From assembly GCA_017500935.1 (NCBI GenBank), contig JAFVXW010000020.1, positions 1 to 64,000 of the forward strand: a DNA stretch of 64,000 bases. The letters are read 5' to 3'. The position numbers and the translations under genes are program-made. Below are positions 1 through 64,000 of the stretch, piece by piece. The notes beneath the pieces are model-generated. The model saw only the letters and a program-made list of their open reading frames with translations, did no database searches and was not told where the DNA came from. The first letter of the stretch is position 1. Every line of letters starts with the position of its first letter. The stretch comes from Lachnospiraceae bacterium. GTDB taxonomy: Bacteria; Bacillota; Clostridia; Lachnospirales; Lachnospiraceae.

Positions 1-279
1 GCTGTCCGGGTCCTGCATGACAAATCCGATTCCAGCCGCCTGCGTGCGGCTGTCTGCCTGTTCAAGAAGAGCACCCTTATACAAAATCTCTCCCTCTTTT
101 TTTCCGTGAGGGGCTAAAACTGTCTTAAACTGGCGAAGCAGGGTGGATTTTCCGCAGCCGGAAGAACCGGCCAGCACTGCAAAATCGCCCTGCCTAAGCT
201 CCATGGAAACATGTTTTAAAACCGGAGCTTCCTGTTCCGGATAGGTAAATGTCAAATTTTGGATCTTAAAGAGTTCCAT
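1..279 (-). CDS. ECF/ABC transporter ATPase, 5' part only
   Basis: This is the N-terminal part (about 93 residues) of an ABC ATPase that runs off the left edge. The translation opens MELFKIQNLTFTYPEQEA, typical of energy-coupling-factor A subunits, and has a Walker A motif GSSGCGKST near residue 40 and a Q-loop region (GFVMQDPDS) at the window edge. The ATG at 277-279 lies inside the end of the EcfT gene, overlapping it by 28 bases, which suggests translational coupling. ECF A subunits hydrolyse ATP on the inner membrane face to drive vitamin uptake through a T subunit and a substrate-specific S subunit; no S subunit is in the window. Cobalamin as substrate is inferred from the riboswitches and lipoproteins of this operon. 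Confidence 0.85.
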   Translation of the reverse strand, partial: MELFKIQNLTFTYPEQEAPVLKHVSMELRQGDFAVLAGSSGCGKSTLLRQFKTVLAPHGKKEGEILYKGALLEQADSRTQAAGIGFVMQDPDS

Positions 280-1136
280 TTGCGATCCTCCATCAAATCA
301 ATGATCAGCGGCAATAAACACATACCGCTATAGCAAAAATAGGCTGCCGCCTGTATCACCCCCCAAAGTGTGCCGGTAAGTCCGGGATAATACTGCCATG
401 CCGTGTGACCGGTCAGACAGGGAATCGCCGCTCCCAGACACAAAACCACCAGCACGGTCAGAAAGCATCCGTCTCTTTTTTCAAACCGATAGATGGAAAA
501 AGCGGTTCTTCCCTGTACGCCGTATCCTCTGCTTTTCATGGAATCTGCCGAAATAATGGACTGCTCCATGGCCCAGCTGACCGTGGCTGAGAACGCGTCA
601 AAAGCCTGACGCAGTTTTTCCTTTGTATTTTCCGGCTTGTGCATCGCCCTCTGCGTGCGCAGTACACTTTGCAGAAAATGCTTAAACCGCGGTACAAACC
701 GGAGTGTCATGGAAATCAGCAAAGACAATGCCGGCAAAAGCCGCCCGAACAGATAAATGATCTTATCCGACGTAAACACCGTATTACAGCAGTTAAACCA
801 CACGATGGACGCCCCCATCATCACCGCAAAGGCAATGCCAAAACAGATGGCCTCCAGCGTGATCGGATTGTCATTGGGCAGATACCACAAAACAGTCACG
901 CCCTCATGATTAAAAGCAGGGTTTAAGACTGCCGTCAGTAACAGGATGGGCAAAAGATACCCTACCTGCCGCAGCATTCCCTTTTTTCCCTGCAGATAAA
1001 GCAGATAGGCACACCCGCTGACCATCGAGATCAGCAGGTATACCGGCTGCTGGATAAACATTGTCATCCCCAACGCTGCCGCAAAAAAAGCCAGATTGAC
1101 CGCCGGGTGAAAGCCCGAAAAAGCATCCTTATTCAT
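252..1136 (-). CDS. ecfT: ECF transporter transmembrane T subunit
   Basis: Integral membrane protein of about 294 residues with several hydrophobic segments, matching EcfT/CbiQ family proteins. The motif SMKSRGYG in the C-terminal half corresponds to the conserved Ala/Ser-Arg-Gly coupling motif that contacts the ATPases. EcfT links ATP hydrolysis to the S subunit. I chose ATG 1136 because GGAGAG lies 5 bases upstream; a longer reading would need a TTG codon at 1154. The start overlaps the stop of the DUF4430 lipoprotein by 8 bases (ATGAATAA), and the end overlaps the ATPase gene, so the three are coupled. The vitamin specificity cannot be read from T itself; corrinoid is inferred from context. 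Confidence 0.88.
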   Translation of the reverse strand: MNKDAFSGFHPAVNLAFFAAALGMTMFIQQPVYLLISMVSGCAYLLYLQGKKGMLRQVGYLLPILLLTAVLNPAFNHEGVTVLWYLPNDNPITLEAICFGIAFAVMMGASIVWFNCCNTVFTSDKIIYLFGRLLPALSLLISMTLRFVPRFKHFLQSVLRTQRAMHKPENTKEKLRQAFDAFSATVSWAMEQSIISADSMKSRGYGVQGRTAFSIYRFEKRDGCFLTVLVVLCLGAAIPCLTGHTAWQYYPGLTGTLWGVIQAAAYFCYSGMCLLPLIIDLMEDRKWNSLRSKI

Positions 1137-1644
1137 AAAGTCTCTCCGCTCCAAGATCCTCGCCCAGATTACAGGTATAACGAAACTGGATCACATCGCC
1201 GTCTGCCAGTGTATAGGCAGAGCTGCCCAGCCCGGGATAGGTGCCGTTTACACTGTACATCCATCCCGACTGCGATCCTGCATCGTACTCATAGAGGTTG
1301 CCGATGCCTTCTATGTATACAGAGTCATAGGCAGATGCATCCACATATTCAAAATGAAGCTTTTCTTCCCGCAAAAGTCTGCGGAACACATCAAAAACAG
1401 ATTCCCCTCCGGTAAATTCTGCTTCTGTTTCCGCCAGCAAAACACCGTCTGCCGGAACAAGTGCCGCTTTTTCCGGTGTCATCTCGTCCAGATGATCAAG
1501 AAGCGTATCGCACCTGATTTCCAATGTACAGCTGAGTTTCCCGTCTTTGTTTGTATCTTCCACATCCACCGCCTTTGTTTTTGCACAGCCGCAATACAAA
1601 GACAGCATCAGCAGCAGGATACATACCCCTGCCATGCGTTTCAT
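1129..1644 (-). CDS. DUF4430 (transcobalamin-like C-terminal) lipoprotein
   Basis: 171 residues. A hydrophobic signal ends in YCGC, so Cys20 is the probable lipidation site (weak lipobox, Tyr at -3). The mature part is one DUF4430 domain with the family signature SGWMYSVNGTYPGLGSSAY followed by LADGDVIQFRYTCNLGEDLGA. DUF4430 corresponds in fold to the small beta domain that closes over B12 in animal transcobalamin and intrinsic factor. The gene directly precedes ecfT and directly follows an alpha/alpha-barrel lipoprotein, so the two eukaryotic domains appear as adjacent separate genes. Start ATG 1644 has GGAGG 5 bases upstream; the longer frame begins with TTG. Predicted role: extracellular corrinoid capture for the ECF importer. 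Confidence 0.85.
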   Translation of the reverse strand: MKRMAGVCILLLMLSLYCGCAKTKAVDVEDTNKDGKLSCTLEIRCDTLLDHLDEMTPEKAALVPADGVLLAETEAEFTGGESVFDVFRRLLREEKLHFEYVDASAYDSVYIEGIGNLYEYDAGSQSGWMYSVNGTYPGLGSSAYTLADGDVIQFRYTCNLGEDLGAERLYE

Positions 1645-1656
1645 AAAAACCTCCAA

Positions 1657-2679
1657 TTACTTCATTCTGTACAAAGAAGCTTCACCCTGATTGGCGCGCT
1701 CTGCGGAAACCAGCGCATAAAATGCCTGCTCTGTCGCCAGAAGATTGCTTTCCTCGCCTTTTAAATGACTGTAACTGCCGTCTTCCAGACGAAACTGTGC
1801 CAGCGCATCCAACAGGGTATTGCCTTTTTTCACAAACCCGGAATCCTCAAGGGAAATGCCAAGTTCTGTTAATGCCACGATCACCTGGGAAACGGACTCG
1901 CTGCTCTCTGTCATGTCAGCACCGTAGCCGCCGTTTTCGTTCTGACTCTCAGACAGCACTTTAAGTCCCTTTTCCACCGCTTCTTCCACATCCTTACGAT
2001 CCTGATATTTGGCCAGTGCCTGCAGTACCATGGCAGTCAGGTCAACCTCAGCGGCAGCGCCGCCAATGCTCCAGCCGCCGTCAGGAAGCTGCGCGTTGAT
2101 GATATGATCCACATAAAGCTCTCTGGTTGCCTGTGTGCTTCCCACAGTATTTTCCGGGATTTCATAATTTCCCGCATCCAGCGCAAGAAGGGCAAACGCC
2201 GGACCGTTGACCCCCTGAAAAACAGTCTGTTCAAAATCCGCAAGAGGCGCAAGCATATCAAAGCCGCCCACATCGGAAGGATCTTTGTCAATGGCAGTCA
2301 CCGTCAGGATCACGCGGGAATACTCGGTGTATTTTTTGGCATGCAGAACACCGCCCTGCTGCGCGGTATAGGCAGACAGGTTTTCAAAATAGGTTTCAAA
2401 ATACTCGTCCCTGATGTCCATGCCGGATCTTGCAAGCCCCAGAATTGTCCACTCACCGCCCACAGATCCAATGGTGGGATTTTCCACATTTTTGTATAAA
2501 TAGTTTCCGGTCTGTTCCAGACTGTCTTTTATTGTCTGCTCATTCTGTATGCTTTCTGTCCTTTTGTCCGCTTTGCTGCCTGCTTCACCGGCCGTTTTAT
2601 CAGCAGATGCCTTATCACCGCAGGCTGCCAGCAGTACACACATATTTATCAGTAAAATCCAAGTCAGTATTTTTTTCAT
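1657..2679 (-). CDS. Alpha/alpha-barrel lipoprotein, intrinsic-factor-like
   Basis: 340 residues. A signal peptide ends in LLAAC (lipid Cys20), followed by a charged linker to about residue 50. The rest contains repeats of the prenyltransferase/squalene-cyclase alpha-alpha toroid type: QLPDGGWSIGG near 200, NENGGYGAD near 250 and LEDGSYSHL near 300, with intervening helices such as DLTAMVLQALAKY. The same toroid fold forms the large domain of animal intrinsic factor and transcobalamin. No DxDD cyclase acid motif is visible, so an enzymatic terpene role is unlikely. It sits 12 bases upstream of the DUF4430 lipoprotein within a cobalamin-riboswitch operon. Cobalamin binding is an inference from fold pairing and context. 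Confidence 0.75.
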   Translation of the reverse strand: MKKILTWILLINMCVLLAACGDKASADKTAGEAGSKADKRTESIQNEQTIKDSLEQTGNYLYKNVENPTIGSVGGEWTILGLARSGMDIRDEYFETYFENLSAYTAQQGGVLHAKKYTEYSRVILTVTAIDKDPSDVGGFDMLAPLADFEQTVFQGVNGPAFALLALDAGNYEIPENTVGSTQATRELYVDHIINAQLPDGGWSIGGAAAEVDLTAMVLQALAKYQDRKDVEEAVEKGLKVLSESQNENGGYGADMTESSESVSQVIVALTELGISLEDSGFVKKGNTLLDALAQFRLEDGSYSHLKGEESNLLATEQAFYALVSAERANQGEASLYRMK

Positions 2680-2694
2680 CCTTTTCTCCTTTTC

Positions 2695-5600
2695 TTACTC
2701 TGCTGCCTCTGCCGGAAATTCTGTGATTTTTCCGTCAATATACTGCAGGATCAGCACCGCATCGTTACTGTCGATACATCCATCACCGTTTACATCTGAC
2801 ACAGAAAGGCTCAGCTGCTTATCTGTCAGTCCTGCTTCAAAATCAAGGATCAGCTGCGCATCCTTTTTGTCAACCGTGCCGTCATTGTTCACATCACCGG
2901 CCGTACCGGCGGCAATGGTCAGTGCAATGGTCACATGCGGTGTTTCAGTCGCAATACCGCTGTCCATAGCAGTGCCGTTTTCTCTGTTATGATACATGAC
3001 ATGCTCAAAGGAAATGGTAAACACCGCATCCTGCTCAGTCAGCGCATCCTCATGATAAGAAATGTAATCCGTAACATCTCTGGTCATACCGTTTGCGTAA
3101 ACCGCAGTCACAGCCATACCGGACGGATCAAATTTTTCTCCCGGCAGATAACTGGTCTTTTCCGGCATCTGTGTGATCTCCAGACTCTCCACTGCACTGC
3201 CAAAAGCCATCAGATGTGCCGAGTCATTTTTAAAATATACGGTACCGTATTCATCCACGATGGGACTGCAGATCGCATACTGCGCCTGCTCTCCCGTGGG
3301 TGTAAACAGTGCATATGCTGTGGAATAGCTTCCTTCATCACTCTTTTCATCCGTCAGATAATCCGCTGATTCCATACCGGGTCTGTCACGCAGCACGCGA
3401 AGCTTGCCGGGTGTCATATTGTCAAAATAGTAAACATAGACGTAACCGCTCTCTGCTTCATAAGCTGTGGTCAAAAGTCCACTGGTCTGAGGATATCCCT
3501 GTGTCTGTACACTGTAGGCAATTCTGTGGCTTTCCAGATCCACCACTGTGATATTGTGACCGGAATAAGAGCCAAACTGCGCGGAACCGGAAACACCCAC
3601 ATACGCTCTGCCATTGTACACAACAGGGGAACAGGTACTCATAGGAATACCTTCTGTATGATTCTGCAGCTTCACTTCCCATTTATCTGTCAGTTTCAGA
3701 TCATCGGAAACGCTGACTCCATAGAAAGAGCCGCCTTTTGATGTAAAATAATAGCCTTCTGTCTGTTCATCGAAAACTACCGTACTGCGGATATCGCCGT
3801 TTAAGTTATCCCAGCTGTCCAAAAGCTCTCCGGTCTTTGCATCCATCAGTAAAAGTGCGGAAGAAGCAGTATTGCATCTGCTGGTTCCGTCATCTGTTCC
3901 CACTAAAACATAACCGTCATTCACATACGCTCCGGCCCAGTAATAACCGCCCTTTGCGGTACGTTTCCAGGATAAGCATTTGCTTTCTTTTGCCTGGGCA
4001 GGATCTTCGTCCGTAATTGTCAGGCAGACAAAATTGGCATCTCCTGTCTCGCTGTTCCAGAAACCGGTATACAGATAACCGTCTTTGATGTACAAAGGAC
4101 AGTTTGGCTGACCGCCCAGATCATCTGCATACAGCCACAAAGATTCCAGTGTATCCGCATTAAAGGCCTGTACACAGCCATTGGAAAGGGCGATAAATAC
4201 TATGCCCTCTGCATAGGCAGGAGGTGTGATGGAAAAGCTGGATTTATGATCCATCGTCGCCTGTGCCAGAATTTTACCTGTCACCGTATCAATCTTAAAA
4301 ATCTGATCACCGGCATAGGTGATGACTGCACCGTCCACAAGAATCGGACTGCCCACCGCATCGGCATCATAGCCTTCACCCAGTTTATTTGCCCAGTACA
4401 GGGTACTTTCTTCTGCCGCTGTCGGAATCTGCGCATCTGTCACTGCGTTATTGGATTCAAAACCTCGGAAATTGGGCCATGCAGAAGGAATATCCTTCTG
4501 AATCGCTGTATTTTCAGGTGCCGCTGCAAGCTCCCAGCCAACAGTCACGATACCGCCCTCACCGGACTCTGTCACAACATGGTTTGTCTCAATCCCTGCA
4601 GCGATGTCACGTACAACCAGCTCATTTGCTTCATTGCGGGTCACATCCAGCTGACCGGCTCTTCCCACATAGCCGTATTCTGTCAAGGTATACATGTAGG
4701 AATACCCTTCGCACAGCTGGAATGTGCCGTCCTCTGCCGGCCACAGACGCTCGCCGGACATCACTTCATACACATGAAACAGGGCATTATCCGGTACAGT
4801 CTCCACTGTCACCTCCACCGGCGGTGATTTCAGCACATTCAGGGTATAAATTCCGGTACCTTCCGGTGCCTTGTCATTTTCAACTGAAACTGTGACAGTC
4901 TGGGTATTCATGGTGCCGTCCAGTTCGATCAGTGCCTGAGAACTCTGTGTCACATCCACACCGTCTGCCAAAATCCGGTAACCGACACTTTCCTCTCCAA
5001 AGCAGCAGTTTTCCTCATAACGGGTAAAGTTAAGTTCCAGTGCAGCTGCCGCCATGGAAACCGTAATATCATAGGTTCTTACGCCGGGTACAAAGTTAAG
5101 TGTTTTGTCTTCCTGCACAAGTGTTGCTGTCACGCCGTCGCATTTTGCAGTGATATCCTTTAAGGAAAGCTCACGTTTAAATTCCACCAGATATTCCTGA
5201 TAATATGTCACACCATTGCTTTCTTTTGTTAAGCGGATCGTCAGCAGATTCTCAACAGGATTTTCATCCATCAAAAAGCGATTAAGCTTTTCGCCGGTTG
5301 TCTTTCCGGCAGTCAGTGTCAGCTTCATTTCTTTCTGATGATAAATATCACTGTTAAAAAGCTGGCTGTAAATGGCCTCTGCTTTCGTATCAGCCTTATT
5401 TTTTACATTCAGCCAAAGATATGCAATGTGCTCTGTATCGGGATATACAGCCTGATATTCATGATCAGCGGCTGTAAATGCACTGTCCAGCGCAATATTT
5501 CCTTTCTGTTTTTTTCCGCTGCCGGTTCCAAATGCCAGCTCCGTCAGCCAGTCCTGCATATCATCAAAATTGACTCTGATGATTCTGTCTGCATAATCTT

Positions 5601-7347
5601 CCAGTTTAAAATCATCTTCGATATGATAATAAACATCCTTTGTCGCGATATAATGATAGTTTTCTCCCGGAACCAGCGTATACACGTAACGGTTCTGCTG
5701 ATCTGTCTCTCTGAGCGTGGTATAAGGCATGATTACACCGTTGCTGTTTACCACTTCCACCGTCACTGTTTTATCTGAAATAAAAGAAAGTGTCTTTCCT
5801 TCACCCGGCTTGATATGCAGTGTGTAGGTATTGGTATAGGTTCCGGCACTGACTGCCACCTCCACCTTCATTTCACCGTCAACTGTATTGACCGGAATGG
5901 AAATCATATCAGAAAGTGCCTGTCCGTTAACCGTTATGGCATAATCATCTTCCAGTCCTTTTGCCGCAATCACAACAGCCGTCGTGGTATCCAGAATTTT
6001 GTAGGTATACTCATTGACATCCCCGGAAAACGCCTCGGTTGCCGCCTGATCTGTTCCCTTCTGATCAGACTCCGTGATCGCGGTCACTTGAATTGCTGTC
6101 AAAGTAGGGATACGTGTAAATTCCACGATGTAATCCTGAGAATAGGTATAGCCGTCATCGGCTTTATTGGTCAGCCGGTAGATCACCGTATTTCCCTGCG
6201 CGCCTTTTTTCAACACTTCATAGGCACCGCTTGTCTTGGAACCGAAAGCCAGCTTCTTTTCCATGGTCTTTCCGGTACTGGTCATGGTATAAACAGCGGT
6301 AAAATCAGGCACTTTACCCAAAACTGCAGTATCATACTCTGCGTTGACATAGACTGCTCCTGTAAACATATCCTTTACCGGTACAGTCAGCTGCCTGCCG
6401 TTCCACGCTCCCAGCGCAAATTCGCCGTCGATAAATCTGTGTTCTTCGTTGGTATCAGCACCATAGCTGCCGGAAAGCCGGAAGGTGTCTGTTTTCAGCC
6501 ACAGTTTGTCCGGCAGCTTTGCTGTAATGGAAGCATCCTTTGTGACTGTAATGGTTCCCTCCACACGCAGTCCGTCCTGCTCCAGACAAAAATCATAAGT
6601 TCCGGTGGGAAGTTCAAGCTTGCCGTCTCCTTCGTCCGTCCAGCTTTTGCTGTAAGGATTTTTCACAGAAAGGGTCACTCCCGGATAATTTGCTGAAGAA
6701 TACACCTTACTGCCATCGGTAAAGCTGACAGTATGCTTTGTTCCGTTTAGCAGTCCTTCGTATTCCTGCATTGCGGTATTCAGTTCACGGGCATATGCTT
6801 TCGCATCTTCGCTGCTGCAGCCTACAAACACCTTCACGGCAGTTTCATATTCTTCTTTCGCCGCACTTTGTACATCCTGCGTTTTTTCCAGATACTCTGC
6901 CATGGCAGTCATCAGCATCAGAAGTCCTTCGTTTGGTTTACTGCCGCTTATGTTTTCACTGAAGCGAAAATGTGTCACACCGGATGCGGGTGCCGCCAGA
7001 TCATAGCTGCCGTTTTGGTCTCCGCGGGTAAAATTGCCGGTTTTTCCGTCAATCTCCGTAATCTGTCCCTGTTCCAGACCAATAAAGCTATGTCCGCTGT
7101 CTGCCAGCACCTGTCCGATATTCTGATCTTTTTCATAGGAAATGTATTGAGGTGCGATCACCAGCTGACCGCCGGCTTCTGCTGCCAGAATGAATCTGCC
7201 GGCAGGCTCTGCGGCTAACGCTTTTACAGGCACAAAGGCCGCTGACAGCACCAGTGCCAGCACTAACATAAGCACTGACGCACGCGCACGCATATACACT
7301 TTCCTATGTGTATGCCCCTCTTTTTGCCATCCCTTTTTACTGTTCAT
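2695..7347 (-). CDS. Giant secreted beta-propeller protein with dockerin
   Basis: About 1550 residues. The N-terminus has a positively charged segment and hydrophobic core ending VKALAA (signal peptide). It is followed by a long run of beta-sandwich/cadherin-like segments with recurring phrases such as YSQDYIVEFTRIPTL and YYQEYLVEFKRELSL. A PQQ/WD-like beta-propeller region (about residues 980-1340) has blades such as GSPILVDGAVITYAGDQ and CPLYIKDGYLYTGF. An Ig-like Big domain (YLPGEKFDPSGMAVTAVY) follows, and a C-terminal type I dockerin has two calcium loops (GDVNNDGTVDKKDAQLIL; SDVNGDGCIDSNDAVLIL). Start ATG 7347 has AAGGAG upstream, preferred over the longer frame. It probably docks onto the cohesins encoded upstream. 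Ligand unknown. Confidence 0.75.
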   Translation of the reverse strand: MNSKKGWQKEGHTHRKVYMRARASVLMLVLALVLSAAFVPVKALAAEPAGRFILAAEAGGQLVIAPQYISYEKDQNIGQVLADSGHSFIGLEQGQITEIDGKTGNFTRGDQNGSYDLAAPASGVTHFRFSENISGSKPNEGLLMLMTAMAEYLEKTQDVQSAAKEEYETAVKVFVGCSSEDAKAYARELNTAMQEYEGLLNGTKHTVSFTDGSKVYSSANYPGVTLSVKNPYSKSWTDEGDGKLELPTGTYDFCLEQDGLRVEGTITVTKDASITAKLPDKLWLKTDTFRLSGSYGADTNEEHRFIDGEFALGAWNGRQLTVPVKDMFTGAVYVNAEYDTAVLGKVPDFTAVYTMTSTGKTMEKKLAFGSKTSGAYEVLKKGAQGNTVIYRLTNKADDGYTYSQDYIVEFTRIPTLTAIQVTAITESDQKGTDQAATEAFSGDVNEYTYKILDTTTAVVIAAKGLEDDYAITVNGQALSDMISIPVNTVDGEMKVEVAVSAGTYTNTYTLHIKPGEGKTLSFISDKTVTVEVVNSNGVIMPYTTLRETDQQNRYVYTLVPGENYHYIATKDVYYHIEDDFKLEDYADRIIRVNFDDMQDWLTELAFGTGSGKKQKGNIALDSAFTAADHEYQAVYPDTEHIAYLWLNVKNKADTKAEAIYSQLFNSDIYHQKEMKLTLTAGKTTGEKLNRFLMDENPVENLLTIRLTKESNGVTYYQEYLVEFKRELSLKDITAKCDGVTATLVQEDKTLNFVPGVRTYDITVSMAAAALELNFTRYEENCCFGEESVGYRILADGVDVTQSSQALIELDGTMNTQTVTVSVENDKAPEGTGIYTLNVLKSPPVEVTVETVPDNALFHVYEVMSGERLWPAEDGTFQLCEGYSYMYTLTEYGYVGRAGQLDVTRNEANELVVRDIAAGIETNHVVTESGEGGIVTVGWELAAAPENTAIQKDIPSAWPNFRGFESNNAVTDAQIPTAAEESTLYWANKLGEGYDADAVGSPILVDGAVITYAGDQIFKIDTVTGKILAQATMDHKSSFSITPPAYAEGIVFIALSNGCVQAFNADTLESLWLYADDLGGQPNCPLYIKDGYLYTGFWNSETGDANFVCLTITDEDPAQAKESKCLSWKRTAKGGYYWAGAYVNDGYVLVGTDDGTSRCNTASSALLLMDAKTGELLDSWDNLNGDIRSTVVFDEQTEGYYFTSKGGSFYGVSVSDDLKLTDKWEVKLQNHTEGIPMSTCSPVVYNGRAYVGVSGSAQFGSYSGHNITVVDLESHRIAYSVQTQGYPQTSGLLTTAYEAESGYVYVYYFDNMTPGKLRVLRDRPGMESADYLTDEKSDEGSYSTAYALFTPTGEQAQYAICSPIVDEYGTVYFKNDSAHLMAFGSAVESLEITQMPEKTSYLPGEKFDPSGMAVTAVYANGMTRDVTDYISYHEDALTEQDAVFTISFEHVMYHNRENGTAMDSGIATETPHVTIALTIAAGTAGDVNNDGTVDKKDAQLILDFEAGLTDKQLSLSVSDVNGDGCIDSNDAVLILQYIDGKITEFPAEAAE

Positions 7348-7364
7348 AAAGGTTTTCTCCTTCC

Positions 7365-9665
7365 TCAGTACAGGCAGATGCCCCATTTGAGCCAGATCCG
7401 CTTATACCATTTCACTTCCGATTTCAGTTTTTCCAAAGTCTGTACATGGAAGTTGAGCATTACTTCCAGTTCTGTCTCTTCCACCGGTTTATTTCCAAAC
7501 AATGCCCTGTCATTTACATCCGTGGCATGTACAAATATTTCTTTAAATTCTGTACCAAATCTTTCTTTCAGAGGCTCACCCAGAACACGCATGGAGCCGT
7601 TTCCTCTGTCAAAGCCAAGTTTTGTCAGTAAAACTGCCGCATCCGCATACATCCAGGCTGCCGCATCGTTTCTGTTTTCATCTGCAAATAATTTATGTTT
7701 GCGATCAAGCAGGATTTTTCTTCTGATCCAGAGAGCCAAAAATACAAGCATCAGAATCAAAAGAAGGATCACCAGCCCTGTCAGCAGGCTTCTGACAAAA
7801 ATCTCTGCCTTTGTACCGTCAAGTTTTTCGTCCTGCTGTGTCTGCTCTTCCTGCTCGTTTTCCTCTTCCTTTTCTTTTTCAGACATACTCTGAGCGGAAG
7901 AACCCGATTTGCCGTCTGAACCGCTGCTGTCCTGATTTTCCATCACTTCGCTCATGCCGGCAGTCATCTCCATGGGAATCCATCCAATGCCGTCCTGATA
8001 GATTTCCACCCAGGCTCTGGCACAGGAAGAATCCACGGTTATAGTTTCTCCGCTCCCATAATCTGCCGCCATATCCGCAGAAATCACATAGCCTTCCGCA
8101 TACCGTGCCGGAATGCCAAAATACCGCAAAGTCATCGCGGCCACCGTGGCAAACCGGAAACTGGTTCCTTCTGCACACGCAAGCGGAAGTTCCATTTCTT
8201 TGGGCGTTCCTTCCTTCGGAAAACACTCGCTTAAAAAAGTAAGTACGCAATCCTGCGCCTGCTGCCGGGTCAGACTGTTTACGGTACCGTATCTGCCAGC
8301 CAGCTCGTTCCAGCGCTTCTGCAAAAGTTCTCTTACCGAGTCCGGAATCTGCAGATAATAGCAATAAATAAACTGCCGGTAACCGCTTTCTGCTCTCCTG
8401 TAAGTCAAAACCTCCGGATTCTCAGAAGTCTGCAAAACATTCAGCACCTGCATGATATCTGCAGCGCTTTCTCCTGTGACCAGATACATATAACTGCGTT
8501 CTCCGTCTGCACAGACGCCGTCGGTATTTAGGTTTTCAGGCTGTGTCCAGGTACCTGCTGCGATGTTAAACGGAATATACCGGTAATAACTGCAGGCTCC
8601 GATATTCTGGACCGTAACGGTATTTTGAGGTAACTTTGCCAAAACCGCTGCTGCTTCATACTGGGCATTCTGATCAAAAACATTCAGATTCACCCCGTAC
8701 AAAAGATCTTTATTTTTGGCCAGAACCTCTTTATCCAATCCTCTCCAGCTTTCCCCGTCAAATTCTGCGCCGGTAAATCCGCGCAGATACATCGTCTGCG
8801 GCACTTCCATGGTAACTGCCAGCGCCTGCTGCGGTTTTCTCTCTTTTTTCTGATAATCGGAAAAATCGCCCTCCGGAAGTGTGGTGTATTTTGTCTCATA
8901 TTTCTTCTCATGCAGCAGCCGGTGTGTATTTTTATGTACTTTTTCAGTCAGATTCTGCATACCGGGCAATGAAACTGCTGTCATCAAAAGTACCGCCGTC
9001 AGTGCAAAAACAAACCAGTTTAGCACAACCGGAGCTGCCATGTGCTCTTTGTGCCATCCGCTATATAAAAGAACCGCTGCAGAAGCTGCCAGAACCGGCC
9101 AAAACTGTCCTGCACTGATCTCTATGCCGAATACGGCAGCAGCAGCCAACGCGGCAAGCGGCAGCAAAACCGCCTGCGCCACCGGTGCCGCCGAAATCAG
9201 CATACAGCAAAAAAGACAGATCAAAGTAGATATCAGCCCTGCAAACAAAAAAACACAAATGCTGCTCTGCTGCGTCCCAAACTGCAGCTGCCATTTGGGC
9301 AGCACCCATCCGGTTCCTTTTACCATGGCTGCATCTGCCTGATTCCAGCAAAGCCGGAAGCCTTCCAGAATCTGCTTGCGGCAGATCAGCGTTACGATCA
9401 GATCCAGCGTCAGGATTCCTGTATAAAACCAGTTTTCATGTCTGCTTTTTAATAAAATGCCATATAAAACACCCAGCCAGATACAGACAGCAGCCACTGC
9501 GATTTTGATACCGCTTTGTGTCAGCCCGGTTATCTGCACTGCTGTCAGCAATATCACCATCGCAGACAACACAGAAACAAGCGTCTGCATCAGCCAGAAA
9601 TATTCTTTTTTTCGTGAAGTGGGGGTTTTTTTAAGCTGCATCCCCATTTTATTTTTCTGGGTCAA
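7365..9665 (-). CDS. Transglutaminase-fold membrane protein, catalytic residues lost
   Basis: 766 residues. The N-terminal third has about six to seven membrane helices. A large external region carries a transglutaminase-like core near residues 500-580, and a further membrane helix (SLLTGLVILLLILMLVFLAL) precedes a cytoplasmic tail. This is the TgpA/YebA layout that accompanies MoxR and DUF58 genes. In the core, the motif normally GxC-x-x-FA reads GTSFRFA, and the normal AHAWVE reads ARAWVE, so the nucleophilic Cys and the His are replaced by Ser and Arg; the third position is Glu (IPMEMT). It therefore looks like a pseudo-enzyme. The likely start is TTG 9665, 8 bases after GGGAGG; the ATG at 9647 lacks a site. 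It follows the DUF58 gene. Confidence 0.78.
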   Translation of the reverse strand: MTQKNKMGMQLKKTPTSRKKEYFWLMQTLVSVLSAMVILLTAVQITGLTQSGIKIAVAAVCIWLGVLYGILLKSRHENWFYTGILTLDLIVTLICRKQILEGFRLCWNQADAAMVKGTGWVLPKWQLQFGTQQSSICVFLFAGLISTLICLFCCMLISAAPVAQAVLLPLAALAAAAVFGIEISAGQFWPVLAASAAVLLYSGWHKEHMAAPVVLNWFVFALTAVLLMTAVSLPGMQNLTEKVHKNTHRLLHEKKYETKYTTLPEGDFSDYQKKERKPQQALAVTMEVPQTMYLRGFTGAEFDGESWRGLDKEVLAKNKDLLYGVNLNVFDQNAQYEAAAVLAKLPQNTVTVQNIGACSYYRYIPFNIAAGTWTQPENLNTDGVCADGERSYMYLVTGESAADIMQVLNVLQTSENPEVLTYRRAESGYRQFIYCYYLQIPDSVRELLQKRWNELAGRYGTVNSLTRQQAQDCVLTFLSECFPKEGTPKEMELPLACAEGTSFRFATVAAMTLRYFGIPARYAEGYVISADMAADYGSGETITVDSSCARAWVEIYQDGIGWIPMEMTAGMSEVMENQDSSGSDGKSGSSAQSMSEKEKEEENEQEEQTQQDEKLDGTKAEIFVRSLLTGLVILLLILMLVFLALWIRRKILLDRKHKLFADENRNDAAAWMYADAAVLLTKLGFDRGNGSMRVLGEPLKERFGTEFKEIFVHATDVNDRALFGNKPVEETELEVMLNFHVQTLEKLKSEVKWYKRIWLKWGICLY

Positions 9666-9679
9666 CGCATCCGCCTCCC

Positions 9680-10816
9680 TTAAATTTCAATTTCAGATAA
9701 CTGTCGGAGATATTCTTTCTCGTCAAAATATATCGCTCCGTCTCCGGCTGTTTCACCGCATAAAAGCATCGTCACATGTCCGTAACGCTGCATATCCATC
9801 ACCTCATCCTGAGGCGTTTCCGCGATATAGACCATGTGGGCGCACAGCGCATCCATTCTGGTCTGCATCAAAAGACCGGCGCCGCTTTCTGCCTGCATTT
9901 TGCCGGTTGCGCGCAGCAGTCTGGGAATGATCCCCACCAGTTCATCCATTTCCCGGATACGGTACAGCATGCAAAGATTACGGTCAGTATCATTCCATCC
10001 AATGTCAAACTGCACACCGCTGTCCACAAGGCTGCGGCACAAAGAGATCACAACCTCTGCCTGGGCATCGATCAGGGCAGGATCGTCAGATTCACCGGTT
10101 CTTTCCCAGAATACCAGCACATTTTTAGAGATCGGCAGTCCGGGATCGCGGACGATCAGTTTGTCAAATTTGTTGGTCAGCTTCCAGTGAATCTGTCTGG
10201 GACTGTCGCCCTCTGCATATTCACGGATCTGAAAGGTTTCCGTCAGATCGTTGCCGGGCCGCTCCTGTGAGTAGCTTTCGCTGTCATCTGCACTGCTGGG
10301 ATTGGGCACCAAAGTCACCACCGGTTCAAAGGTTTCAGGCTGCACAGTCATATGACAGACCGCATCCGACTTACAGCGAATCCCAAACAGGCCAAAACAG
10401 TCATAAAAAACCAGCTGTAAAACTTCTATTTTTAATCTTCCGCAATATTCACTGCCGACCTGCAAAGACACCGTCTGTGTCTTTTTGGGCATGATCCATG
10501 TCATAAACTGCTGCTTTTGTGTCTCCCGGTTCAGCTGATTTTGCACATTCACATCACATCTGACCCGCAGAAGCGGAAATATCGTGGGATTTTCCAACCG
10601 GATCGTAAGCTTTCCCAGATCTCCTTTTCTCTGACTGGCAGAAGCCTTCAGACGGACGCAGATTTTTTGTTTTGCAAAAAAGCGGACCGGAAGTGTCAGA
10701 AGCGGCACCAGTATCATAAACAAGGCCAGTGCCAGCGCTGCACTGCTTCCCAGCCAGGCAAAACACCACAGAAACAGGCAGCTGACTGCAAGCCATCCCA
10801 ATTTCATTGCCATCAT
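9680..10816 (-). CDS. DUF58 family protein
   Basis: About 378 residues. Two N-terminal hydrophobic helices are followed by a beta-rich external part and the DUF58 signature REYAEGDSPRQIHWKLT with KLIVRDPG, then a von Willebrand A-like C-terminal half. DUF58 proteins are regularly encoded between a MoxR AAA+ ATPase and a transglutaminase-type membrane protein, exactly as here, and are thought to act with the ATPase in assembly or activation of surface or membrane complexes. Start ATG 10816 is preferred over an upstream TTG in frame. Here the trio is embedded in a corrinoid-riboswitch operon, suggesting it helps assemble or load the surface proteins; that role is inference. Confidence 0.85.
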   Translation of the reverse strand: MMAMKLGWLAVSCLFLWCFAWLGSSAALALALFMILVPLLTLPVRFFAKQKICVRLKASASQRKGDLGKLTIRLENPTIFPLLRVRCDVNVQNQLNRETQKQQFMTWIMPKKTQTVSLQVGSEYCGRLKIEVLQLVFYDCFGLFGIRCKSDAVCHMTVQPETFEPVVTLVPNPSSADDSESYSQERPGNDLTETFQIREYAEGDSPRQIHWKLTNKFDKLIVRDPGLPISKNVLVFWERTGESDDPALIDAQAEVVISLCRSLVDSGVQFDIGWNDTDRNLCMLYRIREMDELVGIIPRLLRATGKMQAESGAGLLMQTRMDALCAHMVYIAETPQDEVMDMQRYGHVTMLLCGETAGDGAIYFDEKEYLRQLSEIEI

Positions 10817-10834
10817 AAGCAAAACCTGCTTTCG

Positions 10835-11770
10835 TTATTCTTTGATCACCGGCATTTTTACCGTTTCCAGGATGGACTGTAAAATACTCTCCGGCTTTTC
10901 TTCCATCATTCTTGCCTTGGTTGCCAGTACCAGTCTGTGACAGCAGGTATCGATAAAAACAGCTGCCACATCCTCGGGAACCACAAAGTTACGACCGTTG
11001 ATATACGCATAGGATTTTGCCATACGGCATACTGCCAGCGCACCGCGCGGACTTACGCCCAGCTGGATCATGGGATGTCTGCGGGTCGCCTCAGTCAGTT
11101 TGGTAACATATTCATAAATGCGGTCCTGTACCGCCACTTCCGATGCTTCCCGGATCAGTTCCTTTAACTGCTCATTGTCGACCACCGCATGAATCTTATC
11201 CAGCGGATTTTCGGTGTGGCGGTCTCTTAAAATGCTGATCTGGCTTTCCAGATCCGGATAACCCATGCTCATCTTGATCATAAAACGGTCCATCTGCGCG
11301 CTGGGCAGCAGCTGTGTGCCTGCAGAGCCTACCGGGTTCTGGGTAGCCAGCACCACAAAAGGACTGGGCAGCGGATAGGTTTTTCCATCCACGGTTACCC
11401 GCATTTCTTCCATCGCCTCCAAAAGTGCAGACTGGGTCTTACTGGAAGTACGGTTGATCTCGTCTGCCAGCAAAAGATTGGTCATGACCGCACCGGGCTT
11501 GAACACAAATTCATTGGTCTGCTTGTCAAATACAGAATAACCGATAATGTCAGAAGGCACCGTATCGGAGGTAAACTGCACACGGCGGGTATCCAGTCCC
11601 AGTACCTTTGCAAAGGCCATCGCGGTCGTGGTTTTTCCCACACCGGGTACATCCTCCATCAAGACATGACCGCCTGCCAGGACTGCCATCATGATTTTTC
11701 TGATATTTTCATTTTTACCTACAACGACTTTACCGATCTCCTGCAGGATTTCATTCAGTTTGGGATTCAT
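10835..11770 (-). CDS. MoxR family AAA+ ATPase
   Basis: 311 residues, normal for MoxR proteins. Walker A GVGKTTTA is near residue 43, Walker B LLLADEINRTSSKTQ near 105, sensor 1 LATQNPVGS near 145, and there is a C-terminal helical lid (GVSPRGALAVCRMAKSYAY). MoxR ATPases are cytosolic chaperone-like machines that act on VWA/DUF58 partners; here the partner follows 18 bases downstream. The start ATG at 11770 overlaps the end of the preceding giant protein by 20 bases and has AGGAG upstream, so expression is probably coupled to it. All ATPase motifs look intact, unlike the transglutaminase-like partner two genes down. Confidence 0.9.
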   Translation of the reverse strand: MNPKLNEILQEIGKVVVGKNENIRKIMMAVLAGGHVLMEDVPGVGKTTTAMAFAKVLGLDTRRVQFTSDTVPSDIIGYSVFDKQTNEFVFKPGAVMTNLLLADEINRTSSKTQSALLEAMEEMRVTVDGKTYPLPSPFVVLATQNPVGSAGTQLLPSAQMDRFMIKMSMGYPDLESQISILRDRHTENPLDKIHAVVDNEQLKELIREASEVAVQDRIYEYVTKLTEATRRHPMIQLGVSPRGALAVCRMAKSYAYINGRNFVVPEDVAAVFIDTCCHRLVLATKARMMEEKPESILQSILETVKMPVIKE

Positions 11771-14186
11771 CTTCGTTCTCCTCGTTTATTTCTTCAGGAT
11801 TCATATCCGATTCCGGCTCCTCCGGCTCGAATTCAGGGTCATCCGGTTGCGTTTCGGGATCATCCGGCTCTGTTTCGGGATCGTCCGGTTCCGTTTCAGG
11901 ATCGTCCGGTTCTGTTTCCGGCTCCTCCGGCTCTGTCCCGGGATCGTCAGGCTCTGTTTCCGGGTCATCAGGTTCTGTTTCCGGGTCATCCGGTTCCGTT
12001 TCGGGATCATCCGGTTCCGTTTCGGGATCGTCAGGCTCTGTTTCGGGATCGTCAGGCTCTGTTTCGGGATCGTCAGGCTCTGTTGCATCGGGATCTGCCT
12101 CACCGCAGTACTCGCAGCTGCCTCCCACATAGGAATGCCCTTCTTCAAAATCGCCGTCTTTTTCCATCTGATAGCTGCAGCTGTCACAGACATACACAAT
12201 CTTCTGACAGGTCTGGCTGATGACGCTCAGCGTACCGCCGCATGTGATCTCATGGGATGCAAAACAGATACTGCATTCATAATCATCCCCCTGCTCACCG
12301 CCTGACACATAGGGCGCATACCGGTACTGGTGCTGTCCTTCACTGAACGTTTCCCCACAGCCGGGAACGGAGCAGATTTCATAGTGCATTTCTGCATTTG
12401 CACTCCATCCGGCATCTGTACTGTGTTTTTTGGGTGCCACTTCCTCTTCCAGAATATACTTACATCCCCTGCACTGTGCACTTCGTATGCCGGGCTGCGT
12501 ACAGGTTGCCGTATTGCTGCCTTCCAGCTCCTGCCAGTCATGCTCTTCTGCCGCACTGCATTCCTCGCAGATATGCTGACCGTTTTCGCCTTCAGCGGCC
12601 GCTTCCTTATAAACCCACACATGCTCCAGGGGATCACCCAATTCTTTTCTGCAGTCTTCGCAAAACTGAATATGGGTTCCGTCTTCCAGATCGATCCACT
12701 TTTTATTTGCATGTGCACAGTTTTCCCGGATACCGCAGCAGTGGCAGACGGAAGAAACAGAACCGTCTTCGTTTTCCACTTCTTCCATCCGGTGATTCAC
12801 CGTAATACTGCCGTTTAACGCAGATACACAGTAGCCGACTGTACTGCCGTATCCTGCAGAACCGCCGCTGACATCCCAGCCATAAGCCAGTGTAAAACGC
12901 AGTGTCAGCACATCACCGTCCCGCAGATATACATCAGACATAGACTGACCGGGATAATAAGCCGTTCCGCCAATGCTGTACATCCAGCCGGAACCGCTGG
13001 TATAGTCAAATTCACCAAAACTGCCGCCGGAGCCGCTGCTCTTACTTAAACCGTTTCTGTACAGACAGCGCCAAAGTGCCGCCAGGCCGCTTCCCGCACC
13101 AAAACGGTCATCGATCGCCTGTAACACCTCTTCCTCCGTGGAACCGGGCCAGCCGCTATCTTCCAGCGCATCGGCTGTGTAGCTGGTGGTCAGACTCTGC
13201 AGATAAAAGCCAAGATCCAGCGTTCCCGCATGAATTCCTGACCAGCCAAGGGTTTCTTTGGCCGGGCCATAGGGTTCTCCGGGATCTTCGCCCATGATCG
13301 CCTTATAGATTACATAGGAAACCGGTTCATTGGCGCGTACATCATATCCCAGATTGGCTACCACGCCCAGACCAAGGGCAGTCAGATCCACATAAATGCT
13401 TGCCCTGCCGATGATCTGTCCGTCCTCCTGACGCTTGCCGGTCAAAAGGAAGGTCAGTTCACCATAATTACCGTAGGCATCTTCCGCGTAAATATATAAG
13501 GTATGTTCATTGGTATCCCCCACTTCCGGATTGGAAGGAACAAGATTATATTCAGAATTTGCCCCGGATGAGCTTTTGTATGTTATCGTTTCCCCGTCAA
13601 GCTCTACGATCAGTTTGGTATCCGTGCCATTGGCGGGAATATTACTGATCACATTGCCATTGGAATCCTCACTCCATGCTTTTACAGTCAGCAGGTTGTC
13701 ATTTTCATTGATGACTTCATCGCCGTCACTTAATTCGGTATTATTTAGTGCAGCCAAAATTTTGATGCTGTTTTCTCCCCTGTGCTTATAGGGAATATTA
13801 ATGGTAAAACGATAGGTATTTTCGCTGCCATCCTCCGCTTCTATTGTAAAGGTATTCTCTCCGGTCTTTCCCTCTTTTAAAAGCAATGCGATCTGTCCCT
13901 GTTCTGAACGCACGATACTTCTGCCGCTGCCGGTCTGATAACAGGATACGGATGTAATGGTAATGCCGCTTTCCTCTGATCCGGTCAGCGTCATGGTATA
14001 ATCGAGCATACCGTCAGTCAGCTGGTCATCATAAACGGCATCTGCCGTTTTGGAACGCGTATTTTCACAGACGATCTGACGGGTCACAAAAACACCGTCT
14101 TCCAATACGGAATATTCCATCTGCAAAGACACATCGGCTGAATAGTGGATCACAAAGGTAAACAAAAGCCGCTGGCCGTTTACCAT
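11751..14186 (-). CDS. DUF4430/Cys-rich surface protein, 3' part of frameshifted gene
   Basis: 811 codons from the first ATG, but the frame stays open upstream to about 14229 and continues the repeat domains of the preceding reading frame, so this is probably the C-terminal two thirds of one protein of about 1300 residues. In order: two beta-sandwich repeat domains; a transcobalamin-C-like region ending GSGWMYSIGGTAYYPGQSM and LRDGDVLTLRFTLAYGWD (DUF4430, about 395-450); a cysteine-rich region with many CxxC pairs resembling zinc ribbons (about 470-690); then about 13 copies of the heptad PETEPDD and an acidic tail. No sortase motif is visible. The stop overlaps the MoxR start. The DUF4430 module ties it to the corrinoid lipoproteins. 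Confidence 0.7.
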   Translation of the reverse strand: MVNGQRLLFTFVIHYSADVSLQMEYSVLEDGVFVTRQIVCENTRSKTADAVYDDQLTDGMLDYTMTLTGSEESGITITSVSCYQTGSGRSIVRSEQGQIALLLKEGKTGENTFTIEAEDGSENTYRFTINIPYKHRGENSIKILAALNNTELSDGDEVINENDNLLTVKAWSEDSNGNVISNIPANGTDTKLIVELDGETITYKSSSGANSEYNLVPSNPEVGDTNEHTLYIYAEDAYGNYGELTFLLTGKRQEDGQIIGRASIYVDLTALGLGVVANLGYDVRANEPVSYVIYKAIMGEDPGEPYGPAKETLGWSGIHAGTLDLGFYLQSLTTSYTADALEDSGWPGSTEEEVLQAIDDRFGAGSGLAALWRCLYRNGLSKSSGSGGSFGEFDYTSGSGWMYSIGGTAYYPGQSMSDVYLRDGDVLTLRFTLAYGWDVSGGSAGYGSTVGYCVSALNGSITVNHRMEEVENEDGSVSSVCHCCGIRENCAHANKKWIDLEDGTHIQFCEDCRKELGDPLEHVWVYKEAAAEGENGQHICEECSAAEEHDWQELEGSNTATCTQPGIRSAQCRGCKYILEEEVAPKKHSTDAGWSANAEMHYEICSVPGCGETFSEGQHQYRYAPYVSGGEQGDDYECSICFASHEITCGGTLSVISQTCQKIVYVCDSCSYQMEKDGDFEEGHSYVGGSCEYCGEADPDATEPDDPETEPDDPETEPDDPETEPDDPETEPDDPETEPDDPETEPDDPGTEPEEPETEPDDPETEPDDPETEPDDPETQPDDPEFEPEEPESDMNPEEINEENEDESQTE
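11808..12088 (-). repeat. 21-bp tandem repeat coding PETEPDD
   Basis: About 13 consecutive 21-base units encode Pro-Glu-Thr-Glu-Pro-Asp-Asp, with a few variant units (PGTEPEE, PETQPDD, PEFEPEE). The units differ mainly at third codon positions (TCC/TCG and similar), indicating an old but length-labile array. The encoded proline-rich acidic stretch probably acts as an extended spacer at the cell wall. Confidence 0.9.
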
Positions 14187-15679
14187 GGCACTGGCCGAAA
14201 TATGATAGGTATTGGAGGAAGCGCCTCTGCCATACGCATGGGCAAAGAACCGGATGCTTCCAGATTTCCGCTTTCACCGGCATCTGTCATATAAGAAACA
14301 CTCAGGATTCTGCCATCAATACCGTCTGCACCGGTCAATTCCAGTTCGTAGGGAATGGCACCTGCGGACAGCTGGTTATTTTTGACACGGACGGAAACGC
14401 TCCCTCCTATCTCACAGGTACTGGTTCTTTTAACAGAACCTTTTTCCATCCAGTGAAAAGCCATCTGCACATCCATGGTTTCGCGATAGTTGAGTTTATA
14501 CTGATAGGAAACCTCCTGCCCCTGTATTTTTACAGTAAAAGTCAGATAATAGGTTTCCGTATCGGCTCCCTGTGCCACATCCAGAATCAGCGTTCCTGAT
14601 TCATAGGTAAGCTCTCCGTCACTCTGACCGGATGCCGTGCTGTACTGCGCACTGACAATCTCAGCTTCATCTGCCATACTGCCTGTCAGCTGTACCGAAT
14701 ATCCAAAAACCCTTTCTGTCAGCTCTGTATTTTTCACAGAAAAGCTCTCTGTTTTGTCCGCGCTGCAGACAATTTTTTGCTCACTGCCTTCTCTTGGCGT
14801 CCAGATCAGCTCCATTTCCAGATCCAGCGAGGTCTCGAATTTTAACTTAAACGTAAACAAAAGTTCCTGTTCAATGACCTCTCCCTTTGCATCCACTTTT
14901 TCCATGAAAGCATTGACACGGAAGGTATAATATCCATTTCCTCCATCCGGCAGATCAAGCTCCACACTGCCGTTTTCATCGATCAGACGGAAAATATCCT
15001 CACCGGCAGCCGCCGATACTTCCGTGATATCCACATATCCGGCATCCTCACCGGTCAGGGAAAAGGCATATTTGAGAGTGTTATCAGTCAGCTGTGCTGT
15101 GTTGACTGTCTGTACTGCCATGTTGGAAGGTGCACAGACTATGGTGGACGGCTCTGTTTCGTATTTATACCATGTCATCACGGCCGCCAGATCCAGTTCC
15201 AGTTCTCTGCCGCCTTCTTCGCCCTGCAATCCTGCATCTTCGCCTTCATCACCGCTGCCGTCGTCCATCGCCGTTTCATCGTCTCCCGGCTCCTGTTCTC
15301 CATCCGCTTCAGGGGCAGCCTCTTTATCGCTGTCATCGTCCGAATCCTGTTCATCCGGTTCTGATTCTTCCTGTTCCTGCAGATCTTCCGCTTCTTCTCC
15401 GGTCATGTCTTCATCAGAATCTGCTGTTCCCGCCGATTTGGAGGACTTGTTCGAGGCACTGTCTCCTGTCGGCATCATAATATTGGGGATATCGCTGGCA
15501 TGTTCGCCGATCTCAAACACGGAGATTTCCTCTGCCTGTGCCTGTGTCAGCGGATTTTCCGGATACAGACGCACCAAATCGGCAGCCGGAAGCAATAAGC
15601 TGCCTCCGATTCCTGCACATAGTAAAAAACAGATGCATATCTGCAGTATTTTGTTATATAGCAATGAATTTGCGTTCAT
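14180..15679 (-). CDS. Surface protein, 5' part of frameshifted gene
   Basis: 499 codons. A membrane segment (residues about 10-32, KILQICICFLLCAGIGGSLL) is followed by a Ser/Asp/Glu-rich linker and then repeated beta-sandwich domains of about 120 residues (each with a pattern like YYLTFTVKIQGQEVSYQY). The last repeat breaks off after GNLEASGSLPMRMAE into an unrelated tail (ALPPIPIIFRPVPW) because of a shift near 14222-14232. Reading one extra base there joins it to the next frame as MAEGASSNTYHISASAMVNG, restoring the repeat pattern. The ATG at 15679 has AGGAG nine bases upstream. Either a pseudogene, a phase-variable state or a one-base sequence error. Confidence 0.72.
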   Translation of the reverse strand: MNANSLLYNKILQICICFLLCAGIGGSLLLPAADLVRLYPENPLTQAQAEEISVFEIGEHASDIPNIMMPTGDSASNKSSKSAGTADSDEDMTGEEAEDLQEQEESEPDEQDSDDDSDKEAAPEADGEQEPGDDETAMDDGSGDEGEDAGLQGEEGGRELELDLAAVMTWYKYETEPSTIVCAPSNMAVQTVNTAQLTDNTLKYAFSLTGEDAGYVDITEVSAAAGEDIFRLIDENGSVELDLPDGGNGYYTFRVNAFMEKVDAKGEVIEQELLFTFKLKFETSLDLEMELIWTPREGSEQKIVCSADKTESFSVKNTELTERVFGYSVQLTGSMADEAEIVSAQYSTASGQSDGELTYESGTLILDVAQGADTETYYLTFTVKIQGQEVSYQYKLNYRETMDVQMAFHWMEKGSVKRTSTCEIGGSVSVRVKNNQLSAGAIPYELELTGADGIDGRILSVSYMTDAGESGNLEASGSLPMRMAEALPPIPIIFRPVPW

Positions 15680-15780
15680 GAAAAAGGTTCTCCTATTTTT
15701 TTGTTATCACAGTTTCTTTTGACCTTTGCGTATGTCTGTCAGTCTCTGCCAAACATACGCAAGTGCCAAAAGCAGATTCA

Positions 15781-15804
15781 CCCCACCCGCAAAAACGGGT
15801 GGGG
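15781..15804 (-). repeat. Intercistronic stem-loop
   Basis: A perfect 10-bp GC-rich stem (CCCCACCCG/CGGGTGGGG type) with an A/T-rich loop lies in the 147-base gap between two genes of the operon. On the minus strand no U-run follows, so it looks more like an mRNA-processing or stability element than a terminator. Confidence 0.6.
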
Positions 15805-15826
15805 AAATCCACTGGGGATATCAATT

Positions 15827-16891
15827 TTAAATCCACTTCGCGTAAAGGGTCATATTTTCGACTACTTTATCTTCCTCGAAATCCCAACGCTCTGTGCATT
15901 CTGCATCATAAAACCATCCTGCAAAGGTTCTGCCCATGCGCTCCGGTTCCTGGGGACGATCTGCATAACCGCCCTTTTTCACCTTCTGATCCGGAAGCTT
16001 TGTCTTGCAGTTGGTTTCAAACTTCACAGTCTTGGTATTTAAGAGCCAAAGCAGCAGCAGAATCAGCGCGATCAGAAGCAGCAGGATCAACAGTAACAGC
16101 CACCACCAGGCCGCAAACCAGCCTTTTTCGCCGTTATCCGCTTTATCTGCGACTGCGGCATCGCCCTGTGTCCACTTTGCATACAGGGTAATATTGCCCT
16201 GTACCACATCGTTCTCAAAATCCCAGGCATTTTTCATATCCAGATCGGTATACCACCCTTCCAGATGATAGCCTTCACGGACAGGATTCTGAGGACGGGT
16301 AATCTTTTCGCCGTACTGCACGGTCTGGTTTTCAATCTTTGTACCGCCATTGGTTTCAAAGCTTACGGTACAATCGGTACTCAGCACGATGGTCACATCC
16401 TGACAGGCTGACGCATAGCTGTCTTTTCCGTCCGCGGTGGATACCAGATAATCCTCATTGGTGATTCTGGTCACGCCGGAAGTACCGATCACTTCAAGCT
16501 GGAAAGAACCGATCAGCTGTTTTGCACTCCAGCTTTCGCCGCCGGATAAGGATACAAAGTTCATGTAAAACTCACGGAAGGTATCACGCAGACCGATTTC
16601 TGTCGTAGAAATACCGTCTGTCAGCATGGCAGAGCCTTCCACCAGCTTAAAAAAAGAACTGTCATAACGGATTTCGTTCTGCATCGCATACATATCATAA
16701 TTTTCAGTACTGTCCTTGCGGTGCAGATTGAACACAACCGTAATGATATCGCCGGTCTGTACTTTTTTCTGGTCACTTCCGTCTACGGAAAGTTCAAAGA
16801 AAAATTCTCTGGAATCGTCCACTGCATACACTGTTATCGCACAGGAAAATAACAGCATGACCGCCAAAATCAAAGGAATCAGTTTTTTCAT
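15827..16891 (-). CDS. Membrane-anchored cohesin-like protein with InlB repeats
   Basis: 354 residues. A signal peptide (about 1-24) is followed by a cohesin/CBM-like beta-sandwich (about 30-170; VQTGDIITVVFNLH, EIRYDSSFFKLVEG), then an InlB/Listeria-Bacteroides repeat (about 175-240) ending GWYTDLD and LYAKWTQ. A single very hydrophobic helix (about 255-285, starting WFAAWWWLLLLILLLL) comes next, and a second InlB repeat (about 290-354; GWFYDAE, LYAKWI) forms the C-terminus. It lacks a dockerin, so it may be the cell anchor of the cohesin-dockerin assembly. The repeat after the helix would be cytoplasmic if the helix spans once, which is unusual. ATG 16891 follows GGAGG and lies 3 bases after the previous stop. 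Confidence 0.7.
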   Translation of the reverse strand: MKKLIPLILAVMLLFSCAITVYAVDDSREFFFELSVDGSDQKKVQTGDIITVVFNLHRKDSTENYDMYAMQNEIRYDSSFFKLVEGSAMLTDGISTTEIGLRDTFREFYMNFVSLSGGESWSAKQLIGSFQLEVIGTSGVTRITNEDYLVSTADGKDSYASACQDVTIVLSTDCTVSFETNGGTKIENQTVQYGEKITRPQNPVREGYHLEGWYTDLDMKNAWDFENDVVQGNITLYAKWTQGDAAVADKADNGEKGWFAAWWWLLLLILLLLIALILLLLWLLNTKTVKFETNCKTKLPDQKVKKGGYADRPQEPERMGRTFAGWFYDAECTERWDFEEDKVVENMTLYAKWI

Positions 16892-16894
16892 CTC

Positions 16895-17647
16895 TTAACC
16901 TCCAAAATAAATGTCATAGACCGCGTTGAATTCGGATTCTTCAATGATACTGTTCTTGTTTGTATCCACAATTTCCATCTGCTCCGGTGTCAGCGTAATT
17001 TCCTGTAAAAAGGCTCTGTAAGCAAGCATGACATCATCATATTCCACGATACCGTCGCCGTTCACATCACCGGTGATTTCGCCGCTTACGTCACCGCCTT
17101 CGCTGCCTTCACCTTCATCCTCTTTCTTTACTGAGGTTACTGTTCCGCCTGCAGAAGCTGCCTCCACCTGCTTAAATACAGAAGTTTCTGTTTCATTGCT
17201 GCGAATATACTGCACGATGGGTGTTACAGATGCCGTTCCAACAAAATCTGCTGCGATCTCAAAGACTGCGATAAATAAAATACCGTCTTCTTTTACAGGT
17301 TCTGAAACTGCAGATACAAAGTAAACGCCCTTTTCTTCCTCACTCTTTTTCCACTGGGTGTTGACGCTGACCGTATCGCCGCAAAGATACACACGGTCCT
17401 CAGCCTTTGTTTCGATGCTTTTTAGTGTCAGATGTTCCCTGTCATAGTCAAGTACAATGGCAAAATTGGTAAATCCGGGATTCTGACTGATCTTTACCGG
17501 CACCGTTACAGTTTCTCCCGGTTCACCTTCCACAGAATCTGCTAAAATACTGCAGCCGGAAGGCTGTGTGGGTTCTGTTGCCGCAGCGCTCATGGTCATG
17601 GAAAAAACAAGCAAAACTGCCAGAAAGATACCTGTTATTTTCTTCAT
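16895..17647 (-). CDS. Small cohesin-dockerin protein
   Basis: 250 residues. A signal peptide (1-24, ending SAAATEP) is followed by one cohesin-like domain (about 30-165; GEPGETVTVPVKISQNPG, IVLDYDREHLTLKSIE), an acidic Gly/Glu linker, and a C-terminal dockerin with a canonical first calcium loop (GDVNGDGIVEYDDVMLAY) and a looser second (VDTNKNSIIEESEFNAVY). Carrying both a cohesin and a dockerin, it could bridge other members of the cluster. Its start overlaps the preceding stop as ATGA, a tight translational coupling that suggests fixed stoichiometry with its neighbour. Binding partners cannot be deduced from sequence alone. Confidence 0.78.
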   Translation of the reverse strand: MKKITGIFLAVLLVFSMTMSAAATEPTQPSGCSILADSVEGEPGETVTVPVKISQNPGFTNFAIVLDYDREHLTLKSIETKAEDRVYLCGDTVSVNTQWKKSEEEKGVYFVSAVSEPVKEDGILFIAVFEIAADFVGTASVTPIVQYIRSNETETSVFKQVEAASAGGTVTSVKKEDEGEGSEGGDVSGEITGDVNGDGIVEYDDVMLAYRAFLQEITLTPEQMEIVDTNKNSIIEESEFNAVYDIYFGG

Positions 17648-19356
17648 GTTTCTTCCTCCTCTGTTTCACTTTCTTCCTGAGTCAGAGTCTCTTCTTCCTC
17701 GGACTCGGTTTCTTCTTCAGACTCGTTTTCTGCCTCAGACTCTGTTTCTTCTTCGGGCCCGGTTTCTGCCGTTTCCTCTGTTTCCACGTCTATAATCTCC
17801 GTTTTCTCTTCTGCAGCCTCAGTTTCCTCTTCCGCATCGTGCATCATCAGGTATGCCGCTGCCATAATGTCGCAGGTATCAAGCTTCTGATCCCCGTTGA
17901 GGTCTGCATTTAAAAATTTCAGCATTTCCATGGTGGTCAGTGTGTACTGTGTCATATACATGTCCCGCACAAGCTGCACATCGCCCATGTCTTTGTTCAG
18001 ACTCAGATTCACATTTCCGGAGTAATTTACATATCCGGCAAGCTTGCCCTTATTGTCTGCGGTGATCCTTTCTGTCACCTTTTTCTTTACTTCTCCGGCA
18101 TCTCCCCAAGAGGTGATCAGCCATACATAACAATCGTATTTGTCTGACCAGTACATGCCGTTTCCGTCGTATTTGGGTATGTACTTGCTGTTTTCCGGTC
18201 CGGGATACAGAATCAGATATAAGCTTTCATTGTGCAGTGTCAGGTATTCGACTACCTCCATGGCTTCCAGATTCTCATCCAGATCCTTTGCTGTGACTGT
18301 TGTTGTTGAGGAGCTGCTGCTCTTTTTAGTTGTTGTGGTCTTTTTGGTCGTCGTGGTTTTCTTTGTCGTATCTGCAGCCGTTTTATCTTCTTTTTTAGTC
18401 ACCGTGATCTTGATATTGCCGGTTATATCAGTTCCGGGGATCGTATAAACACCTTCTGATTCCGTGTATTTTTTGTAGGATTTACCGCCCACTGTCACGG
18501 TAAGCTTGTAGGTATATCCCTTTTCTTCCTTTAACACAAACTGATAATCTGTCAGATAGGTGGCTTTCTTTGCCCCGGCTGCATCTTTTCCGGAGATTGT
18601 AACGGTAAATTCCTTGGGCTTGCGGGATGCTGTAATGACCAGATTTCCGGTGATGTACTTTTTGGGAATTTTGCCGCTTCCGCTTGATTTGGTAAACACC
18701 ACATTTGAGGAAATATCCACACCTCCGGCTGTGGCTGTTATCGTGTAATCAAAAAGCTTGGGATCCTTTGCCTTAAAGGTATAATCCTTACCGGAAGTTG
18801 CCACCAGGGAATTGGCAGTCAGACCTTCTCCCTGTAAGGTAACCGAAACGCTCTTGACTGCCTTTACCGTGACCGGTTTGGTCGGAAGTGTGGCTGACGG
18901 TGCATTCTGCAGTCCCGCATTGTCACTAAGATCGACTTTTGCCTGCTTTACGGCAATCTTTGCCTCTCCGGCATCTTCGACCTTAAAGATCAGGGTTGCT
19001 GCCGCGGTGGACAGTGTTTTATCTGCACCGTATCCCTGAATCCGAACCATCCCGTCCTCTTCGGTGATTTCAGTATTGGCATCCGGTGTATCTGCTGACA
19101 CAAAAGAAAGCAGTTTTTCATCATAGGCAAATTTCAGGTCATAGGAGCTGTATTTTTTTACAGAACTTAAACTGCTGGATACCGTCACCGTAACAGTCAC
19201 GGTATCGCCAACGTCCACTGCTCCTGATGACGGCACTGCCTTCGTTTTTATGGAATATGGAGATTTCTGCTGTGCCGCCTGTACTGTCAGCGTGCTCATT
19301 GCAAAAATGAGGCATAAAAACAGTACCGGAAAAACAGGCCAAATTCGCTTTTTCAT
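17644..19356 (-). CDS. Cohesin-like protein with degenerate dockerin and acidic tail
   Basis: About 570 residues from ATG 19356 (GGAGG five bases upstream; the longer frame lacks a site). Signal peptide, cohesin-like domain (about 30-160; VDVGDTVTVTVTVSSS, FAYDEKLLSFVSAD, IQGYGADKTLS), two to three short beta repeats (IPKKYITGNLVITASR, IPGTDITGNIKITVTK), and a Thr/Lys/Ser linker. A module of about 90 residues (EYLTLHNESLYLILY ... MYWSDKYDCYVWLITSWG) shared with two neighbours is followed by a dockerin whose first loop is poor but whose second is good (ADLNGDQKLDTCDIMAA). The last 60 residues are mostly Glu. Secreted; probable structural component of the same surface complex. Confidence 0.72.
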   Translation of the reverse strand: MKKRIWPVFPVLFLCLIFAMSTLTVQAAQQKSPYSIKTKAVPSSGAVDVGDTVTVTVTVSSSLSSVKKYSSYDLKFAYDEKLLSFVSADTPDANTEITEEDGMVRIQGYGADKTLSTAAATLIFKVEDAGEAKIAVKQAKVDLSDNAGLQNAPSATLPTKPVTVKAVKSVSVTLQGEGLTANSLVATSGKDYTFKAKDPKLFDYTITATAGGVDISSNVVFTKSSGSGKIPKKYITGNLVITASRKPKEFTVTISGKDAAGAKKATYLTDYQFVLKEEKGYTYKLTVTVGGKSYKKYTESEGVYTIPGTDITGNIKITVTKKEDKTAADTTKKTTTTKKTTTTKKSSSSSTTTVTAKDLDENLEAMEVVEYLTLHNESLYLILYPGPENSKYIPKYDGNGMYWSDKYDCYVWLITSWGDAGEVKKKVTERITADNKGKLAGYVNYSGNVNLSLNKDMGDVQLVRDMYMTQYTLTTMEMLKFLNADLNGDQKLDTCDIMAAAYLMMHDAEEETEAAEEKTEIIDVETEETAETGPEEETESEAENESEEETESEEEETLTQEESETEEEET

Positions 19357-19396
19357 AATTCCTCCGTTTTCGTGTTTCATCGTTTCTCAAATCCTG

Positions 19397-21709
19397 TTAT
19401 CTGATGTTTGCCACAACACCTGCGGCATCCTTGACGCTGACTTTTTTATCCATATTTACGTCTGCGTTTAAAAATTTCATCATACTGATTTTGTCAAAAT
19501 TTTCATATTTGCCGTTGTACATGTCGTATACCAGCTGTGCGTCATTGATATCCACAAGTCCTGTGTTATTGACATCATAATCCGGCTTTTCAATCACCTG
19601 TTTGACACCGTCACTGACTGCGATCTTTGCCTTCACAGCTGCCGGGTCATAATCCTGACTAAATACTGCCAGACGAACCCACGCGTCATAAGATTTGCTG
19701 TAATACATGGCATTGCCGTCATAGGTATATACCTTGCCGTTTTCAGGCTTTGTCTCCACAAGCACCAAAAAGATGGTCTTTTCATCCAGATTGACATATT
19801 CATACAGAGAAACATCGATATCCAGTGTCTTTTCAATGATAAATTCTAGATCTGCAGTGACATTTTCCACCACATAATTTCCTTTTTTGTCGGGTGAAAT
19901 CACTGTTTTTTCCAGATCACCTGCTGTACAGAATACCTGATAGAGATAACCGTTTTCCTTCATCAAAGTCAGGGTATAGGTTTTGCCCTCTTCAATGCTT
20001 GCTGCATTGCCCAAAGCCGCACCGGCACCGCTTCCGGAGAAAGTAACCGCATATTCGATGATTTTTTCTGTTTTTTCTACGGTAAAGACGATGTCACCGG
20101 TGATATCCACGCCGGGAACGGTGTAGATTTTTTCATTTTCTTTTGTGCCTTCTGTCACGGCAAATCCGGTATATTCTTCTCCGCCGACAGTTGCTGTCAC
20201 CGTGTAGATATACTTTTCATCAGCGTTTAAGGCCGCTGTGTAATCCGTTCCATGCTGCGCCTGCGCCTTACCGGTCATATCCTCACCCAGCGTCACAGGG
20301 AAAATCTTTCCGGCTTTGTCTGCTGTTACAACGATCTCGCCCTTGATCTGTTCTGCCGGAATCGTATAGCTTCCGTCAGCATTTTTAACGGGCTGTATCT
20401 CATTTCCGCCCACGGTCACTTTGACGGTGTAATCAAAATAATCGTCGGGTGCAAAGAAGCTATAATCAGTCTTTAATTTCGCGATCCCCTCACCGGCAAA
20501 ACCTTCGGGAAGCGTTACATAATAACCGCTTACGATCACCGCTGTTGTATCATCCGTTATGGCTGCTTGGGCAGCATTTTTGATCACTGCATTGGCGGAA
20601 TGATCCACTTTAGCCTGTGTCAGCTGTATTTTGGTATTACTGTCCGCAATCACCTTGAATTTTAAGGTAAACGGCGAAGTACCGGATTCTCTCTTTGCAC
20701 CGTATCCAAGTACATGTACCGTGTCCTCTCCTGCTGTCACAGTCACACCCAAAACAGGAGTTGTATCCAGTTCCAGCACATTTTTGTCATAGGTAAAGGT
20801 CATGTCAAAGGCATTGTAATCCTTTGCTTCTTTATGGCTGACTGTCACAGGAATCTGAACGGTATCATCTTTTAAAGCTATGATATCTGCAGGCATTGTC
20901 ACCTGATATCCGGCATTGGGTATCTTTACCGTGACGCTGCAGGATGCACTGAACTTGCCGTCCTTTGTGGATGCGGTGATCACTGCACTGCCTTCCCTGA
21001 TCGCTTTTACTGCTCCTTCTGAAACAGCTGCAATCGTTTCATCGGAGGATTTCCAGATTATTTCTTTGTCAGATGCATTTCCAGGAGTGATGGATACTTC
21101 TAAGTCCGCCGACTCGCCTTCTTCCAAAGTCAGCTCTGCTTGATCCAGTGTGATGCCTGTTACAGGTATGGTTTCCTGTGTTTCATCCTGCTTTACCGTT
21201 ACCTTTACCGGCTCTGATCTGGTTACAGATGTACGGGTCAGCAGTTTGTCATAGGTATACGCTGCCGGCATGGAAACAGCGGATTCCTCTGCCGCTGCCA
21301 GTGCCTCAAACGAAATCTCTGCCAAAGACTGCGCAGCGGTAAAGGAAATTTCTTCCGTTCCCGGTTTAAAGCTTATACGCAGTGCCGTTTTTCCCTGAAT
21401 GGTCTGTGGGTTACTGATGGAAAAAGGTTCTGCCGCAGAGGATTTTTCCAGATCCGGTTTCAGCACATTTTCATCATAATAAATCGTCATTCCTGCGCCG
21501 CGGGATAAAAAATCTTTGTCAGCCTGGATCTTTACCGTAACGGCATCTCCCACTTCCGGCGTTTCTTCTGTCTGCTGTACCGTCATGGACAGGGTGATAT
21601 TCTCCCCCTGTATAGCCTGTTCTCCTTCCTCTGCCTGTACCGGTGTGTACAGATTCAGAAAAAGAGAGAGAATCACAACTATACTGCACAACTTCATTAT
21701 TTTTTTCAT
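19397..21709 (-). CDS. Two-cohesin scaffold-like protein with dockerin
   Basis: 770 residues from ATG 21709 (AGGAGG nine bases upstream). Signal peptide, cohesin-like domain 1 (about 35-165; EVGDAVTVKIQADKDF, IYYDENVLKPD), a Big_2 Ig-like domain (about 180-265; ITLDQAELTLEEGESADL), cohesin-like domain 2 (about 270-400; FTYDKNVLELD, VLGYGAKRESG), and several short beta repeats (TIPAEQIKGEIVVTADK). The shared 90-residue module (YEYVNLDEKTIFLVLV, AMYYSKSYDAWVRLAVF) precedes a complete dockerin (YDVNNTGLVDINDAQLVYDM; ADVNMDKKVSVKDAAGVV). No catalytic domain is present, so it looks like a scaffold. It is separated from the upstream gene by a 225-base gap carrying stem-loops. Confidence 0.75.
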   Translation of the reverse strand: MKKIMKLCSIVVILSLFLNLYTPVQAEEGEQAIQGENITLSMTVQQTEETPEVGDAVTVKIQADKDFLSRGAGMTIYYDENVLKPDLEKSSAAEPFSISNPQTIQGKTALRISFKPGTEEISFTAAQSLAEISFEALAAAEESAVSMPAAYTYDKLLTRTSVTRSEPVKVTVKQDETQETIPVTGITLDQAELTLEEGESADLEVSITPGNASDKEIIWKSSDETIAAVSEGAVKAIREGSAVITASTKDGKFSASCSVTVKIPNAGYQVTMPADIIALKDDTVQIPVTVSHKEAKDYNAFDMTFTYDKNVLELDTTPVLGVTVTAGEDTVHVLGYGAKRESGTSPFTLKFKVIADSNTKIQLTQAKVDHSANAVIKNAAQAAITDDTTAVIVSGYYVTLPEGFAGEGIAKLKTDYSFFAPDDYFDYTVKVTVGGNEIQPVKNADGSYTIPAEQIKGEIVVTADKAGKIFPVTLGEDMTGKAQAQHGTDYTAALNADEKYIYTVTATVGGEEYTGFAVTEGTKENEKIYTVPGVDITGDIVFTVEKTEKIIEYAVTFSGSGAGAALGNAASIEEGKTYTLTLMKENGYLYQVFCTAGDLEKTVISPDKKGNYVVENVTADLEFIIEKTLDIDVSLYEYVNLDEKTIFLVLVETKPENGKVYTYDGNAMYYSKSYDAWVRLAVFSQDYDPAAVKAKIAVSDGVKQVIEKPDYDVNNTGLVDINDAQLVYDMYNGKYENFDKISMMKFLNADVNMDKKVSVKDAAGVVANIR

Positions 21710-21715
21710 TTGCAA

Positions 21716-21934
21716 AAGCCTCCTGTATCGGGGGTGTTATTACCCATTTGGATTTCATTTATAGCAGAGCCGCCGTCAGGCGGCATGAAAGTTTTGGGAA
21801 CTGACAGCTGCGGCCTTTTTTACAGTTCTTTTTAGAAAGTCCCACCTGTCATTTTCCAAAATATACCGGTTTTCTCCCCCGCAAAAGCGGGGGATTTACC
21901 GGTTTGTGACTGCTCTGTGCAGTCTGATACATCA
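21716..21934 (-). other. Intergenic gap with stem-loops in the operon
   Basis: No gene was found. On the minus strand it contains a C-rich perfect hairpin at 21876-21893 (CCCCCGC stem, TTTT loop) and a GCCGCC/GGCGGC hairpin near 21768-21783, and neither is followed by a convincing U-run. The first resembles hairpins at 15781 and 28575. A role in mRNA processing and relative gene dosage is possible but unproven. Confidence 0.5.
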
Positions 21935-24900
21935 TTACTGCTGTGCTGCCATAGCACCGGAAACAATGTAGTTGATGATCGCTGCAACGTCCTTGGTGTC
22001 CAGCTTTTTATCATTTTTCACATCTGCTTCAAGGAATTTCTTCATAGGCAGATTTTCAGTGAATTCGTCGTAAGAAGCATTGTACATATCGTAAACAAGC
22101 TGCGCATCATTGACATCCACTGCTGTGGTACCGTTGACATCGTAATTATATGCGATGTCTTTTGCAGTGCTGCCTTCTGCTGCCTGCGCGATAAGCTTTT
22201 CAGCTTCTTCCTTTACCAGTTCTGCAGTATTCATTTCATCAGTGGAAAGAACCAGCCAGCAGTAAGCACCGGCTTCTTCATATCCTTCAACACTGTATTT
22301 TGCAGAGTAATACATGGTGTCTTCACCATAAGCAAGCACCTTATCTCCCCACTTTGCAGTGATCAAGAACATTGCCTTTCCATCCAGAGAAATATATTCA
22401 CTTGCTTCCACGCTCAGCTTCACAATGTCGTTTTTGGTAATCTTGACGATGACATTTTCTTCACCGATCAGGCTGCCGTTAATGGTATAGCCATCTTCGG
22501 TTTCTTTCAGTTCTGTGTCTCCCACCTTAACTTCATAGGTATATTTCTCATCTTTGATCAGTTTAAAGGTGTAGTCTTTGCCGATTTCTGCAGAAGCAGT
22601 CAGGGAACCGCCTTCGATTTCTTCAACCTCGATACCTTCAAAGATGATCTTTGTCATCTTAACAGCGTCTTTTTCTTCAACCACAATGGTAAATGCACCC
22701 GCAATATCTTTGCCTGCAATGGTGTATTCTTTCTTTTCGGTATCAAAGGTATAAGTAATTTCGGTACCGTCTTCCAGTGTGATCTTGACAGAATCCACGA
22801 TCTTGCCTTCTGTTTCTTTTACTTTGAACACGTAATCCTGACCGTAAGTTGCCTGCTTTTCACCTTCCACATTTTCAGGTTTCGTAACCGGATAACTGTT
22901 GGCAATCCGTTCAGCGGTGATCACTACCGCACCTGTAACATTTGCGATCGTATATACGCCATTTTCTTCAGCAGGAGTTACTTGCTCTCCACCCACAGTC
23001 ACTTTCAGATTCTCATATTTATAATTTGTGGTATCACTGAAAGAGAAGGTATATTCATAACCGTGAAGCACCTTATCTTTACCTGTAACAAAATCAGGTT
23101 TTTCAACCGTATAAGGAACCTTGATAACGGATGTCGCAGGAGTATCATCATTTACTGTATCATCTGCATGATCAGCCTCTGCCTCAGGAGCATTTTTATC
23201 AATCGCATCCTCCTTATCAGAAACCTGTACTTTGGAAATATTCACTTCAGCAGCACCTTCTGCTTTGGTCTTAAACTTCAGAATAACCAGTTCCTGATCA
23301 AAGCTCTTGTCTTTACCGCAGCCTACAATATGTACAGAATTGCCGTCTGCTGTCACAGTACCGCCGTCATCCTTAACTGCACCGTCATATTCAATATTTC
23401 CGGATTCATCCGTAACCAGCTCCAGTTTGCCATTGTCAAAGGTCAAAGTTACATCATAAGCATTATATTCTGTAACTGTTTCATCAACATGACCGGTAAC
23501 TTTCACAGAAACCGTTGCTGTTCCTCCATTTTCTGCTGTTACGTCTGCAGAAGCTGCAAAAGTATAGCCATCTCCCTCTGCAGCCAGCTTTTTGAAGGTT
23601 GCAGTGACAACTACATTACCTGCCGGCATCTTAAAGGTATTATTTTCATCTACTGTAATCTGGCTGTCACCGCTTGTAACGATCAGAGATTCCAGTTCGT
23701 AACCTTCTTGCGCTTCAACATCCAATGTGATGCTTTCACCTTCTGCAGCAAGTTCCTTCCCGGGAATCACACTGCCGTGCTCTGCATTAACAGTAATGGA
23801 ATATCTGGTAATTTCTTTGAATTCAGCTGTAACAGAAACTTCACCCGCAGGCATGATAAAGGTATAGTCTTCGTTTACTTCGATTTCATTTTCGCCGCTT
23901 TTAACAGTCAGAGAATCCAGTTCATAATTTTCGTCTGCATTAACGGTTAATGCAACAACAGCTCCCTCTGCCGCATATGCAGGTTCTGCACTGACAGTAC
24001 CGTTTTCAGAAGTATTTACATGAATCTCATAGGTCTGAGAGGTGAATTCTGCGGAAACAACAACATCCGCAGCAGGCATCTGAAACTTATAATTGGAAGC
24101 ATCCAGACTTCCGCCATCATAAGTTACCTGGAATGTTTTAAATGCATAACCATCTTCGGCAACAGGTTCGAGATGCACAACATCACCTTCGGCAGCTTCT
24201 GTAATTTCTTCACCATCTTCATTGGTTGCAATGACACTGCCACCTTCAATCGCATCGTCGATATTGATGGCATATACAGTCAGCTCAGGGTCTTCACCAA
24301 AGCCGGTATCTTCCGCATAAAGGAAGGAAATCAGAGCAAGACAAGCAAAATTTGCATCTTCAATACCGAATGCGTGGGTTGCGTCACAATCTGCATCACC
24401 TGCAAAACAAAGTTCAACTTCTCCACTCCAGTCGGAAACCATCATGTTCATGGGAATTTCCACTTTGATTCCGTCGTCCACTTCCTCATAATCATAGGAA
24501 ATGTACAACATATCCCCGTCATTCAGAATAGGAGCGGCATAAGCAGTTGCCTTCATTTCTCCGGTTGTATAATCCTTCATAACCACCTGGTCGGGAGCAG
24601 TTATATAAGCAGTAGTCGCATCTGCCGGAATCGTCACAACATAGTAAGGAATCCCACTTATATCGTCCTGCTGTTCAATACCGGTGATATTTCCCGCATC
24701 CGTAGTAATTGCAGTAAAAGGTGCATCCTCAGGCATATCGGGAGCTGCCAAAGAACCTTCCACATTCAAGTTGCTGATTGCAGAATAATCAATTTCAGGT
24801 ACAATGCTTTCCAATGCAATATTGGTCATATTAAATTCAGTATTATCTTCATCAGCGAGTCTGATTTCAGGATCGCCGCCTGCAATAATCCTGAATTCAC

Positions 24901-25270
24901 CAACAAATAAAATACCGTTTGTCGTGGAATCGCTTGAATTCATAGCACCTGCTTTTGCATTGTCAGGATTGCAGTCCGCTGTCCATCCTTTGCTCCACAT
25001 GACATCTGATACAAAATAACCGTCAGAATCATAGACAAAATCAACAAACTCAACCACTTTATCATTCCAATCCCATGTTACGGTAATTGCATTTACACCG
25101 GGATTGTTTTCCAGAATAGCCGTCACGGTAAAAGTATCGTCGACAGTCATATCTTCTTCAAATGTGGTTTCAAAATAAATTCTCGGTTCCCCTGTCACTG
25201 CGAAAGCAGTTACAGGAAACATACTGATCAGCATAAAAACTGCCATCAGCATCGAAATTATTTTCTTCAT
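21935..25270 (-). CDS. Large cohesin/bacterial-repeat protein with dockerin
   Basis: About 1111 residues; ATG 25270 follows AAAGGAG at normal spacing (the longer frame starts with TTG). Signal peptide (ending FAVTGE), cohesin-like domain 1 (about 25-165; MTVDDTFTVTAILENN, VTWDWNDKVVEFVDF), a unique region, and four divergent InlB-type bacterial repeats (about 350-590; each ends near FIMPAGEVSVTAEF or FKMPAGNVVVTATF). Cohesin-like domain 2 (about 590-720; VSVKVTGHVDE, LTFDNGKLELVTD) is followed by short beta repeats, the shared module (SEYISLDGKAMFLITA, TMYYSAKYSVEGYEEAGAY) and a dockerin (YDVNGTTAVDVNDAQLVYDM; ADVKNDKKLDTKDVAAII). Secreted scaffold-like component. Confidence 0.75.
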   Translation of the reverse strand: MKKIISMLMAVFMLISMFPVTAFAVTGEPRIYFETTFEEDMTVDDTFTVTAILENNPGVNAITVTWDWNDKVVEFVDFVYDSDGYFVSDVMWSKGWTADCNPDNAKAGAMNSSDSTTNGILFVGEFRIIAGGDPEIRLADEDNTEFNMTNIALESIVPEIDYSAISNLNVEGSLAAPDMPEDAPFTAITTDAGNITGIEQQDDISGIPYYVVTIPADATTAYITAPDQVVMKDYTTGEMKATAYAAPILNDGDMLYISYDYEEVDDGIKVEIPMNMMVSDWSGEVELCFAGDADCDATHAFGIEDANFACLALISFLYAEDTGFGEDPELTVYAINIDDAIEGGSVIATNEDGEEITEAAEGDVVHLEPVAEDGYAFKTFQVTYDGGSLDASNYKFQMPAADVVVSAEFTSQTYEIHVNTSENGTVSAEPAYAAEGAVVALTVNADENYELDSLTVKSGENEIEVNEDYTFIMPAGEVSVTAEFKEITRYSITVNAEHGSVIPGKELAAEGESITLDVEAQEGYELESLIVTSGDSQITVDENNTFKMPAGNVVVTATFKKLAAEGDGYTFAASADVTAENGGTATVSVKVTGHVDETVTEYNAYDVTLTFDNGKLELVTDESGNIEYDGAVKDDGGTVTADGNSVHIVGCGKDKSFDQELVILKFKTKAEGAAEVNISKVQVSDKEDAIDKNAPEAEADHADDTVNDDTPATSVIKVPYTVEKPDFVTGKDKVLHGYEYTFSFSDTTNYKYENLKVTVGGEQVTPAEENGVYTIANVTGAVVITAERIANSYPVTKPENVEGEKQATYGQDYVFKVKETEGKIVDSVKITLEDGTEITYTFDTEKKEYTIAGKDIAGAFTIVVEEKDAVKMTKIIFEGIEVEEIEGGSLTASAEIGKDYTFKLIKDEKYTYEVKVGDTELKETEDGYTINGSLIGEENVIVKITKNDIVKLSVEASEYISLDGKAMFLITAKWGDKVLAYGEDTMYYSAKYSVEGYEEAGAYCWLVLSTDEMNTAELVKEEAEKLIAQAAEGSTAKDIAYNYDVNGTTAVDVNDAQLVYDMYNASYDEFTENLPMKKFLEADVKNDKKLDTKDVAAIINYIVSGAMAAQQ

Positions 25271-25299
25271 ACTCAAACTCCTTTTTTAGATAAAAAACA

Positions 25300-28194
25300 T
25301 CAGGGCCACTCTTCCAGTTTCCCAAGAGCATAACGCAGGATCAGCGCAGCATCTGTCGAAGTGATCAGCATGTCACCATCGGCATCGGCAACCGCATCAT
25401 TCACATCGTCTTCTTTGCCTAAAGCGTAACGCAGAACGATCGCTGCATCGGTACTGGTAATACTGGTATCGCCATCTGCATCACCGGTTTTCCCTTCATA
25501 CTCTTCCACAACCAGTTTAAAGAACGAAGCACCGGTTTCATAACCTGCAGACACAAACCCCTGAGCATCTTTGCCGCCGCCTTCGGTAAATCCGCCCTTA
25601 CCGCCAATATAGTAAGTACCCGGCTCCAGACCTGCGGTATTGATCGTAACAATACCGTTTTTATCCGTAGCCAGATTTTCGTTTTTACCAAGAGCTCCCA
25701 CATTCCAGCCGTTTGCATAATAAGGATTTCCTTCTTCATCCTCATATTCATCCGGAACTACCTGACCGGGAATACCGTCTTCATCTGCATTGACCCAGTA
25801 GAGCTGCTTATTGGGCTGGACAACATATTTGGTATCATAATTTCCGCTTGTACTGGTCCAAAAGTAAGTCAGCTTCACTTTCTCACCCTGATCCACCGTA
25901 ATTGTGTTTACTGTATCAGTGCCATGGTTGTACTTGTTGTTAGTATCGTTGGCAGTAAAGAAACCGAAGTTGGAACCGCTGCCCTGACCGGTGATCATGT
26001 GAACACTTACAATATCACCGCTCTGAATCTCAATCTGATCAGAGGTTGAACCCCATCCGACATAAGCCAGCGGATATGCATAATTGACATAATAGTTTAA
26101 GTTTGTGCCATGATCCCAGAAATCCATAAAGCTGGAACCTGCATCCTGAGACCAGGAAATGGCTTCCTTAAATGCTTCCGGATCATCCTGATAGGAAATA
26201 CCTGTACCAACCTCATCCTGGCTGTATCCCAGATAATAAAGTTCGGTCGCTGCAATGAACGCATGCATCACTGTGACATGATCATAAGCACTTTCCGGTG
26301 TACCTTTTTTCTGCTGGCTCCGGATACTGCCGTTTTCATCCACATAACAATAAGGATTGTAATAATACTTCTCCAGACCATACAAGGACAGATCAAAGTA
26401 CGGAACGGTAAGCTCCATATCAATCATGATTTCGCCGGAATCATTAGGTTCATGAAACTCATACCATCCTTCTGTTACCGTAAAATTCACAGTCACAGGC
26501 TTAATCTTGGAAACAGCCGCCACACCGGATACCATAATCCGGTAATCCTTTTGAACGTTGGGAATGGTATATACATTTCCTTCCCCGGTCAGCTCAAGTT
26601 CATAAGGCTTTGTTCCTTTATCCAGATCACTCTGGGGAATCACTTCCTGTGCAATGACCGTAAAATCATCACCGGCCTTAAATCCATCCACAAAATCCAG
26701 CGTAAAGGAATATGGCTCATCTCTCCTGGCTGTCTTTTCACCGTTTACCCGATAGCCATATCCTTCGCCCGGAAGTTTGATGGAATGTGATCCCGGGATG
26801 ACCTGTACTCCAAAAACAGTAACTGCCAAAGGACCGCTGACATTTAAAACGGTGTAGCTGCCGTCACTGGCAGGCTCAATCTCTTCGCCGTTGACCTTAA
26901 CCGCAAAATTATAGTCATTTGTTTCATAACCTGCGTTGATCTCAACAGTAAATGAATACGCCTTTCCCTGCTGTGCCTTGGCTTCACCGCTAAACGTACA
27001 GCCATTGTGATCCTGGAAAGAAACATCATAACTTTCTGTTTCTGTACTGCCAAGCGCACAGTTATCACAAACAGTACCTGTATGCTCTTTGGCAATCTGC
27101 CAGTCAAGAACCGGATAAGGACAGCTTGATACATAAGCGTCACCAAGCAACTGGACAAAATCTTCATCTGCCATAGCCGCCGCAGTCATTGCTTCTGCCC
27201 GGTAAACAGGTTCCTGTTCTGCACTGGTACTGAAATCCGGCACACTTTTTGCAGATACAGTACCCAGAAAATAGCAGTTGCTGATCACATTGGTGGTGTT
27301 ATACTGTCTGCCGATCACGGCATAGGTGCTGCTGCCTGCGTTATAACAATTCTGAACCTTCACACCGTTGTTTAAATGTCCTGCAATACCGGCTACTGCT
27401 GTGCTGCCTGTCACACGGCCGGTGTTATAGCTGTTTTTGATGTGATTGTCACCCTTATACCCCTGGTGCCAGCCGACAATACCGCCGACACATTCATTAC
27501 CGTGGATATTTCCGTTATTATAACAGCCCTCAATCCGGGTACTGATATAGCAGGCACTGCCCATAATACCGCCCACATAGTCATTGGCAGTAATACTGGC
27601 CTCATTGCCGCAGTTTTCGATCAGTACATCATTATAGAAGGTAGTGCCTTGCTGGCTGTATCTTACGGAACCAACGATACCGCCGACATAATTCTCTCTT
27701 GTGTTGGTAACCGTTGCCCTGTTGATACATCCGAAAATGTGTGTAAATGTCACATCATGTGCAATAGGAGTACGACGGACACTTCCGGCAGTTTTTACAT
27801 TCTGAATCGTTACAATGGCGTCAGATGTACCTTTCACAAAGCCAAACATGCCCCAGTTAGCCTCCTTAAAGGTAACTGTATGCCCCTGACCATCGAATGA
27901 TCCGGAAAATGGATAGTGATTGATACCGATACCGGGCCAGCTTGTCTGTTCTGTCAGATCAATATCTTCTGTCAGTACACCGCTGATACCCGTATTACCT
28001 CCGTTTACCTCTTGGGCAAACCAAAGCAGTTCTTCCGCGGTGCCAATCTGATAACAGTCATCCACAAGATCCGGTATTTCTGCTTCTGTACTTCCGCTTT
28101 TGACCGCCGCTGCATCAGCTTTGGTTCCAAAAACAGAAAAACTTCCCATCACCATGACAAGCGCAAGGATCAGGGCAAAAATGCGTTTACTCAC
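25300..28194 (-). CDS. GLUG-repeat, DUF4430-like, dockerin protein; first operon gene
   Basis: 964 residues, starting at GTG 28194 with AAGGAGG eight bases upstream. Signal peptide (ending TKADAA), then a right-handed beta-helix-type region with GLUG motifs (about 45-330; YVGGIVGSVRYS, CVGGIVGWHQGY, AVAGIAGHLNNG). Beta repeats follow, then a region of about 230 residues (about 600-850) with FMDFWDHGTNLNYYVNYAYP and DQIEIQSGDIVSVHMITG that reads like a divergent DUF4430 domain. The C-terminus is a well-formed dockerin (GDADGDTSITSTDAAIVLRY; ADADGDMLITSTDAALILRY). It is the first gene after three tandem cobalamin riboswitches and so is under their most direct control. Probable secreted ligand-binding subunit; ligand not proven. 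Confidence 0.75.
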   Translation of the reverse strand: MSKRIFALILALVMVMGSFSVFGTKADAAAVKSGSTEAEIPDLVDDCYQIGTAEELLWFAQEVNGGNTGISGVLTEDIDLTEQTSWPGIGINHYPFSGSFDGQGHTVTFKEANWGMFGFVKGTSDAIVTIQNVKTAGSVRRTPIAHDVTFTHIFGCINRATVTNTRENYVGGIVGSVRYSQQGTTFYNDVLIENCGNEASITANDYVGGIMGSACYISTRIEGCYNNGNIHGNECVGGIVGWHQGYKGDNHIKNSYNTGRVTGSTAVAGIAGHLNNGVKVQNCYNAGSSTYAVIGRQYNTTNVISNCYFLGTVSAKSVPDFSTSAEQEPVYRAEAMTAAAMADEDFVQLLGDAYVSSCPYPVLDWQIAKEHTGTVCDNCALGSTETESYDVSFQDHNGCTFSGEAKAQQGKAYSFTVEINAGYETNDYNFAVKVNGEEIEPASDGSYTVLNVSGPLAVTVFGVQVIPGSHSIKLPGEGYGYRVNGEKTARRDEPYSFTLDFVDGFKAGDDFTVIAQEVIPQSDLDKGTKPYELELTGEGNVYTIPNVQKDYRIMVSGVAAVSKIKPVTVNFTVTEGWYEFHEPNDSGEIMIDMELTVPYFDLSLYGLEKYYYNPYCYVDENGSIRSQQKKGTPESAYDHVTVMHAFIAATELYYLGYSQDEVGTGISYQDDPEAFKEAISWSQDAGSSFMDFWDHGTNLNYYVNYAYPLAYVGWGSTSDQIEIQSGDIVSVHMITGQGSGSNFGFFTANDTNNKYNHGTDTVNTITVDQGEKVKLTYFWTSTSGNYDTKYVVQPNKQLYWVNADEDGIPGQVVPDEYEDEEGNPYYANGWNVGALGKNENLATDKNGIVTINTAGLEPGTYYIGGKGGFTEGGGKDAQGFVSAGYETGASFFKLVVEEYEGKTGDADGDTSITSTDAAIVLRYALGKEDDVNDAVADADGDMLITSTDAALILRYALGKLEEWP

Positions 28195-28202
28195 GCAAAA
28201 TA

Positions 28203-28254
28203 CCTCCTTAAATCATAAAAATATCTATCAGATCGCCAAAAGGCGCAAAGGTGG
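28203..28254 (-). promoter_or_regulatory. Ribosome site and possible sequestering partner
   Basis: The minus-strand ribosome site AAGGAGG (28203-28209) of the first operon gene can pair, with one mismatch, to CCACCTT at 28248-28254 between it and riboswitch R1. As no clear terminator follows R1, translational control by sequestering this site is plausible. Confidence 0.35.
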
Positions 28255-28328
28255 GGAGCCCGGCTGATACCGTCAGTTCTGAAAAGACCGGACAGTATTT
28301 AGCTTAGGCTGCATATGTAATGCAGTTC

Positions 28329-28525
28329 GTAGGTCTTCTGACTTATACGTTCAGAGAGTTCTCTCAGCGCCTGCCTTTTGCCTTCTCAGGTTTTACCCCA
28401 ATGACCTGCTTTCGCAGAAAAAAGACAGCCTCCGTACATACAGCACCTCGGATTTTTATCCGCCGTGTTCCGGATTCTCACCGGATTCCCTTGTTCAGCT
28501 GAACAAGAATGCGTGTCTTTTGTTT
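28329..28525 (-). promoter_or_regulatory. Cobalamin riboswitch R1 (third in tandem)
   Basis: Minus-strand sequence shows the B12-box order: GGGAATCCGGTGAGAATCC, then GTGCTGTATGTACGGAGG, the loop GCGAAAGCAGGTCATTGGGG, CTGAGAAGGC and the closing AAGTCAGAAGACCTAC. This is the cobalamin riboswitch aptamer. It lies 135 bases upstream of the first operon gene. No strong intrinsic terminator was seen between it and that gene. Confidence 0.93.
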
Positions 28526-28570
28526 CCAATCGGTCGCGCATCAGCCACAAACTAAGCCGGATATCTATTT

Positions 28571-28590
28571 AAAACCGCCAAAAGCGGCGG
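28571..28590 (-). terminator. Weak terminator-like hairpin between R2 and R1
   Basis: On the minus strand CCGCC-GCTTTT-GGCGG is followed by TTTTAAA. The stem is only 5 bp and the U-run short, so it is weak; it may be a backup stop or a structural spacer between riboswitches. Confidence 0.4.
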
Positions 28591-28640
28591 AATTCCTCAT
28601 TATTTTGCACAAGCAGCCTCGTATTATCGTTTTTTACCAT

Positions 28641-28675
28641 AAAAAAACGACAGCAAATAAACATTCGCTGCCGTT
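28641..28675 (-). terminator. Terminator of cobalamin riboswitch R2
   Basis: On the minus strand AACGGCAGCGAAT and ATTTGCTGTCGTT form a long stem with G-U pairs, directly followed by seven T residues (28641-28647 on the plus strand as A). It sits about 70 bases downstream of R2, the position of an expression-platform terminator. Confidence 0.85.
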
Positions 28676-28746
28676 TTCTGCTTTTTATACAAAGCCAATA
28701 ACCCCTTTGCCCATCGCACGGGTACAAAGGAGTCTCTTTCATTCCA

Positions 28747-28905
28747 GTAGGTCTTCTGACTTATGTCTCAAACAATGATCTGCCTGCCTTCTCAGAAAAA
28801 TCCAATGACTGACTTTCGTCAACGACAAACCATCTCGACACTTACAGCGCCGGCAGCGCGGGGACTTACACCCCATTCTCTTATTCAGCCAGGTACTCGT
28901 CATGC
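28747..28905 (-). promoter_or_regulatory. Cobalamin riboswitch R2 (second in tandem)
   Basis: The minus strand shows GGGGTGTAAGTCCCCGCGC, GCGCTGTAAGTGTCGAG, GACGAAAGTCAGTCATTGG, CTGAGAAGGCAGGC and AAGTCAGAAGACCTAC in the cobalamin aptamer order. It is followed by its own hairpin and U-run at 28641-28675, so it probably acts by premature termination. Confidence 0.9.
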
Positions 28906-28949
28906 GCTATACCCGGCCACTGGAACTAACTATTTATTTTTTTAATAAC

Positions 28950-29001
28950 AAAAAAGGTTATGGCGTTCTTACCTATATAAAGGCAGAATATCACCATAAC
29001 C
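28950..29001 (-). terminator. Terminator of cobalamin riboswitch R3
   Basis: The minus strand has GGTTATGGTG pairing with CGCCATAACC, followed at once by TTTTTT. It starts 29 bases after the end of aptamer R3, fitting a ligand-controlled terminator. Confidence 0.85.
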
Positions 29002-29029
29002 ATTCCTGGCAAGTATTCTATCGACCACA

Positions 29030-29195
29030 GCAGTTCTCCCGACTTGCATCTCAAACGAAGAAAGATCCTGCCTTCTCAGGTTGCCCCAATGACTGGCTTT
29101 CGCCAACGAATCTTTTTCTCGATGCCCACGGTATTGGTTAATGCGGGGATTTGGATAAAATCCTGACCCCATTCCCTTATGTAGCTCCAAAGCCT
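29030..29195 (-). promoter_or_regulatory. Cobalamin riboswitch R3 (first in tandem)
   Basis: The minus strand has AAGGGAATGGGGTCAGG, AAATCCCCGC, a variant core ACCGTGGGCATCGAG, then TTGGCGAAAGCCAGTCATTG, CTGAGAAGGCAGG and AAGTCGGGAGAACTGC. The core and closing sequences deviate from R1, R2 and R4 (CGGGAGAACTGC instead of CAGAAGACCTAC), so its corrinoid preference or affinity may differ. A terminator follows. Confidence 0.85.
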
Positions 29196-29243
29196 GACTT
29201 TTGTCTTTACAGCAAGGGAGCCTCTGTGCAATTTTCCGAGTTC

Positions 29244-29272
29244 ATTATAATTGATTTACTTTTAGATTACAA
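29244..29272 (-). promoter_or_regulatory. Promoter of the corrinoid operon leader
   Basis: On the minus strand TTGTAA (29267-29272) and TATAAT (29244-29249) are separated by exactly 17 bases. It lies about 50 bases upstream of riboswitch R3 and downstream of the preceding small gene, so it probably starts the tandem-riboswitch transcript. Confidence 0.75.
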
Positions 29273-29298
29273 TAACATATTTTCAGAATATGTATCGC

Positions 29299-29475
29299 TT
29301 ATTCCTGTTTCACAGGCTTTAATCCCGCATTTTCCAATGCTCTGGGCCACGGTCCCAGCACAGACTTGATAAACTGGATATCCCGCATTTCAAAATCCGC
29401 TTTTTTCGGGATTCTGCCCAGTTCTTCTGCCTTTCTGCGAAGCAGGAATGTTGCATACTGTTTTTTATTCATCAT
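29299..29475 (-). CDS. Tiny HNH-repeat (homing-endonuclease-associated) protein
   Basis: 58 residues starting MMNKKQYATFLLRRKAEELG. The pattern ELGRIPKKADFEM followed by VLGPWPRALENAGL matches the small helix-turn-helix-like repeat that accompanies homing endonucleases and also occurs as stand-alone tiny proteins. There is no nuclease domain. It begins 9 bases after the cysteine-rich small-domain gene, without a strong ribosome site, suggesting coupling. Being the last gene of the R4-controlled unit, it ends just before the promoter of the tandem riboswitch leader. Possible DNA- or RNA-binding role; function unknown. Confidence 0.65.
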   Translation of the reverse strand: MMNKKQYATFLLRRKAEELGRIPKKADFEMRDIQFIKSVLGPWPRALENAGLKPVKQE

Positions 29476-29484
29476 CTATTGCTG

Positions 29485-29781
29485 TTATTTATGTGACTGT
29501 ACTTTTTTATTCATACTTCTGTTCTTCTTCTCCACATCCACGATCTGACTGAATTTATCATTCACATGATCATATCCTTCCGGGGTATGCGGCTTTAAAC
29601 ATGCAGAACAGTCCTTGATTCCCTTGGAGGTATATGTATAATCCCCGCCGCAGTCTTCCAGTACATACAAAGGACAATAGCAAAACATACAGCTGAATTC
29701 CCTGTCATCTGCAATATCATGGCATGGAAAAAAACTGCAGCTTCTGTTCTGAAAAAAACGCTCCGAATTTTCTCTAATCAC
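29485..29781 (-). CDS. Cysteine-rich small domain protein
   Basis: About 98 residues from a GTG at 29781 (AAGGGG six to seven bases upstream; a longer frame overlaps the DUF2284 gene deeply). The core, RFFQNRSCSFFPCHD ... CMFCYCPLYVLEDCGG ... GIKDCSACLKPH, matches the cysteine-rich small domain family (probable metal-binding), which is repeatedly found beside or fused to cobalamin biosynthesis proteins in Clostridia and archaea. It follows the DUF2284 gene closely under riboswitch R4. At least eight cysteines could bind zinc or a metal cluster. Its biochemical role is unknown. Confidence 0.82.
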   Translation of the reverse strand: MIRENSERFFQNRSCSFFPCHDIADDREFSCMFCYCPLYVLEDCGGDYTYTSKGIKDCSACLKPHTPEGYDHVNDKFSQIVDVEKKNRSMNKKVQSHK

Positions 29782-29798
29782 TGTTTTCCCCTTATTTT

Positions 29799-30335
29799 TC
29801 AAGCAATCGCGATCATCCCAAACATAAACAGCTTTTCCGGTATCCAAGCAAATTCCAGATGACAGCGTTCTGCAAGCTTTGCCACATCGATACAATACGC
29901 AGAAATGCAGCTGATCCTTTTTTCAGGGAAAACGCAGGGTTCTCCGGTTACCTGTCTGCAGGGACTGCAGAAAGAACATCCTCCATATCCAAGCGTCAGA
30001 CAATTCATACCTTCCTGCCGCAATGCTTCTGCCAGTGCAAGCACTGACTTATTCAGCATGTTCCTGCCGTTTTGAATGGCTTTCTGATTCTCATAACTGC
30101 CGATTTCATAAGTCATCTGCAGTACCAGCGCTTTCTTTTTTTCCAGAAGTCTCTGATGAACCTCCTGCGGCGTCCCGCAGGCAGGGGGACAGGAATAATT
30201 CGCATCATATTTGCCGCAGCGGTTTTCTTCGCAGAATTTCCGGAAACTGCCGTCAACCGGAATGTCCTTTGTATCGATCACTGCTGCATGAAATCCGGCT
30301 TTTTCAGCCATTTTTATAAGTTCTGAATCTGTCAT
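29799..30335 (-). CDS. DUF2284 predicted metal-binding protein
   Basis: 178 residues, usual length for the family. Cysteines are clustered as RCGKYDANYSCPPACGTP near residues 39-56 and GGCSFCSPCRQVTGEPCVFP near 117-137, typical of DUF2284, which is thought to hold iron-sulfur or other metal centres. The two clusters suggest an Fe-S protein in the cytoplasm. It lies 18 bases after the TIM-barrel-like gene and just before the cysteine-rich small-domain gene, all downstream of cobalamin riboswitch R4. A role in corrinoid chemistry is suggested only by context. Confidence 0.8.
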   Translation of the reverse strand: MTDSELIKMAEKAGFHAAVIDTKDIPVDGSFRKFCEENRCGKYDANYSCPPACGTPQEVHQRLLEKKKALVLQMTYEIGSYENQKAIQNGRNMLNKSVLALAEALRQEGMNCLTLGYGGCSFCSPCRQVTGEPCVFPEKRISCISAYCIDVAKLAERCHLEFAWIPEKLFMFGMIAIA

Positions 30336-30353
30336 TTCTTTCTTCCTTTTCTG

Positions 30354-32156
30354 TTATCTGTTTGGACTTTCATAGCGTTTTTCCGTATCACGCATATGCG
30401 CCAGCATGATCTGCGCTTTCTTTTCCAGCTGCCTGGGCAGATTCTGGCTTAACAGGAAAATATCTTCTCCCACTTCCGGCTCTGTCACCACAAAAAAGCG
30501 TTCCGTTCTTCCTCTTAAAAGTGCCGCCAGCTGATATGCATTGTCGATCTCGTCACGGGCGATCTCGTTCATCCGGTAATATCTGTCATCTCCGGTGATC
30601 GGCCATACAGTCTTTAACTCTGCTGCCTCCTCTGCCTTTGTGGAATCCAGAATATACTGATATTCCGCCGCATGTGAAAGTGTATCGATCAGACAGCACA
30701 TCACCTTCAGACGGTCTTTCAACATCTTGCTGTCAGCGATTTTCCAGACCTCATTTTCACTCATATGATCCAGAAGCTGCATCGCACGTTTCAAATTCTT
30801 TTTGGCATCCTGACAGCACAGCCTGGTAATACGTGATGCAGAAAATCCGCTCAAAAATTCCATGCCCTGAATATTCACATAATCCTGCGCCTGCTGCTCA
30901 GTCATTGCCTGGAACAGATACGGGCGGTAATACTGCTTCTCTTCCTCAGTCAGAAGCTCCGGATAAGGCACCAGCGGGCGGTTGATCAGTCTCTGGCTCA
31001 CCAGCGGCATCATAACAAAGTTATCCAGCTGCAGGCAGGTCAGTTTTTCAAAGGCCACATCGATCTCAGTCCAAACCTGCAGCATTTTATCTGCGTTAGA
31101 GCATCCCGCCACCTTTTCGGCAGCCTTGGCCTGTACATTCTGAAGGTCTCTGTACGTCGGACCGCCGATTTCCAGCCATGCTTCCAATACCGCTTCATAT
31201 TCATGATGTGTGCATTCCGGCAAAAGAAGCTTCAGCCATTGAGCCTCACCCTGCTCCTGCTCCCATAAAATTTTGGAAAATGCCAGCGGGAAAGGAATGT
31301 TTTTCAACGGTCTTGCATGTTCATAGCGGGTAAAATTATACTGAAAAACAGGTCTTTTTCCCTCTTTATTCCGGCCGCTTAACAGCTGTCCGTCATGCAG
31401 ACTGCTGTAGCACTGATCCATCGCCGGATCGGGCTTCTTAAAGCCGAGAATATCGCTGGTCAGATCAATGACCATTTCTTTTCCATGATCAGCTGCCGCC
31501 TGCGTAAAAACGTCCAGAAAGCCCAGCAGACGCTTGGAAAGCGGAATATCGCGGCAGGCTGACGGTCCGTTTTCACCGACATAAAGCCCGTGGGACCAGC
31601 ACAGTCCGGTGCCGCTGTCGTTGGTGATGATCTGAATATAGGAAATATCCACATCCCTGTATAAAATGTCCATCGCCTCGCGATAGAGCATCAGCACCTC
31701 CGGATCATCCACACAGGGCGCAAAATACATATGGGTACTTCTGCGCGGATGGTCACATCTGGGGCCTCTCCAGTTGGGATGTTCCAGATACACTTCCTCC
31801 GGCAGATAAAAAGGATCGATCAGCACAAGGGCCGCCTTTAACCCATACTGCTTTGCAATTCTGGCCCGTTCCTTAAGCAGTTCTCTGTTAAGTTCTGCAT
31901 ATTCTGTATCCAGCCACGGCTTTAATGCATCGGGAACCGCAAGCTTAAACAGACTTGTCTGCAGCATTCCCCAGTTCGGATAGGGATCATTTCCCTGACA
32001 TTCCCATTCTTCCCTGCGCTTTGGAACATCCGAAATAAAAACATACTCTGCACCCAAAGCCGCTGCTCTCTGTGCCTCTTTCTCAAACTCCTCCAAAGAC
32101 TGTTCCAGATAGGTTCTTTCGTGAAAATACTGAAACATCCATGTTTTGTTTTTCAT
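30354..32156 (-). CDS. Unrecognised TIM-barrel-like protein under riboswitch R4
   Basis: About 600 residues from ATG 32156 (GGAGG about 11 bases upstream). I do not recognise the family with certainty. The N-terminal half looks like an (alpha/beta) barrel of glycosidase type (EAQRAAALGAEYVFISDVP, GLKAALVLIDPFYLP, ISYIQIITNDSGTG, HGKEMVIDLTSDILG); the C-terminal half is helical. There is no signal peptide, so it is cytosolic. It is the first gene downstream of cobalamin riboswitch R4 and its terminator and is followed by DUF2284, a cysteine-rich domain and a tiny HNH-repeat gene. A corrinoid-linked enzyme or a hydrolase is possible; neither can be shown from sequence. Confidence 0.6.
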   Translation of the reverse strand: MKNKTWMFQYFHERTYLEQSLEEFEKEAQRAAALGAEYVFISDVPKRREEWECQGNDPYPNWGMLQTSLFKLAVPDALKPWLDTEYAELNRELLKERARIAKQYGLKAALVLIDPFYLPEEVYLEHPNWRGPRCDHPRRSTHMYFAPCVDDPEVLMLYREAMDILYRDVDISYIQIITNDSGTGLCWSHGLYVGENGPSACRDIPLSKRLLGFLDVFTQAAADHGKEMVIDLTSDILGFKKPDPAMDQCYSSLHDGQLLSGRNKEGKRPVFQYNFTRYEHARPLKNIPFPLAFSKILWEQEQGEAQWLKLLLPECTHHEYEAVLEAWLEIGGPTYRDLQNVQAKAAEKVAGCSNADKMLQVWTEIDVAFEKLTCLQLDNFVMMPLVSQRLINRPLVPYPELLTEEEKQYYRPYLFQAMTEQQAQDYVNIQGMEFLSGFSASRITRLCCQDAKKNLKRAMQLLDHMSENEVWKIADSKMLKDRLKVMCCLIDTLSHAAEYQYILDSTKAEEAAELKTVWPITGDDRYYRMNEIARDEIDNAYQLAALLRGRTERFFVVTEPEVGEDIFLLSQNLPRQLEKKAQIMLAHMRDTEKRYESPNR

Positions 32157-32389
32157 GTCACAAAAATCCTCCTTGCCAATGTGGTACTTTGCAAAAAAAT
32201 GTAATCCGCCCAAGAACGCATGAACCAGTGACCGCCGTATATCAGAAAGTGTGCGTTTTGCGCACACTCCGCGCCTAAGCGATTATAATCGCATGCGCGG
32301 CTCGCGTCAGCGACAAACTTCAGTACGCGCGAGTGCGCATATAAGTTTTTTTATACGATAGGGAACTTGTTTCCTATCGTATAAAAAAA
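32157..32389 (-). other. Leader between R4 terminator and its first gene
   Basis: About 230 bases without a gene. It holds a GC-rich palindromic repeat (32247-32345; AGTGTGCG ... CGCGCGAGTGCG) also seen near 48.66 and 56.47 kb, and a perfect 17-bp inverted repeat (32346-32389; TTTTTTTATACGATAGG and its complement, 10-base spacer). Confidence 0.7.
32247..32345. repeat. GC-rich dispersed palindromic repeat, copy 1
   Basis: Starts AGTGTGCGTTTTGCGCAC and ends CGCGCGAGTGCGCATATAAG. Related end sequences occur at 48664-48726 and, shortened and inverted, at 56455-56500. No open reading frame, so probably a small non-autonomous intergenic element. Confidence 0.55.
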
Positions 32390-32418
32390 GCTGCAGCAAT
32401 CTTAAGGACTGCCGCAGC
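32383..32418 (-). terminator. Terminator of cobalamin riboswitch R4
   Basis: The minus-strand stem GCTGCGGCAGTC/GATTGCTGCAGC, with G-U pairs, is followed by seven T residues. It lies about 65 bases after aptamer R4, the expected place for ligand-dependent termination. A second short hairpin (CCAGTCT/AGACTGG, 32446-32466) sits between them and may take part in switching. Confidence 0.85.
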
Positions 32419-32483
32419 CGTTTTTTCTGCAAACAAAATAACCCCCCAGTCTTATCTCGAGACTGGCGGCATTTCCCGTTTAA

Positions 32484-32656
32484 GCAGGTCTCCTGACTTG
32501 CCTCTCATCAGCTTACGCACCAGCCTTCTCAGGGAAAATCCCCAATGACCGACTTTCGTCTTGTGTGCAGCCTCCTTGCATACAGTGGCGGTACCGTTCC
32601 GGATTCTGACCGGATTCACTATTCTCCATTGAGTCCATACGCATCTCAATGGCACT
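32484..32656 (-). promoter_or_regulatory. Cobalamin riboswitch R4
   Basis: The minus strand shows GTGAATCCGGTCAGAATCC, CCGCCACTGTATGCAAGGAG, GACGAAAGTCGGTCATTGGG, CTGAGAAGGCTGG and AAGTCAGGAGACCTGC: the cobalamin aptamer in canonical order. It precedes the TIM-barrel-like/DUF2284/Cys-rich unit. Confidence 0.93.
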
Positions 32657-32704
32657 TAAACGTATTTTTTCGTAATTTCGATAAAAGCAAACGCTTCTGA
32701 TTTA

Positions 32705-32733
32705 AGATTACACACAATCCTGCCTTTTGTCAA
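32705..32733 (-). promoter_or_regulatory. Promoter for the R4 riboswitch unit
   Basis: On the minus strand TTGACA (32728-32733), 17-base spacer, TAATCT (32705-32710). It lies about 50 bases upstream of aptamer R4 and back-to-back with the cobT promoter. Confidence 0.8.
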
Positions 32734-32798
32734 TCCGGACACTTTAAGATATGCACACTTTGTAAAATTTGCGGCATAAAGTTTTCTCTTTCGGGCAA

Positions 32799-32827
32799 TT
32801 GACACACATTCCCGGAATGCATACAAT
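32799..32827 (+). promoter_or_regulatory. Promoter of cobT-cobU
   Basis: TTGACA (32799-32804), 17-base spacer, TACAAT (32822-32827), near-consensus for the housekeeping sigma factor. No cobalamin aptamer lies between it and cobT. Confidence 0.85.
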
Positions 32828-32867
32828 AAAAAACAGGATACTTGTACCCGGAAAGGACCTGATTTTG

Positions 32868-33929
32868 ATGACCACAAATGACCTGACACAACTTCTTACC
32901 ACGATCACCCCGGCCAGCCAAAAGGCTTATGATGCCTGTATATATCATCTTGACCACATTGCCAAGCCCATCGGCAGCCTTGGAAAGCTGGAAAGTCTGC
33001 TGGCTGATATTGCGGGCGCTTCAGGCACACCCCTGATCAATATTGAAAAAAAATGCGTTCTGGTATTCTGTGCAGACAACGGCGTTCTGGCACAGGGTGT
33101 TGCCCAGAGCACGCATGAAGTCACCACCGCGATCACCCAGTCTCTGGTCCGTCATACCACCAGTGTATGCGCCATGGCAAAGGCCGCCGATGCTGATGTG
33201 TTCCCGATCGACATGGGTATGATCGACACTGTGGAAGGACTGCTGCCCTGTTCTGTTGCCAAAGGCACCTGCGATATTTCCCAGGGTGCTGCCATGACCA
33301 GACAGCAGGCCGTGGGAGCGATCTGTACCGGTATTGAACTGGTCCGTCAGAAAAAAGAGGAAGGTTACCGCCTGATCGCCACCGGTGAAGCCGGAATCGG
33401 CAATACCACAACCTCCAGTGCAGTTCTGTCCGTTTTGTTAAACCAGCCTGTGGAACTGGTTACCGGCAGAGGCTCCGGCCTTTCCGACGAAGGCTTAAAA
33501 CGCAAGCAAAACGCCATCCGCCAGGCCATTGCAGTCAACCAGCCTGATCCTTCTGACCCGCTGGATGTCTTAAGCAAGCTGGGCGGTTTTGACATTGCCG
33601 CCATGTGCGGTGCCTTTATCGGCGGCGCACTCTGTCACATCCCGGTGATCATGGACGGTTTTATCTCCGGCGTTGCCGCACTTTGTGCCATCCGCTTAAA
33701 TCCGCTGATCCGCGGCTATATTTTACCTTCCCACATCACCGCTGAACCCGCAGGACAGATGCTGATGAAGGAAATGGGCTTTGCTCCCATGATTCACGGC
33801 GATATGCGTCTGGGCGAAGGCACCGGTGCCGTGGCCTTGATGCCGCTTTTAGATCTGGCAGTTTCCGTCTACTACAATGCAGCATCCTTTGACGATATTC
33901 ACGTGGAGAAATACGAAAAATGGAAATAA
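32868..33929 (+). CDS. cobT: Nicotinate-nucleotide-DMB phosphoribosyltransferase
   Basis: 353 residues, the usual CobT length. CobT transfers phosphoribose from nicotinate mononucleotide to 5,6-dimethylbenzimidazole or another lower-ligand base, forming alpha-ribazole phosphate for the B12 nucleotide loop. Family hallmarks are visible: IAKPIGSLGKLE near residue 27, FCADNGV near 65, GEAGIGNTTTSSA near 172, and the catalytic-Glu region GDMRLGEGTGA near 316. ATG 32868 was chosen because it aligns with CobT N-termini; GAAAGGA lies a little far upstream. It overlaps cobU by 10 bases. Unlike the neighbouring minus-strand unit, no riboswitch precedes it. Confidence 0.94.
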   Translation: MTTNDLTQLLTTITPASQKAYDACIYHLDHIAKPIGSLGKLESLLADIAGASGTPLINIEKKCVLVFCADNGVLAQGVAQSTHEVTTAITQSLVRHTTSVCAMAKAADADVFPIDMGMIDTVEGLLPCSVAKGTCDISQGAAMTRQQAVGAICTGIELVRQKKEEGYRLIATGEAGIGNTTTSSAVLSVLLNQPVELVTGRGSGLSDEGLKRKQNAIRQAIAVNQPDPSDPLDVLSKLGGFDIAAMCGAFIGGALCHIPVIMDGFISGVAALCAIRLNPLIRGYILPSHITAEPAGQMLMKEMGFAPMIHGDMRLGEGTGAVALMPLLDLAVSVYYNAASFDDIHVEKYEKWK

Positions 33930-34450
33930 ATAAAGCATGTTCCAACATCACTCTGATCATCGGCGAAAACAGCAGCGGCAAAAGCCTTTTTGCAGAAAAT
34001 CTCACCGTTGAACTTAGCCCCGAAAGCAATGCCAGCCGCATTTATCTGGCCACCATGGTTCCCCAGACAAAAGAAAATGACCTACGCATCGAAAAACACC
34101 GCATCCAGCGCCAGAACAAAGGCTTTGTCACCATTGAAAAGGACTGGAATATTGACCGGATTGAAGTCTCAAAAGATTCTGTTGTCCTTTTGGAAGACAT
34201 CTCCAACCTGCTGGCAAACGGCATTTTTATCCATCATCAGACGGTATCTGATGCTTTTGCACAGATCACGGCACTTGCCGCCAAATGCCGTCACCTGATC
34301 GCAGTCAACATCGCCGGTCTTTGCGCAGACGGCTATGATGAAGAAACCGCCTCCTATATCAACGGCATCAATGCCCTAAATGACCGCATCGGTGCCGTTG
34401 CAGACACTGTATACCGAATGCAGAATGGAAAGGCTATTCTGCAAAAATAA
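33920..34450 (+). CDS. cobU: Adenosylcobinamide kinase/guanylyltransferase
   Basis: 176 residues, the usual CobU length. CobU phosphorylates adenosylcobinamide and then transfers GMP to it, activating it for lower-ligand attachment. The P-loop GENSSGKS is near residue 14, and the conserved EKHRIQRQ segment near 57 corresponds to the guanylylated-histidine region HRxxR; DSVVLLEDISNLLAN gives the Walker B-like strand. The N-terminus is somewhat divergent (GENSSGKS rather than GGARSGKS). It overlaps the end of cobT and ends just before a strong terminator. CobS and CobC, also needed, are not in the window. Confidence 0.87.
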   Translation: MEINKACSNITLIIGENSSGKSLFAENLTVELSPESNASRIYLATMVPQTKENDLRIEKHRIQRQNKGFVTIEKDWNIDRIEVSKDSVVLLEDISNLLANGIFIHHQTVSDAFAQITALAAKCRHLIAVNIAGLCADGYDEETASYINGINALNDRIGAVADTVYRMQNGKAILQK

Positions 34451-34463
34451 TAGATAAACGTCC

Positions 34464-34499
34464 AAAAGCTCTCCCTGACAGAAATCATGGAGAGCTTTT
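34464..34499. terminator. Bidirectional terminator
   Basis: AAAAGCTCTCC and GGAGAGCTTTT form an 11-bp stem with A and T runs on both sides. It serves cobU on the plus strand and the convergent isomerase-like gene on the minus strand. Confidence 0.9.
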
Positions 34500-34517
34500 C
34501 TATGTCTGTTCTTATTA

Positions 34518-35279
34518 TCATGCATCTACTTTAATAAATATCTGGTCAAGCATCCACCGTACGGATGGAGCAGCCTCGATCAGTTCCAACGTATATGTGG
34601 CATCCGGGCATAATCTGTCAGCCTGTTCAAAAAATGCCTTCATCGGTATCGTGCCGCAGTCCAGCGCACTGTGGGAATCCCTGCTTGTGTCATTATTATG
34701 TACATGAAAATGACTGATCCAGGGCGCACAGCAGTCGATCCACTCAGATACCGGAATTTTGGAATAGGCATTCACATGCCCGATATCCAGACAGATCCGG
34801 AAATTCGGATGATTCACACTGCTCACAATATCTGCAAGCATCTGCGGTTCTTCCTCAAACACATTCTCCAAAACGATCTCCACACCGGGATCTTCTTTGA
34901 AATAATCCTTCCAGAACAAAATAGACTGTTCAATAAACCACACCGGATAATACAAACGTTCATAATAACCGCTGTGGAAAATCACTTTTTTTGCCCCGTA
35001 CTCTTTTGCCAGTGCGATTGCCTGTCTGTAACGCTCTGCCGCCAGCGCACGCACTTTTCTGTCAATGGCACAGGGAAATAACTCATTAAAAGGCCCGTGC
35101 AGCACACAGCTCTCAATTCCATCCAAAGTCTTGCGCACCACCGGATCTGTCTCTTCAAATTCATCGTCCATATTCCAGGCAGTGCAATACTCTGCGATTT
35201 CAATGCCAAACCCTGCTTCCAAGGCAATTACGCGTGAATTTTCATCAATCGTGGAAATATAAAACTGTTCTTTTTTCAT
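34518..35279 (-). CDS. Sugar phosphate isomerase/epimerase-type TIM barrel
   Basis: About 253 residues. It belongs to the xylose-isomerase-like (AP endonuclease 2) TIM barrel superfamily. Metal-ligand positions are visible: IFHSGYYE near residue 100, VLENVFEEEP near 138 (Glu), CLDIGHVNAY near 166 (Asp, His), HFHVHNND near 190 (His) and YTLELIE near 235 (Glu). Such proteins isomerise or epimerise sugar or cyclitol derivatives with a divalent metal; the substrate cannot be assigned. Start ATG 35279 follows GGAGAG; a GTG six bases upstream is also possible. No functional link to the adjacent cobT-cobU pair is visible. Confidence 0.8.
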   Translation of the reverse strand: MKKEQFYISTIDENSRVIALEAGFGIEIAEYCTAWNMDDEFEETDPVVRKTLDGIESCVLHGPFNELFPCAIDRKVRALAAERYRQAIALAKEYGAKKVIFHSGYYERLYYPVWFIEQSILFWKDYFKEDPGVEIVLENVFEEEPQMLADIVSSVNHPNFRICLDIGHVNAYSKIPVSEWIDCCAPWISHFHVHNNDTSRDSHSALDCGTIPMKAFFEQADRLCPDATYTLELIEAAPSVRWMLDQIFIKVDA

Positions 35280-35415
35280 GTGCACTCTCCTGCTTTTTAT
35301 GTTTTATTATTGCGTCAAAGTAATCTGCTGCTTAGTTACAGGGATTTTAACATACTTTTTTGTGTTTTTCAAAAGGTTTGTTTTCTGCTTTTCGTTCTCG
35401 CTTGGGGATGTCTGG

Positions 35416-35531
35416 GGTATCTTTTGAGCTTTTTTTCTTCTTTGAGATACTCTTCTGGTATCTTTTCTGCTTTCATTCTCCTTTGAAATACTCTGGGTAT
35501 CTTAAACATGAAAAAAGCTTGTTGAGATACC
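35416..35531. repeat. Three about 40-bp units with GGTATCTT/GAGATAC arms
   Basis: GGTATCTT begins at 35416, 35457 and 35496 (spacing 41 and 39), and each unit ends with GAGATAC or GAAATAC, so each can fold as a hairpin. Could be a regulatory array or a small repeat relic. Confidence 0.6.
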
Positions 35532-35587
35532 GGACACTAAAAACAAACCGCACCAAAAGCGAACAAACGCAAATTATTCATGTTGAG

Positions 35588-35616
35588 TTGAAACAATTAT
35601 TTGTTTCGGTTATAAT
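35588..35616 (+). promoter_or_regulatory. Promoter of the Uma2-type gene
   Basis: TTGAAA (35588-35593), 17-base spacer, TATAAT (35611-35616), followed by GGAAGGAGG just before the start codon. Confidence 0.8.
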
Positions 35617-35646
35617 AAAGTATAAGTTAACGGAAGGAGGAAGATT

Positions 35647-36192
35647 ATGCCGTTACCTCAAAAGACATATTATACAATCGATGATATATATGCTTTACCT
35701 GAAGGCCAACGAGCCGAGCTGATCGATGGCGAACTCTATATGATGGCTCCTCCAAGTACGCGCCATCAAATTATCTCCGGCTGGCTGTTTAACCAGATTT
35801 ACAATTTCATTCAGAATAATCAGGGCAAATGCAGTGTATTTAACGCTCCATTCGCAGTCTACCTTACCGCCGATGACGAAAAATACTTTGAACCCGATAT
35901 TGCTGTTATCTGTGATCCGGATAAAATAGACGACAAAGGCTGTCAGGGTGCCCCTGACTGGATCATTGAAATCGTCTCTCCTGCCAGCAGAACCATGGAT
36001 TACTATATCAAACTCTCTGAATATAAAAAAGCCGGTGTCAAAGAATACTGGATTGTCGATCCGACCAAAAAGTTCATCATGGTATATAATCTGCGTGACG
36101 AAGAACCGCCGATCATTTATCCTTTTTCTGCCAAAATCACGCCGCTGCTTTATCAGAATCTGGAAATTGATTTTTCGAAATTGAATATTTAA
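35647..36192 (+). CDS. Uma2 family PD-(D/E)XK nuclease-fold protein
   Basis: 181 residues, typical for Uma2 (DUF820). The core motifs fit: ELIDGELYMMAPPS near residue 24, EPDIAVICDPDKI near 82 (catalytic Asp), PDWIIEIVSPASRTMDY near 103 (the E-x-x-S-P hallmark) and KLSEYKKAGVKEYWIVDP near 122. Uma2 proteins have a restriction-endonuclease-like fold; their cellular role is unsettled. Strong promoter and GGAAGGAGG ribosome site; monocistronic, bounded by a terminator. The reading frame looks intact, including the nuclease motif residues. Confidence 0.9.
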   Translation: MPLPQKTYYTIDDIYALPEGQRAELIDGELYMMAPPSTRHQIISGWLFNQIYNFIQNNQGKCSVFNAPFAVYLTADDEKYFEPDIAVICDPDKIDDKGCQGAPDWIIEIVSPASRTMDYYIKLSEYKKAGVKEYWIVDPTKKFIMVYNLRDEEPPIIYPFSAKITPLLYQNLEIDFSKLNI

Positions 36193-36193
36193 C

Positions 36194-36242
36194 ATTAAAA
36201 ATAATGACCCAGACCATTCTTGTCTGAGTCATTATTTTTAAT
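36194..36242. terminator. Bidirectional terminator after Uma2 gene
   Basis: AAAAATAATGACYCAGAC and its complement form a long stem with A/T-rich flanks; it can act for both the plus-strand Uma2 gene and the convergent DUF402 gene. Confidence 0.85.
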
Positions 36243-36268
36243 GCAGGAGATGGAGCGAGTTCCCATCT

Positions 36269-36799
36269 TCAATGCCAATACTCATTTTTATCATGAAATA
36301 TCGCCCAAAAATCATTTGTCAATTCCTTTAAAAAATCCAAATTTAGATAATACCTTTTTTCTAAAAAATTCAATGTTTGATATGCATTATCAACATCCGA
36401 TTGTGTTATTTCCCTATTTTCAAAAGCTCTGAGCAATTCATCTTCATCCAAGACTATTTTTTGCCCATTAGGTGTTATAACCATATCCAAATATAAATCA
36501 TCTTCAAATGGAATTCCATTATCAACACCTACCTTTTTGGCTATGTCAAAATACCATTCAACCAATTTATTATCAGCATCAAACATTATTGTAATGGCAT
36601 AATTTGCATTATCAGGATAGACTTCTATCCATTCATATTTTTCATCCTGAATACATACATTATCTATTCCATTATTAACAATGAGAGGTTTCTCTAAACC
36701 TTTTATTTTTATATTACATACATATCCCGAAAAACTGGCTTTTTCTATTCTTTTCTGCATATAATCACCACTTACAGAGTTTGCATATCTATAGCTCAT
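36269..36799 (-). CDS. DUF402 domain protein
   Basis: 176 residues. The central part (YEWIEVYPDNANYAITIMFD ... VEWYFDIAKKVGVDNGIPFE ... DLYLDMVITPNGQ) matches DUF402, a beta-barrel domain with Asp/Glu-lined metal site related to FomD and nucleoside phosphatases. ATG 36799 follows AAGGAG at normal spacing. The coding sequence is clearly more AT-rich than its neighbours, which may point to recent acquisition. No operon partners; function not assignable beyond a possible phosphatase-like activity. Confidence 0.8.
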   Translation of the reverse strand: MSYRYANSVSGDYMQKRIEKASFSGYVCNIKIKGLEKPLIVNNGIDNVCIQDEKYEWIEVYPDNANYAITIMFDADNKLVEWYFDIAKKVGVDNGIPFEDDLYLDMVITPNGQKIVLDEDELLRAFENREITQSDVDNAYQTLNFLEKRYYLNLDFLKELTNDFWAIFHDKNEYWH

Positions 36800-36901
36800 A
36801 TGTTACATCTCCTTCTTACATTATTATAATCTATCAAACACATTTTTTATATGCCAAGTTTTCCTTTTATGAATGCAAGCAGCTACTGGCCCTGTAAAAC
36901 A

Positions 36902-36940
36902 AAAAACGCCAAATCCACGTAACACGTAAATTCAGCGTTC
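36902..36940 (-). terminator. Terminator of tRNA-Leu
   Basis: On the minus strand AACGCTGAATTTACGT pairs with ACGTGGATTTGGCGTT and is followed by TTTTTG. It starts 6 bases after the tRNA 3' end. Confidence 0.85.
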
Positions 36941-36945
36941 TTTCC

Positions 36946-37028
36946 TGCCGGCAGTGGGACTTGAACCCACACGATGTTGCCATCAACAGATTTTGAGTCT
37001 GCCTCGTCTGCCATTCCGACATGCCGGC
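36946..37028 (-). tRNA. tRNA-Leu (anticodon CAA)
   Basis: 83 bases with acceptor stem GCCGGCA/TGCCGGC, anticodon loop CTCAAAA (anticodon CAA), a long variable arm typical of class II tRNAs and the T-loop GGTTCAAGTCC. The CCA end is not encoded. A terminator follows. Confidence 0.95.
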
Positions 37029-37059
37029 CTATATTTATTCCTACTAGGACTATAAAATC

Positions 37060-37097
37060 CAACAGCCGAGTATTATAATAACATACCCGGCTGTTGA
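37060..37097 (-). terminator. Terminator of the DUF1540 gene
   Basis: On the minus strand CAACAGCCGGGTAT and ATACTCGGCTGTTG form a stem followed by GATTTTAT. It lies 34 bases after the stop codon of the DUF1540 gene. Confidence 0.8.
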
Positions 37098-37130
37098 TTG
37101 CAAGTATTTTTTTACCCGAAAGCAGTTCTT

Positions 37131-37457
37131 TTATCTCGCTTCCATACGTTCCTTAAAGGTTGCGCAGGCGGTTTCCTTACAGTCGTTTGCGCCATTGCCC
37201 TTGATGTCCACGTGATCTGCGTGACATTTGTAGTTGGTGTTGTACATGCATCTGACTGCTTCACAGTCAATGCTGATGGTACGGCTGGGATGTTCGGTTG
37301 CATTCTTTACAGAAGCATCCCCCTGCTTTCTGAAGCTTTCGCAGCAGGTTTCCTTGCTGTCACCGGCATGGGTGCCGCCAACCATGATATCACCTTTGCT
37401 GCATAAGTGTTCTTTGTTATAGGTACAGTTTTCTACGCCGCATTTTAAATTTGCCAT
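37131..37457 (-). CDS. Two-domain DUF1540 cysteine-rich protein
   Basis: 108 residues from ATG 37457 (AAGGAGG upstream; the longer frame reads through the thrS terminator). It contains two DUF1540 units, each with a cysteine spacing like CGVENCTYNKEHLCSKGDI then ETCCESF, and CEAVRCMYNTNYKCHADHV then ETACATF. DUF1540 proteins are small, cysteine-rich and common in clostridia, often linked with sporulation; they probably bind metal. Here the gene is isolated between the thrS terminator and its own terminator. Confidence 0.88.
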   Translation of the reverse strand: MANLKCGVENCTYNKEHLCSKGDIMVGGTHAGDSKETCCESFRKQGDASVKNATEHPSRTISIDCEAVRCMYNTNYKCHADHVDIKGNGANDCKETACATFKERMEAR

Positions 37458-37529
37458 AAAAGCCTCCTTTTTTAAACGCTCATTGATCGAGCTCTTACAG
37501 CAATAGTCTGTGCGGTTTTCAAAAAAATA

Positions 37530-37555
37530 TGCGGCAGTCTTTAAAAACTGCCGCA
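37530..37555 (-). terminator. Terminator of thrS
   Basis: On the minus strand TGCGGCAGTTTTTAAAGACTGCCGCA is a perfect 10-bp stem, followed by TATTTTTTTG, 22 bases after the thrS stop codon. Confidence 0.9.
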
Positions 37556-37576
37556 CAATTTTGATACATTTTTTAA

Positions 37577-39535
37577 TTATTTTTCAGCAACAACTTCTTC
37601 TTTGCGGATTTCTTTGGTTCTGATTTCCTTGCAGATTGCATTTACGAAATCATCCAGAGCCTTCACGCCTTCATCACCTGCAAAACGGCTTCTTACTGCA
37701 ACGGTTCTGTCAGCTTCTTCCTGTGCACCAACTACAAGCATGTAAGGAAGCTTGTCAAGACGTGCTGCACGGATCTTGTAGCCGATCTTTTCGGAACGGT
37801 TATCAACAGTTGCCAGCACACCGTTGTTCTTTAATTCTTCGCATACGCTGTTTGCGTAGTCGATATATTTCTCGGAAATAGGAAGGATACGAACCTGTTC
37901 AGGACACAGCCATGTAGGGAATTTACCTTCGTATTTTTCGATCAGCCAAGCCAGAGTTCTTTCATAGCAGCCCATGGAAGTTCTGTGAATGATGTAAGGA
38001 CGAACCTTATCACCGTTCTGATCGATATAAGTCATGTCAAAACGTTCTGCCAGGAACATATCCAGCTGAATGGTGATCATGGTATCTTCCTTGCCGTATA
38101 CGTTCTTAGCCTGAATGTCGAGCTTAGGACCGTAGAATGCTGCTTCGCCTTCTTCTTCGGTAAATTCGATGTCGTTGGCACGAAGCATCTGACGCATCAT
38201 TTCTTCGACTTCCATCCACTGTTCCAGAGTGCCCAGATATTTGCCCATGTTGTTGGGATCGCACTTGGAAAGACGGTAGGTTACATCACCTTCCAGACCC
38301 AGAGTGGTCAGGCAGTATTTTGCCAGATTTACACAGCCATGGAATTCTTCTTCCACCTGATCGGGTCTGATCACCAGATGTCCTTCGGAAATGGTGAACT
38401 GACGTACACGGGTAAGACCGTGCATTTCGCCGGAATCTTCATTTCTGAAAAGTGTGGAGGTTTCACCGTATCTTAAAGGCAGATCTCTGTAAGATTTCTG
38501 GCTCTGTTTGTATACATAATACTGGAAAGGACAGGTCATGGGACGAAGTGCAAATACTTCATCATCGGTTTCTTCATCGCCCAGAACGAACATGCCTTCT
38601 TTGTAATGTCCCCAGTGGTCAGAGATCACATACAGATCCTTCTTTGCCATCATGGGAGTCTTGGTGCGGACATAGCCGCGTCTTTCTTCTTCGTCTTCGA
38701 TCCATCTCTGCATGGTCTGGATCATCTTTGCGCCCTTGGGCATCAGCAGGGGCAGACCCTGACCGATCACGTCAACGGTTGCAAACAGTTCCATTTCGCG
38801 GCCCAGTTTGTTGTGGTCACGTTTCTTTACATTTTCAAGATATTCCAGATACTCAGCCAGTTCTTCCTTCTTATTGAAAGCAGTACCGTAGATTCTCTGC
38901 AGCTGTGCATTTTCGGATTTTCCTCTCCAGTATGCCATAGAGGAGGAGATCAGCTTGAATGCCTTGATACCCTTGGTGCTCATCAGGTGAGGACCTGCGC
39001 AAAGGTCAACAAATTCGCCCTGGCTGTAGAAAGAAATCTTTGCATCTTCGGGAAGGTCTCTGATCAGCTCTACCTTGTAAGGCTCACCCTTTTCTTCCAT
39101 AAAAGCAATCGCTTCTTCTCTGGGAAGCTCAAAACGCTCCAGCTTCTTGCCTTCTTTGATGATCTTTTTCATCTCAGCTTCGATCTTATCCAGATCTTCT
39201 CTGGAAAAAGGCGCATGTTCAAAATCGTAGTAGTAACCGGTATCAATGCTGGGACCGATTGCCAGCTTGGCATCGGGGAATACACGCTTAACAGCTTCTG
39301 CCATTACATGGGAAGTGGTGTGGCGGATAGCAGCCAGACCTTCCCTGTCATTTGCAGTCAGAATGCTTAATTCGCAGTCTTCTTCGATAACAGTACGCAG
39401 ATCTTTTACTTCGCCGTTTACCATACCGGCGCAAGCCACTCTTGCAAGACCTTCACTGATGTCCTGAGCGATTTCAAAAATGCTCATTGCCTGTGCGTAT
39501 TCTTTTACAGAACCGTCTTTTAAAGTAATCTTCAT
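37577..39535 (-). CDS. thrS: Threonyl-tRNA synthetase
   Basis: 652 residues, near the usual 640. It charges tRNA-Thr. In order: TGS domain (about 1-60); editing domain with RHTTSHVMAEAVKR near 73 and the zinc-site segment SQGEFVDLCAGPHL near 175; class II core with motif 2 RYGETSTLFRNEDSG and LTRVRQFT near 365 and motif 3 HRTSMGCYERTLAWL near 500; C-terminal anticodon-binding domain (VRILPISEKY onward). Start ATG 39535 follows GGAGG; the upstream in-frame ATG overlaps that site. It is preceded by a T-box leader and shares its transcript with a small cysteine-rich membrane protein. Confidence 0.97.
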   Translation of the reverse strand: MKITLKDGSVKEYAQAMSIFEIAQDISEGLARVACAGMVNGEVKDLRTVIEEDCELSILTANDREGLAAIRHTTSHVMAEAVKRVFPDAKLAIGPSIDTGYYYDFEHAPFSREDLDKIEAEMKKIIKEGKKLERFELPREEAIAFMEEKGEPYKVELIRDLPEDAKISFYSQGEFVDLCAGPHLMSTKGIKAFKLISSSMAYWRGKSENAQLQRIYGTAFNKKEELAEYLEYLENVKKRDHNKLGREMELFATVDVIGQGLPLLMPKGAKMIQTMQRWIEDEEERRGYVRTKTPMMAKKDLYVISDHWGHYKEGMFVLGDEETDDEVFALRPMTCPFQYYVYKQSQKSYRDLPLRYGETSTLFRNEDSGEMHGLTRVRQFTISEGHLVIRPDQVEEEFHGCVNLAKYCLTTLGLEGDVTYRLSKCDPNNMGKYLGTLEQWMEVEEMMRQMLRANDIEFTEEEGEAAFYGPKLDIQAKNVYGKEDTMITIQLDMFLAERFDMTYIDQNGDKVRPYIIHRTSMGCYERTLAWLIEKYEGKFPTWLCPEQVRILPISEKYIDYANSVCEELKNNGVLATVDNRSEKIGYKIRAARLDKLPYMLVVGAQEEADRTVAVRSRFAGDEGVKALDDFVNAICKEIRTKEIRKEEVVAEK

Positions 39536-39556
39536 AATATCCTCCATTTCAGAATC

Positions 39557-39952
39557 TTATCTGATCTTAAAATAACTTTTTCTTTCTTTTTTGGCTGCTT
39601 CATCTTCCTCTTCCAGAGTCAGATCACCCTCACAGCAAAGCTCCTGATTGCCGCAGAATTCATGTTCGCCGCAGCAGCGTTCTTCATCGCAGTCTGTTTT
39701 GCAGCAAAGACCGCCTTCGCACTCACAGTCGCCGCAGCTGTCACAGTCACAGCCTTCACATTCATCGTCTGCAGCATAATTATTTCCGTTTCCACAGCCA
39801 AAATACTGTGTTTTATTCTTTCTGGGAGAAAGCAGCATACCCAGAAAAATGCCGGTAAAGAGTGCCACAAGAATACTTAATACTACATCCAGTTTTGTCA
39901 TTTTGCTGTCCTCCGCCAAAACGGCGGTCAGCTCATCGAGTCTTTTCTTCAT
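39557..39952 (-). CDS. Small membrane protein with cysteine-rich acidic tail
   Basis: 131 residues from ATG 39952 (GGAGG upstream). A short N-terminal helix is followed by a membrane segment (DVVLSILVALFTGIFLGMLL, about 22-42) and an unusually cysteine-rich, acidic tail (ECEGCDCDSCGDCECEGG ... CCKTDCDEERCC), about 18 Cys in 60 residues, ending with an acidic and basic stretch. I do not recognise a family; YtxH-like N-termini are similar. It lies between the T-box leader and thrS, 21 bases before the thrS start, so it should be induced by threonine limitation. The tail would bind soft metals; its function is unknown. Confidence 0.7.
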   Translation of the reverse strand: MKKRLDELTAVLAEDSKMTKLDVVLSILVALFTGIFLGMLLSPRKNKTQYFGCGNGNNYAADDECEGCDCDSCGDCECEGGLCCKTDCDEERCCGEHEFCGNQELCCEGDLTLEEEDEAAKKERKSYFKIR

Positions 39953-40059
39953 ATTGCCTCCTTGTTGTTTGAGTGTAGAATTTACAGTTCCGTGCCAAAC
40001 CCGCAAGCTGACGCTTGCCCGTTCGCAGGCTTCGCCTTCCACGGATCATTGCCAACGCG

Positions 40060-40365
40060 AAAAAAATCCCATGCACTCTGTTAAAAGTGCATGGGACGTA
40101 AATAACGCGGTTCCACCCTGCTTGCTCTGTCTTTAGGCTGACACGGATGTGCCGCCTGCACAATACAAAACAGATAAAAAAAACTGCCGGTACTGACACA
40201 GAACCTCTCATTATGATGATAACGGAATCACCGGACCGGATTGGGGTCACTCAGAGCAGGTCTTGGGCAATCCTCTTCGTCAGGATACTTACAGCACAGT
40301 TTATCAAAAACCGGTATCCCTCTCTGTCACGTTCCGATTGCTTACTCGTCTCTTCAACGTGTTTT
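40060..40365 (-). promoter_or_regulatory. T-box leader (threonine)
   Basis: The minus strand has the T-box core CAGGGTGGAACCGCG (40106-40120) and then the terminator stem GTCCCATGCACTTT/AGAGTGCATGGGAT followed by TTTTTT (40061-40098). The upstream part carries AGTA-type Stem I sequences and a GAGTGACCCC segment with an ACC threonine codon as likely specifier. Uncharged tRNA-Thr would favour read-through. Confidence 0.93.
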
Positions 40366-40380
40366 CAAATATATGTATGC

Positions 40381-40409
40381 ATTGTAATCCAATTTTTTGA
40401 TTTTGTAAA
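40381..40409 (-). promoter_or_regulatory. Promoter of the T-box thrS unit
   Basis: Minus-strand TTTACA (40404-40409), 17-base spacer, TACAAT (40381-40386), just upstream of the T-box leader. Confidence 0.75.
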
Positions 40410-40457
40410 GTTGAAATTTTTGCTTTTTTCACCAGAACAAACCAAATCCATGCTCAT

Positions 40458-41669
40458 TCAGTCTTCCAAAATACCATGCATGGGGCTGTAGCACATGGGC
40501 TCAGGACGTTCATACTTTGTTGTCAGCTCAATCCATCTGCCTTCTTTGCTGGACTTGGAGAAGCTGGTCAGAATTTCCAGCACATGCAGCTGCTGCTTAT
40601 AATTTGCACGCCAGTTTCTGCCGCTGCGCACTGCCTTGCACATATCGGTCAGACCAAGGGCACGGGAATTTTCGCAGTAATCAAACATCAGCGGAATCTG
40701 CTTATAACCTTTGTAATAGGTGATCGCATCACGTTTTTCAAGGCCCGGATCGGTTTTGGGCGCCGCCGCTGTATCTTCGGGACGAAGAAGCAGGATCGGT
40801 CCGCCAAAGGTATTGGGGTCGGGTACCACCAGGGTTCCTCTGGTTCCGTACACTTCAAAACGAGCCTGATCTTCCGGTGCATAATAAACATCAAAACTGG
40901 TACAGATCTGTGCGATCGCACCGTTTGAAAACTGAATGCTGCCTGTCAGATGGGTATCCACGTCCACATCCACCACAGTTCCGTAATGCGGCTGGGAAGT
41001 GATGATACGCTGTGCAAAGCCTTTGCGGGTCATACCGCAGACTGCCTTTGCCTCACCCAAAAGCTGCAGCAGGGCTGTCACATAGTAAGGACCCATATCC
41101 AGCATGGGGCCGCCGCCTCTTTTATAGAAAAATTCCGGATCCGGATGCCAGGTTTCAGGGCCATGACCGATCATGGTACATCTTGCACCGAGCACATCTC
41201 CGATCATACCGTCATCGATCACTTTGCGGCAGGTCTGAAGTCCTGCGCCCATAAAGGTATCCGGTGCGCCGCCCAGACACAGATTCTTTTCCAGAGCCAG
41301 TTTTACCAGTTCAGCAGCTTCCTCCATATCCACTGCCAGCGGTTTTTCAGAGTAAACATGCTTGCCGTGCAAAAGAGCCTGTTTTGTCACTTCATAATGT
41401 TCATAAGGACGGGTAATATTCAGGATCACTTCCACTTCCGGATCATTAAAAGCTTCGTACATATCTGTATACAGCTTGGGAACACGCACATCTGCGCCCT
41501 TTGCTATCTGCTCTTTTACATACTCAATGCCTTTTTGGGCTCTTTCCTCGATCAGATCGCAGACACCGCAGACTTCGACTTCCTTAAAGGTATGGATGAT
41601 ATTCTGCAGATAAATTCCGCTGATCGCACCTACACCGATAAAAGCAACTTTTACCTTATTATTTAACAT
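40458..41669 (-). CDS. Gfo/Idh/MocA family oxidoreductase
   Basis: About 403 residues from ATG 41669 (GGAGGGCGG upstream; longer frame rejected). The N-terminal Rossmann fold is clear (KVAFIGVGAISGIYL near residue 6), followed by EKPLAVDMEEAAEL near 101, the conserved E-K-P motif, and a C-terminal alpha/beta domain with GGGPMLDMGPYYVTALLQLLG near 180. Family members are NAD(P)-dependent dehydrogenases acting on sugars, inositols or related compounds; the substrate is not clear here. Monocistronic, separated from the SEC-C gene by a terminator. Confidence 0.9.
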   Translation of the reverse strand: MLNNKVKVAFIGVGAISGIYLQNIIHTFKEVEVCGVCDLIEERAQKGIEYVKEQIAKGADVRVPKLYTDMYEAFNDPEVEVILNITRPYEHYEVTKQALLHGKHVYSEKPLAVDMEEAAELVKLALEKNLCLGGAPDTFMGAGLQTCRKVIDDGMIGDVLGARCTMIGHGPETWHPDPEFFYKRGGGPMLDMGPYYVTALLQLLGEAKAVCGMTRKGFAQRIITSQPHYGTVVDVDVDTHLTGSIQFSNGAIAQICTSFDVYYAPEDQARFEVYGTRGTLVVPDPNTFGGPILLLRPEDTAAAPKTDPGLEKRDAITYYKGYKQIPLMFDYCENSRALGLTDMCKAVRSGRNWRANYKQQLHVLEILTSFSKSSKEGRWIELTTKYERPEPMCYSPMHGILED

Positions 41670-41693
41670 AACCGCCCTCCGCTTATCAGGTAT

Positions 41694-41729
41694 CGTAAAA
41701 AACAGGTCTGAACCGCACAGATTCAGACC
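41694..41729 (-). terminator. Terminator after SEC-C gene
   Basis: On the minus strand GGTCTGAA and TTCAGACC form a stem followed by TGTTTTTTACG, between the SEC-C gene and the oxidoreductase. Confidence 0.8.
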
Positions 41730-41746
41730 CATTGATCATTCAAAAC

Positions 41747-42253
41747 TTATTTGTTCTTGCCGCAGCACTTTTTGTACTTCTTACCGCTGCCGCAGGGACA
41801 GGGATCGTTGGGATAAACCTTTGCAGCCTTAACAACTGTAGTAGAGCTCTTCTGCTCTTTGTACAGGTTCTTCTTATCTTCTTCGCTGTAAATTGCATTC
41901 CACTCTTCCAGACCATACAACCAGTCAGCTTCTGCAGCAACCATGTTCTTGTAAAGCAGTGCTTTGTCAAATCCCAGATTTACAACGGTATCTTCTTCCA
42001 TCTCTTCGATGGGGTTAGCCTTTACAAGGCTGTCATTGATACCATCAAGGAAACCTGTCATGGTCATAATGCTGACATTATATTTTTCTGCGAGTTCCTT
42101 AACAGTACCGGTAACTACTTCATCGGGATTCTTAAGAAGCTCTGCATAGATTTCTTTTTCCTGTAAAAAATACTCAGACCAGAATTTCTGCAGCTGATTT
42201 TTATCTGCCTGCTGATCGTAGGCAATTTTCTGCCATGTTGCTAATAATGCCAT
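41747..42253 (-). CDS. SEC-C metal-binding domain protein
   Basis: 168 residues. The body is helical and acidic (about 1-140; CLDGIN-like helices, [17 protein letters not shown]) and of no recognised function. The C-terminus, [23 protein letters not shown], is a SEC-C zinc-binding motif (C-x-C-x8-C-C), best known at the end of SecA, where it contacts SecB. Stand-alone SEC-C proteins of this size are common in Firmicutes. Predicted cytosolic; function unknown beyond metal binding, possibly protein-handling. Confidence 0.88.
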
Positions 42254-42373
42254 TGTTCCACCTCGTTTTATTCTTCGCGCTCTGCGCTTTTTGTATATTC
42301 ATGGATATATCAGAACGTATCTATCCTATCCAATTATATATTACCAAACGAAAATGTGCAAGGTAAAAAAAAT

Positions 42374-43237
42374 TTATACCAGATTTTTTACCACACCGAT
42401 GCCCACAGCTCCCGGTCCGATATGACAGGAAATGCTCAGCGGCAAAGGCTCCAGGGTAAAACTTACGCCAAAAACTTCTTCCAGTTCCTTTATATATTCT
42501 TCCGCTTCGCCGGGATCACCTGTATACGCACTGTAAAAAGAAAGTTTCCCTGCTTCTGCCTCATTTAAAAAACGGTTTTCCAGATCGTCCTGCAGGGCCT
42601 TTACCATCATCTTATGCGCCTGTTTTTTGCCGCGCGCCTTTGCATAGGCATCCAGCTTCTCTCCCTGAATCTGAAGAACCGGCTTGATATTCAAAACAGT
42701 GCCCACTGCCGCTGCCGCAGGCGTGATGCGTCCGCCTTTTTTCAGATATTTTAAAGATTCCAGCGTAATATAAATGCTGGCTTCCAGCTTTTCCTTTTCC
42801 AGCGTTTCGCAGATCGCTGACGCATCCATTCCCTCTTTTGCCATCTTTGCCGCTTCCAGAACAGACTGTTTTAAGGAAACAGAAATACGCTGATTGTCCA
42901 CCACAAAAACTTTCCCCTCATAGTCCTGTGCCATCATGATGGCTGTCTGACAGGAAGATGACAGGCTGGAAGACATGGGAATATAAATCACCTGCTCGTA
43001 AGTCTCAAGCAGCTTTTCCCAAAGGTCGATCACATCCCCCGGAGAAGGACAGGAAGTGGAAATCTCTGCTTCCTGCGTCAGTTTTTCATAAAAAGCTTCC
43101 TGGGTCAGATTCACGCCCTCCAGATAAAACTTTCCGTCTATATAAAAAGGCATCGGAATCACAAAAATTCCGATCTTTTCGGCCTCAAGCTGTGTGATAC
43201 CGCTGTTGCTGTCTGTAACGATCGCAATTTTATTCAT
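42374..43237 (-). CDS. DegV family fatty-acid-binding protein
   Basis: 287 residues, usual for the family. It begins with the DegV signature KIAIVTDSNSGITQLEAEK, has STSCPSPGDVIDLWEKLL near 80 with the ligand-contacting Ser/Thr stretch, MSSSLSSSCQTAIM near 113, and ends HIGPGAVGIGVVK. DegV proteins (FakB-like) bind a fatty acid and present it to a kinase for use in membrane lipids. Possible alternative: a general lipid-binding protein. Monocistronic. Confidence 0.92.
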   Translation of the reverse strand: MNKIAIVTDSNSGITQLEAEKIGIFVIPMPFYIDGKFYLEGVNLTQEAFYEKLTQEAEISTSCPSPGDVIDLWEKLLETYEQVIYIPMSSSLSSSCQTAIMMAQDYEGKVFVVDNQRISVSLKQSVLEAAKMAKEGMDASAICETLEKEKLEASIYITLESLKYLKKGGRITPAAAAVGTVLNIKPVLQIQGEKLDAYAKARGKKQAHKMMVKALQDDLENRFLNEAEAGKLSFYSAYTGDPGEAEEYIKELEEVFGVSFTLEPLPLSISCHIGPGAVGIGVVKNLV

Positions 43238-43329
43238 GCAGGTAACATCTCTCCTTTTTTGTCTTACTTAAGTATTCTGCCATTTTGAAAGTATATCACA
43301 GATTTTTTTCAAAAAAAAGTCAATTTCCC

Positions 43330-43358
43330 TTGAGAAACCTCTGCCGCTCTACTATACT
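43330..43358 (+). promoter_or_regulatory. Promoter of small membrane protein gene
   Basis: TTGAGA (43330-43335), 17-base spacer, TATACT (43353-43358), about 30 bases before the start codon. Confidence 0.8.
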
Positions 43359-43388
43359 GAACCTATAACACTTTTTGGGAGAATAAAC

Positions 43389-43625
43389 ATGAAGAAAAAT
43401 CATAAACGTCTCGCAGCGACCGCAGCTATTCTGTTTTTAGTTGCCCTGTATATTTTCACCTTTATCACAGCTTTCTTAAAAATCGAAAACTGGAACCGTC
43501 TGTTTTTAGCCAGTGCAGCAGCCACTGTTTTTGTGCCGATCCTTGTCTGGATCTTCATCTGGCTTTACGGCAAATATACAGACCGCCATACCATGGCTGA
43601 TATACAGAATGAAAAAGAGGAATGA
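43389..43625 (+). CDS. Small two-helix membrane protein
   Basis: 78 residues with two hydrophobic segments (about 10-31, AATAAILFLVALYIFTFITA, and about 39-61, FLASAAATVFVPILVWIFI), a basic N-terminus and a charged tail. No family recognised; small proteins of this layout are common in Lachnospiraceae. It has its own promoter and ends in a terminator that overlaps the stop codon. The function is unknown. Confidence 0.7.
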   Translation: MKKNHKRLAATAAILFLVALYIFTFITAFLKIENWNRLFLASAAATVFVPILVWIFIWLYGKYTDRHTMADIQNEKEE

Positions 43626-43647
43626 TTTTGGGTCATTCCTCTTTTTT
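43613..43647 (+). terminator. Terminator overlapping a stop codon
   Basis: AAAAGAGGAATGA and TCATTCCTCTTTT form a 13-bp stem, followed by T residues, and the hairpin includes the stop codon of the small membrane protein. Confidence 0.9.
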
Positions 43648-43665
43648 GATACTTTATTTATACTG

Positions 43666-44430
43666 TCAGCTGTTTAACTTTCCGATAAAATCTCGGATAC
43701 GCTTATTCTCTGATCCAAACACTTCCTCTGCACTGCCCTGCGCCAGAATATCGCCGTGCTCTAAAAAGATCACTCTGTCTGAAATCTCGCGGGCAAACTG
43801 CATTTCATGCGTAACAATGATCATCGTCATGTTTTCACGCGCAAGCTGTTTGATCACCTTTAAGACTTCCCCTGTCAGCTCCGGATCCAGCGCTGATGTC
43901 GGCTCATCAAAAAACAGAATCTGCGGCTTTAATGCCAGTGCCCTGGCAATGGAAACACGCTGCTGCTGTCCGCCGGAAAGCTGATAAGGATAGGCATCTC
44001 CCTTATCTTCCAGTCCAAACTGCATCAAAAGCTTTTCTGCCCGTTCCTTTGCTTCCTTTTTAGAGATCTTGTCCACAGTCATCGGTGCATCCATGATGTT
44101 TTTGAGCACACTGTAATGAGGAAACAGGTTAAAATTCTGAAAAACAAGACCAAAATAGCGGCGGATTCTGCGAAGATCCGCTTTGGATGCCAGCACGCAC
44201 TTACCGTCCTCTTCCTTTACCGCATGTTCGCCCATGTAGATCAGCTCACCGCCGTCCATTTCCTCCAGCATGGTCGCACAGCGCAGCAGTGTGGATTTTC
44301 CCGAACCGGAAGGTCCGATAATGGAAACCACTTCTCCCTCTGCAATTTCCAGAGAAATATCCTTTAAAACAGTGTTGCCGTCAAATTCCTTATGCAGATT
44401 TTTTATGGTCAACAGATTTTTTCTTTCCAT
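43666..44430 (-). CDS. Amino-acid ABC transporter ATPase
   Basis: 254 residues. Walker A GPSGSGKST near residue 38, Q-loop FQNFNLFPH near 95, signature LSGGQQQRVSIARAL near 150, Walker B ILFFDEPTSALDPE near 171 and switch His in IVTHEM near 205: a polar-amino-acid-type ABC ATPase. It completes a three-gene importer with the permease and the binding protein upstream, in the usual binding protein-permease-ATPase order. It hydrolyses ATP to drive uptake. The substrate cannot be read from this protein alone. Confidence 0.95.
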   Translation of the reverse strand: MERKNLLTIKNLHKEFDGNTVLKDISLEIAEGEVVSIIGPSGSGKSTLLRCATMLEEMDGGELIYMGEHAVKEEDGKCVLASKADLRRIRRYFGLVFQNFNLFPHYSVLKNIMDAPMTVDKISKKEAKERAEKLLMQFGLEDKGDAYPYQLSGGQQQRVSIARALALKPQILFFDEPTSALDPELTGEVLKVIKQLARENMTMIIVTHEMQFAREISDRVIFLEHGDILAQGSAEEVFGSENKRIRDFIGKLNS

Positions 44431-44443
44431 CTTCTGCCTCCCC

Positions 44444-45118
44444 TTATCTGTAATAATTCAGCTTCGTTTCCACATATTCCATGCCGGAAGCCACAACCAG
44501 ATTGAAAATATAGTAAAATACACCGGCAACCATCAGCGGCATAACAGAAGACTGCGCCGCTGCAAACTGCTTTGCTGCCGTAAACATCTCCACCTGCGCC
44601 AAAACAAAGGCTAAGGAGGTATCCTTTACCAAGGTGATCATTTCATTGGTGATCGGCGGCAGGATCCGCTTGATCACCTGCGGCAGAATGATCTTCATAA
44701 AGGTCTGTGTTTTGGTATATCCCAGCACTTTCGCAGCCTCATACTGCCCTACCGGCATGGATTCAATGCCGGAACGGTAAATTTCGGCAAAATAGGCGGC
44801 ATAGTTTAATACAAATGCCAGAATCACCGCAGAGAAACGCCAGCTGTTTGTGATTTTGATGCCGAATACATAAAACGGTGAAAAATAGACCACTACCAGC
44901 TGCAGCATCAGCGGCGTTCCGCGCATAATGGAAATGTATGCCTTATTCAAGGTACGCAGCAGTCTGTTTTTAGACATTCTGCCAAAGGCAAACAAAAGTC
45001 CCAGCGGAAGTGAAAACACCAGTGTCAGGATAAAAATTGTCAGCGTTACACCAAATCCGGAAATCATATCCGGCAGCATGATCGCCAGTTTGTTCATAAA
45101 ATCTGCAAGATTCTGCAT
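44444..45118 (-). CDS. Amino-acid ABC transporter permease
   Basis: About 224 residues from ATG 45118 (GGAGG upstream; the longer frame reads through a hairpin). Around five membrane helices. It contains the HisM-type coupling motif EIYRSGIESMPVGQYEAAKV near 130, which contacts the ATPase, and an N-terminal segment typical of polar amino acid permeases (FGVTLTIFILTLVFSLP). It probably forms a homodimer in the membrane. A terminator-like hairpin between the binding protein gene and this gene should lower its expression relative to the binding protein. Confidence 0.93.
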   Translation of the reverse strand: MQNLADFMNKLAIMLPDMISGFGVTLTIFILTLVFSLPLGLLFAFGRMSKNRLLRTLNKAYISIMRGTPLMLQLVVVYFSPFYVFGIKITNSWRFSAVILAFVLNYAAYFAEIYRSGIESMPVGQYEAAKVLGYTKTQTFMKIILPQVIKRILPPITNEMITLVKDTSLAFVLAQVEMFTAAKQFAAAQSSVMPLMVAGVFYYIFNLVVASGMEYVETKLNYYR

Positions 45119-45152
45119 ATTTCCTCCAAAATAAAACAATACCGGAAAACGC

Positions 45153-45188
45153 AAAAAGAACGGCATCCATTTCCTTAGGATGCCGTTC
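45153..45188 (-). terminator. Attenuating hairpin within the ABC operon
   Basis: On the minus strand GAACGGCATCC and GGATGCCGTTC form an 11-bp stem followed by TTTTTG, between the binding protein and the permease genes. It would allow more binding protein than permease. Confidence 0.8.
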
Positions 45189-45204
45189 CCATTACCATCC
45201 TGTG

Positions 45205-46035
45205 TTATTTACCAAGACATACACTTTCTGTCATACCAAAGTCTGCATATTTCTCCGCGATTTCCATAAAGGTTCCGTCTTCTGCCATCTCAAGAAGCGT
45301 CTCTTCCACAACATCCTTCAGTGCAGTATTGCCTCTTAAGAAACCTACGCCGTACTGTTCTGTTGCAAGCTGTTCTTCCAGAACGGTGAAGCCGCCGCCT
45401 CTCTGGGAAATGTGATAGTTTGCAACACCGATATCCATTGCCAGTGCATCAATTGCGCCTGCTTCCAGATCCATAAATGCGGTATTGTAATCTGCATACT
45501 GATTCATGCTGCCAAAGGATGCTTTCAATGCTTCATTTGCGGAATCTTCCAGCGCTGCCAATGCAGAAGAACCCTTCTGAACACCTACCACCACACCAGC
45601 AAGATCAGCCTTGGATGTGATACCGGAATCATCTGCTACTACAAATACCTGGCTGTTGTCTACATAAGGCACTGTCCAGGTATAAAAATCTTCTCTGCCG
45701 TTAATGGTAAAGCCGTTCCAGATACAGTCAATGGTGCCTGCTTCCAGCTCCATGTCCTTGGCATCCCATTCAATGGGCTGCTTAACCAGTTCCCAGCCGA
45801 GTCTGTCGCATACTTCTGCAGCCAGATCAAGGTCAAAACCTACATATTCGCCTGAATCGTCCTTGTAACCGTAAGGAGGAAACTCTGCATCAAAACCAAC
45901 AACGAACTTGCCATCATCTACAGTGCCGTTCGCATTCTGCTGATCATCAGTTTTCGGTGCTTCTTTTGTGCCGCAGGCAGCCAGACCTGCAACCATAACA
46001 GTTGCCATCAAACATGCAAAAACTCTCTTCTTCAT
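45205..46035 (-). CDS. Amino-acid ABC transporter binding lipoprotein
   Basis: 276 residues. Lipoprotein signal ending GLAAC (Cys21). A type II periplasmic-binding fold follows: FVVGFDAEFPPYGYKDDSG near 50, YVGFDLDLAAEVCDRLGW near 68, the arginine-less variant region WDAKDMELEAGTIDCIWNGF near 97, and VVGVQKGSSALAALE near 150. Such proteins capture an amino acid outside the cell and deliver it to the permease. Motif FDAEFPPYGY is typical of polar amino acids (for example, cystine or glutamine/arginine); the exact ligand is not clear. First gene of the operon, under a promoter with an inverted repeat. Confidence 0.92.
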   Translation of the reverse strand: MKKRVFACLMATVMVAGLAACGTKEAPKTDDQQNANGTVDDGKFVVGFDAEFPPYGYKDDSGEYVGFDLDLAAEVCDRLGWELVKQPIEWDAKDMELEAGTIDCIWNGFTINGREDFYTWTVPYVDNSQVFVVADDSGITSKADLAGVVVGVQKGSSALAALEDSANEALKASFGSMNQYADYNTAFMDLEAGAIDALAMDIGVANYHISQRGGGFTVLEEQLATEQYGVGFLRGNTALKDVVEETLLEMAEDGTFMEIAEKYADFGMTESVCLGK

Positions 46036-46059
46036 AATGATGTTCTCCCCATCTTTTAT

Positions 46060-46089
46060 TTTAGTGTGTTATTAATTTACCACACTAAA
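46060..46089. promoter_or_regulatory. Operator-like inverted repeat
   Basis: TTTAGTGTG and CACACTAAA, perfect arms separated by 12 bases, lie directly downstream of the -10 box of the amino-acid transporter promoter. This position suits a repressor binding site. Confidence 0.6.
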
Positions 46090-46102
46090 TTATGTTACCT
46101 GA

Positions 46103-46132
46103 ACCATAGCACAATTTACATAATATTGTCAA
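46103..46132 (-). promoter_or_regulatory. Promoter of the amino-acid transporter
   Basis: Minus-strand TTGACA (46127-46132), 18-base spacer, TATGGT (46103-46108), placed just after the mnmA stop codon. Confidence 0.7.
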
Positions 46133-46133
46133 G

Positions 46134-47198
46134 TTATTCTTTTACAATCACGCCTCCTGCAAAAATATGTCTATTTTCATAAAAAACTGCAGACTGTCCC
46201 GGTGTCACGGCACGGACCGGAACCATAAATTCACATTCCAAAAGATCGTTATCCACCAGTCTGATCCTGCATAAATCACCCTTATGGGCATAACGGATTT
46301 TTCCCAGCAGCTCTCTGGGTTCACGCAGCGTTTCCTCTGCCATAAAATTTAAATTTCTGCAGTAAAGCTTTGTGGTAAAAAGCTCTTCACTTTCCCCGAT
46401 CACCACTTCATTGGTTTCCGGGCGGATATCTGTCACAAATACCGGATGCCCCATCGCCAGATTCAGTCCTTTTCTCTGTCCGATGGTATAATGAATGATT
46501 CCCTGATGTTCACCCAGAATTTTTCCATCTCTGGTCACAAAATGACCGGTTTTAAAAGCCCTGTCACTATCCGGCAGTGCAGCGTTTTGCGTATATCTCT
46601 GAATAAAGGCTGCATGATCATGATCGGGTATAAAACAGATTTCCTGACTGTCTCTTTTATGTGCAACAGGAAGTCCTGCATCCATGGCCATTTTTCTGAC
46701 TTCATCCTTGGGATATTCTCCCACCGGCATCAGGGTAGAAGCTAACTGCTCCTGTGTCAGCTGATACAGCGCATATGTCTGGTCCTTGGACGCCGTTACA
46801 GAATTGGTAACTGCCAGTCTGCCGTTTTCCAGCCGCATGATCCTTGCATAATGACCTGTTGCGATCTTATCTGCTCCCTGGGATTTTGCATAGGAAAGCA
46901 TCGCCTCCCATTTGATCTTGCGGTTGCAGACCACACAGGGATTGGGCGTGCGCCCTGCCAGATAATCAGCGGCAAAGGTGTCTATTACTTCTTTTTCAAA
47001 TTCTTTGGTAAAATCCACCACCTGATGAGAAATGCCCAGCGTATCGGCAACAGCCTTTGCATCCTTTTCAATGTCATCCATTCCGTCAAAATGATGCATG
47101 GTCACACCGTGCACATCATATCCTTGTTCCAGCAATAATAAAGCGGCTACCGATGAATCCACACCACCGGAAAGTCCGACGATCACTTTTTCTTTCAT
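46134..47198 (-). CDS. mnmA: tRNA-specific 2-thiouridylase
   Basis: 354 residues, usual length. MnmA puts sulfur on U34 of glutamine, glutamate and lysine tRNAs. The PP-loop signature GLSGGVDSSVAALLL is near residue 8, the catalytic cysteine motif NPCVVCNRKIKW near 97, and SQEICFIPDHDHAAF near 186 holds the second catalytic cysteine (CF). The C-terminal beta-barrel (VPVRAVTPGQSAVFYE) is intact. It lies between the amino-acid transporter and a divergent flippase gene, so it is probably monocistronic. Confidence 0.96.
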   Translation of the reverse strand: MKEKVIVGLSGGVDSSVAALLLLEQGYDVHGVTMHHFDGMDDIEKDAKAVADTLGISHQVVDFTKEFEKEVIDTFAADYLAGRTPNPCVVCNRKIKWEAMLSYAKSQGADKIATGHYARIMRLENGRLAVTNSVTASKDQTYALYQLTQEQLASTLMPVGEYPKDEVRKMAMDAGLPVAHKRDSQEICFIPDHDHAAFIQRYTQNAALPDSDRAFKTGHFVTRDGKILGEHQGIIHYTIGQRKGLNLAMGHPVFVTDIRPETNEVVIGESEELFTTKLYCRNLNFMAEETLREPRELLGKIRYAHKGDLCRIRLVDNDLLECEFMVPVRAVTPGQSAVFYENRHIFAGGVIVKE

Positions 47199-47315
47199 AA
47201 TTTACTCACTCCTTTTCCCTAAAATAACAAACACAGGCTCTTTCGTCAAGCCAATCCCATCATGAGACCAGAGACTTACGCATACAATAAAGCAACCTGC
47301 TGTTTGGAGATTCCT

Positions 47316-48650
47316 ATGCGCAAAAATAAACTCATAACAGGAACCCTGATCTTAACGGCGGCCGGATTTGCCAGCCGTTTCATTGGTTTTTTTTACAGAA
47401 TTTTTCTCTCGCGGATGTTTTCCGCAGAACAAATGGGCATTTATGAACTGATTAATCCTATTCTGGCACTTTGCTATGCCCTCTGTACTTCCGGAATCCA
47501 GAACGCGATCTCAAAATATACCGCTTCCTGTATCGGTCCGGATGCCAAAAACAGACAGCTTCGTGTTTTACTTTCCGGTCTTTACTTTTCACTGTTTCTG
47601 TCTGCAGGATACAGCTTTGCGGTATACCGTTTTTCGGATCAGATCGCACAAAATCTTTTGATGGAAGAACGCTGCGCGCCCCTTTTGCGCATCATTGCGC
47701 TTTCTTTCCCCGCAGCCTGTGTCCATTCCTGCATCAACGGTTATTATTACGGCACTCACAAAACAGAACTTCCTGCATTCTGTCAGCTGGTGGAACAGAT
47801 TTTCCGTGTCGGCAGTGTTTTTTTATTCTGGCAATACAGCATCACCCATCCTGTCACCTTCCGGATCAGCGCAGCTGCTGTCGGCCTTGTCATCGGAGAA
47901 GTTGTTTCTGCTGTGCTCTCCATCGTACTTACCTGGATTCACTTTACGTTTCATACCGGCGCTGCTGCCTTTGCAGGCTTTCGTAAAGCAGACTTTTCTC
48001 CGCTGTCTCTGCTTATTTTTGCCCTTCCACTGACCTTTAACCGGGTTTGTTTAAATCTTTTGTCTGCTGCTGAAGCCGCCTGGATACCGGTAAAGCTGAC
48101 CCAATACGGTTTTACCGATGCAGAAGCACTTTCTGTATACGGCACTCTGACCGGTATGGCCATGACCTGTATCTTTTTTCCAACTGCCATGACTAATTCT
48201 GTAGCGGTCCTGATCATGCCGCTGGTGTCCTCTGCTGACGCCGGCAAAAACCGGGATTACTTAAAAAGACTTATCCTCAAATGCAGTTTCTTCTGTCTTT
48301 CCATCGGATTTGTCTGTATGCTTTTCTTTTATATCGCAGGACTGCCTCTGGGAAACCTTTTGTTTCATAATGCCGACGCCGGACATTTTATCCGCAGTCT
48401 GAGCTTTCTGTGTCCTTTTCTATATCTGAATACAACACTCTTTTCCGTACAGAACGGGCTGGGGAAAACAGGGCTTACCTTTTTTGCCAATCTGTGCGCC
48501 ATAGACATACGCCTGTTTTTTGTTTTTTTCTGTATCCCTGCACTGGGAGTCAGCGGATACTTATACGGCCTTTTTGTCAGCCAGATTTTTGTCACACTGT
48601 TTCATCTGTTTACACTGGGACGCTTTTTTTCAAAAATATCTGATTCATAA
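47316..48650 (+). CDS. MOP-family flippase (SpoVB-like)
   Basis: About 444 residues from ATG 47316 (TTTGGAG upstream; longer frame rejected). Around 12 hydrophobic helices with the MOP/PST N-terminal signature TGTLILTAAGFASRFIGF, YRIFLSRMFSAEQMGIYEL near 35 and a helix-loop pattern throughout. Family members such as SpoVB and MurJ-like proteins flip lipid-linked cell-wall or polysaccharide precursors across the membrane; the sequence is shorter than SpoVB of Bacillus. A sporulation role is possible given the organism, not shown. Divergent from mnmA. Confidence 0.82.
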   Translation: MRKNKLITGTLILTAAGFASRFIGFFYRIFLSRMFSAEQMGIYELINPILALCYALCTSGIQNAISKYTASCIGPDAKNRQLRVLLSGLYFSLFLSAGYSFAVYRFSDQIAQNLLMEERCAPLLRIIALSFPAACVHSCINGYYYGTHKTELPAFCQLVEQIFRVGSVFLFWQYSITHPVTFRISAAAVGLVIGEVVSAVLSIVLTWIHFTFHTGAAAFAGFRKADFSPLSLLIFALPLTFNRVCLNLLSAAEAAWIPVKLTQYGFTDAEALSVYGTLTGMAMTCIFFPTAMTNSVAVLIMPLVSSADAGKNRDYLKRLILKCSFFCLSIGFVCMLFFYIAGLPLGNLLFHNADAGHFIRSLSFLCPFLYLNTTLFSVQNGLGKTGLTFFANLCAIDIRLFFVFFCIPALGVSGYLYGLFVSQIFVTLFHLFTLGRFFSKISDS

Positions 48651-48663
48651 AGCCATAAAAATA

Positions 48664-48726
48664 GTGTGCTCTTTGCGCCGAGCGCGGTTGCCGTAGGCAA
48701 CATTTACCGCGCGCGCGAGTGCGTAT
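48664..48726. repeat. GC-rich dispersed palindromic repeat, copy 2
   Basis: Begins AGTGTGCTCTTTGCGCCG, has an inner hairpin (GTTGCC/GGCAAC) and ends CGCGCGAGTGCGTATAAA. Shares its ends with copies at 32247-32345 and 56455-56500. Lies between convergent genes. Confidence 0.55.
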
Positions 48727-48770
48727 AAAAAAACTGTATTGTACAGTATATAAGCTGTGCAATACAGTTT
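48727..48770 (-). terminator. Terminator of xerD
   Basis: On the minus strand AAACTGTATTG and CAATACAGTTT form a stem followed by seven T residues, just after the xerD stop codon. Confidence 0.85.
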
Positions 48771-48773
48771 CTA

Positions 48774-49658
48774 TTATCCTCTGGGATGGGTTTTGGTATA
48801 GACTTCCCTGATCTTATGATGCCCCATTTGAGCATAAATCTGTGTGGTGGAAATGTCGGAATGTCCAAGCATCTCCTGCACACTCTTTAAATCAGCGCCG
48901 TTCTCCACAAGATGTGCGGCAAAAGAATGGCGAAGGGTATGAGGTGTGATCTCATCTGTAATACCCGCCAGCTGGGCATAATGCTTGACAAGCTTCCAGA
49001 ATCCCTGACGGCTCATGGGTTTTCCGGAATAATTGACAAACAGGATATTCTCACTGCCGTTCTGCACCAATTCCATGCGGCCCTTGCTTAAATAGACTAA
49101 AAGAGCTTCTCTGGCCTTGTTTCCAAACGGAATGATACGCTCTTTGCTTTTATCGTGGCAGACAATATATCCCATCTGCATATTCACATCGGAGAGAGTA
49201 AGCGAAATCAGTTCAGAGACTCTGATCCCTGTCGCATATAACAGTTCCAGCATGGCTCTGTCCCGGATTTCCTTGGCACTTGTACCGCATGGCTGCTCCA
49301 GAAGCTTTTCCACATCCTCTAAGGATAAAACCCCGGGTTCTTTCTTTTCCACACGCGGTGCCTTAATGTTCTCAGAAACATCCTCGCTGACATATCCATA
49401 CTTATGTAAAAAATGGTAAAAAGCCTTGACCGACGCGATATTGCGCGAAATTGTCGCAGCCTTGAAATTTTCTCTCTCCAGATAAAGCACATAGGACTGC
49501 AGCGTTGTCTCTGTCACCGCGCTGATACTGCTGATTCCATGCTGTTCCATGTAAGAAGACAGCTTCTTTAAATCCCGCTGATAAGACAACTCCGTGTTTT
49601 CGGAAGTTCTCTTCACGATATGCAGATATGACATAAACTCCCGAATCAATTCCTCCAT
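48774..49658 (-). CDS. xerD: Tyrosine recombinase XerD-type
   Basis: 294 residues, usual length. The N-terminal SAM-like DNA-binding domain is followed by the catalytic domain: Arg in GIRVSELISL near 145, HTLRHSFAAHL near 239 (His and Arg), and the nucleophile Tyr in GHSDISTTQIYAQM near 265. XerD with XerC resolves chromosome dimers at dif. The neighbour spoIIM supports the XerD assignment, because xerD and spoIIM are adjacent in Bacillus. A related integrase is the alternative, but no phage genes are nearby. Confidence 0.9.
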   Translation of the reverse strand: MEELIREFMSYLHIVKRTSENTELSYQRDLKKLSSYMEQHGISSISAVTETTLQSYVLYLERENFKAATISRNIASVKAFYHFLHKYGYVSEDVSENIKAPRVEKKEPGVLSLEDVEKLLEQPCGTSAKEIRDRAMLELLYATGIRVSELISLTLSDVNMQMGYIVCHDKSKERIIPFGNKAREALLVYLSKGRMELVQNGSENILFVNYSGKPMSRQGFWKLVKHYAQLAGITDEITPHTLRHSFAAHLVENGADLKSVQEMLGHSDISTTQIYAQMGHHKIREVYTKTHPRG

Positions 49659-49756
49659 TGTACAAATACCCTTCTTGAAAACCGTGAAAAATTACCAATT
49701 TATGAGAATAATTATAATCATTTTTTCGGAGAAAAGCAATGTCAATTTTTTGCGTT

Positions 49757-50299
49757 TCACGTCGAAAACATTGTAAATATCAGCTTTATCAGCCCCGGCC
49801 CTATATATGCTTCCAACGCACTAGCCATCAGCAGCATACCGGCCGAAAACACCAGCATGCCTTTGGCCTTTTTCTGAACACACTGTTCCCAGACCTCCAG
49901 ATATCCCAGCATCAAAAAAAGTCCCTGCGGCAAAACACACCCGCAAAAAAGCGGAAAAGCCCGGATTCCAAATCGCACCGCCAGCACTGCCAGCATGATA
50001 CCTGCCAAAAAACCGCTCCAGCCAAAAAACAAAACTGCCCCGGCAACCGCTCCTCCTGCAGCCGACACCAAAAGGATCAGAAACAGAAACTCTGTACGCC
50101 TTTGCAAAATATAAAAGAAGAATTTGTGAGAATCAATGTCCAGAACCGTCATTTTCTCAAACAGACTGCGGTTCAAAAAATCCGTATTCCAGACCATTCT
50201 TTCATACTCAAGACAAATCAGCGCAATCCCCAGCACAAAAGAAATTACAAAGACAGCAGACCACTTCCGTTTGTTTTGGCTTTTCGGAAAAAAGGACAT
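49757..50299 (-). CDS. spoIIM: Stage II sporulation protein M
   Basis: 180 residues with about five membrane helices; helix 1 (WSAVFVISFVLGIALI) and the later segment AGGAVAGAVLFFGWSGFLAGI match SpoIIM. SpoIIM joins SpoIID and SpoIIP in the DMP complex that digests septal peptidoglycan during engulfment of the forespore. It lies beside xerD as in Bacillus, and just downstream of the rny terminator; its ribosome site would overlap that hairpin. Confidence 0.9.
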   Translation of the reverse strand: MSFFPKSQNKRKWSAVFVISFVLGIALICLEYERMVWNTDFLNRSLFEKMTVLDIDSHKFFFYILQRRTEFLFLILLVSAAGGAVAGAVLFFGWSGFLAGIMLAVLAVRFGIRAFPLFCGCVLPQGLFLMLGYLEVWEQCVQKKAKGMLVFSAGMLLMASALEAYIGPGLIKLIFTMFST

Positions 50300-50305
50300 A
50301 AAAAA

Positions 50306-50350
50306 CCCCCAGATCCATATACATTTTCATGTATATGCAGATTTGGGGGT
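50306..50350 (-). terminator. Terminator of rny
   Basis: On the minus strand AACCCCCAAATCTGCATATACAT and its complement form a long near-perfect stem, followed by TTTTTT, just before the spoIIM start. Confidence 0.9.
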
Positions 50351-50376
50351 TAGATGCTAATTACTTACGCAGGAAC

Positions 50377-51927
50377 TTATTTTGCGTAGTCGGTTACACG
50401 GCTCTCTCTGATCACATTGATCTTGATCTGTCCGGGATATTCCAGTTCAGCTTCGATCTGCTTGGAAATATCGCGTGCCAGAAGTACCATGTCAGAATCA
50501 GAAATCTGTTCCGGAACAACCATAACTCGAATTTCTCTTCCGGCCTGAATAGCAAAAGATTTGTCTACACCTTTGAAATTGTTGGAAATGTCTTCTAATT
50601 GTTTTAATCTGCTGGTATAAGTTTCCAGCGTTTCTCTTCTTGCACCGGGTCTTGCCGCAGAGATTGTATCAGCAGCCTGTACGATACATGCAATCAGAGA
50701 GTTGGGTTCCACATCACCGTGATGGGATTCTACTGCGTTGATAACAGTAGCGGATTCCTTGTATTTCTTACAAAGTTCAGCACCAAGCTGGATATGGGAG
50801 CCTTCCATTTCATGGTCAACTGCCTTACCGATATCATGCAGCAGACCTGCACGCTTCGCCATTCTTACATCCAGTCCCATCTCAGCAGCTAAAAGTCCGG
50901 ATAACTGTGCTACTTCAATGGAATGCTTCAGTGCGTTCTGTCCGTAACTGGTTCTGAATTTCATCTTACCCAAGAGTCTTACAAGTTCAGGATGAATGCC
51001 ATGCACTCCTACTTCAAGGATTGCAGCTTCACCTTCTTCTTTGATCATGGCTTCCACTTCGCGCTGCGCTTTTTCCACCATTTCTTCGATTCTTGCGGGA
51101 TGAATACGTCCGTCAACGATCAGTTTTTCCAGAGCGATTCTGGCAACTTCACGTCTGATCGGATCAAATCCGGAAAGCACTACTGCTTCCGGGGTGTCAT
51201 CAATGATCAGATCTACACCTGTCAGTGTCTCGAGCGTTCTGATATTTCTTCCTTCACGTCCGATGATACGTCCCTTCATCTCATCATTGGGGAGCTGTAC
51301 TACAGAAATTGTAGTTTCGGAAACATGGTCTGCCGCACATTTCTGGATAGCATTTACCACATATTCCTTAGCCTTCTTGTCGGCTTCTTCTTTGGCGCGG
51401 GTCTCAAGTTCCTTGATCATCACGGCCGTTTCATGTTTTACTTCATCTTCAACAATTTTCAGCAAATAATCTTTTGCCTGGTCGGAGGTTAAACCAGAAA
51501 TTCTTTCCAGTTCCTGTATTCTCTGCTCGTTCAGCTTTGAAATCTCTTCGCGCTGCTTTGCTAATTCCTCCTCGCGCTTCGCAAGATGCGCTTCTTTCTT
51601 CTCGATCGAGTCCGCTTTCTTATCGATGTTCTCTTCCTTCTGCTGCACTCTTCTTTCGAAGCGCTGCACTTCGGCTCTGCGTTCCTTGATCTCCTTATCC
51701 AGTTCGTTCTTGGTACGAATGGATTCTTCCTTCACCTCCAGAAGTCCTTCACGTTTCTTGGCTTCTGCAGTCTTTAATGCTTCATCAATAATCTCTCTTG
51801 CCTTGTCTTCCGCACTTCCGATCTTACCTTCGATCTCGCTCTTTTTACGATTCGAAGCGACTACTGCGGTGACGGGGATAGAAATAACCAGCGTGATGAT
51901 TACCGCTATTGCGATTGGTCCCAGCAT
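50377..51927 (-). CDS. rny: Ribonuclease Y
   Basis: 516 residues, usual length. N-terminal membrane helix (about 4-24), long coiled coil rich in Glu/Lys/Arg (about 25-180), KH domain ([19 protein letters not shown] near 214), and HD domain with the catalytic pair [10 protein letters not shown] near 362. RNase Y is a membrane-bound endonuclease that starts mRNA decay. AGGAGG precedes the start. All catalytic residues look present. Confidence 0.96.
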
Positions 51928-52021
51928 TACAGGAGCACCTCCTTATTTAATTTTCATTGTACGATATCAGTTATAGAATGTATGTATAAAGCACATTCTT
52001 ATAATCATTTACAACACTACA

Positions 52022-52050
52022 ATTTTATACAATATTAGTAGTTATGTCAA
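52022..52050 (-). promoter_or_regulatory. Promoter of rny
   Basis: Minus-strand TTGACA (52045-52050), 17-base spacer, TAAAAT (52022-52027). It overlaps the 3' end of recX. Confidence 0.7.
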
Positions 52051-52679
52051 GTATAAATGCACAAATCAAAGTCTGCTTCCATCGCTTTTTTTATCACCTC
52101 TGCCCGAATTCCTTTTCGGTACAGCCAGGCGGCAATCCGCTGTTTTTCCTTAAAATCTGCGGTCTGCGGGTCATATTTTTTCTTGGAAAGAAGGTGACAT
52201 GCCAGTGTAAGATCGTTATCCTGTAAATTTTCTTCTTCCGTATCTGTCAGAATTTCTTCGACCAGATCACGGCTTAGACCTTTCCGGGCAAGATCTTCCC
52301 TGATCCTGCGCAGGCTCTTTTTGCCGCTCTGATTCTCAATATAATCTTTTGCGTAGCGTCTGTCGTCCACATACCCGTAGGACTTTACATATTCCAGGGC
52401 ATCCTGCGCAATAAAGGGCGGATAACCGCCTGTGATAAGCTTATTGAGCAGTGCCTGCTGCGGATAATCCCTTTCTTTCAACAGATTCATGGATAGAAGT
52501 CTTGCCCTCTTTTTCAGAACATTCTCACAGATATCCTGCCAGAGTGTATCTGTGATTTCGCTGCCTTCTCTGATTCCGTAGAAACGAAGTTCGCCTTTGT
52601 ACAATACAAAGGCGATCTCTTCATCAAGATATATTCTTGTTCTGGACGAGGACAGCTGCTGTGTCTTCGTAACGATCAT
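52047..52679 (-). CDS. recX: Regulatory protein RecX
   Basis: 210 residues, typical for Firmicute RecX. Helical repeats with the family pattern YPQQALLNKLITGGYPPF and YGYVDDRRYAKDYIENQ, then GLSRDLVEEIL. RecX binds RecA filaments and limits their growth. It starts 3 bases after the recA stop codon, so it is co-transcribed and coupled. Confidence 0.93.
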   Translation of the reverse strand: MIVTKTQQLSSSRTRIYLDEEIAFVLYKGELRFYGIREGSEITDTLWQDICENVLKKRARLLSMNLLKERDYPQQALLNKLITGGYPPFIAQDALEYVKSYGYVDDRRYAKDYIENQSGKKSLRRIREDLARKGLSRDLVEEILTDTEEENLQDNDLTLACHLLSKKKYDPQTADFKEKQRIAAWLYRKGIRAEVIKKAMEADFDLCIYT

Positions 52680-52682
52680 AAT

Positions 52683-53735
52683 TTATCTTGCAGATTTTCC
52701 TGCTTTCTCCTCTTTTTCTCCCGGCGCAGATGTCACTCTAGCTGTAAGGCCGTAAAATTCTCTCACCTTAGCCTCCACCTGTGCACAGATTTCCGGATTT
52801 TCTTTCAGATAAAGTTTGGCATTCTCACGTCCCTGACCGATCTTATTGCCGTCATATGCATACCACGCACCGCTCTTGTTGATGATATTGGTGCTGGCCG
52901 CCAGGTCCAGAATATCTCCCACCATGGAAATGCCTTCTCCGAACATAATATCAAATTCAGCTTCCTTAAAAGGAGGCGCGATCTTATTCTTCACAACCTT
53001 AACACGGGTACGGTTACCGATCACTTCACCGCCCTGCTTTAAGGCTTCAATTCTTCTTACATCCAGACGTACGGAGGAGTAGAACTTCAGTGCACGGCCG
53101 CCGGTGGTGGTCTCCGGATTGCCGAACATCACGCCAACCTTCTCACGCAGCTGGTTGATAAAGATAACGGTACAGTTGGACTTGCTGATCACTGCAGTCA
53201 GCTTACGGAGTGCCTGGGACATCAGTCTCGCCTGCAGACCTACATGGGAATCACCCATATCGCCTTCGATCTCGGCTTTGGGAACCAGTGCTGCCACAGA
53301 GTCCACAACCACGATATCGATCGCGCCGGAACGCACCATGGTCTCTGTGATCTCCAGAGCCTGCTCACCGTTATCAGGCTGGGAAATGTACAGATTGTCA
53401 ATATCAACGCCGATATTCTTGGCATATACCGGGTCAAGTGCATGTTCTGCATCGATAAATCCGGCAATACCGCCGTTCTTCTGTACTTCTGCGATCATAT
53501 GAAGTGTTACGGTGGTCTTACCGCTGGACTCAGGTCCGTAAATCTCTATAATTCTGCCCTTGGGAATACCGCCCAGTCCCAGTGCGATATCAAGACTTAA
53601 AGAACCTGTGGGAATCGTCTCTACATTCATCTGTGCGGAAGGATCACCCAGCTTCATAACCGCGCCCTTGCCGTACTGCTTCTCAATCTGTGATATTGCG
53701 GCATCCAATGCCTTTAACTTATCGTCTCTTTCCAT
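52683..53735 (-). CDS. recA: Recombinase RecA
   Basis: 350 residues, usual length. Walker [10 protein letters not shown] near residue 65, Walker [16 protein letters not shown] near 139, L2 region [16 protein letters not shown] near 207 and a charged C-terminus. RecA drives homologous recombination and SOS induction. It is followed directly by recX; the promoter carries one LexA-type box overlapping it and a second palindrome close to the start codon, so damage-inducible control is likely. Confidence 0.98.
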
Positions 53736-53750
53736 TTCATTCTTCCTTTC

Positions 53751-53802
53751 AGAACAGATGTTCTCTTTGCATTATAATAAAACATTTGTTCGTTTTTGTC
53801 AA
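53751..53802 (-). promoter_or_regulatory. recA promoter with LexA-type boxes
   Basis: Minus-strand TTGACA (53797-53802), 17-base spacer, TATTAT (53774-53779). The Firmicute SOS-like box CGAACAAATGTTTT (53779-53792) lies between them, and AGAACATCTGTTCT (53751-53764) is a second palindromic candidate near the start codon. Confidence 0.85.
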
Positions 53803-53910
53803 TTGTTTTACTGCATAAGTTTTATTAGTTTTGAAATATTTGGCGAAATGCCGGATATGCAAAACGGAATGGTTCTTTTTTATTTTACCACATCAGGAAA
53901 AAACCGCAAG

Positions 53911-53955
53911 AAAAAACCAAAGGCATGCCTGTTTTTTTGCACATGTCTTTGGTTT
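53911..53955 (-). terminator. Terminator of the CinA-type gene
   Basis: On the minus strand AAACCAAAGACATG and CATGCCTTTGGTTT form a stem with one mismatch, followed by T residues. Confidence 0.8.
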
Positions 53956-53962
53956 CCTATTT

Positions 53963-54514
53963 TTACATATTTTCAGAAGCTTCCTTATATTCAAGAATAC
54001 AGCTGCGCATCAGCATCAGTGCTGCCTCTACAGAAGCCTCTCTGACCTGAAGCCGGCTTCCTGAAAACAAGCAGTGTTTTATGGTTGTTTTCTGCCGCAC
54101 ACAGCAGGCAATATAGACAAGCCCCACCGGTTTCTGCTGCGTTCCGCCGCCGGGTCCTGCAATGCCTGTGACAGATACCGTCACATCCGCGCCGGTTCTT
54201 TTGGCAGCACCTTCTGCCATCTCCCCTGCGCACTCTGCACTGACTGCCCCGTAATTCTTAAGCGTCTCTTCTTTTACACCGACCAGCTCTGTCTTGGCTT
54301 CGTTGGCATAGGTGATAAATCCCTGTCTGTACACTTCCGAAATCCCTGCCACATTGACAAGGCGTGCCGAAAGCATACCGCCTGTACAGGATTCCACAAC
54401 AGAAACAGTCATATGGGATGCGGTCAGAAGATCCACCACTTCTTTTTCCAGACTGAAATCTTCCTGCAGCATATCAGCCGCCCCGCTCTCTGCACAAACC
54501 TGCTTAGTTACCAT
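53963..54514 (-). CDS. CinA C-terminal nicotinamide-nucleotide amidase
   Basis: 183 residues. It consists only of the CinA C-terminal domain: SVVESCTGGMLSARLVNVAG near 38, GFITYANEAKTELVGV near 65, TGADVTVSVTGIAGPGGGTQ near 107 and KPVGLVYIA. The catalytic Ser/Lys region (ESCTGG, ITYANEAK) is present. Such proteins deamidate nicotinamide mononucleotide in NAD recycling. The N-terminal pyrophosphatase domain of full CinA is absent; stand-alone forms are common. The position between recA and pgsA matches the usual pgsA-cinA-recA order of Firmicutes. Confidence 0.9.
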   Translation of the reverse strand: MVTKQVCAESGAADMLQEDFSLEKEVVDLLTASHMTVSVVESCTGGMLSARLVNVAGISEVYRQGFITYANEAKTELVGVKEETLKNYGAVSAECAGEMAEGAAKRTGADVTVSVTGIAGPGGGTQQKPVGLVYIACCVRQKTTIKHCLFSGSRLQVREASVEAALMLMRSCILEYKEASENM

Positions 54515-54534
54515 AATCTCCTCCGGCTCAACCG

Positions 54535-55071
54535 TTATTTCTGTTCCCTGATCACATCTTTATTTTTGATCAGATAATCGATCAGAGAAACAACAGTAAG
54601 GATCAGTGCGATCCACATAATGATCTTGGTCAGAATAGAAAATACAGTAATATCCGCGATCATCATACAGATCATGATCATCTGAAAAACGGTTTTGAAC
54701 TTGCCCCAGTAGCTGGCTGCAATCACAACACCGTTATCGGATGCGATCAGTCTGAAGCCGCTGATGATAAATTCACGGCTGATAATAACGATCACGATCC
54801 AGGAAGGAAGCTGACCGTTTTCCACCAGACAGATCATTGCCGCACATACCAGCAGCTTGTCTGCCAGAGGGTCCATAAACTTACCAAAGTTGGTTACCAG
54901 ATTGTGTTTTCTGGCAAGATGTCCGTCCAGAAGATCTGTCAGACTGGCAATGATAAACAGGGCAAGTGCGATCCATTTGGAAGCAGCTCCGCCAAGACCT
55001 GTCAGCATAAATAATACAAAAACCGGAATCATGATGACTCTTAAGATCGTCAGTTTATTCGGTAAATTCAT
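54535..55071 (-). CDS. pgsA: CDP-DAG-glycerol-3-phosphate phosphatidyltransferase
   Basis: 178 residues with four to five helices. The CDP-alcohol phosphotransferase signature D-G-x2-A-R-x8-G-x3-D-x3-D is visible as DLLDGHLARKHNLVTNFGKF followed by MDPLADK near 45-70. It makes phosphatidylglycerol phosphate for membrane lipids. Its start overlaps the end of rimO by 17 bases, an arrangement common in clostridia. Confidence 0.96.
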   Translation of the reverse strand: MNLPNKLTILRVIMIPVFVLFMLTGLGGAASKWIALALFIIASLTDLLDGHLARKHNLVTNFGKFMDPLADKLLVCAAMICLVENGQLPSWIVIVIISREFIISGFRLIASDNGVVIAASYWGKFKTVFQMIMICMMIADITVFSILTKIIMWIALILTVVSLIDYLIKNKDVIREQK

Positions 55072-56392
55072 CTTCCAATTCTCCTATTAAATCATATTCA
55101 TATGATCCTGTGACTCTTACTTTTACAAAATCACCGGTCATCAGCTCTCTGCCTGTATTGACAAACAGATAACCGTCCACATTGGGCGCATCGCGGTAAG
55201 TTCTTGCCACATAAGCATGCTCATCCGCCACTTTGCCTTCAATCATGGCCCACATGGTTTCCCCGATCATGGAATCAGCCTTGTCAAAGGCGATATCCTG
55301 CTGCAGCTCCATGATCTCTTCCTGCCACTGCACCTTTACTTCTTCATCCACCTGATCGGGCATCACAGCCGCGGGTGTTCCCTCTTCCTGAGAGTAGGTA
55401 AATACGCCGAGACGGTCAAATTCCCATGTGTTGACAAAATCCACCACTTCATCATGTTCCCTCTGGGTCTCTCCGGGGAAACCTGCGATCAGGGTTGTAC
55501 GCAGACAGATATCCGGGATCTCGGTACGTAATTTTTCGATCACGCCTTCCAGTTCCTCTTTTCTGGTGCGTCTGCCCATACGCATCAGGATTCTGTCGGC
55601 AGCATGCTGGATCGGCATATCCAGATAGTTGCAGATCTTTTCTTCTTCCTTCATAACCTGGATCAGCTCGTCTGTGATTTCTTCCGGATAGCAGTATAAC
55701 AGACGGATCCATCGTAAGCCTTCCACCTGACAGAGTCTGCGCAGAAGCTCGGGAAGCATTTTTTTGCCGTATAAGTCAATTCCGTAAAGGGTTGTCTCCT
55801 GTGCCACCAAAATCAGTTCCTTGCATCCGCCGTCTGCAAGAATCTGTGCTTCTTTTACCAGTTCCTCCATGGGAACGGAACGGAAATTGCCGCGGATATG
55901 GGGAATGATACAGTAAGTACAGCGTTTGTTGCAGCCTTCCGCAATTTTTAAGTATGCAAAATGACCGCCTGTGGTCACACTTCTGGGTTTGCCGTATACG
56001 CAGGCACGGTTGATATCCATCACATGGTCTTTGGCCTGTCCGCCCAGAACACCTTCCAGCGCCTCCACAATGGCATCGATGGCAGTCGTTCCAAGAAGCG
56101 CGTCCACCTCAGGAATCTCTGCATGGATCTCTTCCTGATAACGCTGTGCCAGACATCCGCATACCAGCAGTGCTTTAAGCTGTCCTTCATTTTTAAGCTG
56201 TGCCAGTTCCAGGATCGTATTGATACTTTCTTCCTTGGCATCATTGATAAAACAGCAGGTGTTGACGATCGCCACATCCGCCTGTGTCTCATCATCAGTG
56301 AATGTATATCCTTTCTGAGCAAGCTGGCCCAGCATCATCTCTGTATCCACAAGATTTTTGTCGCATCCCAGAGATATGAACAAAACTCGCAT
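55055..56392 (-). CDS. rimO: Ribosomal protein S12 methylthiotransferase
   Basis: 445 residues, usual length. N-terminal UPF0004 domain with cysteines in ISLGCDKNLVDTEMM (near 10), NTCCFINDAKEES (near 46) and LLVCGCLAQRY (near 77); radical SAM core with CNKRCTYCIIPHIRG near 148; C-terminal TRAM domain. RimO adds a methylthio group to Asp of ribosomal protein S12. LGCDKN rather than LGCPKN is seen; the required cysteines are intact. Confidence 0.96.
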   Translation of the reverse strand: MRVLFISLGCDKNLVDTEMMLGQLAQKGYTFTDDETQADVAIVNTCCFINDAKEESINTILELAQLKNEGQLKALLVCGCLAQRYQEEIHAEIPEVDALLGTTAIDAIVEALEGVLGGQAKDHVMDINRACVYGKPRSVTTGGHFAYLKIAEGCNKRCTYCIIPHIRGNFRSVPMEELVKEAQILADGGCKELILVAQETTLYGIDLYGKKMLPELLRRLCQVEGLRWIRLLYCYPEEITDELIQVMKEEEKICNYLDMPIQHAADRILMRMGRRTRKEELEGVIEKLRTEIPDICLRTTLIAGFPGETQREHDEVVDFVNTWEFDRLGVFTYSQEEGTPAAVMPDQVDEEVKVQWQEEIMELQQDIAFDKADSMIGETMWAMIEGKVADEHAYVARTYRDAPNVDGYLFVNTGRELMTGDFVKVRVTGSYEYDLIGELEDEFTE

Positions 56393-56454
56393 AGATCAAA
56401 CTCCTTTTATAGATATAAGCAGGGACCACACGCAAAATATGCTGTATGCCCCCT

Positions 56455-56500
56455 GCCATATACGCACTTTCGCGCGGTTTGTGCGCAAAGCGCACACTGT
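56455..56500. repeat. GC-rich dispersed palindromic repeat, short copy 3
   Basis: Read on the minus strand: AGTGTGCGCTTTGCGCAC, then CCGCGCGAAAGTGCGTATA. The two ends match copies at 32247-32345 and 48664-48726, but the centre is missing. It lies between rpoZ and rimO. Confidence 0.55.
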
Positions 56501-56501
56501 T

Positions 56502-56747
56502 TTATTCTTCGGTGTCTTCCTCGCCCAGGATCTTGATCTTGCCCTGATTGAGTTCTTCCACAGCGATGGAAAGAGGCTTGTCGCCAAGGCTGGTCTTGAT
56601 CATGGGATCATTGCCTGCAATGATCTGTCTTGCACGCTTGGAAGTTGCCATAACGATAGAATAGCGGCTGTTGACGATCTTTTCTTCGCCGGGTTCAACC
56701 TCACTGTTTACTACTTTCATAAGATCAGAATAAGACGGATGTAACAT
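56502..56747 (-). CDS. rpoZ: RNA polymerase omega subunit
   Basis: 81 residues. Contains RYSIVMATSKRARQIIAG near 27 and KPLSIAVEELNQGKI, the omega/RpoZ signature. It helps assemble and stabilise the core polymerase. The start overlaps the gmk stop codon (TAATG type), in the conserved yicC-remA-gmk-rpoZ gene order. Confidence 0.94.
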   Translation of the reverse strand: MLHPSYSDLMKVVNSEVEPGEEKIVNSRYSIVMATSKRARQIIAGNDPMIKTSLGDKPLSIAVEELNQGKIKILGEEDTEE

Positions 56748-57385
56748 TATTTTTCTCCTTTCACAAGAGCATTCAGCTCTTTTCTCATATTTTCTATCAT
56801 AGCTTTATTCCTGTCGGGACGGCAGTGCGCTGCGCTGATCACGCTGTGCATATGCTCCACACATTCCTCCAGGTCATCATCGACGATCAAAAGATCATAT
56901 GCCTCAATGCCTTCTGCTTCTTCTGCAGCGCGGGCCATGCGGGCATCGATCACTTCCTGCGTCTCAGTTCCCCTTGCAGTAAGACGTCTCTTTAATTCCT
57001 GCGCAGAAGGCGGCATGATAAATACCAGCAGCGCATCCGGGAACTTTTCTTTTACCTTTAAGGCTCCCTGGATCTCAATCTCCAAGATCACGTCCTTGCC
57101 GGCATCCATCTGCTCTTCCACATACGCGCGGGGGGTTCCGTAATAATTCTCACAATACTGTGCATATTCGATGAGACCTTCCGCTACGATCGTGTCTTCA
57201 AATTTGGCTTTATCCACAAAAAAGTAGGATACGCCGTCTTTTTCTCCCTCTCTGGGCTTTCTGGTGGTCATGGACACAGAAAGCGCATAATTGGGATATC
57301 TGTTGATCAGTTCTTTCATCACGGTTCCTTTTCCCGCACCGGAAAAACCGGAAACCACGATCAGAATTCCTTTATGCTTCATCAT
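56747..57385 (-). CDS. gmk: Guanylate kinase
   Basis: About 212 residues. P-loop GFSGAGKGTV near residue 12; GMP-binding SVSMTTRKPREGEKDGVSYFF near 33; lid VLEIEIQGALKVKEKFPDA near 98. Phosphorylates GMP to GDP. Start: ATG 57385 or the next ATG at 57382; AGAGG suits the second slightly better. It overlaps the end of remA by 14 bases. Confidence 0.96.
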   Translation of the reverse strand: MMKHKGILIVVSGFSGAGKGTVMKELINRYPNYALSVSMTTRKPREGEKDGVSYFFVDKAKFEDTIVAEGLIEYAQYCENYYGTPRAYVEEQMDAGKDVILEIEIQGALKVKEKFPDALLVFIMPPSAQELKRRLTARGTETQEVIDARMARAAEEAEGIEAYDLLIVDDDLEECVEHMHSVISAAHCRPDRNKAMIENMRKELNALVKGEK

Positions 57386-57632
57386 TTTCCTCTTTCTCAA
57401 AAGCAGCTCTGGCTGCGATCGTCTCCGGAAGCAGTGCCGACAGGATCAGCTGACTGTTCTCCATGACAAGCACGGATTTGGTCTTTCTTCCCTGGGTGGC
57501 ATCCACCGCATTGTCTATCTCCCTGGCATGCTGTATCAGACGTCTGACAGGCGCAGATTCCGGGCTTACTACCGCGATGATCTTATCCGTATTCACGATA
57601 TTGCCAAAGCCGATATGAATAAACTGGCTCAT
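57372..57632 (-). CDS. remA: Extracellular matrix regulator RemA
   Basis: 86 residues matching RemA/DUF370: IGFGNIVNTDKIIAVVSPES near 7, APVRRLIQHAREIDNAVDAT near 27 and RKTKSVLVMENSQLILS. RemA is a DNA-binding protein that activates matrix and osmoprotection genes in Bacillus. Located in the conserved yicC-remA-gmk-rpoZ cluster. Confidence 0.95.
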   Translation of the reverse strand: MSQFIHIGFGNIVNTDKIIAVVSPESAPVRRLIQHAREIDNAVDATQGRKTKSVLVMENSQLILSALLPETIAARAAFEKEENDEA

Positions 57633-57695
57633 TTCTCACTCCTGTCTGCAGCATCTGCTGTATGATAACTGTTCAGTCCCTTCACAGGTACGCTG

Positions 57696-58574
57696 CTATT
57701 CAATGTTCTGGATCTGCTCTCTGATCTTTTCGATCAGGGTCTTTAATTCAATACCGCAGTTGGAAATCTCCAGATCTGTGGTCTTGGACAAGGTAGTGTT
57801 GGCTTCCCTGTTCATCTCCTGTGCTAAAAAGTCCAGCTTTCTGCCGATGCTTCCGCCGCCGGTCAGAATCTGCTTCATGGTGACGATATGGCTGTTTAAG
57901 CGAACCAGCTCTTCATCCACGCAGACCTTGTCTGCAAAAATGGTCACTTCGGTCAGCAGTCTGCCTTCATCCACCTGTGTCTCACCCAAAAGATCCTGGA
58001 TACGGTCCGTGATCTTTTTGCGGTACTCTGCCACGATGATCGGGGAACGCTCCTCGATAAACGCCACATGGCCGCTCATCTCATCCAACTTTGCCAAAAG
58101 ATCTCTGCAAAGGTTGTCGCCTTCTTTGATACGGGTCTCCACAAAACCTTCCGCAGCACCGCGCACTGCTTTTTCAAGGCTCTTCCAGATACCCTCTTCG
58201 TCAATCTGTACTTCATCCATGGTAAATACTTCCGGATAACGGGACAGGGTGGATACGCGGATATCGTCTTCCAGGCCAAAATCCTGTGCCATCTGTCTTA
58301 AGTATCCCAGATACTTGCCTGCCACATCCTTATTGTACTGGATGCTGACGCTGTCAGAAGCCATTTCTTCATATGTAATAAAAATATCAACCTTACCGCG
58401 CTGCATGTATTCTTTTAAAACATTGCGGATCGCTGCCTCAAAAAAGTTAAGCTTCTTGGGCATCTTGATGTTGACATCAAGATAACGGTGGTTGACAGAT
58501 TTCATCTCCACAGTCACTTTGCGCTCAGCATCTGCAACCTCGCATCTGCCAAAGCCGGTCATACTCTTTATCAT
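57696..58574 (-). CDS. YicC family endoribonuclease-like protein
   Basis: 292 residues, usual length. N-terminal signature MIKSMTGFGRCEV, conserved KSVNHRYLDVNIKMPKKL near 27, and C-terminal DUF1732 part (RKLDFLAQEMNREANTTLSK near 240). YicC-type proteins are stress-linked RNases. First gene of the yicC-remA-gmk-rpoZ operon, with a strong promoter 90 bases upstream. Confidence 0.93.
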   Translation of the reverse strand: MIKSMTGFGRCEVADAERKVTVEMKSVNHRYLDVNIKMPKKLNFFEAAIRNVLKEYMQRGKVDIFITYEEMASDSVSIQYNKDVAGKYLGYLRQMAQDFGLEDDIRVSTLSRYPEVFTMDEVQIDEEGIWKSLEKAVRGAAEGFVETRIKEGDNLCRDLLAKLDEMSGHVAFIEERSPIIVAEYRKKITDRIQDLLGETQVDEGRLLTEVTIFADKVCVDEELVRLNSHIVTMKQILTGGGSIGRKLDFLAQEMNREANTTLSKTTDLEISNCGIELKTLIEKIREQIQNIE

Positions 58575-58660
58575 ATGTGTCTCCCATTTGAAAACGGTCT
58601 GTCAAAGACCTGTAAATACATCGCTGTGATCAAAGGAACATACTCCCCATAATCCATTAT

Positions 58661-58689
58661 ATTATAAAGTAAGGAAGCTTTAGAGTCAA
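58661..58689 (-). promoter_or_regulatory. Promoter of the yicC-remA-gmk-rpoZ operon
   Basis: Minus-strand TTGACT (58684-58689), 17-base spacer, TATAAT (58661-58666). Confidence 0.85.
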
Positions 58690-58705
58690 GATTTAAGTTA
58701 CGGTG

Positions 58706-58734
58706 TTGCCCCATATAAAAACTTCTGCTATACT
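58706..58734 (+). promoter_or_regulatory. Promoter of rqcH
   Basis: TTGCCC (58706-58711), 17-base spacer, TATACT (58729-58734), divergent to the yicC promoter. Confidence 0.75.
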
Positions 58735-58802
58735 GTTGGATATAGCGGCCTGTATTGTGCCCTGCAAAACCACTGATCCACCCCTGAAAGGAATCTTACG
58801 CC

Positions 58803-60539
58803 ATGGCATTTGACGGCATTACCATTGCAAATATTGTTTCTGAACTGAATTCCGTTTTACTGGACGGACGCCTTTATAAAATCGCACAGCCGGAACCCGA
58901 CGAGCTTTTACTTACCGTAAAAAATAACGGCAGCCAGTACCGTCTGTGCTTAAGCGCCAGTGCTTCCCTGCCTCTTTTGCACCTGACACAGGAAAACAAG
59001 CAAAGCCCCATGACAGCGCCCAATTTCTGTATGCTTCTGCGCAAACATATTCAGAACGGCCGTATTGTTTCCATTACCCAGCCCGGACTTGAACGTATCG
59101 TCAATTTTGAGATCGAGCATCTGGACGAACTGGGCGATGTCTGCCGCAAAAAACTGATCATTGAGATCATGGGCAAACACAGCAACATCATTTTCTGCGA
59201 CCAGGACCATAAAATTCTTGACAGTATCAAGCATATTTCCGGTCTGGTAAGCTCCGTGCGCGAGGTTCTGCCCGGCAAGCCCTATTTTATCCCCGAGACC
59301 CAGGAAAAGGCAGATCCGCTTTCTGTCACCAGGGAAACTTTTGAACAGCTTGTATATTCCAAGCCCTGCGACTGTTTCAAGGCACTTTACACCTCCTTTA
59401 CCGGCCTGTCTCCTGCCATTTCGCATGAAATCTGCCACCGCGCCGGCGGAAATGCGGATGCCTCCACAGCCGCTTTGACCGCTTCTGACAAAGAGGCGCT
59501 CTGGAATGCATTTTCTGCCATGATGGAAGATATCAAGGTACAGCGTTTTGCCCCCTGCATCGTATATGAAAACGGCATTCCGGCTGAATATGCGGCATTC
59601 CCTCTCTCTTCCTACGCAGCTGCCTCCCGCAAAGATTACGATTCCATTTCTGCGCTGCTTTCTGATTATTACGCAGAAAAAAGCATGATCACCCGTATCC
59701 GCCAGCGTTCTGCCGATCTGCGCCGCGTGGTTTCCACCGCCCTTGAGCGCAACATCAAAAAATACGATCTGCAGTGCCGCCAGATGAAGGATACCGAAAA
59801 AAAGGACAAATATAAAGTCTACGGTGAGCTGTTAAACACCTACGGCTACGGCGTTGCCCCCGGTTCCAAATCCATGGAGGCGCTCAACTACTACACCGGC
59901 GAAATGATCACGATCCCGCTGGACCCCCAGCTTTCCTGTCAGGAAAATGCAAAAAAATATTTTGAACGCTACAATAAGCTCAAACGTACCTACGAAGCTC
60001 TTTCCAAACTGACATTGGAAGTAAAGGAAGAAATCGACCATCTGGAATCTGTCAGCACAGCGCTGGACATTGCCCAGAAGGAAGATGACCTTGTCCAGAT
60101 CAAGGAGGAACTGATCGAAAGCGGCTATATCAAGCGCAAAGGCGGTTCCAAAAAGGTAAAGATCACAAGCAGACCCTTCCATTATGTCAGCAGCGACGGT
60201 TTTCATATGTATGTCGGCAAAAACAACTACCAGAACGAAGAACTGACCTTTAAAACGGCGGTCGGCAATGACTGGTGGTTCCATGCAAAGGATATGCCCG
60301 GCTCCCACGTTATCGTCAAGACAAACGGCGAAGAACTTCCCGACCAGACCTTTGAAGAAGCTGCACGCCTTGCCGCTTTCTATTCCAAAGGAAAGGGACA
60401 GGAGAAAGTGGAAATCGACTACATTGAGAAAAAACATGTCAAAAAAGTGGCCGGTGCCAAACCAGGATTTGTCATCTACCACACCAATTACTCCATGATC
60501 ATCAATACGGATATTTCAGGCATTACCCTGCTTGACTAA
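58803..60539 (+). CDS. rqcH: NFACT family ribosome-quality-control protein RqcH
   Basis: 578 residues, usual for bacterial NFACT proteins. N-terminal NFACT-N domain (MAFDGITIANIVSELN, FCMLLRKHIQNGRI near 76), central coiled coil (about 340-440) and NFACT-R domain (PFHYVSSDGFHMYVGKNNYQ near 460, PGSHVIVKTNGEELPD near 500). RqcH adds alanine tails to nascent chains on stalled large ribosomal subunits; it has also been called a fibronectin-binding protein. Monocistronic with its own promoter and terminator. Confidence 0.95.
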   Translation: MAFDGITIANIVSELNSVLLDGRLYKIAQPEPDELLLTVKNNGSQYRLCLSASASLPLLHLTQENKQSPMTAPNFCMLLRKHIQNGRIVSITQPGLERIVNFEIEHLDELGDVCRKKLIIEIMGKHSNIIFCDQDHKILDSIKHISGLVSSVREVLPGKPYFIPETQEKADPLSVTRETFEQLVYSKPCDCFKALYTSFTGLSPAISHEICHRAGGNADASTAALTASDKEALWNAFSAMMEDIKVQRFAPCIVYENGIPAEYAAFPLSSYAAASRKDYDSISALLSDYYAEKSMITRIRQRSADLRRVVSTALERNIKKYDLQCRQMKDTEKKDKYKVYGELLNTYGYGVAPGSKSMEALNYYTGEMITIPLDPQLSCQENAKKYFERYNKLKRTYEALSKLTLEVKEEIDHLESVSTALDIAQKEDDLVQIKEELIESGYIKRKGGSKKVKITSRPFHYVSSDGFHMYVGKNNYQNEELTFKTAVGNDWWFHAKDMPGSHVIVKTNGEELPDQTFEEAARLAAFYSKGKGQEKVEIDYIEKKHVKKVAGAKPGFVIYHTNYSMIINTDISGITLLD

Positions 60540-60543
60540 AGCC

Positions 60544-60580
60544 AAAAGGCGTGAACTCACAAAAGCTCACGCCTTTTTTG
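60544..60580. terminator. Bidirectional terminator after rqcH
   Basis: AAAAGGCGTGA and TCACGCCTTTT form an 11-bp stem, with T residues after it on the plus strand. Confidence 0.9.
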
Positions 60581-60584
60581 ACTC

Positions 60585-60842
60585 TTATAAGGTCGCGCTG
60601 GTAAACAGAGATTTCACATGATCGATCTCTTCCTGGGTTGCCTTGCTGGCAGGCACATAATAGGATTTTTCACGCGCGATCTGATACAGTTCTTCCTGAG
60701 ACTGTTCGCAGGCAGTACGGATCTGCTTGAGGGCAGTTTTTAATTCCTTGTTTTCGGTCTGGGGAATCATTTCTCCAAAGCGCACCAGTTCACCGTTGAT
60801 CCCGGTTAAGGTGTCTGCTACCATTGTCTTATCTTCCAACAT
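60585..60842 (-). CDS. Spore coat-like small protein (CotF-type helix bundle)
   Basis: 85 residues, helical, MLEDKTMVADTLTGINGELV ... ELYQIAREKSYYVPASKATQ. The pattern resembles the short CotF/DUF892-like spore coat proteins in clostridia, in which AREKGYYVPA is a frequent phrase. It follows the next small gene by 15 bases, so the two form an operon. Coat function is inferred from similarity. Confidence 0.7.
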   Translation of the reverse strand: MLEDKTMVADTLTGINGELVRFGEMIPQTENKELKTALKQIRTACEQSQEELYQIAREKSYYVPASKATQEEIDHVKSLFTSATL

Positions 60843-60857
60843 GTCGGACTCCTTTCC

Positions 60858-61043
60858 TTACTGCAAAAATTTCATCAAAGTCTGCTTGTTTTCCATCGCA
60901 GATTTTGCGCCTTTTTCAAAAAACTGCTTGATCTGCGGGTCCTGTGCGCTTTCCGCATACGCCTTCATTTTGCAGTGTGTGGTGTCATATCCGCCCATCA
61001 GGTGACGGAGATTCTGTAAATCAAGTTCTGATAAATTAGCCAT
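60858..61043 (-). CDS. Small partner of the coat-like protein
   Basis: 61 residues from ATG 61043 (AAAGGAGG upstream; longer frame overlaps a neighbour). Helical, MANLSELDLQNLRHLMGGYD ... KMKAYAESAQDPQIKQFFEK, resembling short clostridial coat/spore proteins paired with the gene above. No catalytic motif. It probably acts with the downstream protein, but the function is not shown. Confidence 0.65.
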   Translation of the reverse strand: MANLSELDLQNLRHLMGGYDTTHCKMKAYAESAQDPQIKQFFEKGAKSAMENKQTLMKFLQ

Positions 61044-61113
61044 GCTGCTACCTCCTTTACACCACAAGTATGCCCGCCGCCCCCTGTCTTTATGCATCCT
61101 CTTTTTCCATTCT

Positions 61114-62004
61114 TCAGTGATTTCCAAAAACCTCTTCATAGGAAACGATCACTTCTGCAAACCCGCTGGAATACGGACCGATCTGCGCCGGAGGCAGATA
61201 AAATACTATGCCGGTATCCCCGATATAAGCATCCACCTCATCCCAGTCCACATCGTCAATGATCTCTGCTGCATCCTCAAAATATTCCGCTTCCGGTGCA
61301 CTTGTGATCAGGTCATAAAACTTTTTTTCCAGCATAGTCTCCCACTGATCTTCTGTCATACGGCTTTCGTGAAACAGTGTTGTGGGACAGCCGTCTGTAC
61401 GCCGAAACCAATAGCTTTCGCGGTCGGAAACACCGTGATTGCCGCCCTCGTACAGCCATGATTCCATCAAAACATTGGCAAAGCCGTTTTGTACCGTAAC
61501 CCGGCTCACATCATATTCTTCACTCCAGGCGCCCATCCATCCGGCATCCTTACTCTCTCTATACACCTCCAGCGCCTGCCGCCATGCTGCATCGTCATCC
61601 TGCTCATATTCTTTGAGCTTACTGTCCTTCCACATTTCAAAAAAAGAATTCACGGATGTATGAAACTCTTCCTCCCCGATCAAAACCGGATATGCCAGTT
61701 TTGCCTCAAAAATCACAGCATCATCCTCTGCCTGAAAAGCTTTTTGTTCATACTTTATCTCATAGGTCAAATCTCCTGCACTTCCTCCCACCAAAGAGTC
61801 TGCATCCGGTGACTGCCCCTGGGCTGCCTGACTGCCGTTGTGGCTGTTTTCCATGTTCTGCTGTATATCTGACAAATTTTCCTGTTCCTGCGTCTGTGTC
61901 TGGGATTCTGTCTGCTCCTGCTGACCTGGGTCTTTCTTTTTCCCGCATCCGCACAAAAAAGCAAACAGCAGACAGACTGCGATGATCATACACTTCTTTT
62001 TCAT
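61114..62004 (-). CDS. DUF3298-type lipoprotein
   Basis: 296 residues. Lipoprotein signal ending FLCGC (Cys20), a Gln/Ser/Asp-rich linker to about residue 75, then a DUF4163/DUF3298-like domain with GGNHGVSDRESYWFRRTDG near 195 and a C-terminal VIVSYEEVFG. Homologous domains occur in anti-sigma factor RsiV, where they bind lysozyme, and in other exported proteins. Ligand unknown. Monocistronic. Confidence 0.78.
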   Translation of the reverse strand: MKKKCMIIAVCLLFAFLCGCGKKKDPGQQEQTESQTQTQEQENLSDIQQNMENSHNGSQAAQGQSPDADSLVGGSAGDLTYEIKYEQKAFQAEDDAVIFEAKLAYPVLIGEEEFHTSVNSFFEMWKDSKLKEYEQDDDAAWRQALEVYRESKDAGWMGAWSEEYDVSRVTVQNGFANVLMESWLYEGGNHGVSDRESYWFRRTDGCPTTLFHESRMTEDQWETMLEKKFYDLITSAPEAEYFEDAAEIIDDVDWDEVDAYIGDTGIVFYLPPAQIGPYSSGFAEVIVSYEEVFGNH

Positions 62005-62121
62005 TATGCCTCCATTCCGGATCTGTGATCCATGGTTTTGTTAATGGAGAGTTTTCCCAGAAAAATGAACATCTATACTGATGTATGAAAAAAGTATGCA
62101 TCAAAAAACACACAGGCGCGC

Positions 62122-62157
62122 AAAAAAAGCGCCAGCCGCTTTTTTGCGGTTGGCGCC
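62122..62157 (-). terminator. Terminator of glgA
   Basis: On the minus strand GGCGCCAACCGC and GCGGCTGGCGC pair with one G-U pair, followed by seven T residues. Confidence 0.9.
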
Positions 62158-62183
62158 ATTTTTTACAATCTTTATTATTTGGA

Positions 62184-63629
62184 TCAGCCGATCAGCCAGT
62201 CATACATTTCCTGATATTTTTTCGCGGATACAAACCAGGAGAAATCAGCTTCCATTGCACGAACAACGATCTTATCCCATTCGTCCTTCTTTTCATCGTA
62301 GATCTTCTGCGCATACTTGATGGTATTGAACATATCATGCGCATTGTAGTTGGTGAAACTGAAACCGGTTCCGGTTCCTTCAAATTCATTGTAAGGTTCT
62401 ACGGTATCCTTTAAGCCGCCGGTCTCGCGAACGATGGGCAGAGTGCCGTAACGCAGACTCATCAGCTGGCTTAAGCCGCAGGGTTCAAATAAGGAAGGCA
62501 TCAGGAACGCGTCACAGGATGCATAAATCTTGTGGGACAGCGGATCAGAGTAGTAAATCTGTGCGGAAACCTTGCCGTTATACTTTTCAGCAAAATGACG
62601 GAACATATTTTCATAACGGGTTTCGCCGGTTCCCAGTACCACGATCTGCACATCTTCCTGACAGATCTCATCCATCATATAATCGATCAGGTCAAAGCCT
62701 TTCTGGTCGGTCAGACGGGATACGATACCGATCAGCATCACATCGTCTTTCTGTTCCAGACCAAGCTCAGCCTGCAGCGCACGTTTGTTTTTGATCTTCT
62801 CGGTCAGAACATTTTCTGCATTATAGGTATGTGCGATATACTTGTCATCTTCGGGATTGAAAGAATCATAATCGATGCCGTTAACAATACCGCGCAGATC
62901 ATTGGCTCTTGCATTGAGCAGACCGTTTAAGCCTTCGCCGTAGAAATCGGTCTTGATCTCTTCCGCATAGGTGTCACTTACTGTGGTGATGGCATCTGCA
63001 TAAACAAGACCGCCCTTTAAGAGGTTTGCATCATTGTATGCTTCCAGCTTGTCGGAAGTAAACAGATGCATGGGAAGTCCGGTAATTTCCTGTGTTTCCT
63101 TAATATTCCATTTTCCCTGGAATTTTAAGTTATGGATGGTCATAACGGTCTTAATGTCACGATAGAAATCCATCACTTTGAAACGTTCCTTTAAATATAC
63201 GGGAATCAGACCGGTCTGCCAGTCATGACAGTGGATCAGGTCGGGCTTAAAGTCGATCACGGGCAGAATACAAAGCGCTGCTTTGGAGAAATATGCAAAT
63301 TTCTCAATTTCAAACATGGCATTGTCGCTGTAAGGCTTAAATCCGCCGAAATAGTATTCACTGTCGATGAAATAATATTTGATGCCTTCATATTCTGCTT
63401 CCAGAATGCCCACATATTCATTCTTATAATAGTAATCCATATAAAAATGAGTAACAGGCTTTAAAAGATCCTTCATCTTCTGCGCCATACAGGTGTATTT
63501 GGGCAGAATTACACGCACATCGTAACTTTCTTTATCCAGGCATTTCGGAAGAGAACCAACAACGTCAGCCAGACCGCCGGTTTTAATAAAAGGTACGCCT
63601 TCCGATGCTACAAACAAAATCTTTTTCAT
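62184..63629 (-). CDS. glgA: Glycogen synthase
   Basis: 481 residues from ATG 63629 (GGGAGGAC upstream; longer frame rejected). GT5 family: ADP-glucose-binding KTGGLADVVGSLPK near residue 15, LIHCHDWQTGLIPVYL near 125, and the E-x7-E catalytic motif FEPCGLSQLMSLRYGTLPIV near 385. It extends alpha-1,4 glucan from ADP-glucose for glycogen storage. No other glg genes are in view. Confidence 0.95.
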   Translation of the reverse strand: MKKILFVASEGVPFIKTGGLADVVGSLPKCLDKESYDVRVILPKYTCMAQKMKDLLKPVTHFYMDYYYKNEYVGILEAEYEGIKYYFIDSEYYFGGFKPYSDNAMFEIEKFAYFSKAALCILPVIDFKPDLIHCHDWQTGLIPVYLKERFKVMDFYRDIKTVMTIHNLKFQGKWNIKETQEITGLPMHLFTSDKLEAYNDANLLKGGLVYADAITTVSDTYAEEIKTDFYGEGLNGLLNARANDLRGIVNGIDYDSFNPEDDKYIAHTYNAENVLTEKIKNKRALQAELGLEQKDDVMLIGIVSRLTDQKGFDLIDYMMDEICQEDVQIVVLGTGETRYENMFRHFAEKYNGKVSAQIYYSDPLSHKIYASCDAFLMPSLFEPCGLSQLMSLRYGTLPIVRETGGLKDTVEPYNEFEGTGTGFSFTNYNAHDMFNTIKYAQKIYDEKKDEWDKIVVRAMEADFSWFVSAKKYQEMYDWLIG

Positions 63630-63725
63630 GAAATGTCCTCCCATAAGTAAGATGTCCTGCTTACCCCCAAGCAAGCTTTACAATATTATACAACATCCGT
63701 CAATTTTAGGAAAGAATTATTTCAC

Positions 63726-64000
63726 TTATTTATACTGCAGTCTGATCTTATCTGCGATAAGGGCAATAAATTCGGAGTTCGTCGGCTTTCCCTTACCGGT
63801 ATTGATGGTATATCCAAAGAGAGAATCCAGCGTTTCCATCCTGCCGCGGTTCCACGCCACTTCAATGGCATGACGGATGGCCCGCTCCACGCGGCTTGCC
63901 GTAGTCTGATATTTCTCCGCAATGGTGGGATACAAGGTTTTGGTAACAGATCCCAGCATATCCATATCATTGACGGACATGGATATGGCATCACGCAGAT
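63726..64000 (-). CDS. spo0A: Sporulation regulator Spo0A, C-terminal part
   Basis: The 3' end of Spo0A, cut by the window edge. It covers the DNA-binding effector domain: [17 protein letters not shown] at the edge, [20 protein letters not shown] (recognition helix region) and [20 protein letters not shown], ending [18 protein letters not shown]. The motif and spacing match the conserved Spo0A helix-turn-helix. Spo0A is the master switch for sporulation, which confirms a spore-forming Firmicute. The receiver domain lies beyond 64000. Confidence 0.97.

Follow-up and report, generated by a model that had tools for sequence, protein, structure and literature searches.

Bacterial B12 scavenging by relatives of the vertebrate B12 carriers has already been predicted, since Burroughs et al. 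(2007) found bacterial transcobalamin-like (SLBB) proteins encoded beside CbiO/CbiQ (PMC1796856, consulted in part). On the transport side, ECF-CbrT (structure 6FNP) is a measured B12 importer (PMC5997447, consulted in part). The claim of the sequence-only reading of the locus presented here, that no system with this composition was known to have been described, was thus half right: the core of the locus belongs to what was predicted in 2007, while the link with CbrT, the riboswitch control and the cohesin-dockerin layer are new here. We consider it probable that this operon ensures a B12-repressed import of corrinoids and that its binding proteins form a cohesin-dockerin complex at the cell surface.

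The operon occupies the beginning of the window, i.e., the whole stretch of 64,000 nucleotides that was analysed, in which 16 minus-strand ORFs run from 28194 to base 1 with intergenic gaps of at most 219 bases (Table 1). Since a single unbroken ORF of relatives (1235 aa in G145, 1220 aa in G146 and 1197 aa in G182) is matched by two of these frames, 14180-15679 and 11751-14186, we count about 15 tightly packed genes rather than 16, which agrees with the run of at least 14 genes initially reported. The contig (C3) starts at window base 1, the EcfA reading frame has 93 codons here, and the S component is absent from the visible part of the operon, up to the contig end inside EcfA. Riboswitches were called with the Rfam RF00174 covariance model (gathering score, 31.5 bits), and the three announced ahead of the genes all reach this score. 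The first two are followed by terminator-like hairpins, and a folding scan gave no clear terminator between the third one and the first gene (z -1.2). The promoter-like site is weak alone, because the scan gives 42 such sites versus 30.7 expected. With an E limit of 0.1, Pfam matched no carbohydrate-active enzyme or CBM family in any of the 16 operon ORFs, again as first described. Taken as an observation (modules, gene order and riboswitches), the sequence-only reading was confirmed.

Table 1. Features of the operon, its leader and the neighboring riboswitch, by position in the window (aa, amino acids; G145, G146 and G182 are genomes of relatives).
Feature	Position	Strand	Evidence
EcfA, cut by contig end	1..279	-	ABC_tran 47.6 bits; 77% over 93 aa
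EcfT, CbiQ family	252..1154	-	CbiQ 31.2 bits; 83% to G145 ORF
DUF4430 protein (beta), lipobox-like start by eye	1129..1656	-	DUF4430 59.9 bits, cut-off 23.8
alpha/alpha toroid protein (alpha), lipobox-like start by eye	1657..2679	-	model pLDDT 93.9; SQHop/prenyltransferase Pfam matches, sub-threshold
Secreted beta-propeller, C-terminal dockerin, 1563 aa	2695..7386	-	PQQ_2 31.5, Dockerin_1 29.3, Cadherin-like 28.2 bits; BamB-like by profile
TgpA-type membrane transglutaminase	7365..9665	-	Transglut_core 43.7, TgpA_N 33.2 bits
DUF58 protein	9680..10822	-	18.9 bits, below cut-off 23.4
MoxR AAA ATPase	10835..11770	-	AAA_3 191 bits; counterparts 85%
Long secreted protein, DUF4430-like segment	11751..15679	-	two overlapping frames
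Cohesin-like protein with transmembrane-like segment, 354 aa	15827..16891	-	Cohesin 17.4 bits, below cut-off; counterparts in G145 and G146, 73%
Cohesin and dockerin protein, 250 aa	16895..17647	-	Cohesin 35.2, Dockerin_1 23.3 bits; counterparts in G145 and G146 54%, G182 43%
Cohesin-like and dockerin-like protein, 578 aa	17644..19380	-	local profiles only, no Pfam family
Secreted, two cohesin stretches, Big_2, dockerin-like C terminus, 772 aa	19397..21715	-	Cohesin 31.0 bits over 2 stretches; Dockerin 15.0 bits, below cut-off
Secreted, InlB-type repeats, cohesin-like/dockerin-like, 1113 aa	21935..25276	-	Flg_new_2 over cut-off; dockerin 16.4 bits, below cut-off; cohesin by local profile only
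Secreted, C-terminal dockerin, 964 aa	25300..28194	-	Dockerin_1 34.9 bits; GLUG-like motif, Glug 19.3 bits, below cut-off 20.5
Cobalamin riboswitch 3	28311..28563	-	RF00174 54.7 bits
Terminator-like hairpin and T run after riboswitch 2	28638..28686	-	-20.3 kcal/mol, z -6.1
Cobalamin riboswitch 2	28729..28939	-	RF00174 60.0 bits
Terminator-like hairpin and T run after riboswitch 1	28945..29003	-	-21.6 kcal/mol, z -5.5 (200 shuffles)
Cobalamin riboswitch 1	29012..29217	-	RF00174 32.1 bits, barely above gathering score
Promoter-like site just ahead of riboswitch 1	29244..29272	-	TTGTAA-17-TATAAT, 10/12 matches
Fourth cobalamin riboswitch, upstream of a separate gene pair	32466..32674		RF00174 93.8 bits

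The core of the operon associates the toroid protein (alpha), the DUF4430 protein (beta) and the ECF genes. We take DUF4430 to be the SLBB transcobalamin-like clade. The name DUF4430 is used in PMC4350170 (consulted in part). Several DUF4430 proteins had been announced: one (1129-1656) passes the cut-off, but a second is recognized by a local profile only (E 8e-12, in 11751-14186), Pfam DUF4430 being found neither in this frame nor in the intact G145 counterpart. Beta and alpha are the putative counterparts of the transcobalamin beta and alpha domains, respectively. The folded models are those of the window alpha and of a natural toroid-DUF4430 fusion homologous to the window alpha and beta; the beta domain was modelled within this fusion. 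Foldseek ranks 1-15 of the fusion are all transcobalamin (TC), haptocorrin or intrinsic factor (E 8.7e-12 to 2.9e-8 versus 3.3e-5 for the next family), and the lone TC beta domain (5no0, 5np4) was also matched. TM-scores with these B12 carriers are modest (0.31-0.43, rmsd 11.6-13.7), and the VIA ranking of the same fusion places squalene-hopene cyclase first. For the window alpha alone, terpene cyclases are closer than TC, which first appears at Foldseek rank 22 and is not among the 50 matches listed by VIA. By profile, no sequence similarity to the vertebrate B12 carrier family was found for alpha or beta: the best 60 of 70 matches of the alpha profile up to E 10 include squalene-hopene cyclases and not a single B12 carrier, and the beta profile has no match among PDB sequences. 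Judging from the predicted structures, a toroid combined with DUF4430 resembles the domain layout of the vertebrate B12 carriers.

Of the ECF transporter subunits previously announced, EcfT is whole and only the start of EcfA is present. In G145 and G146, the gene that matches EcfA codes for 871 aa in which EcfA-EcfA-EcfS are fused. The order alpha-beta-EcfT-EcfA-EcfS is widespread, being kept in 44 of the 54 loci where it could be tested. We built an S-component profile from 21 sequences of relatives' operons and searched it against the PDB. Its sole significant match, over the full length, is 6fnp_A (182 aa, named only 'Membrane protein'; E 4.6e-14, next best E 0.026).

Upstream of the core, cohesin and dockerin modules sit on co-encoded secreted proteins. 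The modules were called by Pfam cut-offs, weaker calls being sub-cut-off Pfam or local-profile matches. They are carried by seven proteins and not by six, as first counted: four over curated cut-offs and three weaker (15827-16891, 17644-19380 and 21935-25276). The proteins whose dockerin exceeds the Pfam threshold are 25300-28194, 16895-17647 and 2695-7386; those whose cohesin does so are 16895-17647 and 19397-21715. In G145, Pfam cohesin is found in only one of the five proteins tested, and the counterpart of 21935-25276 gives PF00963 at 30.2 bits in the genome scan and none in the whole-protein Pfam scan. One protein had been described as membrane-anchored; indeed, 15827-16891 has a second hydrophobic run, from residue 257 on, that fits a candidate membrane anchor, but its cohesin is below cut-off, and Pfam lists none in the G145 counterpart. 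The 17644-19380 protein appears as an extra copy, no separate counterpart being seen in G145 and G146. Between these two genomes, 11 of 14 operon proteins are 96-100% identical versus 58.5% (25300-28194 counterpart) and 38% for the two promoter-proximal ones. The MoxR/DUF58 pair stands for MoxR but stays below cut-off for DUF58, whose counterpart (74%) adjoins MoxR in G145.

The same set under cobalamin riboswitches, which the sequence-only reading proposed to look for in other genomes, occurs with cohesins and in the same order in G145 and G146, two close Oscillospiraceae MAGs. Pieces of it were found in G147, G148 and G182, where riboswitches head cohesin/dockerin genes. One of the conditions named as able to refute the sequence-only reading, the same set lacking cobalamin control, thereby turned out in its favour. 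All three dockerins over cut-off in the 3.56-Mb draft genome of the window (G000) lie inside the operon, more than by chance, as do 3 of 4 in G145 and 4 of 4 in G146. More widely, core loci occur in many uncultured and some cultured Bacillota. A same-strand cobalamin riboswitch precedes the core in 16 of 21 loci (around 0.16 expected) and was not seen in the other five. Among 89 DUF4430 places, 33 are within 10 kb after a riboswitch versus 3 on the wrong side or strand, and 56 lie outside 10 kb of a listed riboswitch. Of 39 genomes, 21 have cohesin matches, and 17 of these 21 show none within 15 kb after a listed riboswitch (G181 by eye). Hence, cohesins also have other purposes. Also in favour of corrinoid import, a search of 8 genomes for CbiD gave no match in 7, and B12-binding domains are present in 7 of 8 (6 over cut-off).

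The interpretation initially given stands for corrinoid import under B12 control, as supported by the CbrT-like S component, the riboswitches before the core and the carrier-like architecture. When cobalamin is scarce, the three serial riboswitches would let transcription pass; when it is plentiful, transcription would terminate at the leader, judging from the aptamers and the terminator-like hairpins. The toroid alpha and DUF4430 beta lipoproteins would act as a split transcobalamin-like binder, sandwiching the corrinoid and handing it to the CbrT-type S component (seen in relatives) of a dedicated ECF importer. The secreted proteins would be joined by cohesin-dockerin pairs and held by the transmembrane cohesin-like protein, forming a surface array that captures corrinoids or their carriers, and the MoxR-DUF58-transglutaminase genes may help its assembly or cross-linking. 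Corrinoid binding, hand-over, complex assembly and transcriptional read-through are the steps that we infer.

The core (alpha, beta and ECF) could also import corrinoids alone, the cohesin-dockerin proteins forming a surface structure of their own, for adhesion or for attachment to mucin or fibre, and sharing the B12-controlled transcript by coincidence. The distance between cohesins and riboswitches in most cohesin-bearing genomes points in this direction, as do the examined cores, most of which have no cohesin or dockerin beside them by local profiles, the fast divergence of the two promoter-proximal proteins, as adhesins may show, and the InlB-type repeats of 21935-25276. Such repeats are common in surface proteins. 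We nevertheless find this separation improbable: a dockerin is also carried by the beta-propeller protein encoded directly before alpha, the propeller family is fused to DUF4430-type domains in other core operons (L139, L157 and L170), and nearly all dockerins of G000, G145 and G146 are inside the operon.

Two further alternatives bear on the substrate and on the copy itself. That the substrate is not cobalamin itself but a relative of it (cobinamide, a different cobamide or a different tetrapyrrole) seems quite unlikely. CbrT itself takes cobinamide (PMC5997447), and the S component has a Pfam match as well, to a generic ECF S family of riboflavin type; on the other hand, a B12 riboswitch precedes most cores, ECF-CbrT is the only significant PDB match of the S component, and cobamides and cobinamide would still be consistent with a corrinoid reading. 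Even less likely is a decaying or mis-assembled piece that does not work in this organism, although the contig stops within EcfA, the long DUF4430-like gene is split over two frames, alpha is found in 0 of 12 other same-genus genomes and genome contamination reaches 5.67%. The same contig carries a presumed RimO-like gene that reaches 80% identity with same-genus genomes, and the contig thus fits the genus. Counterparts of full length, in a conserved order, exist for the other ORFs, and horizontal transfer would account for the remainder. Among the named loci, the toroid's nearest relatives are labelled Oscillospiraceae, not Lachnospiraceae.

Going beyond corrinoid import with a surface complex, we tentatively picture a cellulosome-like complex for a vitamin, a reading that we hold somewhat less likely than not. 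Under the control of the three B12 riboswitches, a membrane-anchored cohesin would hold dockerin-bearing capture proteins, including the beta-propeller, beside the split transcobalamin, and the corrinoid would pass along to the CbrT-type ECF importer. The two fast-diverging promoter-proximal proteins would be a variable outer tip on which it depends whether free corrinoid, cell debris or the B12 carrier of another organism is caught. If this is true and binding is confirmed, microbes would have a further, new means of taking up scarce vitamin B12, and the use of cohesin-dockerin assembly would reach beyond fibre breakdown to the capture of a vitamin. The locus offers specific candidate proteins and links bacterial counterparts of the human B12 carriers with both an importer of the CbrT type and B12 riboswitches. 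With its proteins, the proposal made in 2007 of a Gram-positive origin of the animal B12 carriers could be tested.

Compared with the systems of Burroughs et al. (2007), the locus shares the toroid and beta-grasp, beta-propeller fusions, ABC/ECF genes, predicted B12 scavenging and suggested surface complexes, but alpha and beta are separate proteins here, and the cohesin-dockerin layer comes in addition. In the main text of PMC1796856, neither riboswitch nor cohesin nor dockerin appears as a word, and its consulted part names no S component. ECF-CbrT of Lactobacillus delbrueckii has a homologous S component (in relatives), EcfT and two EcfA, but differs from our locus, which has a dedicated operon, an EcfA-EcfA-EcfS fusion in many relatives, extracellular binders and riboswitch control (PMC5997447). 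Vertebrate transcobalamin, haptocorrin and intrinsic factor, the fusion's best Foldseek matches, also have an alpha/alpha toroid then a beta-grasp, whereas the window encodes two separate proteins whose cobalamin binding is predicted. As in Bacteroides, where the lipoproteins BtuG, BtuH and BtuJ are riboswitch-controlled extracellular B12 binders feeding an importer, capture would take place outside the cell, but these proteins use the BtuB-type outer-membrane route and other domains (DUF4465 in BtuJ; PMC13398666, consulted in part). Finally, the locus resembles a cellulosome or amylosome by its cohesins and dockerins on many co-encoded secreted proteins and its candidate membrane-anchored cohesin, and differs from them by its upstream B12 riboswitches and by having no Pfam match to a carbohydrate-active enzyme or CBM family.

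The operon lies behind a leader in which three cobalamin riboswitches are arranged in tandem on the minus strand (Rfam), with a promoter-like site directly ahead of the first. Riboswitches 1 and 2 are each followed by a strong hairpin and T run (z -5.5 and -6.1, respectively). After riboswitch 3 we found no clear hairpin and T run (z -1.2), and this riboswitch precedes a ribosome-binding-like site (AAGGAGGT) and a GTG start at 28194. Behind the leader come 16 minus-strand ORFs, with neighbours never more than 219 bases apart. The two larger gaps measure 219 and 147 bases; a simple scan listed no minus-strand terminator in either, some being listed inside ORFs. Since base 1 of the window is also base 1 of the contig, the operon is truncated at its 3' end.

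Features of the operon, its surroundings and the related loci (window coordinates unless a contig or locus is named; G000, source genome; G145 and G146, Oscillospiraceae MAGs)
Feature	Position	Strand	Detail
Promoter-like site	29272-29244	minus	directly ahead of riboswitch 1
Cobalamin riboswitch 1	29012-29217	minus	Rfam
Cobalamin riboswitch 2	28729-28939	minus	Rfam
Cobalamin riboswitch 3	28311-28563	minus	Rfam
Gene 1 (transcription order)		minus	dockerin protein, 964 aa
Gene 2		minus	cohesin/dockerin-like protein, InlB-type repeats, 1113 aa
Gene 3		minus	protein with two cohesin stretches, 772 aa
Gene 4		minus	cohesin/dockerin-like protein, 578 aa
Gene 5		minus	cohesin-dockerin protein, 250 aa
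Gene 6		minus	cohesin-like protein, transmembrane-like segment, 354 aa
Gene 7	11751-15679	minus	long protein, DUF4430-like segment, two overlapping frames
Genes 8-10		minus	MoxR, DUF58, TgpA transglutaminase
Gene 11		minus	beta-propeller dockerin protein, 1563 aa
Genes 12-13		minus	toroid protein (alpha), DUF4430 protein (beta)
Genes 14-15		minus	EcfT, EcfA (start only)
DUF2284 gene	29799-30335		predicted metal-binding
Cobalamin riboswitch 4	32466-32674		Rfam
Unit of riboswitch 4	30354-32674
Divergent first two cohesin/dockerin genes	G145:C3:31374-37609; G146:C48:31308-37243
Small riboswitch unit in L091 (G000:C29:130001-150000)	~C29:143338-144516
EcfA-EcfA-EcfS ORF	L126:12229-14838

Two further observations concern the surroundings of the leader. 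The DUF2284 gene stands directly upstream of the operon riboswitches, and its relatives stand directly ahead of riboswitches in G146 and on G148:C77, and lie close to riboswitches on G182:C33 (G148 and G182 being two other genomes compared). The fourth riboswitch, the best-scoring cobalamin riboswitch of the window, has a terminator-like hairpin (z -4.9); the gene behind it encodes a 637-aa protein for which Pfam gave only a weak TIM-barrel hit (E 0.058) and a PDB search no significant relative.

At least one module exceeds the curated Pfam cut-off in four of the seven cohesin/dockerin proteins, and matches in the remaining three are weaker or come from local profiles. E-values of these local profiles err on the optimistic side, since the profiles started from window proteins and were then iterated over the loci retrieved. 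In the long protein, the DUF4430-like segment is matched by the local profile only: Pfam gave no DUF4430 in this protein or in its intact G145 counterpart. G145, G146 and G182 all have this gene as a single uninterrupted frame. The N-termini of alpha and beta, the putative counterparts of the transcobalamin alpha and beta domains, look lipoprotein-like by eye. Carbohydrate-active enzyme families had no match in the operon ORFs (Pfam, E up to 0.1). The sequence-only reading had described cohesin- and dockerin-bearing proteins, DUF4430 proteins and ECF subunits in one run behind three cobalamin riboswitches, and the riboswitches, gene order and modules found here confirm it in the main.

What such an operon would import is indicated by its S component, which is cut off in the window. 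The profile of the relatives' S component (21 rows) had a sole significant PDB match, 6fnp_A (E 4.6e-14, positions 4-175 of 175; next match, 0.026). The record names this 182-residue chain just "Membrane protein"; its length and the S-component match suggest that it is CbrT. Entry 6FNP is ECF-CbrT, a demonstrated importer of cobalamin and cobinamide (PMC5997447). Pfam placed the relatives' S component in the riboflavin-type ECF S component (45.6 bits), a generic family. CbiD, which marks the anaerobic route to B12, was not found in seven of the eight draft genomes tested (G000, G145-G148, G182 and G151) and was found in G156, whose propeller protein is without dockerin, while B12-binding domains were matched in seven of these eight drafts (over the cut-off in six). 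With the reservation that all eight are drafts, this pattern fits organisms that would depend on external corrinoid.

The core (i.e., alpha, beta, EcfT, EcfA and EcfS) extends well beyond the window. We kept 80 named alpha loci of at least 565. Among the 54 with at least 6.5 kb after alpha, beta is present in 51 and EcfT, EcfA and EcfS in 45 each, and all four occur together on the same strand in 44. The EcfA, EcfA and EcfS profiles share a single ORF of about 770-1050 residues in L126, in many Clostridia and in some Paenibacillus, and L202 (JANQFZ010000062.1) carries, upstream of the core, an ORF of 1769 aa in which the toroid profile matches five segments. The whole core is also present in loci of cultured relatives, such as Fusibacter paucivorans DSM 12116 (L205) and Paenibacillus silvestris (L174). 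For 21 of the 80 loci, chosen because their upstream flanks were long, Rfam detected 20 cobalamin riboswitches, every one on the operon strand and 19 upstream of the matched alpha. At least one was present in 16 of the 21 loci, against about 0.16 loci expected at the genomes' overall density (158 matches over ~101.7 Mb, from rounded genome sizes); Rfam gave none in L129, L137, L146, L150 and L160. Across 145 relatives, at least 33 of 89 DUF4430 places (88 over the cut-off) lie within 10 kb after a same-strand riboswitch, versus 3 of 89 on the wrong side or strand, both among the matches listed; the former is a lower bound, the riboswitch set coming from stricter filters plus two additions. The only other DUF4430 gene of G000 over the cut-off (24.2 versus 23.8 bits) likewise has a cobalamin riboswitch in front of it and a small S-component-like gene behind it. 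The small cobalamin-riboswitch unit of L091 encodes a DUF4430 protein, whose start resembles a membrane anchor by eye, together with an ECF S-component-like protein of 163 aa. The corrinoid import proposed in the sequence-only reading is well supported by the CbrT-like S component in relatives and by the riboswitches ahead of the core.

The operon also recurs in relatives. SVLI01000004.1 (G145) and JAFXAW010000048.1 (G146) have the gene set and order of the window, minus the 578-aa protein, with three riboswitches ahead and cohesin matches behind them. Their proteins are mostly 45-85% identical to those of the window (lower for the 1113-aa protein in G146), and their row ends with an 871-aa EcfA-EcfA-EcfS fusion, the part missing from the window. 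As these MAGs share 95.6% DNA identity across 22 kb, they are close kin and count as one lineage. The greedy longest-first rule of our ORF tables hid some true genes, such as beta in both MAGs, and was supplemented by tblastn and a six-frame scan. The cohesins of the G145 786-aa and 1132-aa proteins exceed the cut-off in the genome scan and are unlisted by the whole-protein Pfam scan. Elsewhere the operon is in pieces. One G182 contig runs from the 250-aa cohesin-dockerin protein through alpha, with no tblastn counterpart of the 354-aa protein, and another has tandem riboswitches followed by a 228-codon frame and a 3411-codon frame with dockerin. On broken contigs, a riboswitch in G148 directly precedes a dockerin gene, itself followed by a cohesin gene, and one in G147 directly precedes a cohesin-bearing gene. 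We infer that the pieces in each of these three genomes belong to one operon. In the alpha tree, the window groups with G145/G146 (support 100/99) within a six-row group (100/98) that also holds L129, L132 and L176, and the propeller protein bears a dockerin in all six rows; G151, the genome of L132, has this dockerin and no cohesin match.

The cohesins and dockerins could instead build a separate surface structure, for instance for adhesion. PF00963 was matched in 21 of 39 alpha-carrying genomes. Among the matches listed, a cohesin lies within 15 kb after a same-strand riboswitch in four genomes (G145-G148), amounting to 8 of 48 cohesin places in the 20 genomes scripted; in G181 (41 matches, judged by eye), no cohesin stands on riboswitch contigs within 15 kb. 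In 17 of the 21, cohesins are elsewhere than after a riboswitch (among the matches listed; G182 is counted here because its operon pieces sit on different contigs). Hence, the cohesin domain alone is no B12 marker. The two MAGs are 96-100% identical in 11 of 14 operon proteins and 88% in the propeller protein, and their first two cohesin/dockerin proteins share 58.5% and 38%, the second figure covering 534 of 1132 residues. These two promoter-proximal proteins may be the outermost parts, determining what gets captured, or they may be adhesins. Judged from sequence, hand-over of corrinoid through a putative cohesin-dockerin complex is plausible.

The operon was likely acquired by horizontal transfer. 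A gene of the same contig, which we take to be RimO-like, reaches 80% identity with genomes of the genus. The alpha profile matched 29 of 145 genomes of the wider kin, G000 included, and none of the other 12 genomes of the genus, and the nearest alpha proteins among the 80 named loci of at least 565 are from Oscillospiraceae MAGs.

Burroughs et al. 2007 (PMC1796856) described a transcobalamin-like clade in bacteria, with toroid and beta-propeller fusions and with CbiO- and CbiQ-like genes in the same operons, and predicted a role in B12 scavenging as well as surface complexes; its main text contains none of the words riboswitch, cohesin and dockerin. We found no earlier description in open-licence papers of the CbrT-type S component, the riboswitch link or the cohesin-dockerin layer. 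New with respect to that work are the CbrT-type S component, the riboswitches at most tested loci and the finding, in several genomes, of cohesin-dockerin genes downstream of B12 riboswitches. In conclusion, the operon is probably a variant of the already predicted bacterial transcobalamin-like B12-scavenging systems.
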